Assembly (NCBI GenBank): GCA_031763025.1
Contig: JASSKH010000017.1
Location: forward strand, 6,729,361 to 6,793,360
Direction: 5' to 3'
DNA length: 64,000 nucleotides
Origin: Macrocystis pyrifera
Lineage: Eukaryota; Sar; Phaeophyceae; Laminariales; Laminariaceae
Below, piece after piece: positions 1 to 64,000 of the stretch (its first letter is position 1; every line of letters begins with the position of its first letter). Below the pieces are notes generated by a model. That model was not told where the DNA came from, did not search any database, and worked only from the letters and a program-made list of their open reading frames with translations. The position numbers and the translations under genes were made by a program.

Positions 1-2426
1 GTCTATTCGTGCGGCAAGCTCATGATGCGCGACACCAATTATCGTGTGCGGTCGGTTTGCGGGGATGCGCATGTCAAGCTGGGCGTGGGGCTCGCTGTGA
101 CTTGCGACGATGGATTGTGCGTTATGAGTGGCAATGTTTCGGCGGTGACGAAGCTGCAGCGACAGGATTTGACGGGTCTATGGTCTGTTTTGACACCGCG
201 ACAGACGCGCTCAAAGGGCTTCGTGCCGTCGCGGGCCGGAATGTGATCGAACGAGAGTGTCGCGTACCCGCGACACACGGGGTTCCTCTTCCTCCAATGC
301 CTCTCTCTCTCCTGGCGCGCCGAGTGCCGTCGCTTCCCTTGCAAAGCATGATAGTTTCCAGGTTGTTATTTGTTTTTGTTTCTTTGCGTCGACCTCTCTC
401 TTTTATCTCCTTCTCGCCGCTCGATCGAACTTCTAAACCGTGGACTTTCTCCGTGAGCGTAATGACGGATGCACCTGCCAAAACCCTTTCAGGGGGGAAT
501 GGGTCATCTTGAAGCGCCTCGAGATATTTCCAGGGGGGGTCCGAGCAGGAGTCTTTGAACTTTAGAAGGCAGATGCTTTTTAGGCCGGCTGTCGTAGACG
601 AGGGTAAAGAGTGCTGGGCGGGCGGCATCGGCATGTCGAACAGGTTTTAGTTTTAGGGCTCTTGAAGTGGGCTGTCCCGTAATATTTTGTTGTTCACCTA
701 TTCGTGCAAGAGTTCGGTGGCGGGAGCACCGCAGGTAGCGTGACTCGCTGATAATCAATTACACCACGAACTGTGCATTGCGCTTCAGGGAGGCTGTTCG
801 CTTGCCCCGCCGAGGTCTCGGATTACAGGGTGGCGATCGTTGAAGTGTGTGGGGGGGGTGTACTCATTATCATGCATGGCCGTAGTCGTATGACCATAGA
901 CCCTCGCTTCCCTACAATGCCGGGACGGAGCACGTCGGGTTTAAAGTGCGGGGGCAGGGGGGAAGTGGCAGTTTGTGATGAGGTGTCGCCTGCATTCCAT
1001 TGACGGCTTCCAGTCAACTGATCAGTTTGTCTCGCCACGCTGCTCCGCGTCATTGTGTCGCTTGCGCGCTGTCCATGAGCAATGTGCTCATCATAGGGCC
1101 CACTAGATCCTGCGGTAGTGTGTTTATCTGACTCTACAGTAGGTACTTTCCGTTGCAAGGACGAACTTCCAGCAGTCTTCAGTCTAAAGTGCGGTTACCC
1201 TGCATGCTGCTCAACTTAATTGCCTGGATGCGATCCACGACATAATAGCAGACGACGAAGAAAACCCCGATCCTTTCCCGAAAACCCTGCTGCAGGGTCA
1301 GAGACGCGTGTCTTTTCGGCTGGTATCGCCCTGAAAGACCTGGAAAGGCGGGTGATTACCTGAGAACCTGAGTCTTCTTCCATCAGCCCGTTCAGCCGTA
1401 GAATGTAGCCGTACGCAATGCCAACGACGTTGACTCTGCCTTCGGTGGCGAGGAGCTGTCAGTAGGAGTCCAACCGAATCCTGTCTGACAAAGTACCGCG
1501 CTGGCGTCAAACGGCTTTCTATCGTGCCCCGATGAGCTTACGCATCGCTTCCAGTGTTTCATAAAATTATTGCCAAAATAAATCACCTGTGAGTCCGACC
1601 GATTTTGAGTGATTGAGAACTCAATTTTTGCAGGCGTGGTACTCTTATGTCCGGTACACATGCTCTGTGTTTTCCTTTCCATCCTCCCAACGAAGGTACA
1701 GGCTATTCCTCACTGTCGAGCAGCGCCAACGAAATGAGTTGCTCTGCTTCAACGGGTAGGGTGGACCGTAACTGGACCGAGTCCGGCGGGAAGGCCTCAT
1801 AGCCTTGGTTTTTGTTAGTGGGTGAGCTCGCGCAAGTCCCACACTACCCGGGAGAGATGACTCTCCCGGGTGGCTATCTCCACAGCACCTGCTCCTCTCG
1901 GGGGTCAGGTCGGGTCAACGTGCCCAACTGGGCTAAATTGACACACGACACGAAATTGGGAACGTGGAAGTGTGGTGAGCTTGAGCCTTATTTTTACCAA
2001 TCCGCCGGAGGATTTAAAAAAAAAAAAAAAAAATGCTTTTCCCCAGTGTACTGCTTAATTACGAAGAGGGTTGAACGCTCGCACAACGAGGAGGTACGAG
2101 GTCACCACGCGGAAATATTACTCGTCGGAACTTTTAGGATAGGCCCAAACAGCCATTACGTTTCCGTCCAGAATGGTAAGACCACGATAAAGCCTCCTCA
2201 CAACGAACGCGCAGCCTATTCCTCGCTTTACGGTGGTGGAAAAAACAACTGTTGTTGTTGTTGTTGTCTTCACATTAAATCGTCCCTTCTACCCAGCTTA
2301 ATCGTTGCACCCAGTGTCCGTCCTGATTCCTTGCCCTAGAGAGATACTGATTCCGTGGTCACAGACTGTGAGACAGAGGAAGACCAAATGTGTCCAATAA
2401 ATAGAACGTGTCCGATCTCCAATACC
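1..2426. other. Region downstream of the giant gene, no gene recognised
   Basis: No reading frame here shows a recognisable domain or a believable exon. It contains a truncated RepA copy (849-942), an 18-nt A run at about 2016-2033, a stretch around 1972-2012 that recurs at about 46.37-46.42 kb, and a (TTG)n tract at 2249-2268. A polyadenylation site for the giant gene is expected here but no signal could be assigned. Confidence 0.4.
849..942 (-). mobile_element. RepA fragment (3' end)
   Basis: On the plus strand G8 is followed by TGTACTCATTATCATGCATG and the conserved block to CACGTCGGGTTT. Only the terminal ~90 nt are present. Confidence 0.75.
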
Positions 2427-2705
2427 TCATCTCTTTACCCTTCTGCTCGTCCTGGCGCCGGGCTTTTCCCGGCTTGGGGACGAATACCGCCTCTGGCGCG
2501 GCGGCGAGCGCACGAAAGAGTCCCTCTCGCCCCCGGTGCTGCTGTCAGCCGCGGTGGAGACGTCGTTTCCATAGGAATCAGCTGCGCTTGCGATTGGCCG
2601 CGCGGGCCGGGGGCTGCGAGATCGGGGAGGAGTTCTCTCGCGGACCTCATGCCCGACAAATTGCAGGAATTCACGATAGGATATGTTATTGTCCCCCCCA
2701 GTGTC
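2427..2705 (-). CDS. Exon 35: last EF-hand half and C-terminal Arg/Ser/Pro tail
   Basis: The acceptor CTTGTCAATTTCACAG/GAC is in phase 0. It reads DTGGDNNISYREFLQFVGHE, completing the loop opened by L-L-D-Y-L in exon 34, then a tail RERTPPRSRSPRPARPIA rich in Arg/Ser/Pro and a stop codon at 2427-2429. A donor AGG/GTAAAG at 2439 is an alternative, but no further EF-hand exon is visible to the left, so this is probably the C-terminus. The acceptor's C-rich tract comes from a LINE 3' end inserted at 2710-2897. Confidence 0.83.
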   Translation of the reverse strand, partial: DTGGDNNISYREFLQFVGHEVRERTPPRSRSPRPARPIASAADSYGNDVSTAADSSTGGERDSFVRSPPRQRRYSSPSREKPGARTSRRVKR

Positions 2706-2709
2706 CTGT

Positions 2710-2897
2710 GAAATTGACAAGAGGGGTGGGCGACGGGTGGCGGTGGGGGAGAGAGGGGGCGAGCGGGGGAGGGCGTACTCATTTTGCTGCCTGCCTTGGC
2801 CATTTCACCATTGACCATGCATCCCTTTCGAGAGGGAGCACCGCTCCTACTCCTAACAGAGACACCTCCAACATCAGGGCGCGTACTACGTTAGGGA
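2710..2897 (-). mobile_element. LINE 3' end fragment
   Basis: The body at 2776-2897 matches the LINE 3' UTR (GCATCCC, GAGAGGGAGCACCGCTCC, three-base variants throughout). In transcript sense the tail at 2775-2710 is C-rich but interrupted, indicating age. It supplies the pyrimidine tract for exon 35. Confidence 0.72.
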
Positions 2898-3727
2898 TCT
2901 TTAATCGTAAGTTCGAATTCGGCGCGCGGTTGTTATGGTCAGGGCCCATGGTAGACCAGAAGCTTTCGTAGACTCTGAGTATCAACTTCGGTCAGATAGA
3001 GAAGCTTCCAGTCAAAAGAAAGCGAAGACTAGATGATTTACCCCAAACGGTGCAGGTGGTGTTTTCTATTTCGTATGCCAGGTAGAAACAAGTAACTAAT
3101 CGGACAGAATCATGATCTATCTATTTACAGTAGAGGATCTACTGAAGATCCTAACGTGCCGTTGTTTTCCTTTTTCTTTTTCTTTTTTTCGAGTGCACCT
3201 ATAGTACCATGGATACGTTTCCTGATGTTATTCGGTTGCAAGTGATACGGGATGGTATACCGCGGTTCGTTAGTACCGTTTCCCTTCGCGGACTGGTATG
3301 ATACGATACCGCCGTGTGCACTATGTCGTGCTTGTTTGTTTTCTCCCGTCTAGATGCACTTTAGTTATTACAGCCTGTTTTGTGACCACAGGCAGGAGTT
3401 CAGGGAAGTGAGCTGATGAGAGAACATCATCATCGTCCTTCGCATGCGATGCCGTGCAGAATCTGAATGGTACGGTAGGTCCAATCCAGGAACATACGTC
3501 CTATGGATCACGCAGAGCGCACGGACCCTACCCGGCCACATGAGCTACGTATATCATACACATCGGGAATATATCTGCCCTGGAAGGCCTACTACTAGGG
3601 TAGACCGTGATCGTTATGTGGAAATCGATATTCTGCCCGATGTGTGAAATAAGTCGATGCAAAAATAATTATGCCGCGTTTCGTGGTTCGATTTTTACAG
3701 GCACCCCCCACCCACCCACCCCCTTAC

Positions 3728-3904
3728 CAAATAGTCCAGTAGGGCCTCGCATTCGGGTTCCGTCAGACGGAGGCCCAATCCTTCCAGGAGACACCGCCGG
3801 AAAGCGAGGGAAGGGAGTGTCCCCGATCGCCGGCGATCGGCGGCTTCGAAAACCTGGCGAAAAGGCGGCGGCCCGTCCTCTTCTTCCGTCAACCTACCGA
3901 TTTC
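3728..3904 (-). CDS. Exon 34: EF-hand exon
   Basis: 59 codons, phase 0 to 0; acceptor TGGTGCATGCAG/GAA, donor GACTATTTG/GTAAGG. It reads EIGRLTEEEDGPPPFRQVF, then EAADRRRSGTLPSLAFRRC and GLGLRLTEPECEALLDYL. The loop is A-D-R-R-R-S-G-T-L. The conserved G-L-x-L-T-E-x-E linker between paired EF-hands is clear. Confidence 0.87.
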
Positions 3905-4156
3905 CTGCATGCACCAGTCGCGCGGGTGCATGGGCGTAGTTTTTTTTTTAATGTGTTTATTCATCCTCGGGAGGATGGGTTTTTATTTTTCATTTATTTT
4001 TTCTCACCACACACATGGGCGTCCAGTAACAAAATCAAATATACTGTAGTGTCGGGAGTACGTTGTGCGTGCATGGAGCTCGGCACCTGGAGTTGGGGGG
4101 GAGGGGAATGTGAAATTGTGAGATCATCTCGAACGCCCGCCGAAAAAAAACATTTA

Positions 4157-4261
4157 TTACGGGGGTCCATATTAAGTAGGACCTACGGTACTCACAAAAT
4201 CCTATATATTTCGCGATTGTTACCAACAATATTTGGTCCTATTTACTATGGTCCCCCGTAA
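4157..4261. mobile_element. MITE (TTACGGGGG termini, TA target)
   Basis: A 105-bp element with long near-perfect terminal inverted repeats (TTACGGGGGTCCATA... and ...CTATGGTCCCCCGTAA) flanked by TA on both sides. No coding capacity. Confidence 0.85.
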
Positions 4262-4738
4262 TAGTTGAGCGAAACGTGGGTGCCTCTACGATACAGTCAG
4301 TACCTTAATGATGCGTTTCTTACTGGCAGATGCGCGACGTAATGGTGGTGTGCGGACAACAAGCGAAGGTTACTCAAGAGCTTTTTATCTTCCAGCCGGG
4401 CGGTTTTTTCCATGACAGCACAGCGGAGTGGCGACGGTCCGCAATGCCGTAAAAACACACACCACACCCTTGAAAGCGATCAAACCCTCGCAAACACACC
4501 AAGTGAACGTGTGGAATAGGCGCAAAACATAAGCAGCAGGCAGGTAACCACCACCAACCTCATCATCTTGCCACAGCAGACGTATGCGTGACCCCTATGT
4601 ATGCCAGAGCGGCTTGGGTTACGAACCCCGCTTTCTTTATTTCTTTTACTTCTGATGCTACAGCAGCAGCAGTAAGACCAAGTCGCCCCCCCCCCCCCCC
4701 CCCCCCACCCCCCCCCTCCCAATTTTTGGACGACTCAC

Positions 4739-4942
4739 TTCCTTAAGCGTGTCCACGAGACGCTCGATGTCGTCCGCGCTTGAACGGCGGCGAGCCCCGC
4801 TTCTCTCCCCCTTTCGCCTGCCTCCCCCCTTCCCACCCTCCACGGTCCATTCGGCTTTCCTTCTGCCACCTCCCCGCGAGGATGAGCGCTCCGCCATTGC
4901 CTCGACAAAGTCCTTGTATCGGACATACCCGTGCCTTCTTCC
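4739..4942 (-). CDS. Exon 33: EF-hand exit helix and basic linker
   Basis: 68 codons, phase 0 to 0; acceptor TTCTACACGCGAAG/GGA, donor AAGGAA/GTGAGT. It starts GRRHGYVRYKDFVEAMAER, close in sequence to NGHIRYKDFLRDL of exon 23, then a Gly/Arg/Lys-rich linker and ADDIERLVDTLKE. Poly-C runs lie on both sides in transcript sense: one begins 37 nt upstream of the acceptor, the other about 20 nt after the donor. Confidence 0.84.
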
Positions 4943-5712
4943 CTTCGCGTGTAGAAGTTTGGAGAGGATCCGTTGAGCGGGGGGGGGGGGGGGGGGGGGG
5001 GGGGCGAGGGGGGGGAGGGGAGGATACGGCAGGACCGAGGTTTTTTAAAGGAGTTTTTTTTTGTTGTTTCATTTTAGGGCTCCAAATTTCTTCGTATTGA
5101 TTTATTTCATTCTAAGCTGCCAATGTTTCAATTTTCTCCATTTACTGGATGGAGTTGTTTTTAACAGCAGGCCCGAGGGAGCAAGGTTGGAAGATGAGAA
5201 ATTGGGAAGCTGGGAAAATGGGGAAATTGCAGTAAAAAAACAAATCAGTGAGAGTGCAGGTACGTAAAACATGTATGTATTGACATTTGGTGGTCGAGTA
5301 GACTAGGTGCTTATCATCGAGGCAACGGCGCAGTTTTTTTTTTCGCAACTCCAAAAGGCGACAGGCTTTTCTCTCGAGCTAATCTCTTCACCCCTTGTTT
5401 TTTTCACTTTTTTTAAGCACGCACGCTTCTGTGGAATAGTTAGCCACAACAAACCATATACCGATACCGACTAAACGTATCTGCTCGTTGACACGCACAC
5501 CCGGTGATTTGCGATGTGAAGCGCTTCATTCAGCGTTGATGCGCGCATGCTTCTCTGAGTTAAGACTACACCAAACAAATATCTGTGCGAACTATACGCA
5601 GCTGCTCGCTGGTGCGCACACCAGCTCCGCAACACGACGCGCTTTGTTGGAAATGACTTAGGGGATGTTATTTAGAAGTGCTCAACAAAAATCACGATTT
5701 TTTTTTACTCGC

Positions 5713-5814
5713 CTTGAATAAATCGACGATACGCGAGGCGTGCGAACGAGGCAAGTCGCGACCGAGTCCAAGACTCTGCAATCCTTCCCAGAATTCCGCT
5801 TCGGAGACCTCGCC
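5713..5814 (-). CDS. Exon 32: EF-hand exon with a GC donor
   Basis: 34 codons, phase 0 to 0; acceptor CCAACCATTGAACAG/GGC. It reads GEVSEAEFWEGLQSLGLG, then DLPRSHASRIVDLFK. The best donor is AAG/GCGAGT, giving a GC-AG intron: with it, F-K joins GRRHGYVRYKDF of exon 33, and the Gly falls six residues after Phe as in exons 22/23. The nearest GT donor (4 nt further) gives a phase no exon 33 acceptor can match. Confidence 0.74.
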
Positions 5815-6336
5815 CTGTTCAATGGTTGGTTGACAAATCGCCATGGCGACACCGGCAGCAGAGAGTCACCCCCACGGTAGGGGTTGCACTTTTTTGGCGA
5901 AAGGTTTCTGACCAATTGAGTTCCTTAAGTGAGGAACTAGCAGTTTCAGTAGGAAGAACAAAATTGCTTGTATATTCGTTTTAGGACTAGCGCATAACAA
6001 GTGCCGGTCGGATGGCCCGAACGAATTTCTTCCAAATATTGTATCGGGTGAGATAATGAGTTCCTAATGTGAGGGACTCAGGAACGTCGGGTGCATCCCT
6101 ACCGTGGGATGGCTCCAGAGTGGGTAGACTTGCGTGGTTATATGCATTCGGTCAGCGCTATCCAGGAAGCCTACGTTAGCTATTAATAGTAGATTGTTCC
6201 TTAAAATCTTCAAGAGTACGCAATGGCCTACAGAGTACTTGATTATATTTTACAAAGCTCATGTTTGCCGCTCTGATCGGTATATCCGTCCGCACGTAGA
6301 TAACAATCATGGCGGCGGACACGAAAATAAACCTTA

Positions 6337-6441
6337 ATACGGGGGTCCATAGTTAATGGGACCAAATTTTGTTAGTAAAAATAGGTAAATGTATAGGTTT
6401 TTATGTACACCATAGGTCCTATTAACTATGGACCTCCGTAA
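6337..6441. mobile_element. MITE copy
   Basis: Termini AATACGGGGGTCCATAGTT and CTATGGACCTCCGTAA; internal TTTGTTAGTAAAAATAGG block present. Confidence 0.85.
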
Positions 6442-6828
6442 TAGTGCAGCGATGCTTTTAACGCTGTAAGAAGTCGTAGTGGTAGTATTAATAATAGTAG
6501 TAATAGTAGTAGCAGCAAAGGTAGTGGTAAAAGTAGTAGTAAGGGTATTCGTAGTACAGCAGCAGTAGCAGTAGCAGTAGTAGTACCTGTCCGCGCCGGT
6601 CGAAGTGTTCGAACGACTCCAACAAGCCAACGCCCCCCTCGCTCTCGGCAGCGGCAACAAGAAGTTGCAGCTCGTCCAGAACCGTTTCAGCTGTTTCTGG
6701 TGCCGCTTCAACGCTCGACTCGTCGTAAGATTCGTCCTTCAATATCGGGAACCGAGGAATGCGCCCGAGAGAGGGTAAGATGAGAGGGGGGAGGGGTATA
6801 TTCATGTCATGCATGGCCGTCGGGCGGG

Positions 6829-6971
6829 GGGGGGGGGGGGGGGGAGTGGCGTACTCATTTGTTGCTTGCCTTAGTCATTTGACCATTGATCACGCATCCC
6901 TTTCGAGACGGAGCACCGTTCCTACTCCTAATAGAGACACCTCCAACAATTGGGCGCTCATTACGTTGTTA
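6829..6971 (-). mobile_element. LINE 3' UTR and poly-C tail
   Basis: This follows the LINE ORF in transcript sense. It contains the conserved block GGAGTAGGAACGGTGCTCCG, a segment ending ACAAATGAGTAC, and a C-rich tail whose G run is seen at 6829-6844 on the plus strand. Fragments of the same 3' end occur at 2710, 8503, 10040 and 61139. A scrap of RepA sits at 6803-6828. Confidence 0.75.
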
Positions 6972-7959
6972 CCATAAATTACATAGAAAATTTTTGCTAA
7001 TCTTATCCCCTTCCTGTTTGGCCTCCTGTGGCCACCATCTATCTCCCAGGATAGCGATCGTTTTCTCGCTGCTATTCATTGTATCAAACTCCTCCATGTC
7101 ACATTCGTCTATTTTCCTCATCTCCTCTTCTAACACATCCCGTTCCTCCTTGTATATTTCACATTCTCCTACTATGTGAGTTCTACTCTCTATTGCTTTG
7201 CCACACGGGCACATCTGTGCGCCTACTTCTTCCTCTTCCCGGCTACTGGTGTACCTCTTTCTTCTTTCTGGCAGGTCCAGGTCCCCTACACGAAAGCGCA
7301 GTTTCAGCGTTTTCGCGAAGTCCATTGGGCCATGCAGATACGTTTTCATTCCTATTCCTTCCCTCAATCCCCCGTATATCTCTAAGTGTTTTTCCGATTC
7401 CACCTTGTTTCTTAGCGCTAGCCTTTCCCTTATTTCTATCCTTTCTTCTACTTCTGCCTTGTACCTCCCAAACTTCCCGGCGGACATCATCTCTACTTGG
7501 TTTCCCCCTAGATCCTTCCATACTTTTTCTCAACTACGCCATCCCACCTTATTCCAGCTCGTCCTTTTGACGCTTTCTCTCCCATACAGCTCTATCAACT
7601 ATGGCTGGCAACCTCTTTTTTGGCATGTTTCTTACTTTATATTGCCAGTTCAACTTTCTCATGTCTCTATTTGTCTTGAGTGGGCGCATTCCCAGTTCTG
7701 CTCTTAATACTGTATTACTAGTCGTACTTGAGCATCTTAGGATTTTTTTAGCTGCTGTCATTTGTACTGTTTCCAACTGTTTTACGAGTTTCGCGTTCCC
7801 TTCCCATACTTCTCCTGCATATTCTAGCTTTGGTAGTTTCACATTCATCAAGATACATCTCTTAATCCTAGTGTCAAGGTTCGGGTCTGTTAGGATCGCA
7901 TCCATCTTGCCTACTTGTGCCTTACCCTTTCCTATTACTTTTGCTATATGTGTATGGCC
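6972..7959 (-). pseudogene. 5'-truncated LINE: reverse transcriptase C-terminal region
   Basis: Two overlapping minus-strand frames make up the end of a non-LTR retrotransposon ORF2. The first (about 7955-7549) contains RCILMNVKLPKLEYAGEVWE, then VQMTAAKKILRCSSTTSN and LRAELGMRPLKTNRD, the usual thumb/connection region after LINE reverse transcriptases. The second (7490-6972) contains CPCGKAIESRTHIVGECEIY, a C-x-C-x(8)-H-x(4)-C knuckle typical of LINE C-termini, and ends near ILGDRWWPQEAK. A frameshift and stop separate them. The polymerase motif is absent, so the copy is dead. The 5' end abuts a RepA copy. Confidence 0.8.
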
Positions 7960-8491
7960 GGGGGGGGGGTGCACAAAATATCTTGCATGGCCGTAGTTGT
8001 GTGACCATAGACCCTCGCATCCCTACAATGCCGGGACGGAGCACGTCGGGTTTTCACCGACCAGGCAGACATTGCTTGCACCAAGCACATAGCGCCGTGA
8101 GGTGTTGGGCTAGTCGCATGAAGGGTGAGCTGCATCCTACTAAGAACCGCTTTAGAGGCGGATTTTCTTGGATATGGATGACAGCGTCAGTTAATTCATT
8201 TAGTTTCTGGTGTGGCCACTTCCAGAGACAGCAATGGGCTTACTATGGATCTACGTCGCGGGTGCCTTACCATATATATATACATACTACGTGGTACGAT
8301 CATCCCCGTTGCGCGGAGTAATTGTTCTCCCTGCACAAGAATGATCTAACTCGACCGCCAGCCGTGGTAACCGCCAAAAACCGGTACCCTGGTTATCTAG
8401 CTCTCGCAGTGAGAGGCGTGTTTTACAGCGTCGTCGCCAATCGATGCCAACCCAACCTATACATATATATATATATATACCAGGTATATAA
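7960..8491 (-). mobile_element. RepA, near full length
   Basis: A minus-oriented copy with its C-tail abutting the truncated LINE. It contains all blocks: GCATGGCCGTAGTTGTGTGA, the GTCGG-GTTTTCA-CCGAC hairpin, CATGAAGGGTGAGCTGCAT, the GGTACCCTGG block and the outer end at the ATACCAGGTATATA motif. Length is about 530 bp. No protein function is recognised. Confidence 0.78.
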
Positions 8492-8502
8492 CATAGGACC
8501 GT

Positions 8503-8700
8503 CGGGGGGGGGGGGCGTACTTATTTGTCGCTTGCCTTAGTCATTTGACCACTGACCACGCATCCCTTTCGAGACGGAGCACCGTTCCTACTCCAAATAG
8601 AGACACCTCCAACATTTCGGCGCTCATTACGTTGTTTCCATATCACTTTTTGCCAGTCTCATCCCCTTCCTATTGGCCGCCTGTAGCCACCATCTATCGT
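8503..8700 (-). mobile_element. LINE 3' end fragment with poly-C tail
   Basis: A truncated copy of the LINE end: the last part of the ORF (the frame corresponding to ILGDRWWPQ), then the 3' UTR, then GAGTACG and ten C in transcript sense. It lies between two RepA copies, forming a retroelement cluster at 7.96-8.87 kb. Confidence 0.75.
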
Positions 8701-8701
8701 C

Positions 8702-8868
8702 GGGGGGGGGGGGGGGGGGTGTACTCATTATCATGCATGGCCGTAGTCGTATGACCATAGACCCTCGCATCCCTACTATGTCGGGACGGAGCGCGTCGGG
8801 TTTTCACCGACCAGGCAGACATTGCTTGCACCAAGCGCGAAGCGTTGTCGGGGGGGGGGGGGGGGGGG
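8702..8868 (-). mobile_element. RepA fragment flanked by two G runs
   Basis: The 3' half of RepA, from an 18-nt G run at 8702 to CAAGCGCGAAGCG near 8845, then a second run of about 19 G up to 8868. The second run does not belong to this copy's own tail. Confidence 0.72.
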
Positions 8869-9496
8869 CAGTAAGCTACACAGGTGGCCGGGAACCTTCC
8901 CTTGCACAATGTGGGCGAAAAAATCTCCTCCTGGAGGCATTGAACAATGTATGCTACAGTAGCACATCATCAAGCGTGCCGAATTGAGAAGTTGTCGACA
9001 CCTTGTGGAGTTTTCTATATACATCGTTCAAAGTCACCCGAAGGACTTTTTTTACGCCCACATTGGCACCGAATGGGCACGAACAGTCAAGGTGCAATCA
9101 ACACCTCGAGGATATTTAACGAGCACGCCAAGCGGTGACAAAGAACCCAGGCCTAGGTTAGCAGACCCTTTTGCGTACGTACACTATATGCCGTAGTCTG
9201 AGGGGTGGCCTCCCTAGCTAGGCTGCCCCCTTGTTGTTGGTTGCAGAAAACTTCCTACAACCCTCTCAGGTGCTCACAACATGACCTTTTGGAGAACATC
9301 ACTACGTCCCTGAACAAAAGGGACAGTTGTTTTTTTTAGGTAGCAGGGTGGTATGTGATGTACGGTGCCCACCCCTGGCCGGACATGCGATACCCGTTTG
9401 GGCTAAGGAGTGGTACAGTAGCGGGGTGCCCCAAAACTTGACTGCGGTTCCAAAAGAGTCCAAGTCTCCCATCAATTTTAACCCCTTTTAATAGTA

Positions 9497-9601
9497 TTAC
9501 GGGGGTCCATAGTAAATAGGACCAAATATTGTTAGTAAAAATAGGTAAAGATATAGGTTTTTACGTATACCATAGGTCCTATTAACTATGGACCCCCGTA
9601 A
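9497..9601. mobile_element. MITE copy
   Basis: Both termini intact, flanked by TA on each side; internal AAATATTGTTAGTAAAAATA present. Confidence 0.87.
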
Positions 9602-9753
9602 TAGTACACGGTCCCGTTTTGGGGACAAAACATCTAAACTATAAGTAGTTTTGTCCGCAAAACGGAGCTGCATTTATTTCGAAAAGGGTTTAGACCTCTT
9701 GGGAAGTCGGTATTTCAGGGAGATACGGGTACACAGGGCCGGCACTCGCGCTA

Positions 9754-9859
9754 TTACGGGGGACCATAGTAAATAGGACCAAATATTGTGAGTAAAAATA
9801 GGGAATTATAAAGGCTTTTGTGTGTATTGTAGGTCCTATTTACTAGGGTTCCCCGAAAA
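9754..9859. mobile_element. MITE copy, diverged right end
   Basis: The left terminus TTACGGGGGACCATAGT is intact; the right one is degraded to CTAGGGTTCCCCGAAAA. Confidence 0.78.
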
Positions 9860-9995
9860 TAGTGGCCGAACCCTTTTGGGATTGAAGTAGTTCCATTTTG
9901 GGCACTAATTACTTAGAATTTGAGTTGTTTGTCCCCAAAACGGGACCGACTGCAGTTCTAAAAGCCGTGTAGAGTAGTGGGAATAATGCCATCAT

Positions 9996-10030
<35 letters not shown>

Positions 10031-10217
10031 TATGATACGATCAGCAAAAAGTTTCTACGTAATTTATGGAAATAACGTAATGAGCGCCCAATTGTTGGAG
10101 GCGTCTCTATTAGGAGTAGGAACGGTGCTCCGTCTCGAAAGGGATGCGTGCTCAATGGTCAAATGACTAAGGCAAGCAACAAATGAGTACCCCCCCCCCC
10201 CCCCCCCCTATGATACG
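10031..10217 (+). mobile_element. LINE 3' end insertion flanked by a 9-bp target-site duplication
   Basis: The sequence TATGATACG stands at 10031-10039 and again at 10209-10217. Between them is a 5'-truncated LINE 3' end in plus orientation, ending ACAAATGAGTAC and 18 C. This is a clean target-primed insertion whose tail is poly-C. A separate run of 34 C stands just before it (9997-10030). Confidence 0.82.
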
Positions 10218-10295
10218 GTAGTAGCTCGGCTCTGCGAGGCACGAACAGGGGGCAGCATCCTAACACCACGCCATTTTTACACTAGATGCTACTCA

Positions 10296-10400
10296 TTACG
10301 GGGGATCATAGCAAACAGGACCAAATGTTGTTAGTAAAAATACGTAAATGTACAGGTTTTAGTGTGTACCGTAGGTCCTATTAACTACGGTCCTCCGTAA
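10296..10400. mobile_element. MITE copy
   Basis: TTACGGGGGATCATAGC at the left, CTACGGTCCTCCGTAA at the right; flanking TA weakened. Confidence 0.82.
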
Positions 10401-10874
10401 TGGCACATATAGCTGGTGCTATGTACGAACTTGATTCAGCAGAGGGTGTGTTCGGAACTGCCGCAAACCTGCGTTCGTTTGTCCCTGGCAGATTGTTTTG
10501 AAGAATCGTGTACACGAGTCTCGGTCGGCGACCGTTCGTAGAACCTCGGTCGGTCGTAGAAACCCGGCTTCAGCCAGCTCGAAAGGGGTCTCTCTACTTT
10601 GGACGCGGCGAAACATCTGTGTTCAAGAGTGCGTTTACTACCAGGTATAGTATAGGGTTCGTACCGTGGGGTACCCGGGTACCGAATGTGGTGGGTTATG
10701 TCCGTAGCCTCAGGCAACGGTAGTCCAGACTGCATGGCAGTCTATGGACGGGTGTTTCAGGTCATGAACTATTGGCGTCCCACGGGGTAGGGGCAGAGAA
10801 GAAGTGACAACCTCAGATGTCAAGAGGCACATTGTCCACGACAGGCGATGCGGCCAACCGGTACGTAACTGTCA

Positions 10875-11392
10875 TTTACAAAGAGATCAAACGAACAGGT
10901 TGAGCCTTTTAGGACTGCAATCCCGTTCAGGGGACGAGTTACTTAGAATTCGAGTGGTTTGCCCCCAAAACGGGACTGCAGTTCTAAACGGTTCAAGCCA
11001 TACACGGGTATGGGCCCGGGTACCTGCAGAGTATACTACTCTTCACGGGAATACGAGGACCGCTTGGCATCCATGTTGTTCACCCCAACGTTCTCTACTT
11101 TTCCGTCCACGAGCCGTATACAGCAGTGATACCTTTACAAAGAGATCAAACGAACAGGTTGAGCCTTTTAGGACTGCAATCCCGTTCAGGGGACGAGTTA
11201 CTTAGAATTAGAGTGGTTTGCCCCCAAAACGGGACTGCAGTTATAAACGGTTCAAGCCAAACACGGGTATGGGCCCGAGTACCTGCAGAGTATACTACTC
11301 TTCACGGGAATACGAGGACCGCTTGGCATCCATGTTGTTCACCCCAACGTTCTCTACTTTTCCGTCCACGAGCCGTATACAGCAGTGATACC
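10875..11392. repeat. 259-bp direct tandem duplication
   Basis: Unit 1 at 10875-11133 and unit 2 at 11134-11392 differ at only a few positions. Each carries a palindromic GGGACTGCAGT-type segment (CCCGTTCAGGGGACGAG ... CCCCCAAAACGGGACTGCAG) related to those at 9.61-9.97 and 52.83-52.92 kb. Confidence 0.9.
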
Positions 11393-11644
11393 TCCATAGT
11401 GCCGGGTTGAGTTAGTGCCGGCTTCCCGCTATAACTGCCGGTGCAATCGCGTGGCATAGATAGGAAGTAGCGAAGTGTGGCCAACGTGCGGAGTAGTATC
11501 GGGTTGCCGCTATAGTGTTCGTAATTGTGGGTTGGCGCATACCGGCACCATACGAGAGGGACCACTCGTGCTCTACTCTGCTGTACTATACCCACCCTTG
11601 AATTGATGTTTCTCCTAGCCGCCTCAAGACAACTCTTTTCGTAC

Positions 11645-11830
11645 CTCGCCCTCCGAGCTTAACCCCGCGGCCACCATTCCACGGTAAAGTGAGCGCCTGA
11701 CGTCGGACATGCGCATCCTCCCGCGACGCTCGGGGTCGATAGAGTCGCACAGGACGAGAACCTCCGCCTCTCGGAGCGTCGAAACCCCCTGTCGCTCAAG
11801 CGCCTTGCGTAGGTCTCTGCGGCTGATCTC
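11645..11830 (-). CDS. Exon 31: EF-hand exon
   Basis: 62 codons, phase 0 to 0; acceptor CGCTTTCGACACAG/GAG, donor GGCGAG/GTACG. It reads EISRRDLRKALERQGVSTL, then VLVLCDSIDPERRGRMRMS and DVRRSLYRGMVAAGLSS. The loop D-P-E-R-R-G-R-M-R lacks most calcium ligands. The next exon is 5.8 kb away, the longest intron, filled with LINE, RepA and MITE copies. An extra exon could be missing there, since the loop after SSEGE is atypical. Confidence 0.82.
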
Positions 11831-12107
11831 CTGTGTCGAAAGCGGGCGACGGACGGAGCAAAGAGGGTGTCGTTGAGCTCGCCGTCGCATTTAGGCGCAT
11901 GTTTGGAATTGAGGGAGGTTATAGACGTGGCTTTTTCGGACCCATGTTGCGCCCGTTCTTCCGTTCTTCGCAACATATGGCAGGCACATAGAGGTAAAAT
12001 ATAAGGGGGTTGGTTTCATTGAAATATTTCCGCTGTTTTGGGAACACAATAATAAACAGAGCCCTTCACGCGCCAGGCGGGTCGGGTCAGCATTTTTTTT
12101 TCTAGTC

Positions 12108-12262
12108 TCACGGGTCGGGTCGGGTCGGATCGGATCGGATCGGGTCGAATCGGGTCAAGAGGTTTTCAAACTTTCACGGGTCCGGTCGAGTCAGGTCGGG
12201 TCCGACCGGGTCGGGTCACCCTTACCCGACCCGACCCGACCTGACGCGCAAGGGTTGACCCG
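12108..12262. repeat. (GGGTC)n-type pentamer array with inverted right half
   Basis: CACGGGTCGGGTCGGGTC and variants on the left, then CCCGACCCGACCCGACC on the right, so the two halves could pair. Confidence 0.85.
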
Positions 12263-12958
12263 ACCCGGGAACAGTCTTGAATGACAACGGAAAAACACTG
12301 TTTTTTATTTTTCCTCCAGCGGACGGGTAAGGATAGCGCTTACTTGCTTGGGGGTATGCCGCGCATAGAATAGCGACGAGGCGCACAGCGGCTCAATACA
12401 TCGTGAAATCGGAAGATAAAGAGAGAGGGTCGCGCCATGCCAACACGCGGTTCTGGAGCAACGGTGCTGTTGTCGGCGCGGCACACCTCGTATTTGCAAA
12501 GTTTTATAACCCTACACCGTTTGTGCACATGCTTCCGCGCCGCAGTTCTGCAGTAAAAACGGCGAGCTCGAGGTCTCGCTAACCATTTAGGACTGACGAC
12601 TGTTCGCGACTCGAGACTGATTGGCGGTAATACCCCTGCATAAACGGCTGCGAACCCATGGTATCTCGGGCGACACGTCACTCGTGTGGATAAATGTAAA
12701 TAATCGAAAAATAGCCAGTGAAGGGAGCACCAAAGTAGTGAGCCTACGCTAGGTAGAGTGCGATGATCGCAAGGAAGATCAGAATGCAACGCAAGAGAAA
12801 AAGCAGGGAGAACACCCTCCACGGAGCCCCATTCCTCGAAAAAAGAGTTACCAGGTATGCGTAAACCAAGGAACTAAGCTATGATGTTTTAGTAATGACA
12901 GCGATACAGCTATATCCAAGCAAGACGGCAACAGCATCGACGGTACCACCAACAATTA

Positions 12959-12960
12959 CA

Positions 12961-13030
<70 letters not shown>
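12959..13030. repeat. (ACT)n microsatellite
   Basis: About 22 perfect ACT units, degenerate beyond 13030. Confidence 0.95.
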
Positions 13031-13033
<3 letters not shown>

Positions 13034-13338
13034 GCTGCTGCCACTACTACAACTACTAGAACCACTGCTACTATCACCACTACTACTGCTACAACATTCT
13101 GTGTTATGTACTTAGTATATACATACTATATGACACCGACCTAACTATATCCCATTGCGGGGTCGCTCGCTAAGGACAACGCGAAAAAATTACCGAACAA
13201 ACCAACGAGTTGCTTGCGACCCAACAAAAGATATAGCTCTTACAACAAAGACCTAGTATATATCGTCTCCTATTTTTTTAATTATTAAATTAACAGCTCA
13301 AGTAGTTCACTAATTAGTTCAGCCACCCCCCACCCTCT

Positions 13339-13870
13339 TATGTATAGGTTGGGTTGGCGTCGGTTGGCAACGACACTGTAAAACATGCCGCTCACCACTT
13401 AACCAGGGTACCGCTTTTATTTTTTGGCGGTCGGTCACAGCTGGTGGTCGAGTTAGATCATTCGTGCGAGGGGAAGAACCCTTACTCCGCACAAGGGGAA
13501 TGATCGTATCACGTAGTGTTCATGATAAGGCACCCAAAAGGCAGTTACATATTACTCCCGTTGCTGTCTCTGGAAGTGGCTATTTATACACCGGAAAATA
13601 AATTAACTCATTGAAGCTATCATCCATGTGCAAGTCCGCCTTACAAGCGGTTCTTAGTAGGACGCAGCTCACCCTTCATGCAACTCGCCGGACACCTCAC
13701 AGGGCTTCGCGCTTGGTGCAAGCAATGTCTGCCTGGTCGGTAAAAACCCGACATGCTCCGTCCCGGCATTGTAGGGGTGCGAGGGTCTACGGTCATACGA
13801 CTACGGCCATGCATGAGATCGAGTACATCTCTCCTATCGAGTACCCCCCCCCCCCCCCCCCCCCCCCCCC
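13339..13870 (+). mobile_element. RepA, near full length, plus orientation
   Basis: A mirror image of the copy at 7960. It starts GTATAGGTTGGGTTGGCGTC, runs through the TTACTCCGCACAAGGGG block, the GGTGAGGTG-like and hairpin blocks, and ends ATGCATGAGATCGAGTAC plus about 23 C. It keeps an open frame (13611-13907) also found in other copies. Confidence 0.78.
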
Positions 13871-13984
13871 TCTTACGGGTACTTGTGAGGCTAACAGCAG
13901 CGATTGAGCCCGTTGCGGACTACGTACTGTAGCTCGCAAAGCACCGCGCATGAAATGCCGAACAACCAAGCCATTTGTTAGGCT

Positions 13985-14210
13985 GTGAGTTGACTGACTA
14001 TTAGCCGCCGACTAGTTATTAGTTGACTGACTATAAGCCGCCGACCAGGTGTTAGTTGGCTGAATATTGAGCCGCCGACTAGGTGTTCGGCTGCCTATAA
14101 GTCATGGACTAATTATAGGTTGACTAGGTATAGTCGCCGACTAGTTGCTAGTTGGCTGACTATAAGCCGCCGACTAGTTGTTGGTTCGCTAGGTATAACA
14201 GTTAGTTGCG
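13985..14210. repeat. Degenerate ~40-bp tandem repeat
   Basis: About five copies of a unit containing GCCGCCGACTAGTTGTTAGT and GACTGACTATAA. Confidence 0.8.
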
Positions 14211-14343
14211 TGCGGTCGCTTGCGGACTGCTACGCCTTCGTATCTGACTTCCGCGTTTTGTGGGCGTTGGGTTGTGTTTTTTTTGTTAAAAAGTGCTTCC
14301 AAAAAGTCAGTTAGTTTGGCTTACTGTGCCACGAAACTACATA

Positions 14344-14448
14344 TTACGGGGCACCATAGTAAATGGGACCAGATGTTGTGAGTAAAAATAGGTAAATATA
14401 TAGGTTTGTCTCTCTACCGTAGGTCCTAATTATTATGGTCCTCCGTAA
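14344..14448. mobile_element. MITE copy
   Basis: TTACGGGGCACCATAGT at the left, TTATGGTCCTCCGTAA at the right, TA on both sides. Confidence 0.84.
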
Positions 14449-14763
14449 TAGTTCACTTGGTCTTCTTTTTTCAGTGGGAGCGTTTGTGAGCGATCAACGA
14501 TGAAGTCAATCCATGCGGCACATTTGCTTAGGATGGACAAACGCTACAATAACTACCAGGGTAAGAAGAAGAAGAAGAAGTAATGAATGCATTGGTCTTG
14601 ATATATGAACCGAGCGTGAACACGTTTTTTTTTTTGCTTTGGGCATCAGAGACGACTTCCAGCAGCGCTGGGGAATTGCAGCCGAGAGCCACGAATGTAT
14701 GCGCTACGCATAGCACGCACCTCTACGCAGCTCGCAGCCTTGCGATAGTTCTTACAGCCCCAC

Positions 14764-14955
14764 CTGGCGGCCATCGACGAATTGGCTGAGATCAGACATG
14801 AAGGCGCGAACGAGAATGAGCCCGCCTTTGTCGCCGCTCCTTCGGCAATCACGCCCGCTCGACCGGCGAGCGCCCTGCTGCATGTCTGCCACCTCAACCG
14901 ACACTCGCTCCCAGACGTCCGCTTCCACCTCCCCGGCCACGTAGTTGACAAAGCC
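14764..14955 (-). CDS. Exon 30: EF-hand exon
   Basis: 64 codons, phase 0 to 0; acceptor TTGGATCTCCGACAG/GGC, donor CGCCAG/GTGGGG. It starts GFVNYVAGEVEADVWERV, completing the loop D-R-R-G-T-G-D-V-D-V-E from exon 29, then a long helix, a Gly/Arg turn, and LILVRAFMSDLSQFVDGRQ. A MITE (15054) lies about 100 bp upstream. Confidence 0.85.
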
Positions 14956-15053
14956 CTGTCGGAGATCCAACCAAAAAAAAAAGAGGAAAGACAGGACGTT
15001 TGGACAATCGTTCCCGAGTTTAGTTTCAACTGCCTCGGGGCGTTACTCTTCTA

Positions 15054-15157
15054 ATACGGGGGACCATAGTAAACAGGACAAATATTGTTAGTAAAAATAG
15101 GTAAATATATAGGTTTTTGTGTGTACCGTAGGTCCTATTTACTATGGTCCCCCGTAA
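15054..15157. mobile_element. MITE copy
   Basis: AATACGGGGGACCATAGT at the left, CTATGGTCCCCCGTAA at the right; lies about 100 bp upstream of exon 30. Confidence 0.85.
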
Positions 15158-15276
15158 TAATAATCTACTGCTGTGCCAGGTATTGGAGGTTTTCCCCCTC
15201 AAGTGTTTGTTGCAGGATCCTAACCCACCAGCGACGATGGTTGCTCTACAGTAGTAGACCAGCACCAACGCCGTCC

Positions 15277-15311
<35 letters not shown>

Positions 15312-15762
15312 CGCAGCAACAGCGTGAGAAGAAAACGTTCACCTCTTTTTTTCTTCTGGCATGGGCACTTTTTTTTTTTTCTTCTCATATACACCGTCGG
15401 GTAATAAGTCATGTTTTTTTTCATTTTTATTTTTAATCAACGATGATAATCATACTGGTATAAACCGTCCACCGGTTCGCAATATAAAGTGACTAAAAAA
15501 AACCCACTACGCGTATTTATGTTCCAAAACCCCCTCTCAACAGCCGTGCTACTATGGCAGGTACTGAGGTATTGGGGTTTCCATTTGGGGTTTCACGTTT
15601 TTTTAGCCCGGGAACCATGCTGTGGTAGGGATGCACCCGCAATTTTCTGGGGCTCCTTCCTCGCCCGAGGAGCCCTGCACACTCGCCCCGGAACGGAATG
15701 AAGACAAAAATGGACGATTACGTAGCCCGGTGACATATCCCCATGGCCTTATATATACAGGG

Positions 15763-15886
15763 CTAAATCGAAAAAATATTGTCAAACCAGAACGATGTTG
15801 CTTGCGTACGAACAGTAGACATGACTAAATCGAAAAAATATTGTCAAACTAGAACGATGTTGCTTGCTTGCGAACAGTAGTGCTTC
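15763..15886. repeat. 62-bp tandem duplication
   Basis: CTAAATCGAAAAAATATTGT is repeated at 15763 and 15825 with the whole unit between. Confidence 0.88.
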
Positions 15887-16639
15887 TGTATCAGTCTGAT
15901 CGGAAATATAAGATAGGTTTGTGCACGCCGTGGCCATCGAATTGTACTTGATTTTTTCGACCAGACTGTTGTCCGAAGTAGAGAAGGCCCATCAATCCGT
16001 CAGAAATGTTTAGGCCAAAAAGAGCTGCCGCAAACCAATCTCACTGCGTAAACATCAAAGCTTCAAACTACCGGCACCGGGCAGGTGTCAGTTCCTATAC
16101 ATCCTCTTACGAGTTAGCAGAGACCTGTGTTTTTTAATAAACAGCCGCCACCCCCGATTTTGTGACAAAGACAAAAGCTTACGCTGGCAGGGAGAGGGGG
16201 GGATGGGGGGTCGTCAACCATTGCAACATCTATACCCAACCATTGTACCTTTGAATCCGATGTAGTGTTTCTTTCGACAAAAGTAGTATATTCGTTCGAT
16301 GCCCAGCTAGTCCGCGTTTTTTTTGTATCGGGCTTTGGCTTGCATTGTTTACCTGCGGCAGTCGGTTTGCTGGGGGTGGCTTCATTTTCTATTCCATTTT
16401 TTTTCAACCGTTGCCTTTGATTTCCGGCTCTGTGGACAAGCCGGGGTCACAGCAGGTGGCTTCCACCCCCCGCCCCCACCCCCCCGACATACTTGCCTTC
16501 ATTTTGTTTTCGCGCAGAGGGTTTAGCATTCCTGCTGCTCGTCGATGTTCATCGAATTTTGCACACTCACACGCTCTTGCGCTTTCCGCGAAGAGAAAAA
16601 GGCACATAAAGTATACCAGGCATGTATTTTTTTTTTTTG

Positions 16640-16725
16640 GGAACTCGCCGGGATTCGAACCCCGGTCCTCATACGCTACGAGCACGTAGTAGTATTCGAG
16701 GCTAACCACTACACCCGCCGAGCCG
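16640..16725 (-). tRNA. tRNA-like sequence, probably a pseudogene or tRNA-derived element
   Basis: On the minus strand a D-arm/A-box-like stretch GGGTGTAGTGGTTAGCC is followed by a B-box GGGTTCGAATCCCGG, and the ends CGGCTCG and CGAGTTC pair over six of seven positions (two G-U). The middle is abnormal: ATAC-TA-CTACG-TGCT-CGTAG-C-GTAT folds into one extended arm and no normal seven-base anticodon loop with U33 can be drawn, so no amino acid is assigned. A run of A follows in transcript sense and no T-run terminator is seen. Confidence 0.45.
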
Positions 16726-16961
16726 ACCGGACGTAGACACCCTTAAGTGAGGAGCCTCAGGATATACATGTAAGATACCTGGAATATATATACCTGGTAT
16801 TACATATAATAGGCATGTAATATACACCTGGTATATAGTATGAGTAATAAGTAATAGAAATAATAGATATATATATATACTTGGTATATTATATACCTTG
16901 GTAAATCACAATTTATGTGCACCCCTATCGTAGGATGCACGTGTCAAAAACCCCTCCTTAC

Positions 16962-17711
16962 CTCCACATCAACGTCTCCAGTTCCCCGTCGATCAAAGCG
17001 CCTGCCAAGATCGTTCAGCAGCTTGGAAGTCAACGGCGCTCCGCACGCGGTCATAGCTCGTCGGACGGTCTCTAAGTCCACGTGCCGCTGGCCCCTTCTC
17101 GCCCCCCGCGCATCAGCAGCGATCTGCAGAGCGCCGCGCAGTTTGTCGCGAAGCCCGGGACCAACCGAGTTACCCGCTTCTCCTTCTCCTCCTGCTCCTC
17201 CTGTTAAAGCCGCCGCTGTCGGATGATCTGCGGAGTCGGGAGTAGAAGAAACTAGGCGGCGAAGGCTACTGCGCAACGTTTCAGGCGCACGATAAGACCA
17301 CGATTCACCGTCGTCGTCCCCGCTGTTTTCTCCCTCAAGGAAGGTAACCCCTTTCGTTGTGCGGCGGCTGGTGGCGGTGCGGGAAGGGGAAGCTCCTCTC
17401 GTTGTCGTCGTTGGCGTCTCGAGAAGGAGGGAGTTCGAAGAAGATGCTCGTCCTTTTTCCCAGGTGGGGTTGCTGCGTCTGCGTCCCCCCCCTCTTTCAG
17501 GCGAGGAAGTGGCGAGGCGGGGTCGGGAAAGAGAGCCGTTGAGTATGCGCGAGAACTGTCGAAAGTTGAGTCGCCGTGCGCGGGAGGCTGAGCCTCTCGT
17601 GCGCGAACCACCACCACCATCCGCGATGGAATCGGTCAGAAGGCGGCTTTCTCGCCTGGTCAAATTCACGCCGAGAGAGTCAAGGCCTTCGCAAAGGTCC
17701 ACGTCGCTCAC
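16962..17711 (-). CDS. Exon 29: longest exon, three EF-hand-like segments and a Ser/Arg/Thr-rich linker
   Basis: 250 codons, phase 0 to 0; acceptor TTCTAATAAAG/GTG, donor GTGGAG/GTAAGG. It starts VSDVDLCEGLDSLGVNLTRR, then ESRLLTDSIADGGGG and LNFRQFSRILNGSLS. About 130 residues of Ser/Arg/Thr-rich disordered sequence follow, with short phospho-site-like RRTTKG stretches. It ends HVDLETVRRAMTACG and NDLGRRFDRRGTGDVDVE. This exon is open over 750 nt without error, unlike those with frameshifts. Confidence 0.92.
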
Positions 17712-17778
17712 CTTTATTAGAATTTTTGAACGGGGAATCGGATTAGAAGATAAAAGAATGGGGACTGTTGTGTGCGTT

Positions 17779-17984
17779 GGGGGGGGGGAGGTGTACTCAT
17801 ATTCGTGCATGGCCGTTGTAGTCGTATGACAATATACCCTCGTATTCTCACAATCCCTAGACTGGACACGTTGGGTTTTCACCGACCAGTCAGTTGCTTG
17901 CACCAAGCGCGAAGCGAAACATGAGGAGTTGGGCGAGTCGCGTGAAGGGTGAGCTGCATCTTACTACTCGTACGAACCGCTTGT
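17779..17984 (-). mobile_element. RepA fragment
   Basis: The 3' ~200 nt of RepA with a G9 run at its plus-strand start. It diverges in the middle (CAATATACCCTCGTATTCTC). Its tail is about 70 nt upstream of the exon 29 acceptor. Confidence 0.72.
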
Positions 17985-17993
17985 GGCCCTTAC

Positions 17994-18242
17994 CTCGCCA
18001 AGGCCGTCCGGATCAAGGTACTCGAACAGACGTCGAGGTGACATTTCTTTCGCAGTGCCAAGCTTCAGCGCCGAGCGGAGTTTCCAACGCGCATCTCCGA
18101 GGGCATCATTGTCCATGCCGTCATCATCATCATCTGATTCTTGGTCGTCGAAATCCCCTCGTGTGACCCTCCGGGTACCGGCGGCGCGGTCGATACCGCC
18201 AGACACGAATGCCAACACCCTCTCAATGCTCGCGGTACCGTC
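17994..18242 (-). CDS. Exon 28: EF-hand exon with acidic linker
   Basis: 83 codons, phase 0 to 0; acceptor CTCTCGTATGTCAAG/GAC, donor GGCGAG/GTAAGG. It begins DGTASIERVLAFVSGGID, completing the loop opened by L-D-V-H-E in exon 27. A linker with a DDDDDG run follows, then WKLRSALKLGTAKEMSPRR and LFEYLDPDGLGE, half of the next loop. Confidence 0.87.
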
Positions 18243-18864
18243 CTTGACATACGAGAGGGGCATATATGCATGCATGCACGAGCGGAGAGGGGAGACGATA
18301 AAGCTAGCGGCGAGGCGAGTTGGGCCGGGCGGTTCGGCATTCACACCCTTCAATATTGAGTGGAAGCATCCTTCCTTTGTGTGATTTTTTTTTTAGTTTT
18401 TTCATGTTAGGGAAACGTATGGAGTGTCTTCCGTCTGCTGTTCGACGACGGGAATGCATGATGTATAGATGTGTTACTGCTGTTCCTCAGCCTACATCCC
18501 TAAAAAACACACACACTGCTCGAAATTCCAAGTAAGTTTGTCCCCAAACACAAGGGTGCAGTTGTAGAGGGGTCAACGCTATGAGCGAGACGGTCTGCTT
18601 TTTTTGTCCTGTCTGCCGGAAACACAGCCTGGGATTGATCTCCACAAGAAGCTGCTACGTACATAGAGGACAACCTTTTCACACGCAAACCTATCGTACG
18701 AACGCTGGGTGGGACAACTAACTGGACGTGGGGTGATATGGCATGGATTCCCACGCTTTTAAGCAACTATCTACATTAGTAGGTTGCGTGCTTTTGTGAG
18801 TTTTGTTTTTTCCCATTTCAGCGATGTAAACGAAGTGCGCACAATGGTCATTTATTCATCGCCG

Positions 18865-19140
18865 TTCACGTCTGACGGGCGGCCGCCGGCGGTTTCATCA
18901 ACAGCCACACATATGTCACCATCTGCTGTGTAGACAGATCACTGGTCCCCACCTCACGATCTAGATCTTCCAGAGGGCAGATAGACACATTCCTGATCTG
19001 TACCTGGCAGGAAGGATCTAGCTCATGTTGCCAGGTGGAAGTCGTATAGTCTGCGTGATCTACAGGTAGCATCTGTCTCTTAGATTTGGATCTGTGCTAA
19101 ACTGATCCCGCACTGCATCTCGTGACGGCATGTTAGGAAC
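18865..19140. repeat. Dispersed repeat RepC, representative copy
   Basis: Contains AGCTCATGTTGCCAGGTGG and CTAGATCTTCCAGAGGGC blocks. Related, more diverged copies: about 31055-31195, 48485-48660, 57490-57710 and 59740-59960. No ends or coding function could be defined. Confidence 0.6.
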
Positions 19141-19162
19141 CGCAGATGATGTGTGCACTATT

Positions 19163-19195
<33 letters not shown>

Positions 19196-19199
19196 TTCC

Positions 19200-19302
19200 T
19201 GGTGGGTGAAAACCCGACGTGCTCCGTCCCGGCATTGTAGGGGCGCGAGGGTCCATGGTCATACGACTACGACCACGCACGATAATGATAGTGAGTACAC
19301 CC
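19200..19302 (+). mobile_element. RepA fragment next to a long poly-C run
   Basis: A plus-oriented terminal fragment GAAAACCCGACGTGCTCCG to GATAGTGAGTACACCC with almost no tail left. A run of about 32 C immediately precedes it (19163-19195). Confidence 0.68.
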
Positions 19303-19363
19303 TTCTGGTCGCGCTCTGTGCGCACTATTTGTCTCTCTTATCAGTCAAGCCATTGCTGATCAC

Positions 19364-19532
19364 CTCGTGAACGTCTAAGCGATGCATCAGACGACCCAAG
19401 TCTGCGCCAGCGAAGTCCGCGCCGAATTTGGTCAAGACTTTCGCGAGCGCCTGTTGGGATATCATCCCTGAAGCGGACGGATCCTTACGCTCCAGGTCTT
19501 CTTGGAGGTGCGATAGAGTTGCCCTGTCCATC
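19364..19532 (-). CDS. Exon 27: EF-hand exon
   Basis: 169 nt, phase 2 to 0; acceptor CCTCCCCGTACAG/G, donor CACGAG/GTGATC. It reads QMDRATLSHLQEDLERKD, then PSASGMISQQALAKVLTKFG and GADLGRLMHRLDVHE. The polypyrimidine tract of the acceptor is the C-rich tail of a RepA insertion: the element's conserved GAGTAC end sits 17-22 nt upstream of the exon. Confidence 0.88.
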
Positions 19533-19537
19533 CTGTA

Positions 19538-19822
19538 CGGGGAGGGGAGTACTCGTTGTCATGCATGGCCGTAGTCGTTTTACCATAGACCCTCCCTCGC
19601 ATCCCTACATTTGCCGGGACGGAGCACGTCGGGTTTTCACCGACCAAGACAGACGTTGCTTGCTGCGCCAAGCGCCGAGCGCCATGGGGTGCTCGGCGAG
19701 TCACATGAAGACGGGCTGCTCCTACTAAGAACCGCTCGTGAGGCGGACTTTCTTCCATATGGATGAAAGCGTCGAAAACCAAAGTCGAAAATGCATGTTT
19801 TTATTCCGGTGTGGCCACCTCC
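19538..19822 (-). mobile_element. RepA fragment whose tail forms the exon 27 acceptor tract
   Basis: The 3' ~280 nt of RepA, minus-oriented. In gene sense the order is ...GACAACGAGTAC, TCCCCTCCCCGTACAG, exon 27. The tail is C-rich and interrupted by T and G. Confidence 0.75.
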
Positions 19823-20500
19823 CACGGGGGCGGGGATAATTGGAAGAAGGTTATTGAGCAATGGGCTTTGGAGGAGAGAGGGTCAGAGTGCGGATGGAAA
19901 AAAAAAATGTTGCAAAACAAACAGATTTTGCCGCGTAAGAAGGGGAGAACACGAAGAAAGTTATGTACTCATTATTTCACAAAATAATTATCAAGTATTA
20001 AACAAATTCGAGACACCAGATGATGTCGACTTCCGGGAAAGGCGGTATGTAAAAAGGAGGCGAAGAAGAATACGCTGCATGTCCGATGGGGGGGGGGGGG
20101 GGGGGGCAGCGGGAATGGTTGGAAACATTCGCGCATCACTTCCGACGTACTTCCCCCACAACCTCCACCTCCCTTGCCCGACCTTCTCGTCTGAGAAGGT
20201 CCGCGCCAAGAACACAAGAACAGAATCCAGCAGCAGCAGGCAGCAAATATCAAGCCAGGTGAGCACCCCAGCACTTTTAGCAATCACTACGGAGCAAGCG
20301 TAAGTAAGAATAACGTTGTCAAAGGTATATGGTACAACGCGGGGACACTAGGTTGGCCCTGGATGGAGCCCGGTGATTTTCATTCAACCTAGAAGACCCC
20401 TGCGCTTGTTTTCGAAGGCATTCTTCGAGGGAGGGGGGAGCGAGGGGGGGGGGGGGTGGTCGTGCGCAAGAGTGTACACTTTAATCGACGTTTAGCTCAC

Positions 20501-20594
20501 TGTCGAAGAATCTTGTCCCGTACATCGCCATGGTTTGGGTCTCTGGCGAACACAACAAGATCGGGATATACCAAGAATCCCGCGCCGTCCAGAT
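20501..20594 (-). CDS. Exon 26: second half of an EF loop plus helix
   Basis: 94 nt, phase 1 to 2; acceptor TTTTTTTGTTCGCAG/AT, donor CGACA/GTGAGC. The codon split with exon 25 gives Asp, so the loop reads D-L-D-G-A-G-F-L-V-Y-P-D, nearly canonical, followed by LVVFARDPNHGDVRDKILR. The exact fit of a loop residue across a 1.6-kb intron is strong support for both exons. Confidence 0.88.
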
Positions 20595-21381
20595 CTGCGA
20601 ACAAAAAAATACGAGGTGCGGGACGAGAGGAAATCGGGACCTCGGTAACTTACTTGACTATCCAGCAATCATGTTTTTTTCCGAGGTCAGTCAAGCAAGG
20701 GATCCATAAAGTGCACAGCATGGAAATACAGGGCACGCCTTACTCTCACTAGGAACTAACGTCTGGTGGGTATTTTGTAAGTACCGACATGGTGTAACTG
20801 CCGTCTACCGTGTGCGCTGGTGGTGAACACTAAAATAAATAAAAATAGGAGATACCGGGTATATCGTTCGTTCGGGAAGATTTTTGGTCGCTCGGAGATT
20901 TTCGGGGGTTTTCGGATGGCTGCACGTTAGCAGTCCGCATACATGCAATAATAACCCCTGTGGAACTCTTGACCGAGCAAAAATATGTCCCGGGGGGGCG
21001 TTTTCAGCAGCCCATTTGTTCTGTCCCCGACGCTATGTTCCAGGCACGACACCCGAAGGTTTCCAGGAACCACCCGCGGCATCACGCAGTGTTTTTTAGG
21101 TTTGCCAGTTTTTTCTTTGCCGATTGCGGCACCCTTTTGCGAGAGAGGGACCCCTCTCTCTCTCTTCTGTCACGACTGCTTGCTGTGCCGGAAAGCTTGT
21201 CGGGACCAGTACCCGAAATAGCGCAGAATGGAATTGAGGTGAGGGGAGCGCATAGTTGCCTTGACGGCAAACTTGAAGTACTCGCTTGCACTCTCCGCTC
21301 CCTGTGCTGCCCGTGCGACAATGCCATGCTCGATTCGTAAGGTTCCATTGGCACACCCCATCCCCCCCCCCCCCCTCGTAT

Positions 21382-21502
21382 AGCAAGCAATGTCTGCCCG
21401 TTCGGTGAAAACTCGATGTGCTCCGTCCCGGTATTGTAGGGATGCGAGGGTCTATGGTCATACGACTACGGCCATGCATGATAATGAGTACACCCCCCCC
21501 CC
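21382..21502 (+). mobile_element. RepA fragment
   Basis: The plus-oriented terminal 110 nt from AGCAAGCAATGTCTGCCC to ATAATGAGTACAC followed by ten C. A C13 run lies about 10 bp before it. Confidence 0.74.
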
Positions 21503-21509
21503 GTATTGA

Positions 21510-22237
21510 AGATGAATCGTCACCTATGGCCTTCAACAAAGTGATATTTCAAATTATTCGCCGGCGATGGCCTTCGACATCGTTATAGCATATGAATCGT
21601 AATCTTGGTCATAAACAATGATGTTGAATATGAGCTGTCATCCGTGATCTTCAAAAACGTTGTTGATTGTGAATCTCCACCTATGGCCTTACACAGCGTT
21701 AGTAAAGACGAATTCGTCACCTATGACCTTAAGCAGCGATAGTGAATGTGAATCGTCACCTATGGCCTAAAAAACAGCAATAGTGGAGATTGATCGTCAC
21801 CAGTGACCCTCAATATCGTTATTGAATATGGATGGTAACCTGCGTCCTTTCACAACGTTATTGACTACCAGGTACCGGGTATGAATCGTCACATATGGCC
21901 TTAAACAGCGATATTGAAGATTGATCTTCACCTATGACTCTAAACATCGTTCTTGCAGATTATTCTTCGCCTATGCATATGTCCTTATACGGCGTTAGTG
22001 AGGATGAATCTTCACTTATGACCTTAAACAGCGTTATTCAAAATGACTGCTTACCTATGGCATTTTTAAACAGCATTATTAGGTACAATATGAACGTATC
22101 GTCACCTATGCATATACCCTTATACAGCGTTAGTGAGTAGGAATCGACACTTGTTACCTTAAACAGCGCCATTCAGAATGACTCGTGACCTATGACTTTT
22201 TTAAACAGCATTATTAAGGACCGGTATCAATCGTCAC
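21510..22237. repeat. Degenerate ~48-bp minisatellite derived from the exon 25 splice donor
   Basis: Roughly fifteen diverged units with core TCGTCACCTATGGCCTTAAA and CAGCGTTATTGAA. The last unit merges into exon 25: its TCGTCACCTATCGCCTTAAA is the reverse complement of the exon end and donor. Each unit therefore carries a diverged donor copy in gene sense. Confidence 0.82.
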
Positions 22238-22361
22238 CTATCGCCTTAAACAACGTCCGCTCTTGCTGTGTAGTCAGCTCCAAGCCCAACCGGTGTAAGC
22301 CGTCGGACATATCGTTCTCCGACACTTTGCCCTTGCGACGGGCATCGAAGTGGCGGAACGC
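22238..22361 (-). CDS. Exon 25: EF-hand exon whose 3' end seeds a minisatellite
   Basis: 124 nt, phase 0 to 1; acceptor GGGATCAACAG/GCG, donor GCGATAG/GTGACG. It reads AFRHFDARRKGKVSENDMS, then DGLHRLGLELTTQQERTL and FKAI. The loop is D-A-R-R-K-G-K-V-S-E-N-D. The last ~25 nt and the donor with its flank recur in degenerate form in the tandem array directly downstream (21.5-22.24 kb). Confidence 0.86.
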
Positions 22362-23348
22362 CTGTTGATCCCCGATTCAGAGGCGTTCAGTCGGTGCAGT
22401 AGGTATCGGGAAGATGTTAAGGTAGTATACTGTGGTTTAGCTACTGTAGGTAACATAATACGATGAGACAGCATGAGGACGGGCCCGACTCTACTACTGT
22501 CTGGACGTTGTCTCTGGTTCCTCTTTGGTCGATCCCAATACGTGTTGGTATCGAGTTCTGCGCCTTCTTGCCTCTCGAGATGCTTCTGAGACGGAGGGCA
22601 ATTATTCCTCTATTAACTAAAATATTAATAGTACTAAAAATAACAACAACAATAATAAAAATAAAATTAATAAATAAATAATAGGAACGCCTTCACAACA
22701 AAAAAGGACTATATACAACAATCTCAAGTCTGCAGTGATTAAGCATAACATCATGGGGGAGCGGCCACGGCTTGATTTGTTTTTGTTGGGTGTGTTGGGT
22801 CCGTGTTCGTTGTTCAACGCTCAAGCAAGCGCTGGAATGCGGGCGTCTGTATTTGCCCTCTGGTCCAACAAGCTACCCGTACGTACTGCGGGGTTTGCTT
22901 GCAGGCTACACACATGAACTCGAGCTCGGCGTATGACCATGCACTCGCTGCTTCTTCACAAGCGTGCTCGCCGAATGTTTGAGGTGCTTCAGCTGGCGAT
23001 CTATTTCGAGACGAGGCTCGGTCTAGCCAAGCATCCGATGCTTGGTATATTCTTCACTTGTCGTATGACTTCGATTGGGTGGTTGCCACAAGTATTTGAC
23101 GGCAAGCCTCCGACCGTATGTTCACTGTTGAAAGCGTTCGATCGGGTCTCAAGTTAGTCTACTGCTGTGCGTACCCGTGAAGCGATAGGTTCAAACGCGG
23201 CCGAAACTCTCTCTCGAAGCCTCCTCCACCGCGCAGCAGTTGACAACCCTACCGCAAAAAAAGTGGTCTGCTTCCTTCGCACTGCATTTTGTCCATCTCC
23301 ACATTCCGGTCTAACTTGACCCCGCCCCCCCCCTCCAACACGCTCTTG

Positions 23349-23483
23349 GTGTAGGCACTGTTACTGTTTGCCTGGTTGGTGAAAACCCGACGTGCTCGGT
23401 CCCGGTATTGTAGGAATGCGAGGGCCTATGGTCATACGACTACGGCCATGCGTGATAATGAGTGCACCCCGCCCCCGCCCCCC
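23349..23483 (+). mobile_element. RepA fragment
   Basis: A plus-oriented terminal fragment with GGTGAAAACCCGACGTGCTC and the end ATAATGAGTGCACCCC, tail C-rich with two G interruptions. Confidence 0.72.
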
Positions 23484-24510
23484 GCGAATCATCGCGGGAC
23501 TCGCCTTTTTGAGCGCCCCAGGCATCCAGATGTTGAATCGCCGTCGGATCATCTGGCGAAGACGCTCCTCTATAGCCCAATCCTATATATGCATACGGTA
23601 TCAAGTTTCCGGGTTGGCATCACTAGGCAGTTTTTTGCCCTGGGCTTCAGGCATTTGAGGGTATCGACCCCCGAAGAAGTATATACGAAGTATATCTACT
23701 GAAAAAAAAAAACATGGACTGATGTATGCGAAGTTTACGGACTTTAACAAAAGACCCGGAGCCGTTGCTTGCGATACGCTCGCGTTCAAAAACCCACGCG
23801 CCGTTGGCAAAATTATTTCCGTTCGCGGAATTAACAAAGAACTAGCCCATGGAAATGCCTCCATATATATATAGGAAACCCCATTTTCTTCCGGGAAGGG
23901 GATGCTAGTGCTTTATCCCCTGTATTGACGCCTTTCAACATTTGTGGTTCCCCTTCGCGGGTGCCGTTCGCACTTTATTTACCGCCGCAACACGCATCCC
24001 GGCTGTCTTGCGAAATGCAAAAACGAGGCAGATCGAGTAACATCGAGAGCCAACCGAACTGAAGCCAGCAATCATGTAGACGTGGTTCCAATAGTTCGTG
24101 CCCAATATTCAACATCACCACAATAATTGCAAGAGGGGTAGCCTGTGGTCAATCACTGTCCAACACCTGGTACTTACACTTGTTATAAAATGATCGGTGA
24201 AGGCGCAGAATAGTACCACAATACGCAGTGAACGGAGCACTAGATCACTGTCTAATACCCGGTGCTTGTTCGTACTTGTTTCAAACGGTCGGCTAAGGCA
24301 CAGAATAATAACACTACAGTAGTACGCAGTGGCCAGAAGACTGACGTTGTACGCCTATTGTGTGCGCCCTCATCGAGGCAGTTTTTTGCAACCCACGAAT
24401 TAACAATGAGCGATGTGGTTTCTTCTGAGGTTTCGCGTGAAAGTGAAACTTGTCAAGCCGCCGGCCTGAACAACACAAAACATGTATAGATACATACCAG
24501 GTATACACTA

Positions 24511-24615
24511 TTACGGGGGAACACAGTAAATAGGACCAAATATTGTTAGTAAAAATAGGTCAATATGTAGGTTTTTATGTGTACCATAGGTCCCATTAAC
24601 TATGGACCCCCGTAA
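24511..24615. mobile_element. MITE copy
   Basis: TTACGGGGGAACACAGT at the left, CTATGGACCCCCGTAA at the right, flanked by TA. Confidence 0.85.
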
Positions 24616-24953
24616 TAGTACCTCCGTATACCCGGAATATGTGTACATACGAAGGAAGACGCATGCTGAGGTTCCTCGCCTGAGCAGAAACTCTCTATCC
24701 CAGTGCCATGAGTAAACTCGCCCAAAACTTGGAAACAAAAAAAAAAAAACATCGACGAAAAGTGAAAGCGCAAGCCGTCGAGTTGTCTCCACGGCCGACC
24801 AACTAGAACACAAGTGTTGAATCAACGAAAATGAAATAGGTGCAGTAGTTCCCCAGCGGGTAGGAGCCTCGCCACAGTCAGAAATATTTGCCTTGCAAGG
24901 CCAAAAAAAGGGAAATATCCCTATCGTCGTGGCTCGCGTCTGCATAAACAAAC

Positions 24954-25193
24954 CTCTTCATTCCCGTCGCCTGAAGGGCGACGGCGCGGCGTGCCCCAAT
25001 GCAGTAGCTCCACGAACCGTACGCCTGCTTCTTCGCCGCTCGTTTCACTCCTCCACCCTCGGCGATGAGCCATAGTAGCGCCGCCAGCGTTTGCACCACC
25101 ACCTCGGGTAGGAGCCGCTGCGAAACGTCTCTCTAATCTCTTCAGCTCTTCTTCGGGAAATCGGCCTTGAGCAGCTCCATAACCGCGCGGAAA
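24954..25193 (-). CDS. Exon 24: EF-hand exon with a 1-nt frameshift
   Basis: The acceptor TTCACACGGCAG/T lies 18 nt downstream of a poly-C run; the donor is GAAGAG/GTTTGT. The 240-nt length is one short of phase 2 to 0. The first frame reads SFRAVMELLKADFP and then stops. From the same point another frame reads FPEEELKRLERRFAAAP and later VRFVELLHWGTP, a normal EF-hand continuation. One extra base in the TTTCCC run near 25155-25160 joins them and restores both phases. Confidence 0.72.
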
Positions 25194-25789
25194 CTGCCGT
25201 GTGAAGTGCAGAGGGGGGGGGGGGGGGCGGAGAATGGCCCGACAAAACAAAACTTTAAATTTCGTGAACATCTACTCAGGAAAACGAACACGTGTCCCGC
25301 ACACGCGTAAAGTACGTGATTGAGGTGCATATCTCACCGGAGCAAACCACTTTCTGCGACGACGTGCGACGTTCGATTGCCATCACCTTAACGAGGTTCC
25401 CGCGCTTGATTGCCCTTGGGGAGAGGCTCCGGCTGATCGCAGCAGAGAGGCCTTATTGATCCCAAAGTATGTATAATGGCACAATAGACTGCAGGGGTCT
25501 ACTACTGTTAGCCCTGCGCTTTTGTTGTAATTTTTGGGGACAAAAACATGGTTTTGGACGTCCTTGGCTTGAATAATTTGATCGGCCACAAACCAATCAA
25601 AACGAAAAGAATAGTCAAGAACATCATCAGAATAGTTGGGCGGAAACGCTGTTGCTGCTGCTGCTGTATAGACTAACGAGCACGTGTATATTCCACCACA
25701 TATGGTACGACGAACTAAGGGATATATCTATACCACGTATAGTATACAGCACTTAGTTGTTGTCGTACCCAAGCGATGCTGGCGGTTCG

Positions 25790-25970
25790 AGAGGAGGTTC
25801 GCGAGAAGAAGAGTAGGCTCGGGCTCAGTCTTGGGCGCGGAAGACTCGGGTTAGAGCACGAAAGGCTCGGGGTCGGGCGTGGAGAGCTCGGGCTCAGGCC
25901 CGAGCGCGGAGGAACTGGCGCTTGACTGCGAAAGGCTGGGGCTCGAGCACTGAGGGCTCGGGCATGTTGC
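25790..25970. repeat. Degenerate GGCTCGGG-type tandem repeat
   Basis: Alternating GAGGCTCGGG / GGCTCGGGCTCAGG units of about 20-25 bp. Confidence 0.75.
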
Positions 25971-26781
25971 ACGTTCTTGATACCGGTACCTTGTAAATTG
26001 TATACCTGCTATAAAATACGGTACGAAACAATATACACCACGTATATCACACTATTGAAGCGCAGCTGCACGAAATAAACAGCGACATCTACGCGCCACG
26101 ATCTGTCGCCCCTTCCACGCCCCACCGCTCTTTGGATGGTGTCGCCACTGATCCTCTCCTCGAAAGCAGTTGCGTTTCGTTCCGCGGCTGGCTTCTTTCA
26201 TGCCTGTAGCACATGCGAAGCTTTTGCCTTTTTTGCGTCTCTTCCCCATCATACGCGTTTTTAAGGACACAGCCCCACGCTGCCACGAAAGACAAATACG
26301 TCAGGGTTTGTTTTGACAGGTGCCACATATCCCGACCAACAGGGCGATCGACTATTTGTACATATTACATCTCACGACCTGGAGGTTAGCCTGCACTACT
26401 TGGAAATATCCCCCCAAAAGCCAGTTTTTCGGCTTTTCACTTCTGTTTTATTTCCAATATAAACGAAAAGCTGAATACCACGTTGACGGTTCAAGGTTGA
26501 AGAGGCGTACGTGACGTTTCAGTTGAAGATTTATGATGTAATCTCCAGTTTTATGCGCTTGAAATTCACAGAATTTGATACCAAAGCAAGTAATTGTACG
26601 GTGGGTGGAGGAGGCGTCGGCTTTTTTTCGGGGATGTTTTTGTTTCTGATCGATGTCGCCTTTATTTTTTTAGTCGATACTCACAAAAGTGCACAGCTAA
26701 CTGTGGGTAAATACGTATGTGTTCGAAGTCGGCAAAACATATCACCAAACAACATGCATGGTCAGCGCACCCTTCATTTAC

Positions 26782-27048
26782 CTCTGCCGGGACACGATGC
26801 CTGCCTCCACCTTCCCGCCCGCCCTCCCATCCTCGAGTTCCATCTCGCGGCGGTAGTCCAACCCGCGGTCAATTGCTCTGATCAGCGTGACCTCCAAGCG
26901 CTCTCTTTCGGTAGCTCCTCCTCCTCCTCTGCCGCCGCGCTCGCTGCCACCGACCGTCGGCCATCGTCGCTCGCGAGGAACATGGATGTGCCGTTCTTCG
27001 TCCTCTTGGAGATCACGCAAGAAGTCTTTGTATCGGATGTGCCCGTTC
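26782..27048 (-). CDS. Exon 23: EF-hand exon
   Basis: 267 nt, phase 2 to 2; acceptor ATTTCTCTCAG/G, donor CAGAG/GTAAAT. Joined to exon 22 it gives F-D-P-N-R, then NGHIRYKDFLRDLQEDEE, a complete EF loop split by the intron. An Arg/Gly-rich linker follows, then LEVTLIRAIDRGLDYRREME and LEDGRAGGKVEAGIVSRQ. Confidence 0.88.
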
Positions 27049-27792
27049 CTGAGAGAAATGATCGCCACGTTTTTTTACGAGGCAGCGAGTACCATGGGGC
27101 CATGGGTGTTAATTAAACAATTGATCAAAAAAATAATTAAATAAAATTAGCTTAATCGGAAAAGCATTGAGTTTGTTTGAAAAAAAAAATGCTATATGTC
27201 AGCTTCTGTTATGAAGCTTGGTTTGTGCAGGCGATCGGTTAACCTTCTATTGATACCAGCAGCCCAACGGACCAATAAGACCTCAACACTTCTACACGCG
27301 AGATAAACACGGTGTGTGCCTGAGAACAACCGATGAGTTTTTGTATACGCAGTCAGCCTCCGCATGAGGGAAACACATCGTGTCACGTGTCGGGGCTATG
27401 TCATAAAGGGGTGTCATATGTAGCAGCAGTCCACAACGGTGCGAGCGAGCGTACCGCAAAGAGAGTTGAGCTCGCAGGGGGGTGATGCTATCCTTTTTTT
27501 TCAGCTGCGCTCGTTTTATCTCTTGGCAACGGTAGAGGGCGCCAATAAAGTCGAACGTTACATTTTCTCAAGGCTCTCGACCAGATCTTTATGAAAAACA
27601 CCTTGTCAGGGTATTGGCAACCTTGCCCGTTCTGGAAGAACCGAGCACTAAAAATCGATCGCACTCCTGTGCGATCTCAACGTTCTTCTCGGCACCTATG
27701 CCTATATCGGTAGTAGCTACATTAGAAAGAAGAGGGGTAAAACCAAGGGGAAAACATTTTTTTGCGTTTTTTTTTGTGCCCATCACTATTAC

Positions 27793-28051
27793 CTGTTAGG
27801 ATCGAAGTGGTCCAGTATCTCGGCTGCCTCTTCGTCGTCTCCGAGGCGATCGAAGCCCAGTTCTCTCAAAGCGCGACGGAAATCTCGCCGAGAAAGACGG
27901 CCGCTCCCATCCCGATCCAGCGACTCGAACGCTCGTAGGGCAGCCGACCGTCTCTCGCCGCCGCCGCTGCCGCCATCGTGGTGGCTGTTCGTGCGACGTA
28001 CGAGCCTGCCCAGTTCGGCCCTGATGTTTCGGAGGATATCCTCGGGGCGTC
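27793..28051 (-). CDS. Exon 22: EF-hand pair, best canonical loop
   Basis: 259 nt, phase 1 to 2; acceptor CGTCAACATTAG/GA, donor AACAG/GTAATA. It reads RPEDILRNIRAELGRLV, a His/Gly linker, then ALRAFESLDRDGSGRLSRR and DFRRALRELGFDRLG, ending EAAEILDHFDPN. The loop D-R-D-G-S-G-R-L-S-R-R-D is near canonical (position 12 is Asp, not Glu), making it the most likely true calcium site. A RepA C-rich tail lies about 30 nt upstream of the acceptor. Confidence 0.92.
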
Positions 28052-28080
28052 CTAATGTTGACGAGTTTGTGGCGGGGGTT

Positions 28081-28742
28081 GGGGGGGGAGGGAGAGTGTA
28101 CTCGGTCACATGCATGGCCGTAGTCGTATGACCATAGACCCTCGCATCCCTACCATGCCGGGGGGGAGGGGGGGGGGGGGGGGGGGGGGGTGTACTCATT
28201 AATAATATTAATGAATTTGTGGCGGGGGTTGGGGGGGGGGGGGAGGGAGAGTGTACTCGATCTCATGCATGGCTGTAGTCGTATGACCATAGACCCTCGC
28301 ATCCCTACCATGCCGGGGGGGAGGGGGGGGCGGGCGGGAGGGGGGGGGGGTGTACTCATCATTATGCATGGTCGTAGTCGTACGAGTACAGACCCTCGCA
28401 TCCCTACAATGCCGGGACGGAGAGCGTCGGGTTTTCACCGACCAGGCAGACATTACTTGCGCCAAGCGTGAAGCGCGGTGAAGTGTTGGGCGAGTCGCAT
28501 GAAGGTTCAGCTGCATCCTACTAAGAATCGCTATAGAGGCGGATTTTCTTGCATATGGATGACAGCATCAATGAATTGATTTGATTTCTGGTGTGGCCAC
28601 TTCCAGAGATCGCAATGGGTTCACTATGTAACTGTTTCGTGGTTGCCTCACCATATGCACACTACGTGATACGATCATCCCCCTTGTGCGGAGGGAAGAT
28701 TCTCTCCGCACAAAAATGATCTAACTTGACCGCCATGCTGCA
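28081..28742 (-). mobile_element. Cluster of three to four RepA copies
   Basis: A 3' fragment at 28081-28160, a short tail-only piece to 28206, another fragment at 28231-28318 and a long copy at 28318-28742, all minus-oriented and separated by G-rich tails. A flank (TTTGTGGCGGGGGTTGG) is repeated next to two of them (28070 and 28217), so part of the cluster arose by tandem duplication that included the intron sequence next to exon 22. Confidence 0.7.
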
Positions 28743-29521
28743 ACCTGCGGGGGCCCCGTGCCATGCTTTTTCTCGATCGTGTCGGTCATATATAACATAT
28801 TTACAGGGAGTATACCGTACGTATGTAACTTCCTTCCCCTGAGCTCCACCGATGTCAGGTTTTGTTCCCCTCACAAATCCGTAGCACGCACGATCGAAGT
28901 ATCACACGCACCTGGCAAATACGAGTTTCGACAAAACCCTCGATCTCACAGCTGTCGTTTGTTTAAATCGATGCTACCACTCAGCCCCGAAATTTAAGAA
29001 CTGTTTGGTTTAGTAATTAGTGTAAAACCGGTGCTTATACAATGGGACAGAGTTGCGTATTTATATACACTAGGGGTCAGGACAGGTCCATCCCCCCCAA
29101 AGGCGGAGGGGCCATAGTTTGGAAGTATTATACCAGCTCATTTTGTGCAGTGCAGGTGGAGTAATTGGCGATGGGTCTGTGGCCTGTGCCGTAGACCCTG
29201 TTGCTTGCGGTGTTCCACATCCATCGCCCTCGCACGAGGTTTGCGCTCTTGCCGCACAAAATCGTGGGCAAATCCTTTAAAGGATAGGCCGACATCCTAA
29301 CTACAATACTTTTGTATGATATGTATATCAGGTATGTATCTGCCTCGAACGATCGAAGACCATGAACTAGGGCCCCGATCTGTAGATGTGGATGGAAGCT
29401 TAGGCTTGTGGACATGCGGGTTGTTCCTTCAGCGTCTTTTGAGGTTCTCCCATCCGATGCTCAAAACGACGCTAAGTGACCCAGCCAGCTCTCTTCTTCA
29501 CCATGTCCCGCCCTTCCCGGT

Positions 29522-29638
29522 ACCTGGTCGGTGAAACCCCGACGGGCTCCGTCTCGACACGGTGAGGGATTTCGAGAGTCTTTGGTCATACGACTGCTGC
29601 CATGCCTAGCATGAGTACACCCCCCCATTCCCCCCCTC
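29522..29638 (+). mobile_element. RepA fragment, diverged
   Basis: A plus-oriented terminal fragment: GTCGGTGAAACCCCGACGG, GGTCATACGACTGCTGCCAT, GCATGAGTACACCCCCCC. Confidence 0.68.
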
Positions 29639-30369
29639 CTCCCGAAGTGGTCAAAGCGAAGCAAGCGAGAAATCGATGCCTTCTGCGATCGGATCGGGAT
29701 GAACCGTTAACTTAACTTATTGTCTGCCGCGCTCTTCACAATCAATTTGGTCTTGGTACATAAAAAAATCGATCGAGCAGTAAAGGGGCGAAAAAGGCTA
29801 CATATATTGATGTAACAACTCCCTCTTCTTCTCCCGTCTTCCCTACCACTAACGTATACGGTACCGCTCAAAAAGTAGCACACCCTCTGGAACGCATTCC
29901 CAGTCGACTATCTCCTAACCAAGGATGGGAAGGGCACACACAACGAACAAAGTAGGCCTCAGGAAAAAATCTCGGCGAGCTATTCCCATAGAGGCGTCGC
30001 TAGGCGTACGGACTTCTCCCAGTTGTCGCGGGGAGACTCGGCGTGGAAATTCATTCGAGTGGTGTGTGCTATATCTCGCGTGATATAACTCTGGAGTTTC
30101 TGTTCAACCTTTTCGGGGTCTTCGGAACATCAAAACCTAGAAGACGAGAATTAACTTCGGGTTTTATCAACCTTTTGTATATTGGGAAGCGTGCAAACAA
30201 GCAGTACATAGTAAACACACATCAGCATGCCTCACCCCGCCCCGTATGGGTACATGCAGCTCCTTCTATCGCAATGCGGGCGCACACACCCTCTCTTTTT
30301 TTTGTTTTTTTTAATATTCGGTTTGGTTTGTTTTTTTTTCAAGCCATCTCTCTAACTTTCCAGCTTTCC

Positions 30370-30570
30370 AGACAAAAACCAAGCCGTGGTCACAGGTTAT
30401 TTTTTTTCCTCTTCCCGCCCGCCCCGGAACTTGCCTTCCTTTTTATCGCGCAGATCCCAGGGCTCGTTCACCATTCCTGAGGCTCGTCGGTTTTCATCGA
30501 AATTATGTTAGTTATAACTCACGCTCTAGCGCTTTCCACGATGAGAAAAAGGCACATAAGTACCTCATTT
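30370..30570. repeat. Dispersed repeat shared with 16430-16620
   Basis: Both loci carry TTATCGCGCAG / TTTTCGCGCAG, CTCGTCGGTTTTCATCGAA-type and GAAAAAGGCACATAA blocks in the same order over about 190 bp. The 16.4-kb copy lies directly beside the tRNA-like sequence. Confidence 0.62.
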
Positions 30571-30723
30571 TTTTCTTCTGCTTTCCGTGTGGCCAGCGCT
30601 GTAACTTCCACTCGTTTTGAGACAAAGGTTTCCTTCGCAAAGGCATGCTTTCAAAGCCCCAAAACAACACAAAGAAGAAGAAGAAGAAGAATGTTACGTG
30701 GACGAAGATGAATGAGCGCACAC

Positions 30724-30892
30724 CTGATTTTGGGTTTCCGCTGCCTCCGGTGATGCTCTGAAGCAGGCGTGGGTACAGGAAGGATGGTGCACCCTCCTCG
30801 TCCCCTTCGTCCGAACCGCCTCGGGTCGAGAATCTGCGCATGAGACCTGCGATATCTCTCGCCGTCACGGGTAAGCTTAGGGCCGCCAGCAC
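30724..30892 (-). CDS. Exon 21: EF-hand-like exon with acidic loop insert
   Basis: 169 nt, phase 0 to 1; acceptor TTTTTTCATAG/GTG, donor AAATCAG/GTGTG. It reads VLAALSLPVTARDIAGLMRR, then FSTRGGSDEGDEEGAPS and FLYPRLLQSITGGSG. The loop is expanded by an acidic Gly-rich insert, and the F-L-Y-P-R-L-L pattern corresponds to V-x-Y-x-x-F of other repeats. Confidence 0.82.
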
Positions 30893-31427
30893 CTATGAAA
30901 AAACAAAAACGCATTCAACATCGTGGGTAGATGTTCATATCTCTCATCTAGGATACATGGATCCTCGATTCCAACCCCCACATGATCTAAGAGAGGTTTC
31001 AAGGCAGATGTGTATGATTACGATTTTCGTATAACTTGTACGTGCGTATACGATTTAGCTCATGTTGCCGGGTGGGACCCGTAGGACAATCTGAACGATT
31101 TAGTGATTGTAGCGCATGCTCCCTGGGTAGGATTTGTACTGTGTGCAGCTCCTGCACAACCTCTCACAACGGAGGATGAGAGAACTAGATTTATCTACTG
31201 TAGACAAACAGATACCTGGTAGATAGATATATCGTGATCTGTCTGTCTGAGGGTGTGGAGAAAAAGTCGGTGGGGCGAAGGTGACGATCCCATAAACGAC
31301 AAATGGACGTTCTGTCTGTGCCTGGTCACCATAGTATCATTTACTTTTCTGGTGTTCGCAACATGTTTCCACCGCGACGTCAAAAATGTTGTTCTCGACA
31401 GTAGTAGTTGGCACGGAGAGAAGGAAG

Positions 31428-31600
31428 GGGGGGTAGGGGGGGGGGGGGGGTACTCTCATGTCATGGATGATCGTAGTCGTATGACCTGAGACCCTCGCAT
31501 CCCTTTAATACCGGGAAGTGGGCGCGTGGGGTTTTCACCGACCAGACAGACAGTGCTTGCACCAAGCGCGAAGCGCATTGAGGTGGTTGGCGCGTCGCAT
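31428..31600 (-). mobile_element. RepA fragment
   Basis: G-rich tail (GGGGGGG-TA-GGGGGGGGGGG) then ATGGATGATCGTAGTCGTAT and the hairpin block GGGGTTTTCACCGACCAGAC. Confidence 0.7.
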
Positions 31601-32317
31601 GGAGGGGGTGGGTCAGAAAGGGATCAGCCGCTTTTACGGGCACACACACCCATGCAGGCTTCTTTTTCCATAGACGCGACAGTTCGCGTCTCTTACGTGG
31701 GTTGCATCCCTGTGCAAATCACAAATCACTGTATGTGCCTCTCCCTCTTCTGATGGCTCGAGGTCAGTTGTCAAATAACCTTATTCATAAGTAGGTACGA
31801 GCGTACGATCGAAGGATGCATAGAAAGTCTCTTTTTTCCAGTATCGAATTTCTGTAAACCCGGAGCAATATGACCGTTTCCCAAAACATGTCTGTGGCTT
31901 CTCGGCGTGCTTTGCGTATACTCGGGAAAAAAAACGACTTGATGACTACTTCAGCTCAACTGTAATACCATATCTGGTATATTGTATCCTATTTTTAGTA
32001 TGTTTATTTTACCTCCCCCGTTTAAAACCTACAAGTAGGATTCCAAAGGTATGGCAGAGCAGGTTACTGTAGAAACATCGACCCCTCGCTTACGTGGGAA
32101 CAACTGTGTCCCACCTTGAACCTGTCTTGACGATCCTGCTTCGCTGAGTTCTCTCGATCGCGAGTCAACAGCTACGGCAGCCCTAGTCCCAGATGCACCT
32201 TTTAGACTATACGGGTACAACAACTCGTGTTGATCTGATTGGTCCACTTATCCCGTACATACTACACACATATTATCGATAACAGCGTCATGAATCCGAG
32301 AGCCCTGCTCTCCTCAC

Positions 32318-32734
32318 CTCGACTAGCGCCTCTTGGCGCACCCAGCCCCGCCTGCCGCCGGGGTCCATGGCCTCAAACTCCTCCCACGCCCTGGAAATAC
32401 CGTCATCCCCCATCCTTTGGAGCGCAGTGCGGACCTTCAGCTCGGCCTCGTCCTCCCCGATCCCATCCTCCGCGCTCCCTCCCCCCCGCCCACGCCTGCG
32501 GTCTCTCGCGTTCATTCCCCCCGCCCCTCCGTGTCGCTCCTGATCTCGCCCCAATTCTGACGTGGAAAATGCCCCTCCCCCTCCTCTTCCTCGTTCTTGG
32601 TGGGATGCAGCCACGGCGGTGCTACGTTGCCCTCCAGAGGCGGCGAGGCCGTCGGGCCCCGGCGTGGCCCACGAGAGGAACTTGGGATACGATACGGTGT
32701 GCCCATCACCGAATACTCCTGCTAGGAAGGCCGC
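32318..32734 (-). CDS. Exon 20: EF-hand pair with Gly/Arg-rich linker
   Basis: 139 codons, phase 0 to 0; acceptor CACATACCTCAAG/GCG chosen over a nearer CAG because only it keeps phase 0. It starts AAFLAGVFGDGHTVSYPKFL (exiting loop and helix), then a 90-residue Gly/Arg-rich linker, then VRTALQRMGDDGISRAWEEF and EAMDPGGRRGWVRQEALVE. The donor is GTCGAG/GTGAGG. The plus strand of this GC-rich exon is also open but shows no motif. Confidence 0.8.
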
Positions 32735-34184
32735 CTTGAGGTATGTGCATGAAATACATCGGCGTGGGGCGTGGGGCGTGGCGTTGGCGTTGCACGGGGG
32801 CAGGGGGGTTGTGCTTTTTGGTGTGTTAAGGGTTTGTGTTGGCGACTGGACTGCTTGTGGTTGGTCGCAGGTGCGTGGCTTGGCCGAAGCACTTCTGACT
32901 CAGGGCCTCTTCTCGACCGACAAATTGCACCCAATACACTATGAATAGGGTTTTCGTTTTTCTTTAAATATTTTTGATTCGTTGCAGGCCCAGGCGCATC
33001 GGGTTAATTAAGGGTACGACTTTTCTTAAATCTCCCGTTTTTTTTTTTAAAGCAAATTTGCTGGTGCCGGCGCCGTTCACTCCAAAGCCCTTGTGATCTG
33101 GCGCTTTCACCGTGTATGTCCGTACCACAGGGGTCGTCAATATAGAAACAGCTGTTCCACTGCCGCTTGCCATGACGAAAGAACCAAGACAACAAACTAT
33201 TCGACCGCCGTTTGTTTGTAACGATGCCCCGAGAATAAATCAAGATTGGCTCATCCCTACCGTGCCATATGTACAGAGGGAGGGAGGGAAAGAGGGGGGG
33301 AAGGGGGCGCGCGAAGCATGAAGGGTAATCATGACGTACAACACACACGCACTTTTGACTATTAGGAGTGCCCGCGAGTGTTACTCTTGTGGGTGCTAGC
33401 GAAGGGTGGATACTACATTTCAGACAGATCACGACCTGTAGACCATCTACAGAAGCGGGCTAGCCTACCGCTTGGCGATGTCGCGCAGGTTTTAAATATG
33501 CGCAGATCCAACCAACCCAGACAGCATGCCGTCCTGCATCATGCAAATGTTGTTCGTCTCCCACCCGACAGAATGAGCTACCAATAGATCATACATACAT
33601 GCCGACCGGGACTTATGTCTACCCGAAATATCCGAGATCATGCAGTGGGAATCGATGCTCTGTCCGGCGTGTGCAAGGGTGCTAAATGCCCAGGAAGCGC
33701 TTCGGGCGTTGATTTATTGACAAGTACGGAGGTAGATACTTCTGTCCGAATAGTTACGGACGGAGGTGCCTGGTACTTATGTATCTGGGCAGGGCTAAAA
33801 GATTAAACAACGTTTGACGCGTAAGTTCCGCAGTTCCGTAGTGGTCATGACCCGGTAAGCAGCCATACTGCAAAACTGAGACGAAAGCGCAGAACCAAAC
33901 ACGTTGGATTGGTATGCGCTCTACAGTCATGTTCGACCGGTGTATATAACGAATCCAACCCACCGCCCTGCGGTCGCGGCAACAATTCCGTTGAGTCTGT
34001 TCTTTCAGGTGTCGTGGATGGATCGACGTTACATCGTAGTTCAGATACCCTCCTGGCACGTTGTTTCGTGTGCTGCCTGTCGGTGAAGCACCTCCAAATT
34101 TCTAGAGTGTGTATACGAAAAGCGGCGTTGTCTTGGTTTGACACCCTGCTGCTATATGCCGTGAGTGTATCTTCCATCGTATCC

Positions 34185-34465
34185 ACATCCCACCCTATCC
34201 CACCCCACTCGACCAGGCCACCGCACCACACCCAACCCCATGCCCTCCCATCCCATACGATCCCATCTTATCCCGTCCCAATTGATCCCATTCTATCCCA
34301 TTCCATCTGGTCGCATCCCATCCCGTGTTATTCCATGTTGTCCCATGTTGTCCCATGTTATCCCATTGTATCCCATCTCATCCCATCTCATCCCATCCCA
34401 TCCCATCCCATCCCATCCCATCCCATCCCCTCCGGTCCCCTCCGGTCCCCTCCCATTCCATATTG
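34185..34465. repeat. (CCCAT)n array beside exon 19
   Basis: Pyrimidine-rich plus strand with CATCCCATCCCATCCC units. It starts about 20 bp beyond the exon 19 donor in gene sense, giving a G/A-rich transcript. Confidence 0.9.
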
Positions 34466-34482
34466 CCAGGAAAGTTGCTCAC

Positions 34483-34614
34483 CTGCGCTCGAGTGAACGG
34501 GAAACCGCAGCGAATGGTAGCCCGAACGAATTCGGCTGTACCTACGCGCCCGTTTCCCGTCCAGTCGTAGCGAAGGTACGGGTGATCAAACGCATCGAAA
34601 TCACTATCCATCCG
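34483..34614 (-). CDS. Exon 19: EF-hand exon
   Basis: 44 codons, phase 0 to 0; acceptor preceded by a strong C/T tract (CTTTTCCATGAAG/CGG), donor GCGCAG/GTGAG. It reads RMDSDFDAFDHPYLRYDW, then TGNGRVGTAEFVRATIRC: helix, loop D-W-T-G-N-G-R-V-G, helix. Introns on both sides are packed with tandem arrays: (CCCAT)n at 34.19-34.46 kb begins about 20 bp after the donor, and a TGATA-type array lies upstream at 34.79-35.09 kb. Confidence 0.83.
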
Positions 34615-34784
34615 CTTCATGGAAAAGAGCGGAGGGCGGAGGCGGGTCGGTCGATGATGACGCGGAGGGAGGACATGGTGAACATTGTTACCGGCAGTCA
34701 TTTGGAAATTTTCGGGAGACAAAAATCGCAGTTGGTTTTTGCTTCTGGGGCGGACCGTAACGCCCCCACTGCAGTTTTGAATGG

Positions 34785-35095
34785 TTGATGTTGATATGTT
34801 GATATCGATACGATAATATTGATTTGTATGGTGATATCGATATGATGATATTGATTGATATAATGATGTTGATACGGTGATGTTGATAGGATGATACTGG
34901 TTTGATGGTATCGATATGATGATACTGATATCATTACACCGATAAGATGGCATTGATATGGTGGTAACGATATGATGATATTAATAAGGTGATACTGAGA
35001 TGATGGTGTTGATATGGTGACATTGCTAGGATGATACTGATATGTCATCATTTGATAGTACGATATTGATATGATGATACTGATATGACCGCACT
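34785..35095. repeat. Degenerate TGATA-type array
   Basis: Repeats of GATATGATGATACTGAT and variants, about 25-bp period, upstream of exon 19 in gene sense. Confidence 0.88.
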
Positions 35096-35684
35096 CCCCA
35101 GAGACGATTCCACGCGTCAGGCTCGATTATTCGACATAGACTGACGAACTGGATAGAAGGAGCCGCTGGTCTGTCCTCCCAGGTGCTGCGAGATGAAAGA
35201 ACAAACAAAAGTTGTGAGCTACATAATTTGTCACCAATCTTTTATCCGAAAGTGCCATCGCAGGAATAAAAAACAAATCGACGCAAATCGACAGAACCAA
35301 AAACACTCCTGCTTGCGACTTGACTGGAACACGAAAAAAAAAGCCATTTGAAAAAACAAATGGAACAAATTTCGGACGCGTGCGCTCGATAGAGGTACGA
35401 GCAGGTTTTGGCCGAACCACTTGTAACTGACAGGGGGCCTGAATACACTGAGGAACTGTACATCCACAGCTACGGGAGGGGATAGTGGTCAGGACCAGAT
35501 GACGCGTGCTAGCACAGTAGAGGTGCACTATCGTTATTCTGAGGCCCCTCACTTGACCTTAAGGAGCTCCATACCTCGCCCGAACACTGACTTCCCAGCA
35601 AAAATTAAATTGCATCCCGATGAATAATCCCATGGCGCAAGTATCTTAATTATGTCATTTTTCGAAACAAGATTGGCATTCCGA

Positions 35685-35791
35685 CGATTTGGGATCCATA
35701 GTTAATAGGACCTGTGATACACATAAAAAACCTATATATTTACCTATTTTTACTAACAACATTTGGTCCTATTAACTATGGTCCCCCGTAA
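35685..35791. mobile_element. MITE copy, left terminus eroded
   Basis: The left end reads GGGATCCATAGTTAATAGG; the right end TATGGTCCCCCGTAA is intact. A further remnant (GGTTTTTGTGCACATGATGG) lies at about 35866-35915. Confidence 0.75.
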
Positions 35792-36121
35792 TAGCGGAAA
35801 TGTGTTACCTCTATCGTAGAACGCATCAGAAGTGTCAGTGAAAATAATGCAATATATACCTGGTAGGTTTTTGTGCACATGATGGGTCCTCAACACCATG
35901 GTCTCCCGCCACAATAACATTTTACGATATTTTATTCGTTGTATGTATACCTGCCTAGGCCCACGGATTGTGTTTCCATCTTGATTTTGTGTTTCGTCGG
36001 TCGGTTTTTTGGGGGGTGAGGCAGGAGAGATGCTCGAAATGAGAAGCCTCAGACGTGTTTAGGGGCTATCCTACCCCCATACCCGTACGAGCACGCGTCC
36101 TTTCGTGTGTCGTCACCGCAC

Positions 36122-36353
36122 CTGAGCGGCCTCCACGACAGTCGCCTGCGCGCGTCGAAGCAGCTTCCCAACCCCGGCTTCATCTTGCATTGTCAACGCC
36201 GCCTGCTGAGCCGCGTAGGCGTTCATGTGGTGGCCGTCGCCATCATCATCATCCACGGGGCCTTCGACGAACCCCACCAAGTCATGGCAGCTTACCCCCG
36301 CGCCAGTAGGGTCCAGCCTCTTGTATAAGGCACTTGTGTCGTCTTCCGTGAAG
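36122..36353 (-). CDS. Exon 18: EF-hand exon with Asp-rich insert
   Basis: 232 nt, phase 2 to 0; acceptor CCTTCGAAATCACAG/C, donor GCTCAG/GTGCGG. The split codon gives Ser. It then reads FTEDDTSALYKRLDPTGAG and VSCHDLVGFVEG, with a loop L-D-P-T-G-A-G-V-S. A DDDDGDGHH insert follows, then helices DEAGVGKLLRRAQATVVEA. The S-F-T-E-D-D-T start after E-L-G-L in exon 17 is the usual link between paired EF-hands. Confidence 0.85.
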
Positions 36354-36803
36354 CTGTGATTTCGAAGGATAAGAATAAAGATATGGAGGCGGCGGGATGC
36401 ATCCATTGGTTGGTGTGCTTTAGTCTGATTTGGCAACTCGGATATCTTCTAAAGTTGTCGACTGTTGACGTGGAGGGTGCTGCCGCTGTATCATGGTGTG
36501 ACGCTGCCAGATTTTTCAAGTGTCTCATAACTCATTAACCCTCTGCCCGAGCTCCAACCAAACAAAGCTTCCAGGCCGAGAGCGAGGATTAGGCACATCA
36601 TCAATGAGCCCCCTCGATAGGCACACCTGAACGAAACAAAACTCTATTTCGTATATATTAGCTGAAGATTTTTTTTTCTGTCTATAAAAGGAAGAGAAGA
36701 AGAAGAAGAAGAAGAAGAAGACATCAGGGACTATAAAAATAATCATGAATAATACCAGAGCGCGAAAAAAAAACTCCGTCGACAAATACGTATCTACACT
36801 CAC

Positions 36804-37084
36804 GACAAGCCAAGCTCTCGCAGAGCTTCTTCAAGCTGAGGTTGACGCAGGACCCGCCCACCACCGCCGCCACCACCGCCGCCGCCATCCCTGACAGAAA
36901 AAACTTCCAGTGCAGCGCGTAGATCGATTCCTTCACTGTTCCGCAAAGCTACAAGGTGGTTTCGTAGCCGTGACACCGCAGACGCCGCTCGCAAGGCGGC
37001 TGGCTGCTCCGACGAGAAGGCTACGAGCGAGGCGTAGTCGACCATGTCTTCGGCCTCCTCGAACATGGTCGCCAGATGTCGCAA
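36804..37084 (-). CDS. Exon 17: EF-hand pair with a poly-glycine loop
   Basis: 281 nt, phase 0 to 2; acceptor TGACTGCTTTCAG/TTG, donor TTGTC/GTGAGT. It begins LRHLATMFEEAEDMVDYASL, an EF-hand whose loop is reduced to E-E-A-E-D-M-V. Later it reads ALEVFSVRDGGGGGGG...RVLRQPQLEEALRELG, an EF-hand whose loop carries ten consecutive glycines. Gly codons are mixed GGC/GGT, so the run is not a simple repeat artefact. Confidence 0.86.
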
Positions 37085-38797
37085 CTGAAAGCAGTCACGC
37101 GAAAGAGTAGCCAGAAAGAAGGGTGGGGCAAGGGCATCAACAAAATAGTGGGGTAGATCGATGGTAACCCCGTTGGGACCCCGAGATCGCGGCGACCAAA
37201 ACGATATTGAGAAACGACTTCTGAGTTATCAACCGTCTACGAGCAGCTTGACCGCCCCCCAGCTGTACTGGTAGGATATTGTTTCGCGGACAGATTTTTT
37301 TTACTATCACCACCCGGTCACGCAGTGGTCATCGCTGAAGCAATCGCCACTTTTTCCATCGTTTTTTTCCTTTATATACTACAATCAAGCATTTCCCAAG
37401 GGGACTAAGCTGCAAGTAGTCGCGAAGGAATGGAAGGGAATTTACTATTTCGTTGCATGGGTTTCTTTTTTGTTTTGTTTGCTTTGGTTTTCTTCCTCTT
37501 TCTGGGAACATTTATGAGTGATCCATGTCGAAGCTCCTCCATGCTGCACATTGTGCGGATGGCAAACACATATCAAGAAGAAAGCATCCGAAAAGGGCAT
37601 TTTCTTGTGGGTTTTGACGCCATGCCCTCGTGTGCATGGTTTCGCGGTGCTGCTTTCGGTCAGAGTCAAAAGTGTTGAACGCCGACAATACACAGGGCAA
37701 CAAATTGAGTTTCGCAGGTTCGAGCGAATCAGGGGCGACACCCTAAGTGCCGGGTGGGACGCGTCCTATGATAGTTGTAGCACATTTCCGCTATTTTTTT
37801 TTCTCGATGACAGGGCTCCTTAACCCAAATCGTCGCAATGCCAATCTTATTCCGAAAAATGACGTTTTTGTACACCTGGGCCCTGGGGTTATTCATCGGG
37901 ATGTCATTCGATTTTTGCTGAAGTCAGTTTTCGGGTGAGGTTTGGAGACCCTTAAGGTCAAGTGAGGAGCCTCAGAAAATTTAGGGTGAACCTCTATCGT
38001 AGAACGCCTCGTGGGTACCTTCGGAGTACGACGCATGTCGTAGCATACGGTCGAAGCTCCGTCACGTACCATCCGACGCCAAGCAACTCGAAAACAGTAG
38101 AACAATCGACACCACCATGGAGACGCTGCAGAACGGGGTTTGGTTTCTGAGTGCAAAAGGTAACGAAGACACCGTGGCGTTACCTAATACAAGCAGGACT
38201 CTTAAGGCTATGCTCGCCGTGAGAGCCGATGAAGTCGTGGAGAGGTCCCGAAGCGAGGGTCCCTTGTAGCCGTCGTTACGGCCAAGGTGAGCCGAGCAGA
38301 GTTCTTTCGTGTATTTAGCAAGGAATTGCTAGACTCAAGAGGGTCAAGGCTCTTCGAGGAACACCGCAGGTGGTCACAAAGACGGGGCCTGCTCGGGTCG
38401 ATTCTGGAGGTACCCGCAGTCAGCTTGAGGGGAGAAGTCAACACAGTCCATGCTGTGGACCTCTGACAACCCGAGATCTAGTCCAGCGGGATTGTCCACG
38501 CACGACTTCGAGATGGACCCGTCCTAGCATGAGTGATCCGAGGTCTACGTTAGATAATTCTTACACTGTCCGGGACAGGCCCACATATTTGTAATAGCTA
38601 TTGATATCCTCGGATGCCAATAACCGGTACGGTACCAATTGCTGAGCCCAAGCGACAACATACTATAGCTTATGTGAGAACAAGAAAAACAGCCACCGCA
38701 GCAGCAACAGCATTAACAACAGCACCACCGCCACCACCACCACCACCACCACCACCACCACCAGAAATAACGATGGTCTTCACCATGATCTTCTCAC

Positions 38798-38996
38798 CTG
38801 CTTCGGTGGCGTTCCTGACACGCCAAGCTCTCTCAACCCGTCGAACAGGTCGACCCGGCACACGAAGCCGGTCCCTAAGGGGTCCCGCCGCGCGAAGACG
38901 TCGAGGGCGCCGGGACGCAGCGGCTTGGTCCTCAACAGATTCACGGTGGGGGCCACGTCGGGCGGCCGCCGGTTTTCGCAGAATATCGCGAAGGCT
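38798..38996 (-). CDS. Exon 16: EF-hand exon
   Basis: 199 nt, phase 2 to 0; acceptor TCATGTTCCACAG/A, donor AAGCAG/GTGAG. The split Arg codon completes RAFAIFCENRRPPD, the exiting helix from exon 15. It then reads ALDVFARRDPLGTGFVCRV and DLFDGLRELGVSGTPPKQ, a full EF-hand with a degenerate loop (R-D-P-L-G-T-G-F-V). A (CAC)n tract follows in the intron at 38722-38762. Confidence 0.86.
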
Positions 38997-39741
38997 CTGT
39001 GGAACATGATAAAACGATGATACGCGAATGAAACATGCACTGCCGCCAACATGTTGATAACGTGTACCAGGTACCACTATCGGACGGAAATATAACCCCC
39101 CCGTTGAATACTGGAGTTAATAAGAAACGTGTACTATTTTTTCGACCACAGCGGTGAGACAAGTAGGTCTAACAAAGTCCAGCGGCGGCCGGTTTAGAGA
39201 AGGGATCTACCGAAGCGGAACTTTTGAAAACATTAACCCCGCCGTAGGGGGCGACCGAACCGGCTGTCGGTCTCGCTGGATGGATGGAAAAAAACTACCC
39301 CAAATATTGGCAGAGTATATATATGTGCAGGACTATTTTGTATTGCCCGTTATTGTGTTTGCGGGATACTACGACTACTGGGATGTTCTTGGTGCCGCTT
39401 TTCCGTTGGTGGCTGGGGGCTATTCGTTTTGCCTGTTATATTTGCAGCATGTTATACTACCGGGGGTCTACTGGGTACCGCGATGTTGTTTTACATGCCT
39501 CCGGCGGGTTTCCGCTAGTTCAACACTGAGCATGCCCCCCCCCATACCTGTTGCATACGTAGAACCCAGCCCACGTTTATTTTTTGGGACTGAACTACTG
39601 CATAAAATAACTATATGATAATTATTGCAGAAATAAAAGGACTAGTAAGACAAGTCCCCCGAATATTTACTTTGACGCTTTTTTTTTTTTTAGTAATTGC
39701 GTCCTTTTTTTTTGCCCCAACTCTCTCTGGAATATGCACAC

Positions 39742-40019
39742 CTATAATCGATCCGGCCGCTTCCTCTTCTTCCCTCGCTCCCGCGTTGTTGTTTTCCCTT
39801 TCCCCCTTCCGTTTTGTCGTCCGTATCGAAAGCATCCATAGCGGCTAGGAGTAAAGGCGGGGGGAGCTCCAGGGACGGTCGCAAGCCCCGCATCGCGAGG
39901 GCGAAGCGCTGGCGGTCGAGGAAACCGGTGGAGTCCTTGTCGAGCTTGGCGAGGGCTGCGCAAGTGTCCGGCGGCGAGCTCGTCCCTTCAAACTTTGCCA
40001 AAGCAGAGTCGATGAAATC
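39742..40019 (-). CDS. Exon 15: EF-hand with near-canonical loop
   Basis: 278 nt, phase 0 to 2; acceptor ATGCGTCAG/GAT, donor TATAG/GTGTG. It reads DFIDSALAKFEG, then CAALAKLDKDSTGFLDRQ and MRGLRPSLELPPPLLLAAMD, then AFDTDDKT, a basic insert and GSGRIDY. The first loop D-K-D-S-T-G-F-L-D is one of the few with Asp at positions 1 and 3, Thr at 5 and Asp at 9. Position 12 is Arg instead of Glu, so calcium affinity is doubtful. Confidence 0.84.
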
Positions 40020-41079
40020 CTGACGCATGTTGTGTATTGTTGTTGTTGTTACTTTCAGTCAGTACTACCAGTAAGTTTACCATCTGACAATGTGCAGGGT
40101 GTGTCAAAATTGCCCAAAAAGACGGAAGAAAACAAAAAAAATATTCGTTTTTTTTCAATTCGGAGGGGGAAAGTGTGTCGTAAGAAAATGAAAAGTCGGT
40201 GTCAGTGCGGGAAGAGCTGTGACAAGCCACACATGTGTTTTGTTTTTTTTTTTGGCGTGCAACGTCGTCATGATTATTGTGCTGCATGAATGAAACCTTC
40301 GCCGTGCGCGCACAATGGCACGCGGAAAAATATCTACGTTTGCTCGTGTACGTACACATAGTGAGGAGCGAAGCCGGTATCAGCGCGGAGAGGACTACAT
40401 GCGCAGACAACTCCAAGCACGAGCAAAGGGAGATACTCCCCAAGAAGAAGTCGCCCAGTGATCGTCTTGCTTTTTTTATCTAACGCGCGTTGCTACATAA
40501 AGGCGTTTGTATATTTTTTTCTTCAAGTTATTAGAACTACGGCAGTTGTGAGGCCGACCGAATATTGAGTGCTTGGTACTCAACTTGCTATTATGAACAG
40601 AAATCTTCCCTTGGGTCAGTCTTCCGGTTTCCCGTCAGAGAGGCCAGCACTGCGCTAAAAACCGGAGCAAACCAGAACACAGCAACACGAGCTATGCGTA
40701 TACGTGTTTGGGTTTGGAGCGTCGTCAGTGCTTCGCCACACGAACGAACCTTCCATTGTAACCTCCAACCTCCCCCCCGACCCGAAAACAGCTTATCCGT
40801 ACACCAACTCTTGCCGTGAATTTAAGAAACGTTCAGACATTAACATGAATACCAAGCGGTCCTTATATTTACGCCAAGAGTGGTATCTATCACGCAAGAT
40901 TTTTCTTTACGACGGAGAGAGAGAGTGTGAAAACAAAACGCCGAGCGATGCGTCTATATATTTCGGGCCGAACGATCTCGACGACCTATTTCCGAAGCCA
41001 TCATTTTCGTCGTGTGTGCCCCCCCTTACGACATGTTCTGGGAGAAAATCGATTCGGAAATTCATCCCAAGGGCGGGGG

Positions 41080-41392
<313 letters not shown>

Positions 41393-41844
41393 TTATCTCG
41401 CGTGTTATGGTATACGGTACTTCGTCCGGATGTTTTCACTTCTTGGAACCATCCTTTTCGACGAGTTTCTGCTATTTATACCGAAGTGTCCAGCGGTATA
41501 TAGCACACGCCGACAATAATACCGGTATATGCGCCACGACATACATTGTTCGCTGTTCTGCAATCTTGACGCAGTCATTTGTTTGCCCGCTCATGCAAAT
41601 CGTTTTGTTTTTGCTCCTAAATTCCTTGTTTTAGGGCCCTACAAATAAACTCCCTCATGCCGACACAGCACACACCCATTCAATCCACGAACTTCCCCGC
41701 ACGCAATGCCGTACTGCTGCATCGCACCTCAAGGTCGAGTACTGAGCACTTCGCATCCATACCGCTCCTGCCCGCAGCAGGACGCGTCGTATGAAGGTGC
41801 CTCTCGTCCTCCTCCTGCTCTTCATGAGAAGACGTTCCGGATAC

Positions 41845-42121
41845 CACACTTCCCAGGCCGCCATATTTGCGCAGACGATAGCCACGGTATCTCGATTGCA
41901 AGAGGCGCGCCGCGGCGTCGTGTCCGAGCTCGCTCGTGGACCTCGCGCGAGCGTAGCTGTCGCGGGCGACAGCGGCCGAGGGGTGGCGCGGCCCCGCGTC
42001 GCCACCACCGTCATCTTCGAGCTTCGCCAAACGGGGCTCAACTCCTCCGCCTGGGAGGACTCCTCCTCCTTCCTCGTCATGTCCTCCGCCGCCGCTTTGA
42101 GAAGGGCGGTGGCTTCCGTTT
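41845..42121 (-). CDS. Exon 14: coiled coil plus IQ motif, with a 1-nt frameshift
   Basis: 277 nt, phase 1 to 0; strong acceptor TCTCTGTTCCTAG/AA, donor GTG/GTATCC. The first frame reads ETEATALLKAAAEDMTRKEE, a charged coil. The second frame reads ARLLQSRYRGYRLRKYGG, an IQ-type calmodulin-binding helix (x-L-Q-x-x-x-R-G-x-x-x-R-K). The frames differ by one missing base near the GGAGGAG run around 42050-42070. With it, both borders fit phase 1 and 0. IQ motifs bind calmodulin or EF-hand light chains, so an intramolecular contact with the EF-hand array is conceivable. Confidence 0.66.
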
Positions 42122-43748
42122 CTAGGAACAGAGAGGGATGATAACTCTACCTTGTCCACCTTCAAAGGGCAAGCAAAACGCAACCAAACCCCACACGAAA
42201 TTTCAATGCGATTGATGAAGAAGCGACGCAAATAACAACTTTTGTTAAAAAAAAAAACAACGTTGGAAAGCTGCTGCTCAACGTAGGATATGTATCAGTA
42301 CTTTCGGAGTATGCACGCAAAAGGGATGAACAAGTGTTTCCGGTTATATGCTACTGAAGTGTTGGTACGAAAGGGCCTGTCAACGTTGTCCCACAACACA
42401 AGAGTTACTTCCTTTTCTCAGGGAGGTGATACATGCCAATCTGGACGGAAGTATAAGGGACGTTTAGGCATCAACATCAAAGACTAAACGATACTATATA
42501 TTTCCATCCAGAGCGGTACGCTTCCGGCACACATGCCCACCCACTACGAAGGGCTTGTTCGATGTTAAACGTTTGTCACAGAACAAAGTATATCAGTTTA
42601 ATATAATGCAAGAGGGGCTTCGCCGCGGAGGACTGACGCCCGCCTCGGCTCTGCGTATGCCCGTGACGACCGAGGATGTAGAAAAAATGAGGCCGTAAAT
42701 GCGACAGTACTGCCAAGGGGTACATCGAAATTAAAAAATGTTTTGAGTGAAGGGAAAGAAAACACTGGAATCTGATTCAATGAACCAGCAACAAATAAAT
42801 GTTGTCGTCCGGCACACTCTCTGTCACCTGGCACAATGTGTAAATCAATATAAGAAGTAGTACGTCGAACACAGAGTAGGCCACGAAGTGCGCGAAAAGC
42901 CGACAGAAAGGAAAATATTATTAGGGATCGGGAACCGATATGATAATAATCTGCAGTTTGTTGTTGTAGAGATAATTAGGCATTATGGTTCATATTCTTA
43001 AACGGTCCGAATATTGCCATCAAGCATCGCTCTCATCTGGTTATTGTGCCGTCTTCCCTCTTGGGCCTACTTCGAGGTGCCGCTGTTTCCTACTGGTTCT
43101 TGTTCGTACAACAGCAGCAACATTACTAACCATCATTAACAATATGGTAACTTGTACGTCTGTATACCTACATGATACTTGCTTGTATGATACCATAAAA
43201 CGTGTCACAACAGCGTTGTTGTCAACAACAAACAGCAGCAGCATATAAAATACACCGTGATATGATAAAATACATCGTGCGAGGATAGTACACATCGGGT
43301 TAGGGTTTCGACCGATTCTATAAAGGGTTCATATATAACATATATAGTGGAATAGCACACACACCGTGCGAGAGCGATGTAGAGCATCGCAAGCAACAGG
43401 GTCTGCGGAATAGGCTTAACTGCGTCGGCATCGACCATCCCATACCCCTTGCTGCTACGAAAACTAGATGCATGGCCGATCCCTCATTGGGGCGGAGAGG
43501 CCCCTTGTAATCCCTACTATGTATTTAGCTCGCTCGCCTTTTCGGCCGCGGCTCTCTCGATCTCCTTGACCTTCTCCTGGAACGCGTTCCTTCTCGCTTC
43601 GTCATGCCCCCCCCCCTCGACTCGGCGCAGGCGCACCTCCTCTCCATCGTACGCCGGGTTATCCTCCAGCATACCCCCCAAAATGCACCTCACATCGGCC
43701 GCCGCTCCCCGCCCCCCTCTTCCGACGTGCTCCACGGCGCGGTGTTAC

Positions 43749-44299
43749 CATTAGCAAGCGCTCCTTGTTCCTCGTTGCCCCTGCCCTCCGGCGCTGATTC
43801 ATCAACCAGTGCAAACCCCATCTCCCGCAAACCGCGCTTGAACGTCGGCCGAGAGACTCGCCCCCCGCCCTCGGGGTCCAGCCTAGAAAACGCCTCCCCT
43901 GGGAAAGAACGTCCCAAAAGCCCAGCATCGCGGCACTTGACCCGCGCTTTCACAATCGCTCGTCGAGCGGCTGCACCTCCGTCGCCAGGTCTCGTTGCGC
44001 CCATCCAGTTAGCCCAATCACCACCCCCGCCACCGCCACCGCCACCACCCCCCCCCCTCCTCCTGCTGCGTCTCCGATGTGAGGGCCGCTGTAGGTTGCA
44101 AAGGCAGCTAGGTGTTCGAGGGTAAGCATGCGGTGGTTCGTGCTGTCACCGCTGCCGCTGCCGCTGCCGCCGCTGCCAGCACCTCCGGCCGCGTGCGCGT
44201 AGGCCGCAGCGAGCTCGTCTGGAGACGCGCTGAGCTTGCCCGAGGACAGCAGAGTCGAAACGAACGTCTCCTCCGAGATATGAATCTTTGGATTTGATC
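43749..44299 (-). CDS. Exon 13: EF-hand pair with Gly/Ser linkers, frame broken at a poly-G tract
   Basis: 551 nt, phase 1 to 1. The start is G/GA after AAAAAAG, a weak acceptor. Frame one reads KIHISEETFVSTLLSSGKL, a Gly/Ser linker, then MLTLEHLAAFATYSGPHIG. After a run of ten G at 44050-44059 the signal moves to another frame: AFSRLDPEGGGRVSRPTFKR and GLREMGFALVDE, a clear EF-hand. One added base would join them. Alternatively an intron of about 100 nt starts at the G run and ends at GTCAAG/TGC. The donor is AATG/GTAACA. A coiled-coil-like frame further on (43735-43520) is taken as intronic. Confidence 0.66.
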
Positions 44300-44752
44300 C
44301 TTTTTTCGGCAGCATCATCAGTGGTTGTGGCGTACGAGAGTTCAGACGTATGGTTCCGGTTAAGAGGCAGCAAGGGAACGGGGGGCTATTTTTACGGGAC
44401 GTGATACGGGATGTGCCACGGGACGAAACGAGGTTAGAGAAGAAGATGCGACAACAACAACAACAGGCAAAAGAGATTCACGCTGCAATAGTATATCGAG
44501 AACATAAGCACTAATCGAAAGTATAGAGCCCGATTCTTTCAACGACCTGTAATATGTACCAGGTACGTATTATGCCGCTCTGTCCCGAATTTCAATGTCC
44601 GTACACACGAATTATGTACTAACATATGCCGACAATCTTTTACATTTTTCGGGGCAGAATAGGTAGGATTTAGGCAAGACGCTCTGCCATTTTTGCAGTT
44701 GCAGTCGCCGAGAGGGAGGAGTCCACATTCATTCACCCCTCCCCCCCCTCCA

Positions 44753-45158
44753 CTAGTTAGATCATTTGTACGAAGTAAAGAACCTTTACTCTGCACAAGG
44801 GAATCGATCGTATCACGTAGTGTTCAAGGTAAGGCACCCAAGAGGCAGTTACATAGTACTCCCATTGCTGTCTCTGGAAGTGGCCACACCGGAAATTAAA
44901 CTAACTCATTGAAGCTGTCATCCATATGCAAGTCCGCCTCACAAGCGGTTCTTAGTAGGATGCAGCTCACCCTTCATGCGACTCGCCGGACACCTCACGG
45001 CGCTTCGCGCTTGGTGCAAGCAATGTCTGCCTGGTCAGTGAAAACCCGACATGCTCCGTCCCGGCATTGTAGGGATGCGAGGGTCTATGGTCATACGACT
45101 ACGGCCATGCATGAGATCGAGTACATCTCTCCTATCGAGTACACCCCCCTCCCACATT
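44753..45158 (+). mobile_element. RepA, long copy
   Basis: A plus-oriented copy from TTAGATCATTTGTACGAAG to GTACACCCCCCTCCC. It includes the open frame at 44909-45166 seen in the copy at 13.6 kb. Confidence 0.77.
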
Positions 45159-45282
45159 ACTTTTGATGAGGTGTCGAGAAACGTGTGTACAGCACTACGT
45201 AGCCATAAATGATCTCCATTTTTGTCGCGATGAGGAGCTACAGAGCTCTCGTATACTTTACCATGAAACAAACAGGGCCTGT

Positions 45283-46012
45283 CATGGGCCGATGGTCCGG
45301 GCCGGGCCGGGCCGGGCCGAGGATTCTGAAAAAATCTGATGGGCCGGGCCGGGCCGGGAAATTATGAAAATGTGATGGGCCGGGCCGGGCGGCGGCCAAT
45401 TTTCCGAAATTTTGGTGGGCCCGGGCAGACCGCGGCCCATCAGATGTGGGTTCCACATGGACCGCTCCGCCCTGCCCATGAGGCGCGCCACGTGTTTTGA
45501 CGGGCCGGCCCGGGCCGCAGGCCATAATAAAAATGACCCCAACCCATGGAGAAGGAGGTGGTGGTCTACCAATCCGGGCATAATCCATCCGACTGCGCCG
45601 TTGGTGGAGCAAAATTGTTTCGAGTAGGGGGCATGTGTGCCTCGTGGGCAATTAGTAGGGGGGCTAAACGCTGCTGGACAATGGAATCCAAAAACCAAAA
45701 CGAGAAACATCTTGAAAAATAACGCGGAACTGCATATGCGTGACCTTTTTTTTAGTACGGAACAATACGTGGGCCGGCCCGTGGTCCGGCCCGTCACATA
45801 CACAGGTCGGCCCATGTTTTCGAGTGGACCATCCCGTGTAGAGCCTGGGTCTCATGGACCTCGCTGCCAATGTCATGGGCCGGGCCGGGCTGGTCCGAAG
45901 ATTTCGAAAAATTGACGGGCCTGGCCGGGAAATTTCGAAAAATATTGGACCGGGCCGGGCCGGGCCGCGGCTCATCATGTGAAAAATTGATGGGCCGGGC
46001 CGGCCGATCAGC
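45283..46012. repeat. Interrupted (GGGCC)n blocks
   Basis: Two blocks (45283-45525 and 45770-46012) in which GGGCCGGGCCGGGCC runs alternate with AAATTTCGAAAAAT-like spacers of about 15 bp. Lies in the intron between exons 12 and 13. Confidence 0.88.
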
Positions 46013-46052
46013 ATCGACCCATGACATGCCCCCAAAAAAAGACTTCTGATAT

Positions 46053-46700
46053 TCAATCCGACGAATAAAAGCAATGGCTTTCGCGCGTAGCCTTATCGCA
46101 ACCCACTTTTTCAATACAAAACTGAGTATCGACTACTATTAATATATACATTGATCGATCGAAAATCACAAAATATCGTGTTTTTTCACTCCATGCAACA
46201 TAGAACACACGCGCCCGACGTAGAATATCACGCAGCTTGGCAAAGCTAAGATGTCGACCCCGCATTCGGTCGAACTCACAGCTAACTCGTCTGTAATTGT
46301 TTATCAAGAAAGGCACTGAACTCTCAGCTGACTCATTTGCAACAATTACATCAAAAGGAACTTCAAAAGGCAGTGTGGTGAGCTTAAGCTTCACTTTTAC
46401 CAATCCGCCGGAGGATAAAAATAAAAGTAAATAAAAAACTGACGCACTTGTACCAATGTTATACAATACAGCAGATGAGATTGCAAAGGCATTAAGCAGT
46501 CCGTCGGGTATAAAGAATCGACCCCAAAACAACCCCGCTACCGCACGGTAGAGGCATCCTACCGCACTGTAGAGACATATTACCGCACGGTAGAGGCCTA
46601 CTACCGCACTGTCGAGGCATCCTACCGCACAGTAGAGGTATCCTACCGCACTGTAGAGGAACACGAAAGGGTAGTACGAGCACGGCCGGGTATGATACAT
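46053..46700 (-). other. Unassigned 215-codon open frame
   Basis: The first third translates the 22-bp tandem repeat (YRAVVGL-like heptads). The rest is unrelated: KLTTLPFEVPFDVIVANES, then NNYRRVSCEFDRMRGRHL. Composition is more A/T-rich than the giant gene's exons. It lies inside the intron between exons 12 and 13, has no recognisable domain, and may be chance or a decayed element. Confidence 0.2.
46536..46665. repeat. 22-bp tandem repeat
   Basis: Six units of CTACCGCACGGTAGAGGCAT with small changes; each unit contains the palindrome ACCGCACGGT or a near form. Confidence 0.92.
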
Positions 46701-46825
46701 GCACCCCCTTTGTTTTCATTGGAGATGTGTGGGGAGAGGGGGGAAAAGAACACCGGAGGCGGAATGCGTATTGTATGGCCACAGACTACTTTACAGAGCT
46801 TCTTGTTATGGTTTATTAAGCGCAC

Positions 46826-46885
46826 CGCTGTCGAGGCCGTCGACCTCGCCCACCAGGGATGAAGGCAGTAAGTCCACCGAGGCGG
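46826..46885 (-). CDS. Exon 12: small EF-hand half-loop exon
   Basis: 60 nt, phase 1 to 1; acceptor after a C/T-rich tract (GTGCGGTCAG/CC), donor GACAGCG/GTGCGC. It reads ASVDLLPSSLVGEVDGLDS, with Gly completed at the border: an entering helix plus a D-x-x-D-S-G half-loop. It is the shortest exon and is accepted because both flanking phases and the EF pattern need it. Confidence is lower than for its neighbours. Confidence 0.55.
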
Positions 46886-47088
46886 CTGACCGCACCCGGC
46901 AGGGACGGGACGGGCAAAGTAAGTATCACCATGGTGCCAAGGGACGACCCATGCTTCTTTGATATATACGGGCTATGTAAGACTGAGGTACAGTCTACGG
47001 CTATAATGTTTGTCTCGGCACCCAAACGACACGACACTGGTTCCTTCCAGGTCATACCACCCTCCCACCGCCGTTCAGTTTTGCGTAC

Positions 47089-47236
47089 CTGCCACACCGA
47101 GAACGGCTGCGAGAGCTTCCGTCGGAGACAATCCGTCTTGCTCTGCGGCCTCCGACAGGAAGCTGTGGATCTGACCGAGCGCCGCCAGAACGGCCGGTGG
47201 CGGGTCGCTCTCCCGCAGAAAGGCGACGTAGTTCAC
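47089..47236 (-). CDS. Exon 11: exiting EF-hand helix and next helix pair
   Basis: 148 nt, phase 0 to 1; acceptor TACTTGGCAG/GTG, donor GTGGCAG/GTACG. It starts VNYVAFLRESDPPPA, the second half of the EF loop opened in exon 10 (V-x-Y-x-x-F signature), and continues with helices including LSPTEALAAVLGVA. The intron cuts the EF loop just before the hydrophobic residue at loop position 8, a placement repeated across the gene. Confidence 0.82.
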
Positions 47237-48250
47237 CTGCCAAGTACGCGTGTAACAAACACTCATAAACCAACATAAAAAAGCGCCTGACGCTGGCACC
47301 ACAAGCGGTAGATATACCTACGTAGGAGTACACGGGTGGCCGGGACCCCCCCCCCCCGCTCCCCCCGCTGCAAAAATGCGGGTGTGGCAACATCCTTGTG
47401 GAGAGATTGTAGCGCACCATTAGGAGTACCGATTTGAGAGGCTGTGGACCCCCTTGGTGGGTTTTGGTGCATTGTACAATGTCTCCACAAAGAGTTTTTA
47501 CGCCCACGTTGTGCAGGGGGGGCGGGGGGGAGGTCTCGGCCACCTATGATGTAGTAGAGCCCTGCAACCATTTGTGGAGACGCACCCAAAACCAAAACAA
47601 AACGTCGACTATCTATGCACCCAAAACCAAAACAATGGTCGACTATCTATGACCCCGCCCTTGAAGCGTCGGTCGAAGCTGCATATTTTGGAGGTCGGGT
47701 CGGGTCGGACGGAAGAGACTCGTTTTCATACCCCGTGCGCTGCTCTTTCCGACTCCGCGGTCATTCGCCGCCGTGTCCACAGGCGCAAACACGCGGTCGG
47801 TGTCTTCGAGAAAGCACGATGACTTGAACGAAAATAGCTTGCTACAGGGCTACGGAACACACACTGATATTAATACGGCGGATGCAGTAATCAGAACCAA
47901 ATTTGGCGCGTAAACGTTTAGGCATACATGGTACGCGCTCAGACATCCCGTTTGGCGACTGGTCCACCGAATTTCTCGATCCCCGGCACTCACTCGACTG
48001 CTGCCGATGGGGGCGGTGAGCTGGGCAGAGGCTGACATCCGCACCCCGCTCCTGCTTTGAAGGGGGGTTTTGGCCTCTTGTTGTACTACGAGCCCCGAAT
48101 AAGGGAAATTCATCCATAGTGTAAGTGAAGCTCCACAAGCTACGTTAAGTGTTCTGCACAAAAGCTCACAATACACTACTCGAACCTCGCCCCCCTTCCT
48201 GTGGAAAGTTTGAGATAACACATGATATTGATATTCAGTGGATCATACTA

Positions 48251-48355
48251 TTACGGGGGACGATACTAAATAGGACCTACGAAACAAACAAAAATCTATA
48301 TATTTCGCTATTTTTATGAACAATATTTGGTCCTATTTACTATGGTCCCCCGTAA
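48251..48355. mobile_element. MITE copy
   Basis: Both TTACGGGGG/CCCCCGTAA termini and flanking TA present. Confidence 0.86.
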
Positions 48356-48953
48356 TAGTCTACCTCACTGCCATATGTCGTCCTAAATTATTCAGGGTTT
48401 CAGTAAGGTAGGCATGCTGTTTTCTGTTTTCCCTTGTTTGCAACACACACCCGACAGATCACACCGATTCCCCCCCCCCGTCCTCATGATCTAGATTTAC
48501 CAGGGCGCGTACAATACCTTTTCTCTGATATGTATGAACTACAGTAGTAGCTCATGTTGCCGGGTGGAAGGAAGCCTATTAATCTTGTATGGTCCCTAAG
48601 TAGCAACAGGCTTCCTGGGTTTGGTTGCACCTCAAACCGGCAGGTTGGGATGCAAATGATCTAGTGTGGATGGTCAGTCCGCTCCTGAAAAAAGCTTGTT
48701 AACACACATGGTACTGGTATACCACCCTGGGTGGGAACAAATAAGCATCGCTTCGTATTCATATTCATGTCCGAACGGTCCTTATTTTCCCGTCCAGGGT
48801 AGTATAGCACTCCGGGCATAAGTGTAAGGACCGTTGGGGTATACAAACATGAACGCTAAAAGGTCCATACATTTTCGGCCCACCAGGAGTGATATTAATT
48901 TTCATGCGAAAAATAAGTAAGAAAAAAAACATCACATGCCTGTGCACACGTAC

Positions 48954-49184
48954 CTGTCCATCTTTTTCCGGCGAGAAACGCGCCATGAGTCCCTCCACCT
49001 CCTCGGCTGAGAGCCCGTGGGGCCCGGGGTCCCCTCCCGTCCGAAGGGGTTTCAACCACCGCGCGGAAACGGATATCTGACCCGCAGACCTCCCTGTGGC
49101 GTCCTCGACAGGGGCCCACTCGGCGACTACGGGTCGCCCTTCGGCAAGGGGCGACAAGTCAATTATCGCCTCGCCGATTAAGCC
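48954..49184 (-). CDS. Exon 10: end of second C2 fused to first EF-hand helix
   Basis: 77 codons, phase 0 to 0; acceptor CCGCAAG/GGC, donor GGACAG/GTACG. The first part, GLIGEAIIDLSPLAEGR...ISVSARW, is the closing C2 strand pair (family I-G-K-x-x-V-P-L-x-x-L, ending G-x-I-x-V-x-x-x-W). The same uninterrupted frame then reads LSAEEVEGLMARFSPEKDG, an EF-hand entering helix and half a loop. This exon is the physical evidence that C2 and EF-hand parts belong to one protein. Its acceptor lies about 33 nt downstream of a RepA poly-C tail. Confidence 0.86.
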
Positions 49185-49218
49185 CTTGCGGGGGTTGAAA
49201 CAAGTATAAGCGGGGACG

Positions 49219-49466
49219 GGGGGGGGGGGGGGGGGGGGGTACTCATGTCATGCATCCATGGCTGTTGTTTTTTCTTGGTTCAAACTTTCTACCTAATGGC
49301 AGAAATACTGCTTTTGAATCTCATCACACTTCCACATATGTTTATACACCTGTGTGGCCGTAGTCATATGACCATAGCGAGGGGGGGTGTACTCGATAGG
49401 AGAGATGTACTCGATCTCATGCATGGCCGTAGTCGTGTGACCATAGACCCTCGCATCCCTGCGAGG
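49219..49466 (-). mobile_element. RepA fragments, interrupted
   Basis: A terminal stub at 49219-49266 with about 22 G in its tail, then unrelated sequence, then short RepA pieces at 49350-49379 and 49380-49466. The first stub's tail precedes the exon 10 acceptor by about 33 nt. Confidence 0.66.
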
Positions 49467-49985
49467 GGGGGGGGGGTGTACTCACTATCATGCATGGCCA
49501 TAGTCAGATGACCACAGACCCTCGCATTCCTACAATGCCGGGACGGAGCGCGTCGGGTTTTCACCGACCAGGCAGACATTGCTTGCACCAAGCGCGAAGC
49601 GCCGTGAGGTGTTCGGCGAGTCGCATGAAGGGTGAGCTGCATCCTACTAAGAACCGCTTTCGAGGCGGATTTTCTTGCATATGGATGACAGCATCAATGA
49701 ATTAATTTAATTTTTGGTGTGGCCACCTCCAGAGACAGCAATGCGGTTACAATGTAACTGCCTCGTGGGTGCCTCATCATATACACACTACGTGATACGA
49801 TCATCCCCCTTATGCGGAGTAAAGGTTCTCCCCGCACAAAAATGATCTAACTTGACCGCCAGCCGTGGTAACCGCCAAAAAAAAAAAACGGTACCCTGGC
49901 TGTCTAGCTCACGCAGTGAGAAGCGTGTTTTACAGCGTCGTCGCCAACCGACACCAACCCAGCCTATATATATACCAGGTATATA
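49467..49985 (-). mobile_element. RepA, near full length
   Basis: The most complete minus-oriented copy, from the G tail to TATATATATACCAGGTATAT. It shows each block in order and keeps the frame beginning MQLTLHATRRTPHGASRLVQ. Confidence 0.78.
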
Positions 49986-50453
49986 GAAGTGGGAGGGGGG
50001 GGAGGGGTTGTGATCGTCAGGGGATATCCTCTGGATATCCCCAGGTTTCCTAGGTTGCTGTCTCTGAGGTAAGTGTGGTCATCCAACTGTTATTAGGGCA
50101 CATTTACTTTCAAAACAAATGAAACAAAAAAATTGTAGAAATAATTAAAACAATAATTAAGACTTGATCAAGCTCGTCTACAGTTTATTATCCCAGCGAT
50201 GACTGATCGTACGACTGCAGTAAAAAATATAAACAGTAAGTAATAAACGTATCCCCCATTTTTATGCCAGACCAAATTGACAAGTTAAAAGCACGACGGG
50301 GCTGATACGTGATGGCGTACTCGTAGCATCACCGTCCACACGTGAGCCACCAAATCCAATGACACCACATATTTTTCTTCGAGTACGACCACTATCACAT
50401 GTTTTTGGCGTAAAAAAGGGAAGCGATAAGATAGCAGCAAAAAACAAACTCAC

Positions 50454-50577
50454 CTCGGATTCATCATTGCCTGACGCATTTTCGGACGGCCACGCCTCGT
50501 CGTCGGCGCTCTTCTCATCTGCATTACCTCCGCTGTTATTGGCGAGGTCGTCCATGATCGTGACTGTGAGGTGGTGC
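50454..50577 (-). CDS. Exon 9: second C2 domain, strand plus acidic loop
   Basis: 124 nt, phase 2 to 0; acceptor TTTCTTGCAG/GC, donor TCCGAG/GTGAG. The split codon gives Arg, then HHLTVTIMDDLANNSGG, which fits the L-S-F-Y-V-F-D-D-S-D strand and loop of RPGRIP1L. A long acidic low-complexity loop (about 30 residues, Asp/Glu/Asn/Ser-rich) follows and is longer than in animal homologues. A (CAT)n array begins about 20 bp upstream in transcript sense. Confidence 0.8.
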
Positions 50578-50595
50578 CTGCAAGAAACAAAACAA

Positions 50596-50607
50596 AACAT
50601 TATCGTT

Positions 50608-50640
<33 letters not shown>

Positions 50641-50940
50641 TTCGTCATCATCATCGTGATCGTTGTCATCATCATCATCATCATCATCATCACAAAATCG
50701 TCAAACGCCATCATCAATCATCATCGTCCATCATCTATCATCACCATCACCATCACCATCATCTATCATCTATCATCAATCACCAGCATCAGCATCATCA
50801 TCAACTATCAACCATCACAATCAATCATCCTCATCAGCATCAATAATCAATAATCAATCATCAATCATCATCAATCATCATCAATCATCATCAATCATCA
50901 ATCATCACGAATCATCATCAATCATCAATAATCACCGACG
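50596..50940. repeat. (ATC)n array next to exon 9
   Basis: Perfect CAT/ATC runs to about 50692, then degenerate AATCATCATC units to 50930. It starts about 20 bp upstream of exon 9 in gene sense. Confidence 0.95.
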
Positions 50941-51184
50941 GCTCGAAGCATGCAACGGAAAACATCCGGGCGCGATGTCATTGATCTGATGCCACCCCAT
51001 ACGTGAGAGCATGCCATATACGGTATGCATAAAGGGGGTGCACCTAGCTTCTTCTACGACTATCTCTTCTCATCTCGATGGACCCTACCTGATACCTGGT
51101 ATCTATTAACGTGGTAGATAGCAAAAATTCGATTAAAAATCGGAGAGCACACTTCGCGATAGAGATTAAGGCACTTACGCACCG

Positions 51185-51322
51185 GGGGGGGAGACGGGGG
51201 TACTTATTTTCATGCATGGCCGTCGTCGTATGACCATAGACGCTCGCATCCCTACAATGCCGGGACGGAGCACGTCGGGTTTTCACCGACCAGGCAGACA
51301 TTGCTTGCACCAAGCGCTAGCA
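51185..51322 (-). mobile_element. RepA fragment
   Basis: The terminal ~130 nt with a short tail GGGGGGGGAGACGGGGG, body TTTTCATGCATGGCCGTCGT to CAAGCGCTAGCAAG. Confidence 0.72.
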
Positions 51323-52218
51323 AGATCAATGACGGGGGGGCTCCTCAACCATGGCGACTCTCCAACTACGTAGGATCCCAATGTATAATCTTGCAATACT
51401 GTACACCTCGGTGGTCATAGATTCCTGTTACATGATCTAGATATTCCAGGGCACGCAGCAATCAGGATCAAATGTGCTTGGCAAAAATACTGGAATATGT
51501 GGTTTCTTGTGTATATGATGGGTCGTGATTACTATGGCCCCCCGAAAGAGCTGTGTGTTCCCGGTATGCATGATCCACGGTGGGACATGTTCCCAGGTTT
51601 GAATATGTGCTGAAACAGACCCTGCACATCGTATCATAACGGCGGTTTTAATATCTAAATAGTCCAGTAGTAGATCGTGATACGTCCGACGTATGCAATA
51701 CTGTAATACTTTCCTGTCACTTACTCGTAGCCCCACATGATATCGTGTATCGGGCCTGCATAGCTTACAGTAAAGAGCGTTGACTTCGCACAGGGGGGTG
51801 CCATCGTCGTACCGGGTACGTTATATTTTCGGAAGGCTCTCGATCTTATCTTTCCGAAAACACCTTAAAGGGTGTTCGGTATTCTTGGCAACATTTTTGA
51901 TTCGGGGAAGAAAAAAAAAAGCAAGTGCCGAAAAACGATCGCACCCCTGTGCGAACGAGAGCTCAACGGCTCTTTTTTTTTGTACGGTACGTTTTTTCTC
52001 GAACGGTTGCGTTTGGGTTGCTACCCGTACCCCTCATCGCAGCACGCCTCACTGACTCTTGCAAGAAACTGCAGACGTGAGCGTAGCTTGTGCTCTGTCG
52101 CTAAATATGCTGCTGCTGTTGTTGCTGCCGTCTGTACGTTTTCAACATGTCCGTGGACTGCTGTCATGATGCGCCTTGAAGACAGCATGGTGTGGTTGCT
52201 GCTCATGAAAAAACGTAC

Positions 52219-52337
52219 CTCGACAGGAAACGGAGGAGCTTGTCGTCCGTGGCCACCGGAAAAGAGGTGGAGTGGCGGAAGAACGGATCGCGTGCGCCGT
52301 GCACGACGGGGGTAAACACGTCCTGGAAGCCCAGGAG
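52219..52337 (-). CDS. Exon 8: second C2 domain, central strands
   Basis: 119 nt, phase 0 to 2; acceptor GGCAAAAG/CTC, donor TCGAG/GTACG. It reads LLGFQDVFTPVVHGARDP and then FFRHSTSFPVATDDKLLR, parallel to the RPGRIP1L second C2 (F-F-D-F-x-D-H-D-T-x-I-I-x-x-x-x-x-P-Q-F, then F-P-V-x-M-N-x-D-L-D-R-Y-L). The calcium-site aspartates of classical C2 domains are mostly absent, so it may not bind calcium. Confidence 0.82.
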
Positions 52338-52703
52338 CTTTTGCCACAGCAGCAGAAACAGGACACACGGAACGAAGCGAAAACGAGGTCACGAAACCAG
52401 GACCACAACTTTCTGATGCTCCCTACACATACTTGAGGGCCTCTATAGTAACCCACGCAACCACCACCTCTGAGGGAAAATGTGAGCTACTGCAAGCCCG
52501 ATACACAATCAATCCCGCGTGGGCTAGTGTAGTAGGTATCTGCCTACCACTAAGGAGGGAGGGATAGTAATCAGGACTCACGATGGACCCAAAAACCAGG
52601 GTATTCCCCTATGTTCACCCACCATATTTGGTTCGGACTACTATCGTCCCCGCCCCCTTTTATGAGAAAATTGTTTGCCTTCAATTAGTGCTACCCCTAT
52701 TTT

Positions 52704-52808
52704 TTACGGAGGACCATAGTAAATAGGACCTACGGTAGATACAAAAACCTATATATTTCCCTCTTTGTAACCACAATATTTGGTCCTATTTACTATGGTC
52801 CTCCGTGA
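52704..52808. mobile_element. MITE copy
   Basis: TTACGGAGGACCATAGT at the left, CTATGGTCCTCCGTGA at the right. Followed at 52825-52925 by a palindromic GGGACTGCAGT-type repeat, as also near the copies at 9.5-9.9 kb. Confidence 0.83.
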
Positions 52809-53298
52809 TACTGTGGCGTGGCTCATTGACCCTTTTGGGACTGCAGTCTCGTTCTGGAGACAAACTACTTGAAACAATTTGAGTAGTTTGTCCCCAAAAA
52901 AACGGAACGGAAATTCTAAAATGGTCAATAGCGAATAAACGTTAAGTGGAACGTGTGGGTGGGTACATTGTGTCGCGTTTGTATCACACTCTACCGCTGG
53001 TTGCGTTCGGTTACCTTTTTCGTGCGTCCAGAAGACACAAAGAAGGCAAAAATCTTGCTGGGATAAAATCACACGCCGATACTTTACGATGTCATATCAT
53101 ATCATACCTGCCTACGTACCCAGACGCGTTTGGAATAAAAGTCACTTTTTTTATAAAGAGTGCGCAGGTGTCTATATTGTCAAGCAGCAAGCGATTCCTG
53201 TTTCGTGGCCAGGAAGTGCAGCAAGCTGCTTGTTAGACAAGGCAGACACGGATATCTACGTACTCGGATTCTCGCAACTTCGCGCGGTTTAGGACAAC

Positions 53299-53490
53299 CT
53301 GGTAGTGAACGTATGCGGCCGGCGCCGCGTCTCTGTCCGCCCGTCCTCGACCCGGGAGGCCGCGGCACCCGACGACCACTAGCTCTAGCTCGTTGTGGAG
53401 GCTCGACGTGTTACGCGTGACGCCCCCGTGCTGTAGTGCACCACTCCCTCCGTGCCGGCCGAGATCCGAGGCGGTCAGGTACCCTTGCGC
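53299..53490 (-). CDS. Exon 7: linker and start of second C2 domain
   Basis: 64 codons, phase 0 to 0; acceptor GTATGGTAG/GCG, donor TACCAG/GTTGTC. It reads AQGYLTASDLGRHGGSG, a linker, then SSLHNELELVVVGCRGL and PAAYVHYQ. The A-x-G-Y-x-T-S start and the N-E-L-x-x-x-x-x-x-C strand followed by a Y-V-x-Y strand are how RPGRIP1L enters its second C2. Open frames in the other two frames here are longer but lack homology. Confidence 0.82.
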
Positions 53491-53926
53491 CTACCATACG
53501 GGGGGCGTTCGTTGACGAAAAGTGAGAGAGATGTCGCGATGGGTGCGCAGAAAGAAGAATAAAAACAAGCGAAGAAGGCTGCAGTAATACTGTAGCAGCA
53601 GTTGTTGCGGCTGTACGGGGAGTTGAACTCGAAGCGGGGGGCCTCTTTTTGTTTGGCATGATGACTTATTTCTGCATGTGCCTATGGGTATAGTACGCCT
53701 GGGAGTTTACGCGTATACGAAGTCTTCCTAGGCTATCTACGGATTGTGTATACGGACTCCAAAACGATCGTCCATCGGCCGATAGTCTGGATTCGCGGGA
53801 ACCTTCGTCCCGTTACTGCATGTCGTACCTGCTTCCTCAAAGCCTTATCCAGCCTTGTTCAGGCTGAAGACTTGATTCTTACTCGGTTGACCCCCCTGGG
53901 AAACCGTATCGTTGTTTCCATGTCTA

Positions 53927-54031
53927 TTACGGGGGTCCATAGTTAACGGGACCAAATTTTGTTAGTAAAAATACGTAAATATATAGGTTTTTATGTATAC
54001 CATAGGTCCTGTTAACTATGGACCCCCGTAA
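53927..54031. mobile_element. MITE copy
   Basis: Nearly perfect terminal repeats (GGGGGTCCATAGTTAACGGG / CCTGTTAACTATGGACCCCC), flanked by TA. Confidence 0.88.
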
Positions 54032-54324
54032 TAGTAGGGACACAGAATGGCGATATCTACCTACGACAGTAAGTGGCCTGCTATATTTATTCGGTGAATG
54101 CACGCGCGCGTCGTCAATAAGCATGTCCCAGGTATGTGCCGGGATACGTGCAAGATGATCAATGTGTAGATAGCACCATATTATAGAGGTTTCTTTTGCG
54201 AACCAGAAATTATTTTTTTCAAAACAATAACGTGGAGGGCCAGGCCAGCCAACCATTTATGCCGTAGCACGCCAGGGGTTATCAAAAATATGTTGCGTGT
54301 CTTTTGTCGTTTTTTGCAGCATAC

Positions 54325-54426
54325 CTTCGCCTCGAGCAGCCTGGCTTGCTCCACTCTCTCCTTCTCCTCAGGTCGTCGTTCGAGGAATAGGGCGTACAGC
54401 TCCATCACCGGAAGCGCCATGCGTAT
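54325..54426 (-). CDS. Exon 6: last strand of first C2 and following helix
   Basis: 34 codons, phase 0 to 0; acceptor CTTCTTTCAG/ATA, donor GCGAAG/GTATGC. The peptide begins IRMALPVMELYALFLERR and goes on with a charged helix. It matches the RPGRIP1L continuation after the C2 (I-R-L-R-V-P-M-x-x-A-I-x-L-Y-R-E-R). The match across the exon 5/6 border confirms the donor chosen for exon 5. Confidence 0.83.
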
Positions 54427-54969
54427 CTGAAAGAAGTCATGGCGTGTGTGGTGTTGTTGTTGTTGTTGTTGTTGTTGTTAATTTCACATTAATTGACCAA
54501 TCACCAAAATCGAGCCAGCGGTCACAGAACGGGCTCCAAGAACTGTGGAGTGGAATAATATATCAGGAAACAAAAACGTGTCTTGTGTGTATTCTTCACA
54601 TTAAACCGCTATTTTTACGCACTCATAGACGTTCAGCAAATTCAGTGTCCATGGTTATTCTTCTCCCTGTAAACAAGCTCTGTGGTCACAGACAGAGGTA
54701 GTTCATCGCAAGGTGCAGCAAGGAGACCACGGGGGGTTCACGTGCAGTGTTTTTGCTTTTCCCCCATTAGCTGCAGGTACCTCGAAAAAAATAGTCTGCT
54801 GGTGAGGTGAGGTAAGGTAAGGTGAAGTGGCACTCAATCAATGACTTGTTGGCGGCGGGTGCGGCTTTTGTGCTGTAGGCCATGGGGTGTCGTCGGCTAG
54901 AAAAAGTGGGACACACCTTTTCATTCGTCGCAGTTCTTCTATGCTTGCCTGTGCACGATGTCTGGGGGT

Positions 54970-55068
54970 CACGGGCCATCCTGGGTACATCTCCGGGTTT
55001 TCTTAGTGTATAAGGATCTTGCTGGTATATCCACATCGAAAACCCGGGGATGTACCCAGGATGTCCCC
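54970..55068. repeat. Long inverted repeat (hairpin)
   Basis: The left arm CATCCTGGGTACATCTCCGG and TTTTC is matched by the right arm GAAAACCCGGGGATGTACCC and AGGATG, arms about 27 nt, loop about 40 nt, in the intron between exons 5 and 6. Confidence 0.85.
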
Positions 55069-55782
55069 TGACGACCTCAAGTGGGTCAATGAGCTTCTCG
55101 CAGCAAAACAAAACATGCCGGTCGCGTTGTGACTTGTTGTGCAACGAGCTGAACCCGCTATGGCTTCGAAACGCCGCCGTCATTCTTTAACCACTATGGC
55201 GCGACACGCCTGTTGCCTCTGACAGCTGACAGCACACAAGTCACCCCGAAGAAAATGTTTTATTACCACCCCGGCGCCGCAAACCGCACATATAAAAATA
55301 CGCCGGATTGTTTGAATGAGTTAATAAAACACGCCAGACGTCTCACGCAGCTTTTCCCATAGAAATTTTGGTATGAACCATTCAATGGGTCGAACTCATT
55401 CACTCACTCACTCGCCCCCAGCTAGCTGGCGTAGTCTTGCGTAACGTTTTTTGTAAAAATACGAAGTAGATACGAACAAGGTTCCGTAAATACTCGTTAT
55501 TTCTACCCAAAGAGCGGTAAAAGCTACAGTCGCTCATCAGTATGTAGCATAGTACCCGGTATTATTTATGCAATGTACAAGGTTCCCCTTCGAGATGTGG
55601 TTGGCTTGAAAGTCTCGGGGGTGCCGCAAATTAAAACCAATGTATGCGTCGTGGGTATTCATGCGGGAAATGAATAAATTCAATGCCGCGAATCTGTATG
55701 AATTCATGAATTAGTTGTCGTTGTTTTTTAGAACAGTAAAAACATTATTTTTTTTTTAATCGCTTTTTCGTCGCCCCCGCAC

Positions 55783-55992
55783 CTCTACGTGTACGTAGCC
55801 GACGACCGCTCCGTCCCTCGTCGAGATCAGGGGCTCCCGCTGCAAAACAATCCTCGGTTTAGAGGAGAGCAGACCGGACAGCGCGATCTGCCGCCTCCCG
55901 ACCAGCTCGAAGTCCGCCGCCCTGGCCTGGTTGAGCTCGATCACGAGACCCTCGGTGCCGAGATAGCGCAAGAAGAAGTCATCCACCGTCAC
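55783..55992 (-). CDS. Exon 5: first C2 domain, C-terminal half
   Basis: 70 codons, phase 0 to 0; acceptor CGCTCGCAG/GTG. It starts VTVDDFFLRYLGTEGLVIEL and continues NQARAADFELVGRRQIALS, as in the RPGRIP1L strand order (V-N-D-L-F-L-Q-Y-I, then L-E-V-H-Q-A). The donor GAG/GTGCGG at 55783 is preferred to read-through to a stop at 55756, because exon 6 then continues the conserved strand in phase. Degenerate AAGGCGAA repeats follow upstream at 56.08-56.45 kb. Confidence 0.86.
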
Positions 55993-56079
55993 CTGCGAGC
56001 GAACAAGCGTGTTTGTTTTGAAAACAAGTATAATAAAGCGAAAAGCCAACGGAGAGGGAAGGGTTGCTCGGAGTCAAGA

Positions 56080-56445
56080 AGCGGTGCTTATTTCGCTGTT
56101 GATGAAAAAAACGTAAGGCGAACATTAATCGGACGTGAAGAGTTTTGACACGAAGAAGCGGTGCTTATTTTTCTGTCCACCGTAAGGCGAACGGGCGTTA
56201 ACGGTGAAGGAAAGGCGAAGATGACAAAAAGCGGTACTACTGCTGCTGTGGGTATGCTTTTTGACGAACACGATGTGTCCTGTACCAGCCCTTAAGGCGA
56301 CCCGACTCTTTCTCACCGGGGATGAAAACTTCGTTTCAACTGCTGTCGCTCTTGCGCAATCGAGAAGCCAAGCTACTAATAAGGCGAGAAGACGAACACA
56401 GTGTTGGTCCAAGACGCAAGAAGCGATCCTTAGTATTTTCTCTTG
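56080..56445. repeat. Degenerate tandem repeat with AAGGCGAA core
   Basis: Units of about 60-70 bp: AAGCGGTGCTTATTT, GTAAGGCGAACGGG, GGAAAGGCGAAGATGA and AAGGCGACCCGA recur between exons 4 and 5. Confidence 0.65.
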
Positions 56446-57747
56446 AGCGAACACGATAATAGTAACGCTCGAGGTGACGCGACACTATGGCAGCGGCAAT
56501 GAAAAATAATCGAGAAGCTGCACCATTATAGTACGCCCAGGGAGAAGTCAGTATTGCAGTGCCAGCCCCAAGACGCGAAAATAGAAATAAAATAAAAGTT
56601 ACAGCGACAGTAGTAGCGGCGCGCCCAGCGGGCAGGTCCAGTTTCGATTCGCGCGCCATCTAACACCTTAAGTACTTCAGGGTGTGTTTTCACACAGGAA
56701 TATTGCATGGACATACCGTACGTGCCTGATATGAAATGCCACCCTGACCGAGGATATAAGTTGCGTTTGATAGTAATGTAACAGTTTAAGCGTGGCTTAT
56801 ATTCGCGGTCAGAGCGGCAACACGCAAGATAACGTACCCTCGTACAACTGGGACTAACTTCCGACTCGATTTTCTCCCCCGAAAAAACATGCCTCAAGGG
56901 GGGTACAGACAACGAAAATGGTGGCTTCTGGCTGGTAGATCTCGTCGAGATATTTCCAGAGACGCACCGCTTTGTCGAGAAAGGCAGCAGCTTGGAAACT
57001 GATTTGTCCGGAGAGGGGTGTGTGGTGTGTGTCGCGTGTGTGGTTTATCGTGTGTATTTCCGGTAGGTATTTTAGATGATGCGATCCATTTCCAGACGTT
57101 TCGTTTATGCTTCCACATGTTTTGAAACTCGTACTTTTTTGCTGTAGAACAAGCCACCGGCCTTGCTCTGTGTGCATGTATGTATCCACGTTTATCGTGG
57201 AACACAAGAAAAAAAAAATATGCAAAAAAATCAGCCACCAGAATCGGCTACATATTACAGTAGAATTGGCCACCACCATCGGCAAAGAGCAACAACGACA
57301 AAAACAGACGGCGGTTATACACAGCGAAGGACGGACGAAAACCGACCGGCTTGTGCAGCACGGCAGCAAGCAATCGAACGATAAAAAAAGCACACGTATG
57401 CCTTTCACCTTTTGCTGCCGGGCGGTCTGCCCTTCACGCGCGAAACAGGAATATTTGAACACATCGGACGGCCCACCGATCCCCACCTAGTAATGGTCTA
57501 AATCTTCCAGGGGGAGAGATAGATTCCTGGTCTTGTATGATCAAGATAACTCATGTTGGAGGCGTATATCCGAGCAAACGATCTACGTTGCACACGTTTT
57601 CTGGCTTGGACCTGGTACTACACAGATCCTGCTGCACAAGCCGCTCATAACGGCAAGTTAGGATCTAGATGGCCACACACAGACGAGCTACTGCTGTACA
57701 GATCACGATCTGTCCTCCTCCTATGTGTGGATATTTTTTTTCATCAC

Positions 57748-57897
57748 CTTGAATGTGGTTGCGAAATCGAAGGCCGGCGACGTGCCCGGGAGAAGCGGGG
57801 TCGCCTGGCTCTCGAAGTCGAAGAAGTCGACCACGATGAAGCTCGAGGATCCAGCCGACAGCGATCCGGGCTCCAGCTCTGCCCCAACCACCCACAC
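57748..57897 (-). CDS. Exon 4: first C2 domain, N-terminal half
   Basis: 50 codons, phase 0 to 0; acceptor CCCAACAG/GTG, donor TTCAAG/GTGATG. The key stretch is FIVVDFFDFESQATPLLPG followed by SPAFDFATTFK. This is the hallmark of the RPGRIP1 first C2 domain (aromatic-DFE-x-Q-x-TP, then G-x-x-P-x-Y/F-x-F), which sets it apart from C2 domains in general. It is one of the two exons on which the family assignment rests. Confidence 0.88.
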
Positions 57898-58706
57898 CTG
57901 TTGGGGGGAATAAGTACACTTATGCGGTTGGACGGGGGGTATACCCGGGAGAAACATGCCTGTTGGCTCTACGTGTACCCTGACCGTTACACAGTATGTA
58001 CAATCATCTCATACACCTCCTGTAATAGTTGTACCACCTCGTGTAATAGTTGCACCACCTAGAGCTCTTTACGTACGTACCACACCCGAAAAACTGGTCG
58101 TTGAGTTTCAAGAAAGAATCATAGTTCATTCATCTTGATGAATCAATCCCATGGCTTATTACTGCAGATAAACCATTCTGTCCGAAAAATTATTTTTGAT
58201 CTTGCCGCAACACCGAAGAGATCCTTTCTATTCCCAGACAGAGTGGTGCTGTACAGAAAGAATCGTGTCGTGAACACATTGGTGGGGACTCCGGCCGTAT
58301 TGGGTACGAAGATCCTGAGGTCCAGGGGACCACGCCAGCCAGAAACGACTCGACCAGAAAGCGCCCCTCTATCAAGCGACGGTTGAGTAGTGCCGGCTAC
58401 ATACCCGCTATACATAGTGCCCGTGAAACCGCTTGGCACAGATGGGATCGACCAGCGAGGAGCAGTGTGCGGTGTAGTTAGTGCCGGTTGGTTGCCGCTA
58501 TATACAGCGCCGGTAGTGGTTGTGTGGCGCATACCGGCACTACGCAGGGACCAATGCTGTACTCGTACCCCTACATAGTAGCACGCGTCTTTTAGTGCGT
58601 TTTAAACTATATTTTTTGGCCGTTTTACGATACAGGGAGACGGAAGGATCCGCAAAGCCCAGGCGCGACACATATTTTCACTCTTTACGGGGGGGAACAC
58701 ACAGTA

Positions 58707-58918
58707 TTACGGGGGACCACAGCAAGCAGGACCTACGGTGCACACAAAAACCCATATATTCCCCTATTTTGACTATTACGGGGGTCCATAGTTAACAGGA
58801 CCTATGGTGTGCATAAAAACCTATATATTTTCCTATTTTTACTAACAAAATTTGGTCCCGTTAACTATGGACCCCTGTAATAACAACATTTCGTCCTATT
58901 TACTATGGTCCCCCGTAA
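58707..58918. mobile_element. MITE interrupted by a second MITE
   Basis: The outer element (58707-58775 and 58881-58918) is split inside its internal ACTAACAACATTT block. The inner one (58776-58880) has intact termini and is flanked by TA on both sides. Removing the inner copy and one TA restores the usual internal sequence. Confidence 0.9.
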
Positions 58919-59424
58919 TAGTATTCAGAATCAAAGTGGGCGTGTAAACATAGGCACGTACACGATTTTTGGGTCAAGTGTGGGTGCTGATGATTCCTAC
59001 GCTCCGTGATCGTGCAAATCCCCAAGCGTACGTCAGAACATGATATTGATACTTAACAGTGTAAATTCCAAAGTGCAACGTGAGAAGTTACGCAGCCCCA
59101 CAAATCTCAACCATAGGTGACAATCAGCGGCACGACGAAACAGCGCCACGTTTGGACGTGACGGATCCGATCCAACCGTTACAAGTTGGGCCACTTGGTT
59201 TGGTGGGAAGAAGGTGATGGGTCAAAAAAGGAAACGCTTCTTCTATAGTTGAACGGAGCTCTATGATGTGCTGGTATGTACTACTGTACGTGCACCAAAG
59301 TGTGTACCACTCAGGAGGCAGTAGAGACGAACGATCGTTTGTTCTGGGGGTGCGTGTATATAGTACAATATAATATAGAATCAATTTGAAAGGGACCCCC
59401 CCCCCCCAAAAAAAAAAAAAGCCT

Positions 59425-59539
59425 CGGCTGGTCGGTGGAAACCCGACGTGCTCCGTCCCGGCACATCGTATGGGTGTGCGAGGGCCTGTAGTCATACCAC
59501 TACGACCATGATGCATGATAATGAGTACACTGCCCCCCC
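59425..59539 (+). mobile_element. RepA fragment
   Basis: A plus-oriented terminal fragment, GGTCGGTGGAAACCCGACGT to ATAATGAGTACACTG, followed by eight C. Confidence 0.7.
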
Positions 59540-60043
59540 CTCATCCCAGAAACAACTCGACAATGTTTTTCGAGATCAACAGTCGCCGAAATATCGAAGA
59601 TTTTCAATCAAAAACAAGCCTCCCAACTGACCCTACGTCGACAAAAAAATGTCATGGTGTGAGCACACTCTTGCCCAAAAATCTTTTTTGAAACTGCTCC
59701 AACATCAAGAGCATGCCACATGTCAAACGATTCATCTACAGATCATCTACAGATAATATATTTCCACTCGATGGTCTAGATACATCACGGAAGATCTACG
59801 TACTCCCGACCTTGTTTCGATCTACAGCAGTCGATCATGCTGCCGGGTGCGACCCGTACAATCCGTACCTGTATGGTGGATCTGTACCGTACAAGATCCT
59901 GCACAACCTTCTCACAACGGCGGGTGAGGAACTGCTAGATGATCTAGATCTAGATCATGATCTATCTGTAGATGATCTGTGTGCTCTGTCTGAGGGATGA
60001 ACATTTTCAACGGAGAAACAAATAAAATCACAAATGTGTATAC

Positions 60044-60194
60044 CTCGACGATGTTCTGATCCGCGGAAAAATCTCCCTCAGCCAGCTCGCTAAGGAGTGC
60101 GCTCTCCTGCTCTTGCTCCATCGCTGCCGGCGAGGCGTCTGCCGCGGCTCCGAGGCGTTGCCGCCGGGCCGGGGCCGTACAAGAGCTGCTTTAC
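60044..60194 (-). CDS. Exon 3: junction between coiled coil and first C2 domain, with a 1-nt frameshift
   Basis: The acceptor is GACACAG/GTAAAG and the donor GTCGAG/GTATAC. The 151-nt length breaks the reading frame. The first frame reads VKQLLYGPGPAA, matching the family's K-D-x-A-Y-G segment after LEAQ. The last third reads ELAEGDFSADQNIVEV in another frame, matching the acidic stretch and first C2 beta-strand (family pattern EN-L-F-E-I-H). Removing one base in the C/G-rich run near 60155-60175 joins the frames and gives 150 nt in phase 0 to 0. The extra base may be a sequence error or a real lesion. Confidence 0.68.
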
Positions 60195-60404
60195 CTGTGT
60201 CATATCAGACATTCAAAAATTCTAACGTGTATGATATGTCGCGCAGGATATACTACAAGGATACAATAATACAAGACCCAATCAAAAGGGAACATGCGCT
60301 AGATCGTACAGGTCCTAAGGCTGCCAACACGGCAACATGAGCTACTGCTGTAAATCATGCAGACCAGGCATATATCTGCTCACGTTAAGATGTTAACGTC
60401 ATAC

Positions 60405-60645
60405 ATTTCATAGTCATACATTTCAATTCCGATACGTTTCAATGCCCATACGTTTCAACGCCCATACTTTCCAGCGCCATGTGTGTGTTCTTCACATTTG
60501 AACCGTTCTTTCTACCCGTCGACATCCAGCACAACCAGTGTCCGTGACGATTCTTCAATCCTAGAAGAGATACAAGTTGTGTGGCCATGCATTCCAATGC
60601 CCATAAATTCCAGTGACATACGTTCCAATACCCAACGATAGCGTG
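60405..60645. repeat. Short degenerate repeats (CATACGTTTCAATGCC)
   Basis: A 15-16 bp unit recurs at 60410-60475 and again at 60585-60640, separated by a copy of another dispersed repeat (60490-60580) also seen at 2270-2380 and 54600-54705. Confidence 0.7.
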
Positions 60646-61138
60646 GCGCAGGGGGTGGGTGCGTTTGTCTATTGTAGATGTCCTGGCACTCGCACCTCAG
60701 CCTCCGGGTGGGCGCCCCACTATCACAGGTCGGCAAAGCTGCTACTACAGTAGCACCCACGTGCATCGCTTCCATTCATTACGGAGGGATAAGCCAACGA
60801 TGCAGACGGGAAAAGGGGTGCATTTTGCCTATTTTGTATATATATATATGTCCTGTCACGCTAGCTGTTACGTGGGGACCATAGCAATTACAATCAAATA
60901 TGGTGTGTAAACGTAGGGAGACACGTCGTTTCTAGGGTCCATCGTCGGTTCTGGTTGCTATATGCATGGCTCGCGAAGGGTATGGACCGGTGCGACCAAG
61001 GTTCTCTCGTTTGTTTTGTTTCTTTCACTCTCTTTGCTTCTTTTTTTTTTGGCCTCTGATGGCTTATTTTTATATTTTGTGTCTTTCAATTTGATAAGCG
61101 TCTTTCGTATATTCAAGTAGCCCCTCCCCCCATCCCCT

Positions 61139-61240
61139 CGGTGCTCCGTCTCGAAGCTCTGTCTCGAAAAGGATAAGCGTGGTCAATGGTCAAACGACCA
61201 AGGCGAGCAACAAATGAGCACGCCCCCCCCCCCCCCCCCC
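61139..61240 (+). mobile_element. LINE 3' end fragment with poly-C tail
   Basis: A short plus-oriented copy of the terminal ~85 nt of the LINE (GGTGCTCCGTCTCGAAG, then GTCAAACGACCAAGGCGAGC, then ATGAGCACG) followed by about 17 C. No complete target-site duplication was found. Confidence 0.7.
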
Positions 61241-61312
61241 GCCGCCACGAGTGGGTTGCAATTACTGTGCACCCCCGCAGTAGCCACTGCTATTAGTAAG
61301 CCAACCCTACTC

Positions 61313-61416
61313 TTACGGGGGACCATATTAAATAGGACCTGTGATACACACAAAAGCCGGTATATTAATCTTTTTTTACCAACACTATTTCGTCCTATTT
61401 ACTTTGCCCCCCGTAA
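61313..61416. mobile_element. MITE copy
   Basis: TTACGGGGGACCATATTAAA at the left, CTTTGCCCCCCGTAA at the right. Confidence 0.82.
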
Positions 61417-61531
61417 TACTGCCTTTAGTGCCTTCGCTCGTATGGAAGGACACTCTAACGATACGTAGCGTGGTGAAAGGGGTGTCTTTTTTCATTATCG
61501 TCTGTCTTGGATGGTCCTCTGTTCTTCATAC

Positions 61532-61678
61532 CTGAGCCTCCAGCCGGTGCACGGTGGCGAGGCGCTCGAGTGCGAGGGCTTCAAAGTCGTGCAGCTTCTG
61601 CCCGAGCTGTCCTCGATCCATGGTCGACTTCCGGCACGCCTCCTCGAGCTCGACGTGCAAGTCGCGGTTGATGCTCAT
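61532..61678 (-). CDS. Exon 2: coiled-coil segment ending in the LEAQ motif
   Basis: 49 codons, phase 0 to 0; acceptor TCTACATAG/ATG, donor GCTCAG/GTATGA. The peptide MSINRDLHVELEEACRKS..., rich in Glu/Leu/Arg, ends VHRLEAQ. Vertebrate RPGRIP1 and RPGRIP1L, as I recall them, also close their coiled coil with LEAQ followed by a short K-D-x-A-Y-G segment, and exon 3 supplies the counterpart. The intron to exon 3 holds a MITE (61313) and a LINE 3' end (61139). Confidence 0.78.
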
Positions 61679-62731
61679 CTATGTAGACACATTTTTAGGT
61701 GGGAGGGGCGGGTGACAGAATTATGATGGTCTATCGTAAAAGGTACGTTTCACAAGTATGCGATACAACCTGATACCAATGCGGTGCAACCTCAACCAAT
61801 GATATTCAACACATGTACATAATCTGTCACGGCGTAATGTCTGACAAGGGGGGAGGGTGCAACGATTCATTCTTGCTGGTTAGATGGCGTACGTATCGGT
61901 AGGACACATCTTCTTGTCCAACTCCATTTTAAAAAAACAGGATGTTGGGCAACTTGCGAGGAGGGAACTTTTGTTTTTCAAAAGTTTCGTTTTTGGTGAG
62001 AGAGCAGTCGCGACGTTCACTGTTCAGGCCAAGGCGGCAATATACACGCCAGAAGAGAGAGGTAAGATCGCACTCGCCAGCGAGCAACAATTCGAGTGTT
62101 ATCGTACATGCAACCATCGAGCACTACTATACGTATATTGGAACGCTCTTAATTGGAGTCACACAAATAAACTGCAAACAAGAGTTGCGTGGATTAAACG
62201 TGTGATGCTCATAGAAATGGCACTGTTTTTTCGATAGTTTTTTTTTTTGTAGAGACACCACCTCAGCTGTGTTATGAGATCGAGAATTTTTCGTCTAAAC
62301 TCATCTTCGCAGGCTCCATGTCGTCGAAGCTCATATTTCCAAGCTTCGGGCACGTACACTCCGATCGCGCATTGCCACATGGCGTTCTTTTTTAGCACTA
62401 CGAGCAGTACCGGACACCTAACAATAAACAGGAAAAAAAAACCCTGTCCAGGCCGGATTTCTTATTTGAGGACGGGTACGTTCTACACTAAAACTCAGTA
62501 TAATGGTTACCCGAAACTTCTTGTTTTCCCGTAAAGCTCAGCCTGGCTTTCTTAACCACTGATCGGTTTTTTCATCACGAGGGGACTAAAAAAGCCTCAA
62601 AACAGTCAGAAGCCACCATGAACCCCAAAACCAGGTATCCCTCTGTGGTTACGCACTCTGTTTGGTTCTGGTTACTATACTACTCCCCCGTGCTAAAGTA
62701 GTGCGTGTCCTGTGCTCTGCTGCGTGCGTAC

Positions 62732-62845
62732 CTGAGCCTTGAGCATGCGTTCCGCCCTTTCGAGCTCTCTGGTAAGGTTGAGGTTGGACACTTGCACTCG
62801 CTGCAGTTTCCGTCGAAGGGCGGGGACGTTGTCCATTTCTTCGTC
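62732..62845 (-). CDS. Exon 1 of window: coiled-coil segment of RPGRIP1L-like protein
   Basis: 38 codons, phase 0 to 0. The acceptor follows a T/G-rich tract (TGTGCGCAG) and the donor is CTCAG/GTACGC. The peptide begins DEEMDNVPALRRKLQRVQ and ends ERAERMLKAQ, with heptad-like Leu/Val spacing and many charged residues, as expected for the coiled coil in front of the C2 domains of RPGRIP1 proteins. It starts at a splice acceptor, so upstream exons lie beyond the right edge. I found none between here and 64000. Confidence 0.72.
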
Positions 62846-64000
62846 CTGCGCACAGCAACACAAACACAAATATAAATATATCAGACCGGATTTTTTGTGG
62901 TGTTTCTGCTAGGGCTGGCTGTGAGCTGGTTGGATTTCACGGCTAGTTTTGTTCGTGGGGGTGTGGCGGAGTAGGCCGAACTAACTGACTATTTTTTATG
63001 TGCTATGTTCTAATGTATCGTTTTGTTGCAATTGTCTCCGTAGTTGACCACTGGTCAGGCGCAGAGTTGTCTCACCCAGACTTCCTTAGCGTTGGATCAG
63101 TCCTTTTCTCTCGCACGCTGCGAGTACCAGCAATCGGCGGAGGTATCTAAGCAAAGCACGACGGTGTCTCTGGACGGAAGCGTGACGTCGACTATGCGGC
63201 AGTCACCGATTTACCACCTCCCAGCTCACGAAGGCTTTGCCCCGTGCACTCCGCGGTGGAGTTGAAGTGCAGTAACTTTGGGTCAGACAACGGACAGGGA
63301 GGAGATGGTCTGACGCCAGTCCAGTGGTGAACAGAGAATGCAAGAGAACAACGGAAGTACGGAGAAGACTACTGGCTGGGGCAGGAAGTCTAAACAAATC
63401 TGATGCTTTCTTTAGGTGATCGATGAAGGTGCAGAAATAATAGTACAGCAGTGTTGCTTATTTTCGCCCTAAGCGGCGACCGGGGACGGCTTTAGCGAGG
63501 CTACATTCTCAAGACGTGCGCTCGCCACACTAGGCACCGTATATCACGCGAGGTAACACACACCCTCTCGGGGACGAATTTCCTGGCCGACTTTTGTTTT
63601 GCCTATAACCAGGGAGAAAGTCACACGAAAACGAAAATAGCGGCGGTTTTGGACAGATATATCTCTTCTTTGGGTGTGTGTATTTCCTTTCAGACGCGCC
63701 GCTCGGCCCTTTTTTGGCACTCTCTCCCCGCGGGCTGTCGACATAAACCAGCCTATTACGGGGGACCATAGTAAAATAGCACCGAATATTGTTAGTAAAA
63801 GCAGGTAAATATATAGGTTTTTGTGTGTACCGTAGGTACTATTTTACTGCGGTCTTCCGTATTAAGAAATTCGTCCGAACGGGGGGGTGTTCTCTTTTTT
63901 ACATGGTACCTACTTGGGATTGTACACTGTATAAATCAACTCCGCCATCTCTTTCACACGAGATCAGGCAGTAGAAAATGCGAGCACTCTAAATGCAATA
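62846..64000. other. Intron upstream of exon 1
   Basis: Seen from the gene this is intronic, because exon 1 begins at a splice acceptor. The only recognised content is a MITE at 63756-63862. Open frames on both strands (for example 63044-63265 plus and 63203-63397 minus) show no family resemblance. Confidence 0.4.
63756..63862. mobile_element. MITE copy
   Basis: TTACGGGGGACCATAGTAAA at the left, diverged CTGCGGTCTTCCGTATT at the right; TA before the left end. Confidence 0.8.

Follow-up and report, generated by a model that had tools for sequence, protein, structure and literature searches.

A predicted RPGRIP1L with a tail of EF-hand pairs in the brown alga Macrocystis pyrifera

A gene of Macrocystis pyrifera is best read, with a probability of roughly 0.6, as a brown-alga RPGRIP1L in which 14 to 16 EF-hand pairs would replace the RPGR-binding domain and serve mainly as a structural docking arm. 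The initial annotation knew of no described protein with this architecture, which was wrong: RPGRIP1L of Paramecium carries C-terminal EF-hands after its C2 domains, and these were termed Paramecium-specific (Gogendeau et al. 2020, PMC7093003, in the part of the text available). The same feature, EF-hands after C2 domains, was found here on one predicted kelp chain, and what is new is an EF-tailed RPGRIP1L in a stramenopile. A literature search gave nothing on RPGRIP1L in brown algae or on RPGRIP1L together with stramenopiles and the transition zone. A Paramecium review names the EF-hand for centrin only, and a study of algal flagellar genes mentions neither RPGRIP1, EF-hand nor transition zone in its text.

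Gene model and domain order

The window is the whole stretch of DNA analysed, 64,000 nucleotides long. The gene lies on its minus strand and was modelled with 35 exons, from 62845 to a stop at 2427, giving a predicted protein of about 2,620 residues. Exons 1-10 reach the end of the second C2 domain and 25 further exons lead to the stop. The predicted chain has, in order, a coiled coil, two RPGRIP1L-type C2 domains, a single EF-hand at the C2 boundary (P00) and EF-hand pairs, two of them weaker (P01, P02) and 14 clear (P03-P16). The coordinates, strand and exon plan of the initial annotation hold. Its exon 1 is probably not the first exon of the gene: coiled-coil exons are predicted to run on for about 12 kb upstream of the window. 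The exons are listed with their evidence ("human" stands for colinear with an approximate human RPGRIP1L sequence).

62732..62845, minus: exon 1 (probably internal), coiled coil DEEMDNVPALRRKLQ; human
61532..61678, minus: exon 2, coiled coil, end HRLEAQ; human
60044..60194, minus: exon 3, VKQLLYG ... NIVE; one-base frame break in a C/G-rich stretch at about 60190-60133
57748..57897, minus: exon 4, first C2 (DFFDFESQATP); PF11618 E 3.3e-43, matched in genome search
55783..55992, minus: exon 5, second half of first C2; PF11618, matched in genome search
54325..54426, minus: exon 6, C2-C2 linker; human
53299..53490, minus: exon 7, second C2 start (NELELVVVGCRGL...YVHYQ); PF00168 E 0.0058, PF11618 E 0.00021, below cut-offs; human
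52219..52322, minus: exon 8, second C2; sub-cut-off Pfam, human
50454..50577, minus: exon 9, second C2; sub-cut-off Pfam, human
48954..49184, minus: exon 10, second C2 end (SARWLKPL), then first helix and half loop of P00; profile, shuffle test
47089..47236, minus: exon 11, other half of P00 (VNYVAFLRES), P01 start; profile, shuffle test
43637..44299, minus: exon 12, rest of P01 (weak) and P02; P02 0/500 shuffles through first hand
G9 run near 44050 and G-rich run near 43700, minus: two one-base frame breaks in exon 12
41728..42159, minus: exon 13, proposed end of P02 second hand, linker, IQ-like motif; IQ E 0.0034
39742..40019, minus: exon 14, EF pair P03; Pfam, shuffle test
38798..38996, minus: exon 15, P03 end and P04 first hand; shuffle test
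36804..37084, minus: exon 16, P04 second hand and P05 first hand; shuffle test
36122..36353, minus: exon 17, P05 second hand; shuffle test
34483..34614, minus: exon 18, P06 first hand; shuffle test
32318..32734, minus: exon 19, P06 second hand and P07 first hand; shuffle test
30724..30892, minus: exon 20, P07 second hand; shuffle test
27793..28051, minus: exon 21, P08 first hand with canonical loop DRDGSGRLSRRD, second hand start; EF-hand_7 E 6.1e-14
26782..27048, minus: exon 22, rest of P08 second loop (DPNRNGHIRYKD, intron-split, canonical), P09 start; Pfam, loop pattern
24954..25193, minus: exon 23, rest of P09, one-base frame break near 25163
22238..22361, minus: exon 24, P10 first hand; Pfam, shuffle test
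20501..20594, minus: exon 25, P10 second hand; Pfam, shuffle test
19364..19532, minus: exon 26, P11; shuffle test, Pfam gives only DUF5580 (E 0.0021)
17994..18242, minus: exon 27, P11 end and P12 first hand; Pfam, shuffle test
16962..17711, minus: exon 28, rest of P12, long linker, P13; Pfam, shuffle test
14764..14955, minus: exon 29, P13 end and P14 start; Pfam, shuffle test
11645..11830, minus: exon 30, P14; Pfam, shuffle test
6587..6736, minus: exon 31, P15 start; Pfam, shuffle test
5707..5814, minus: exon 32, P15 middle (GEVSEAEFWEGL); 3' boundary uncertain, possibly GC donor
4739..4942, minus: exon 33, P15 end; Pfam, shuffle test
3728..3904, minus: exon 34, P16 first hand and helix; EF-hand_7 E 3.5e-08
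2427..2705, minus: exon 35, P16 second hand, low-complexity tail, stop codon; Pfam, loop landmarks

An alternative 3' boundary of exon 7 lies at 53260. Predicted pieces starting at 63602, 61158, 46885, 45030, 43454, 32171, 25432, 20190, 19721, 19003, 12240, 10029, 9309, 7285, 1455 and 559 were dropped as phase fillers or repeats. A missing small exon was considered at two places and rejected: an acceptor at 44299 gives the right phase between exons 11 and 12, and one at 25193 does so between exons 22 and 23. Rfam and tRNA scans found nothing, and an NCBIfam search with two pieces of the protein gave no match at E<=1.

RPGRIP1L identity and continuity of the chain

That the predicted kelp protein is RPGRIP1L, as initially annotated, is supported by its first C2 domain and, with less force, by the coiled coil and second C2. 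In HMM searches against the RPGRIP1 C2 families, a check proposed with the annotation, the first C2 matched Pfam PF11618 with 147.5 bits (E 3.3e-43, cut-off 29.2); it also matched PDB 2yrb, 'Protein fantom' (E 7.6e-11). The second C2 stayed below the Pfam cut-offs in both versions used, with E 0.0058 or 0.00029 for PF00168 (17.3 and 21.4 bits, cut-off 22) and 0.00021 or 0.001 for PF11618. When the assembly was searched with PF11618, the two matches were both exons of this gene, and no other PF11618 gene was found. Patterns from the first C2 matched 12 stretches of viral and 119 of bacterial or archaeal contigs, with no relative among them.

The kelp chain was also colinear with human RPGRIP1L (an approximate sequence), at 25% over 723 columns and with E 2e-44 against that one sequence. 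The alignment starts in a predicted upstream exon at 71939-71805, covers the coiled-coil region and second C2, and ends at human residue 916. Eight upstream pieces were taken into it, and those at 83102-77467 (seven pieces), 75585, 74623, 73738, 73098, 67503 and 63602 were left out. The RPGR-interacting C-terminal domain was absent from the Pfam matches at E<=1 of four protein chunks.

The C2 domains and the EF array are probably on a single predicted chain, because the end of the second C2 and half of an EF-hand lie together in exon 10. As the initial annotation had noticed, this exon passes from the C2 into an EF-hand helix; the other half of P00 lies in exon 11, and the hand scored 16.1 bits when joined, the best domains of its halves scoring 7.2 and -0.4. 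It is highly improbable that RPGRIP1L and an adjacent EF-array gene were wrongly joined here. The exon 10-11 joining is a prediction, and the exon 10 tail with exon 11 ranked only 20th of 143 junction-crossing matches (1,793 acceptors), but the best 16 of these 143 all lay in array exons, which also trained the profile. The exon 10 donor is ACAG|GTACGT, and Paramecium RPGRIP1L has its domains in the same order.

Four one-base frame breaks in three of the 35 exons (3, 12 and 23) raise the alternative of a decaying pseudogene, which we regard as very unlikely. Each of the four is in a base run or next to one and has the look of an assembly error; the available part of the assembly description names Racon polishing and no Illumina polishing. 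The five frame-consistent blocks (2,625 codons) hold no stop except the last, and the gene is the sole one with PF11618 found in the assembly.

The EF-hand array and calcium

The EF array is beyond chance. With the tested segment left out of the profile, 15 of 17 EF segments beat all 500 self-shuffles, and a 16th did so once its exon was corrected, the segments having been cut in view of the EF pattern; in this test neither P01 nor the second hand proposed for P02 was significant. The distance from loop to loop was 35-42 residues in all 14 complete pairs (P03-P16; landmarks hand-picked), successive first hands of these pairs were 84-206 residues apart, and degenerate pairs repeat over more than 1,000 residues. 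The roughly thirty EF-hands of the initial annotation are supported. In the EF-hand profile searches proposed with it, Pfam alone gave an EF-hand family at E<=1 in 9/17 segments and above cut-off in 2/17. An AlphaFold model of one exon from a single sequence had a mean pLDDT of 56.3, too low for firm use.

It had been suggested at the outset that the array would make the ciliary gate calcium-responsive, and also that most of it may be structural. The latter is supported and the former is not: the canonical calcium-loop pattern was found in 2 of about 33 candidate loops, both in pair P08. The calcium-gate idea is also weak because Paramecium RPGRIP1L without its EF-hands localizes like the full-length protein and restores deciliation (PMC7093003, available in part). 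A true calcium sensor, governing the ciliary gate or flagellar shedding, would draw on the presence of EF-hands on the same predicted chain as a transition-zone scaffold, on the two canonical loops of P08, on the triggering of deciliation by calcium (PMC7093003) and on an IQ-like motif in exon 13 (E 0.0034, 17.5 bits, below the cut-off of 20.3), which might be a calmodulin-binding site or pack against the array. EFCAB6, too, was proposed to act like calcium-binding proteins by the authors who placed it (PMC8595878, available in part). Canonical loops in most hands, a feature of a calcium sensor, were not seen among the candidate loops, about 31 of 33 being non-canonical, and we consider the sensor improbable; a mostly structural array fits better.

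In the PDB the EF pair profile matched EFCAB6 best (1.3e-40, a first rank that comes partly from summing over many repeats, which favours long arrays) and CFAP115 next (3e-29). EFCAB6 shows a comparable series made up of 14 stretches, several being weak, and TtCFAP115 contains four pairs of EF-hands and repeats every 32 nm (PMC10105768, available in part). The EF part could be derived from an axonemal gene like EFCAB6 that became fused to RPGRIP1L, still binding doublets and tying the transition zone to them. This origin appears unlikely: the top-scoring single stretches of two EFCAB6 chains reached 22.8 and 23.3 bits, radial spoke protein 7, calmodulins and centrins came ahead of EFCAB6 in a single-sequence search, where it ranked only 8th, and the Paramecium EF tail could be unrelated.

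Proposed role and comparison with known systems

In the preferred reading, a brown-alga RPGRIP1L with a docking arm, the coiled coil and C2 part would act as in Paramecium, targeting the protein to the transition zone of the flagellum and bringing in MKS/NPHP partners. The EF array would form a mainly calcium-independent structural arm. Going by analogy to the EFCAB6 and CFAP115 arrays, its repeated two-hand domains may attach to partner proteins. Ca2+ binding, and with it some tuning of the arm, could fall to P08 and perhaps to a few near-canonical loops. Kelp is not known to bear flagella other than in zoospores and sperm, and expression of the gene is therefore expected there.

The kelp EF tail points to an alternative RPGRIP1L tail of long standing in the SAR group. 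Its function becomes a general question beyond Paramecium, and the guess of a calcium gate can now be put to the test as sensor against structural arm. The RPGR-binding domain would not be a fixed part of the RPGRIP1L transition-zone scaffold. We offer only tentatively, as a rather doubtful extension, that the EF-tailed form is ancestral in SAR, its array an EFCAB6/CFAP115-related ruler joining transition zone and doublets, and the animal RPGR-binding tail later or alternative.

With vertebrate RPGRIP1L (Protein fantom) the kelp protein shares the first C2 domain and, going by colinearity up to residue 916 of the approximate human sequence, probably the coiled coil and second C2, but its predicted chain has the EF array in place of the RPGR-binding C-terminal domain. 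The EF-hand pair is shared with calmodulin, centrin and radial spoke protein 7, the best single-sequence PDB matches; calmodulin and centrin have four hands, in which most loops are canonical, and, unlike the kelp protein, no known array. Arrays of EF-hand pairs are shared with EFCAB6 and CFAP115, in which we know of no C2 domains. These two are microtubule inner proteins, sitting inside doublet microtubules (PMC8595878, PMC10105768, each available in part). The domain order of the predicted kelp chain is that published for Paramecium RPGRIP1L.

Gene model and the RPGRIP1L-like half

Using a simple gene finder and manual joining we rebuilt the RPGRIP1L-like gene of Macrocystis pyrifera, a stramenopile within Sar, as 35 exons within the window, the same number as in the initial annotation (10 + 25). 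The AG/GT splice sites and matching phases result from the construction of the gene finder.

62845 to 2427, minus strand: 35 exons; exons 1-10 encode a putative coiled coil, a first C2 domain and a probable second one, exon 10 also the start of an EF-hand array that runs on through exon 35

The 2,625 codons form five frame-consistent blocks, with the last codon as the sole stop. All four one-base frame breaks (exon 3, exon 23 and two in exon 12) lie in or beside base runs and were taken as assembly errors; the assembly was built using Canu, with Racon for polishing. Exons 7 and 32 have uncertain 3' boundaries. Judged by eye, exon 32 probably uses a GC donor in place of GT (CAAG|GCGAGT, 5700-5720). 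Downstream of the stop, the gene finder predicted more open stretches from about -2385 to -8142 (window numbering), perhaps a neighbouring gene. The window contains several repeats and runs:

41071-41231, intron 13: almost pure G tract, about 161 bases long (97% matches)
4686, 4979, 9997, 13844, 19164 and 28160: further long C or G runs
10875-11392: 259-base unit duplicated in tandem within an intron, the copies 98% identical
7963-8165, 28344-28546 and 49470-49672, with inverted copies at 13632-13834 and 44930-45132: dispersed, short-element-like intronic repeat, about 200 bases long and present in both orientations, arms 82-91% complementary
6335-6446, 9495-9606, 24509-24620 and 53925-54036 among 14 copies: second dispersed family of 112 bases, at least 62% identity, with opposite-strand partners, possibly a small inverted-repeat element

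The first C2 domain matched the RPGRIP1-type profile PF11618 with 147.5 bits (E 3.3e-43), as expected from the initial annotation, and the second gave a weak Pfam match. In an assembly search restricted to scoring the best candidates (n=2), both PF11618 matches fell within exons of this gene. The only PDB match of the first half at E<=1 was 2yrb, 'Protein fantom' (E 7.6e-11). Together with eight predicted upstream exons, the protein was colinear with human RPGRIP1L (25% identity, 723 columns), with an E-value of 2e-44 that refers to a one-sequence database. Since this alignment, which reaches human residue 916, begins in a predicted exon at 71939-71805 (window numbering), the 5' part of the gene is predicted to lie upstream of the window, with exons to about 76 kb.

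EF-hand array

The array was cut into a boundary EF-hand (P00, exons 10/11) and pair segments P01 to P16, numbered toward the C-terminus. Alignment of 13 pair segments gave a classical EF-hand pair. Each of the 17 segments was scored with a leave-itself-out profile against 500 of its own shuffles, and in 15 of them no shuffle reached the segment score, although segment cutting with the EF pattern in mind favours the segments. The exceptions were P01 (84 of 500) and P09 (exons 22-23; 141 of 500). After exon correction the numbers were 47 for P01, 0 for P09 and 189 when the second hand proposed for P02 was scored by itself (P01 and P02 lie in exons 11-13). The first profile gave up to 38.1 bits on the minus strand versus at most 8.5 on the plus strand, a contrast biased by its minus-strand seeds. 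With Pfam alone, EF-hand families were detected at E<=1 in 9/17 segments and above cut-off in 2/17, and two more segments matched, weakly, only families of unknown function. One such family, DUF5580, had weak matches in P07 (32318-32734, E 0.22) and P11 (19364-19532, E 0.0021).

Every one of the 14 complete pairs (P03-P16) had a loop-to-loop distance of 35-42 residues between hand-picked landmarks. The count of 28 hands from these pairs, plus the boundary hand, a single hand in P02 and three that are weak, agrees with the roughly thirty EF-hand-like segments proposed initially. Loops with the canonical pattern numbered one in the raw six frames and two in the joined protein, both in P08 (exons 21-22) and one of them intron-split. 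Near-miss loops were seen by eye in P06, P10, P12, P15 and P16. Because canonical loops are so few, we favour the inference that the array is a structural arm. An IQ-like motif in exon 13 scored under its Pfam cut-off.

Relation of the C2 part to the array

Exon 10 encodes the last C2 strand followed by the opening helix of an EF-hand and half of its loop, and the remainder of this hand is in exon 11. C2 domains and array therefore probably share one chain. The crossing domain scored 16.1 bits when joined, and the best domains of the halves 7.2 and -0.4. A junction-crossing match was given by 143 of 1,793 possible phase-0 acceptors, with exon 11 at rank 20; the best 16 crossing matches listed all fell within exons of this array, on which the profile itself had been trained. 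These results support half an EF-hand in the last part of exon 10 but do not single out exon 11 as its partner; its nearness and the published Paramecium domain order do.

Known architecture and related EF-hand proteins

The initial annotation regarded this architecture as undescribed. That claim does not hold, as RPGRIP1L with EF-hands after the C2 domains was already published for Paramecium by Gogendeau et al. 2020 (PMC7093003), and the architecture is therefore known. That study looked for an involvement of the EF-hands in deciliation and detected none. Our literature search found no paper on RPGRIP1L with brown algae or with stramenopiles.

EFCAB6 supplied the five top PDB matches of the pair profile (E 1.3e-40 to 1.2e-35), with CFAP115 (3e-29) next, and calmodulin-related chains together with radial spoke protein 7 after it. 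Profile E-values sum over repeats and thus favour long arrays; in the two EFCAB6 chains shown, the best single stretches had 22.8 and 23.3 bits. In mammalian doublets EFCAB6 occupies the inner junction, and the authors of that work propose that it may function there like calcium-binding proteins (PMC8595878). CFAP115 of Tetrahymena contains four pairs of EF-hands and shows a 32-nm repeat (PMC10105768). EFCAB6 tops the profile ranking of the kelp array, but is 8th in the single-sequence PDB search, whose leading matches are radial spoke protein 7, calmodulins and centrins.
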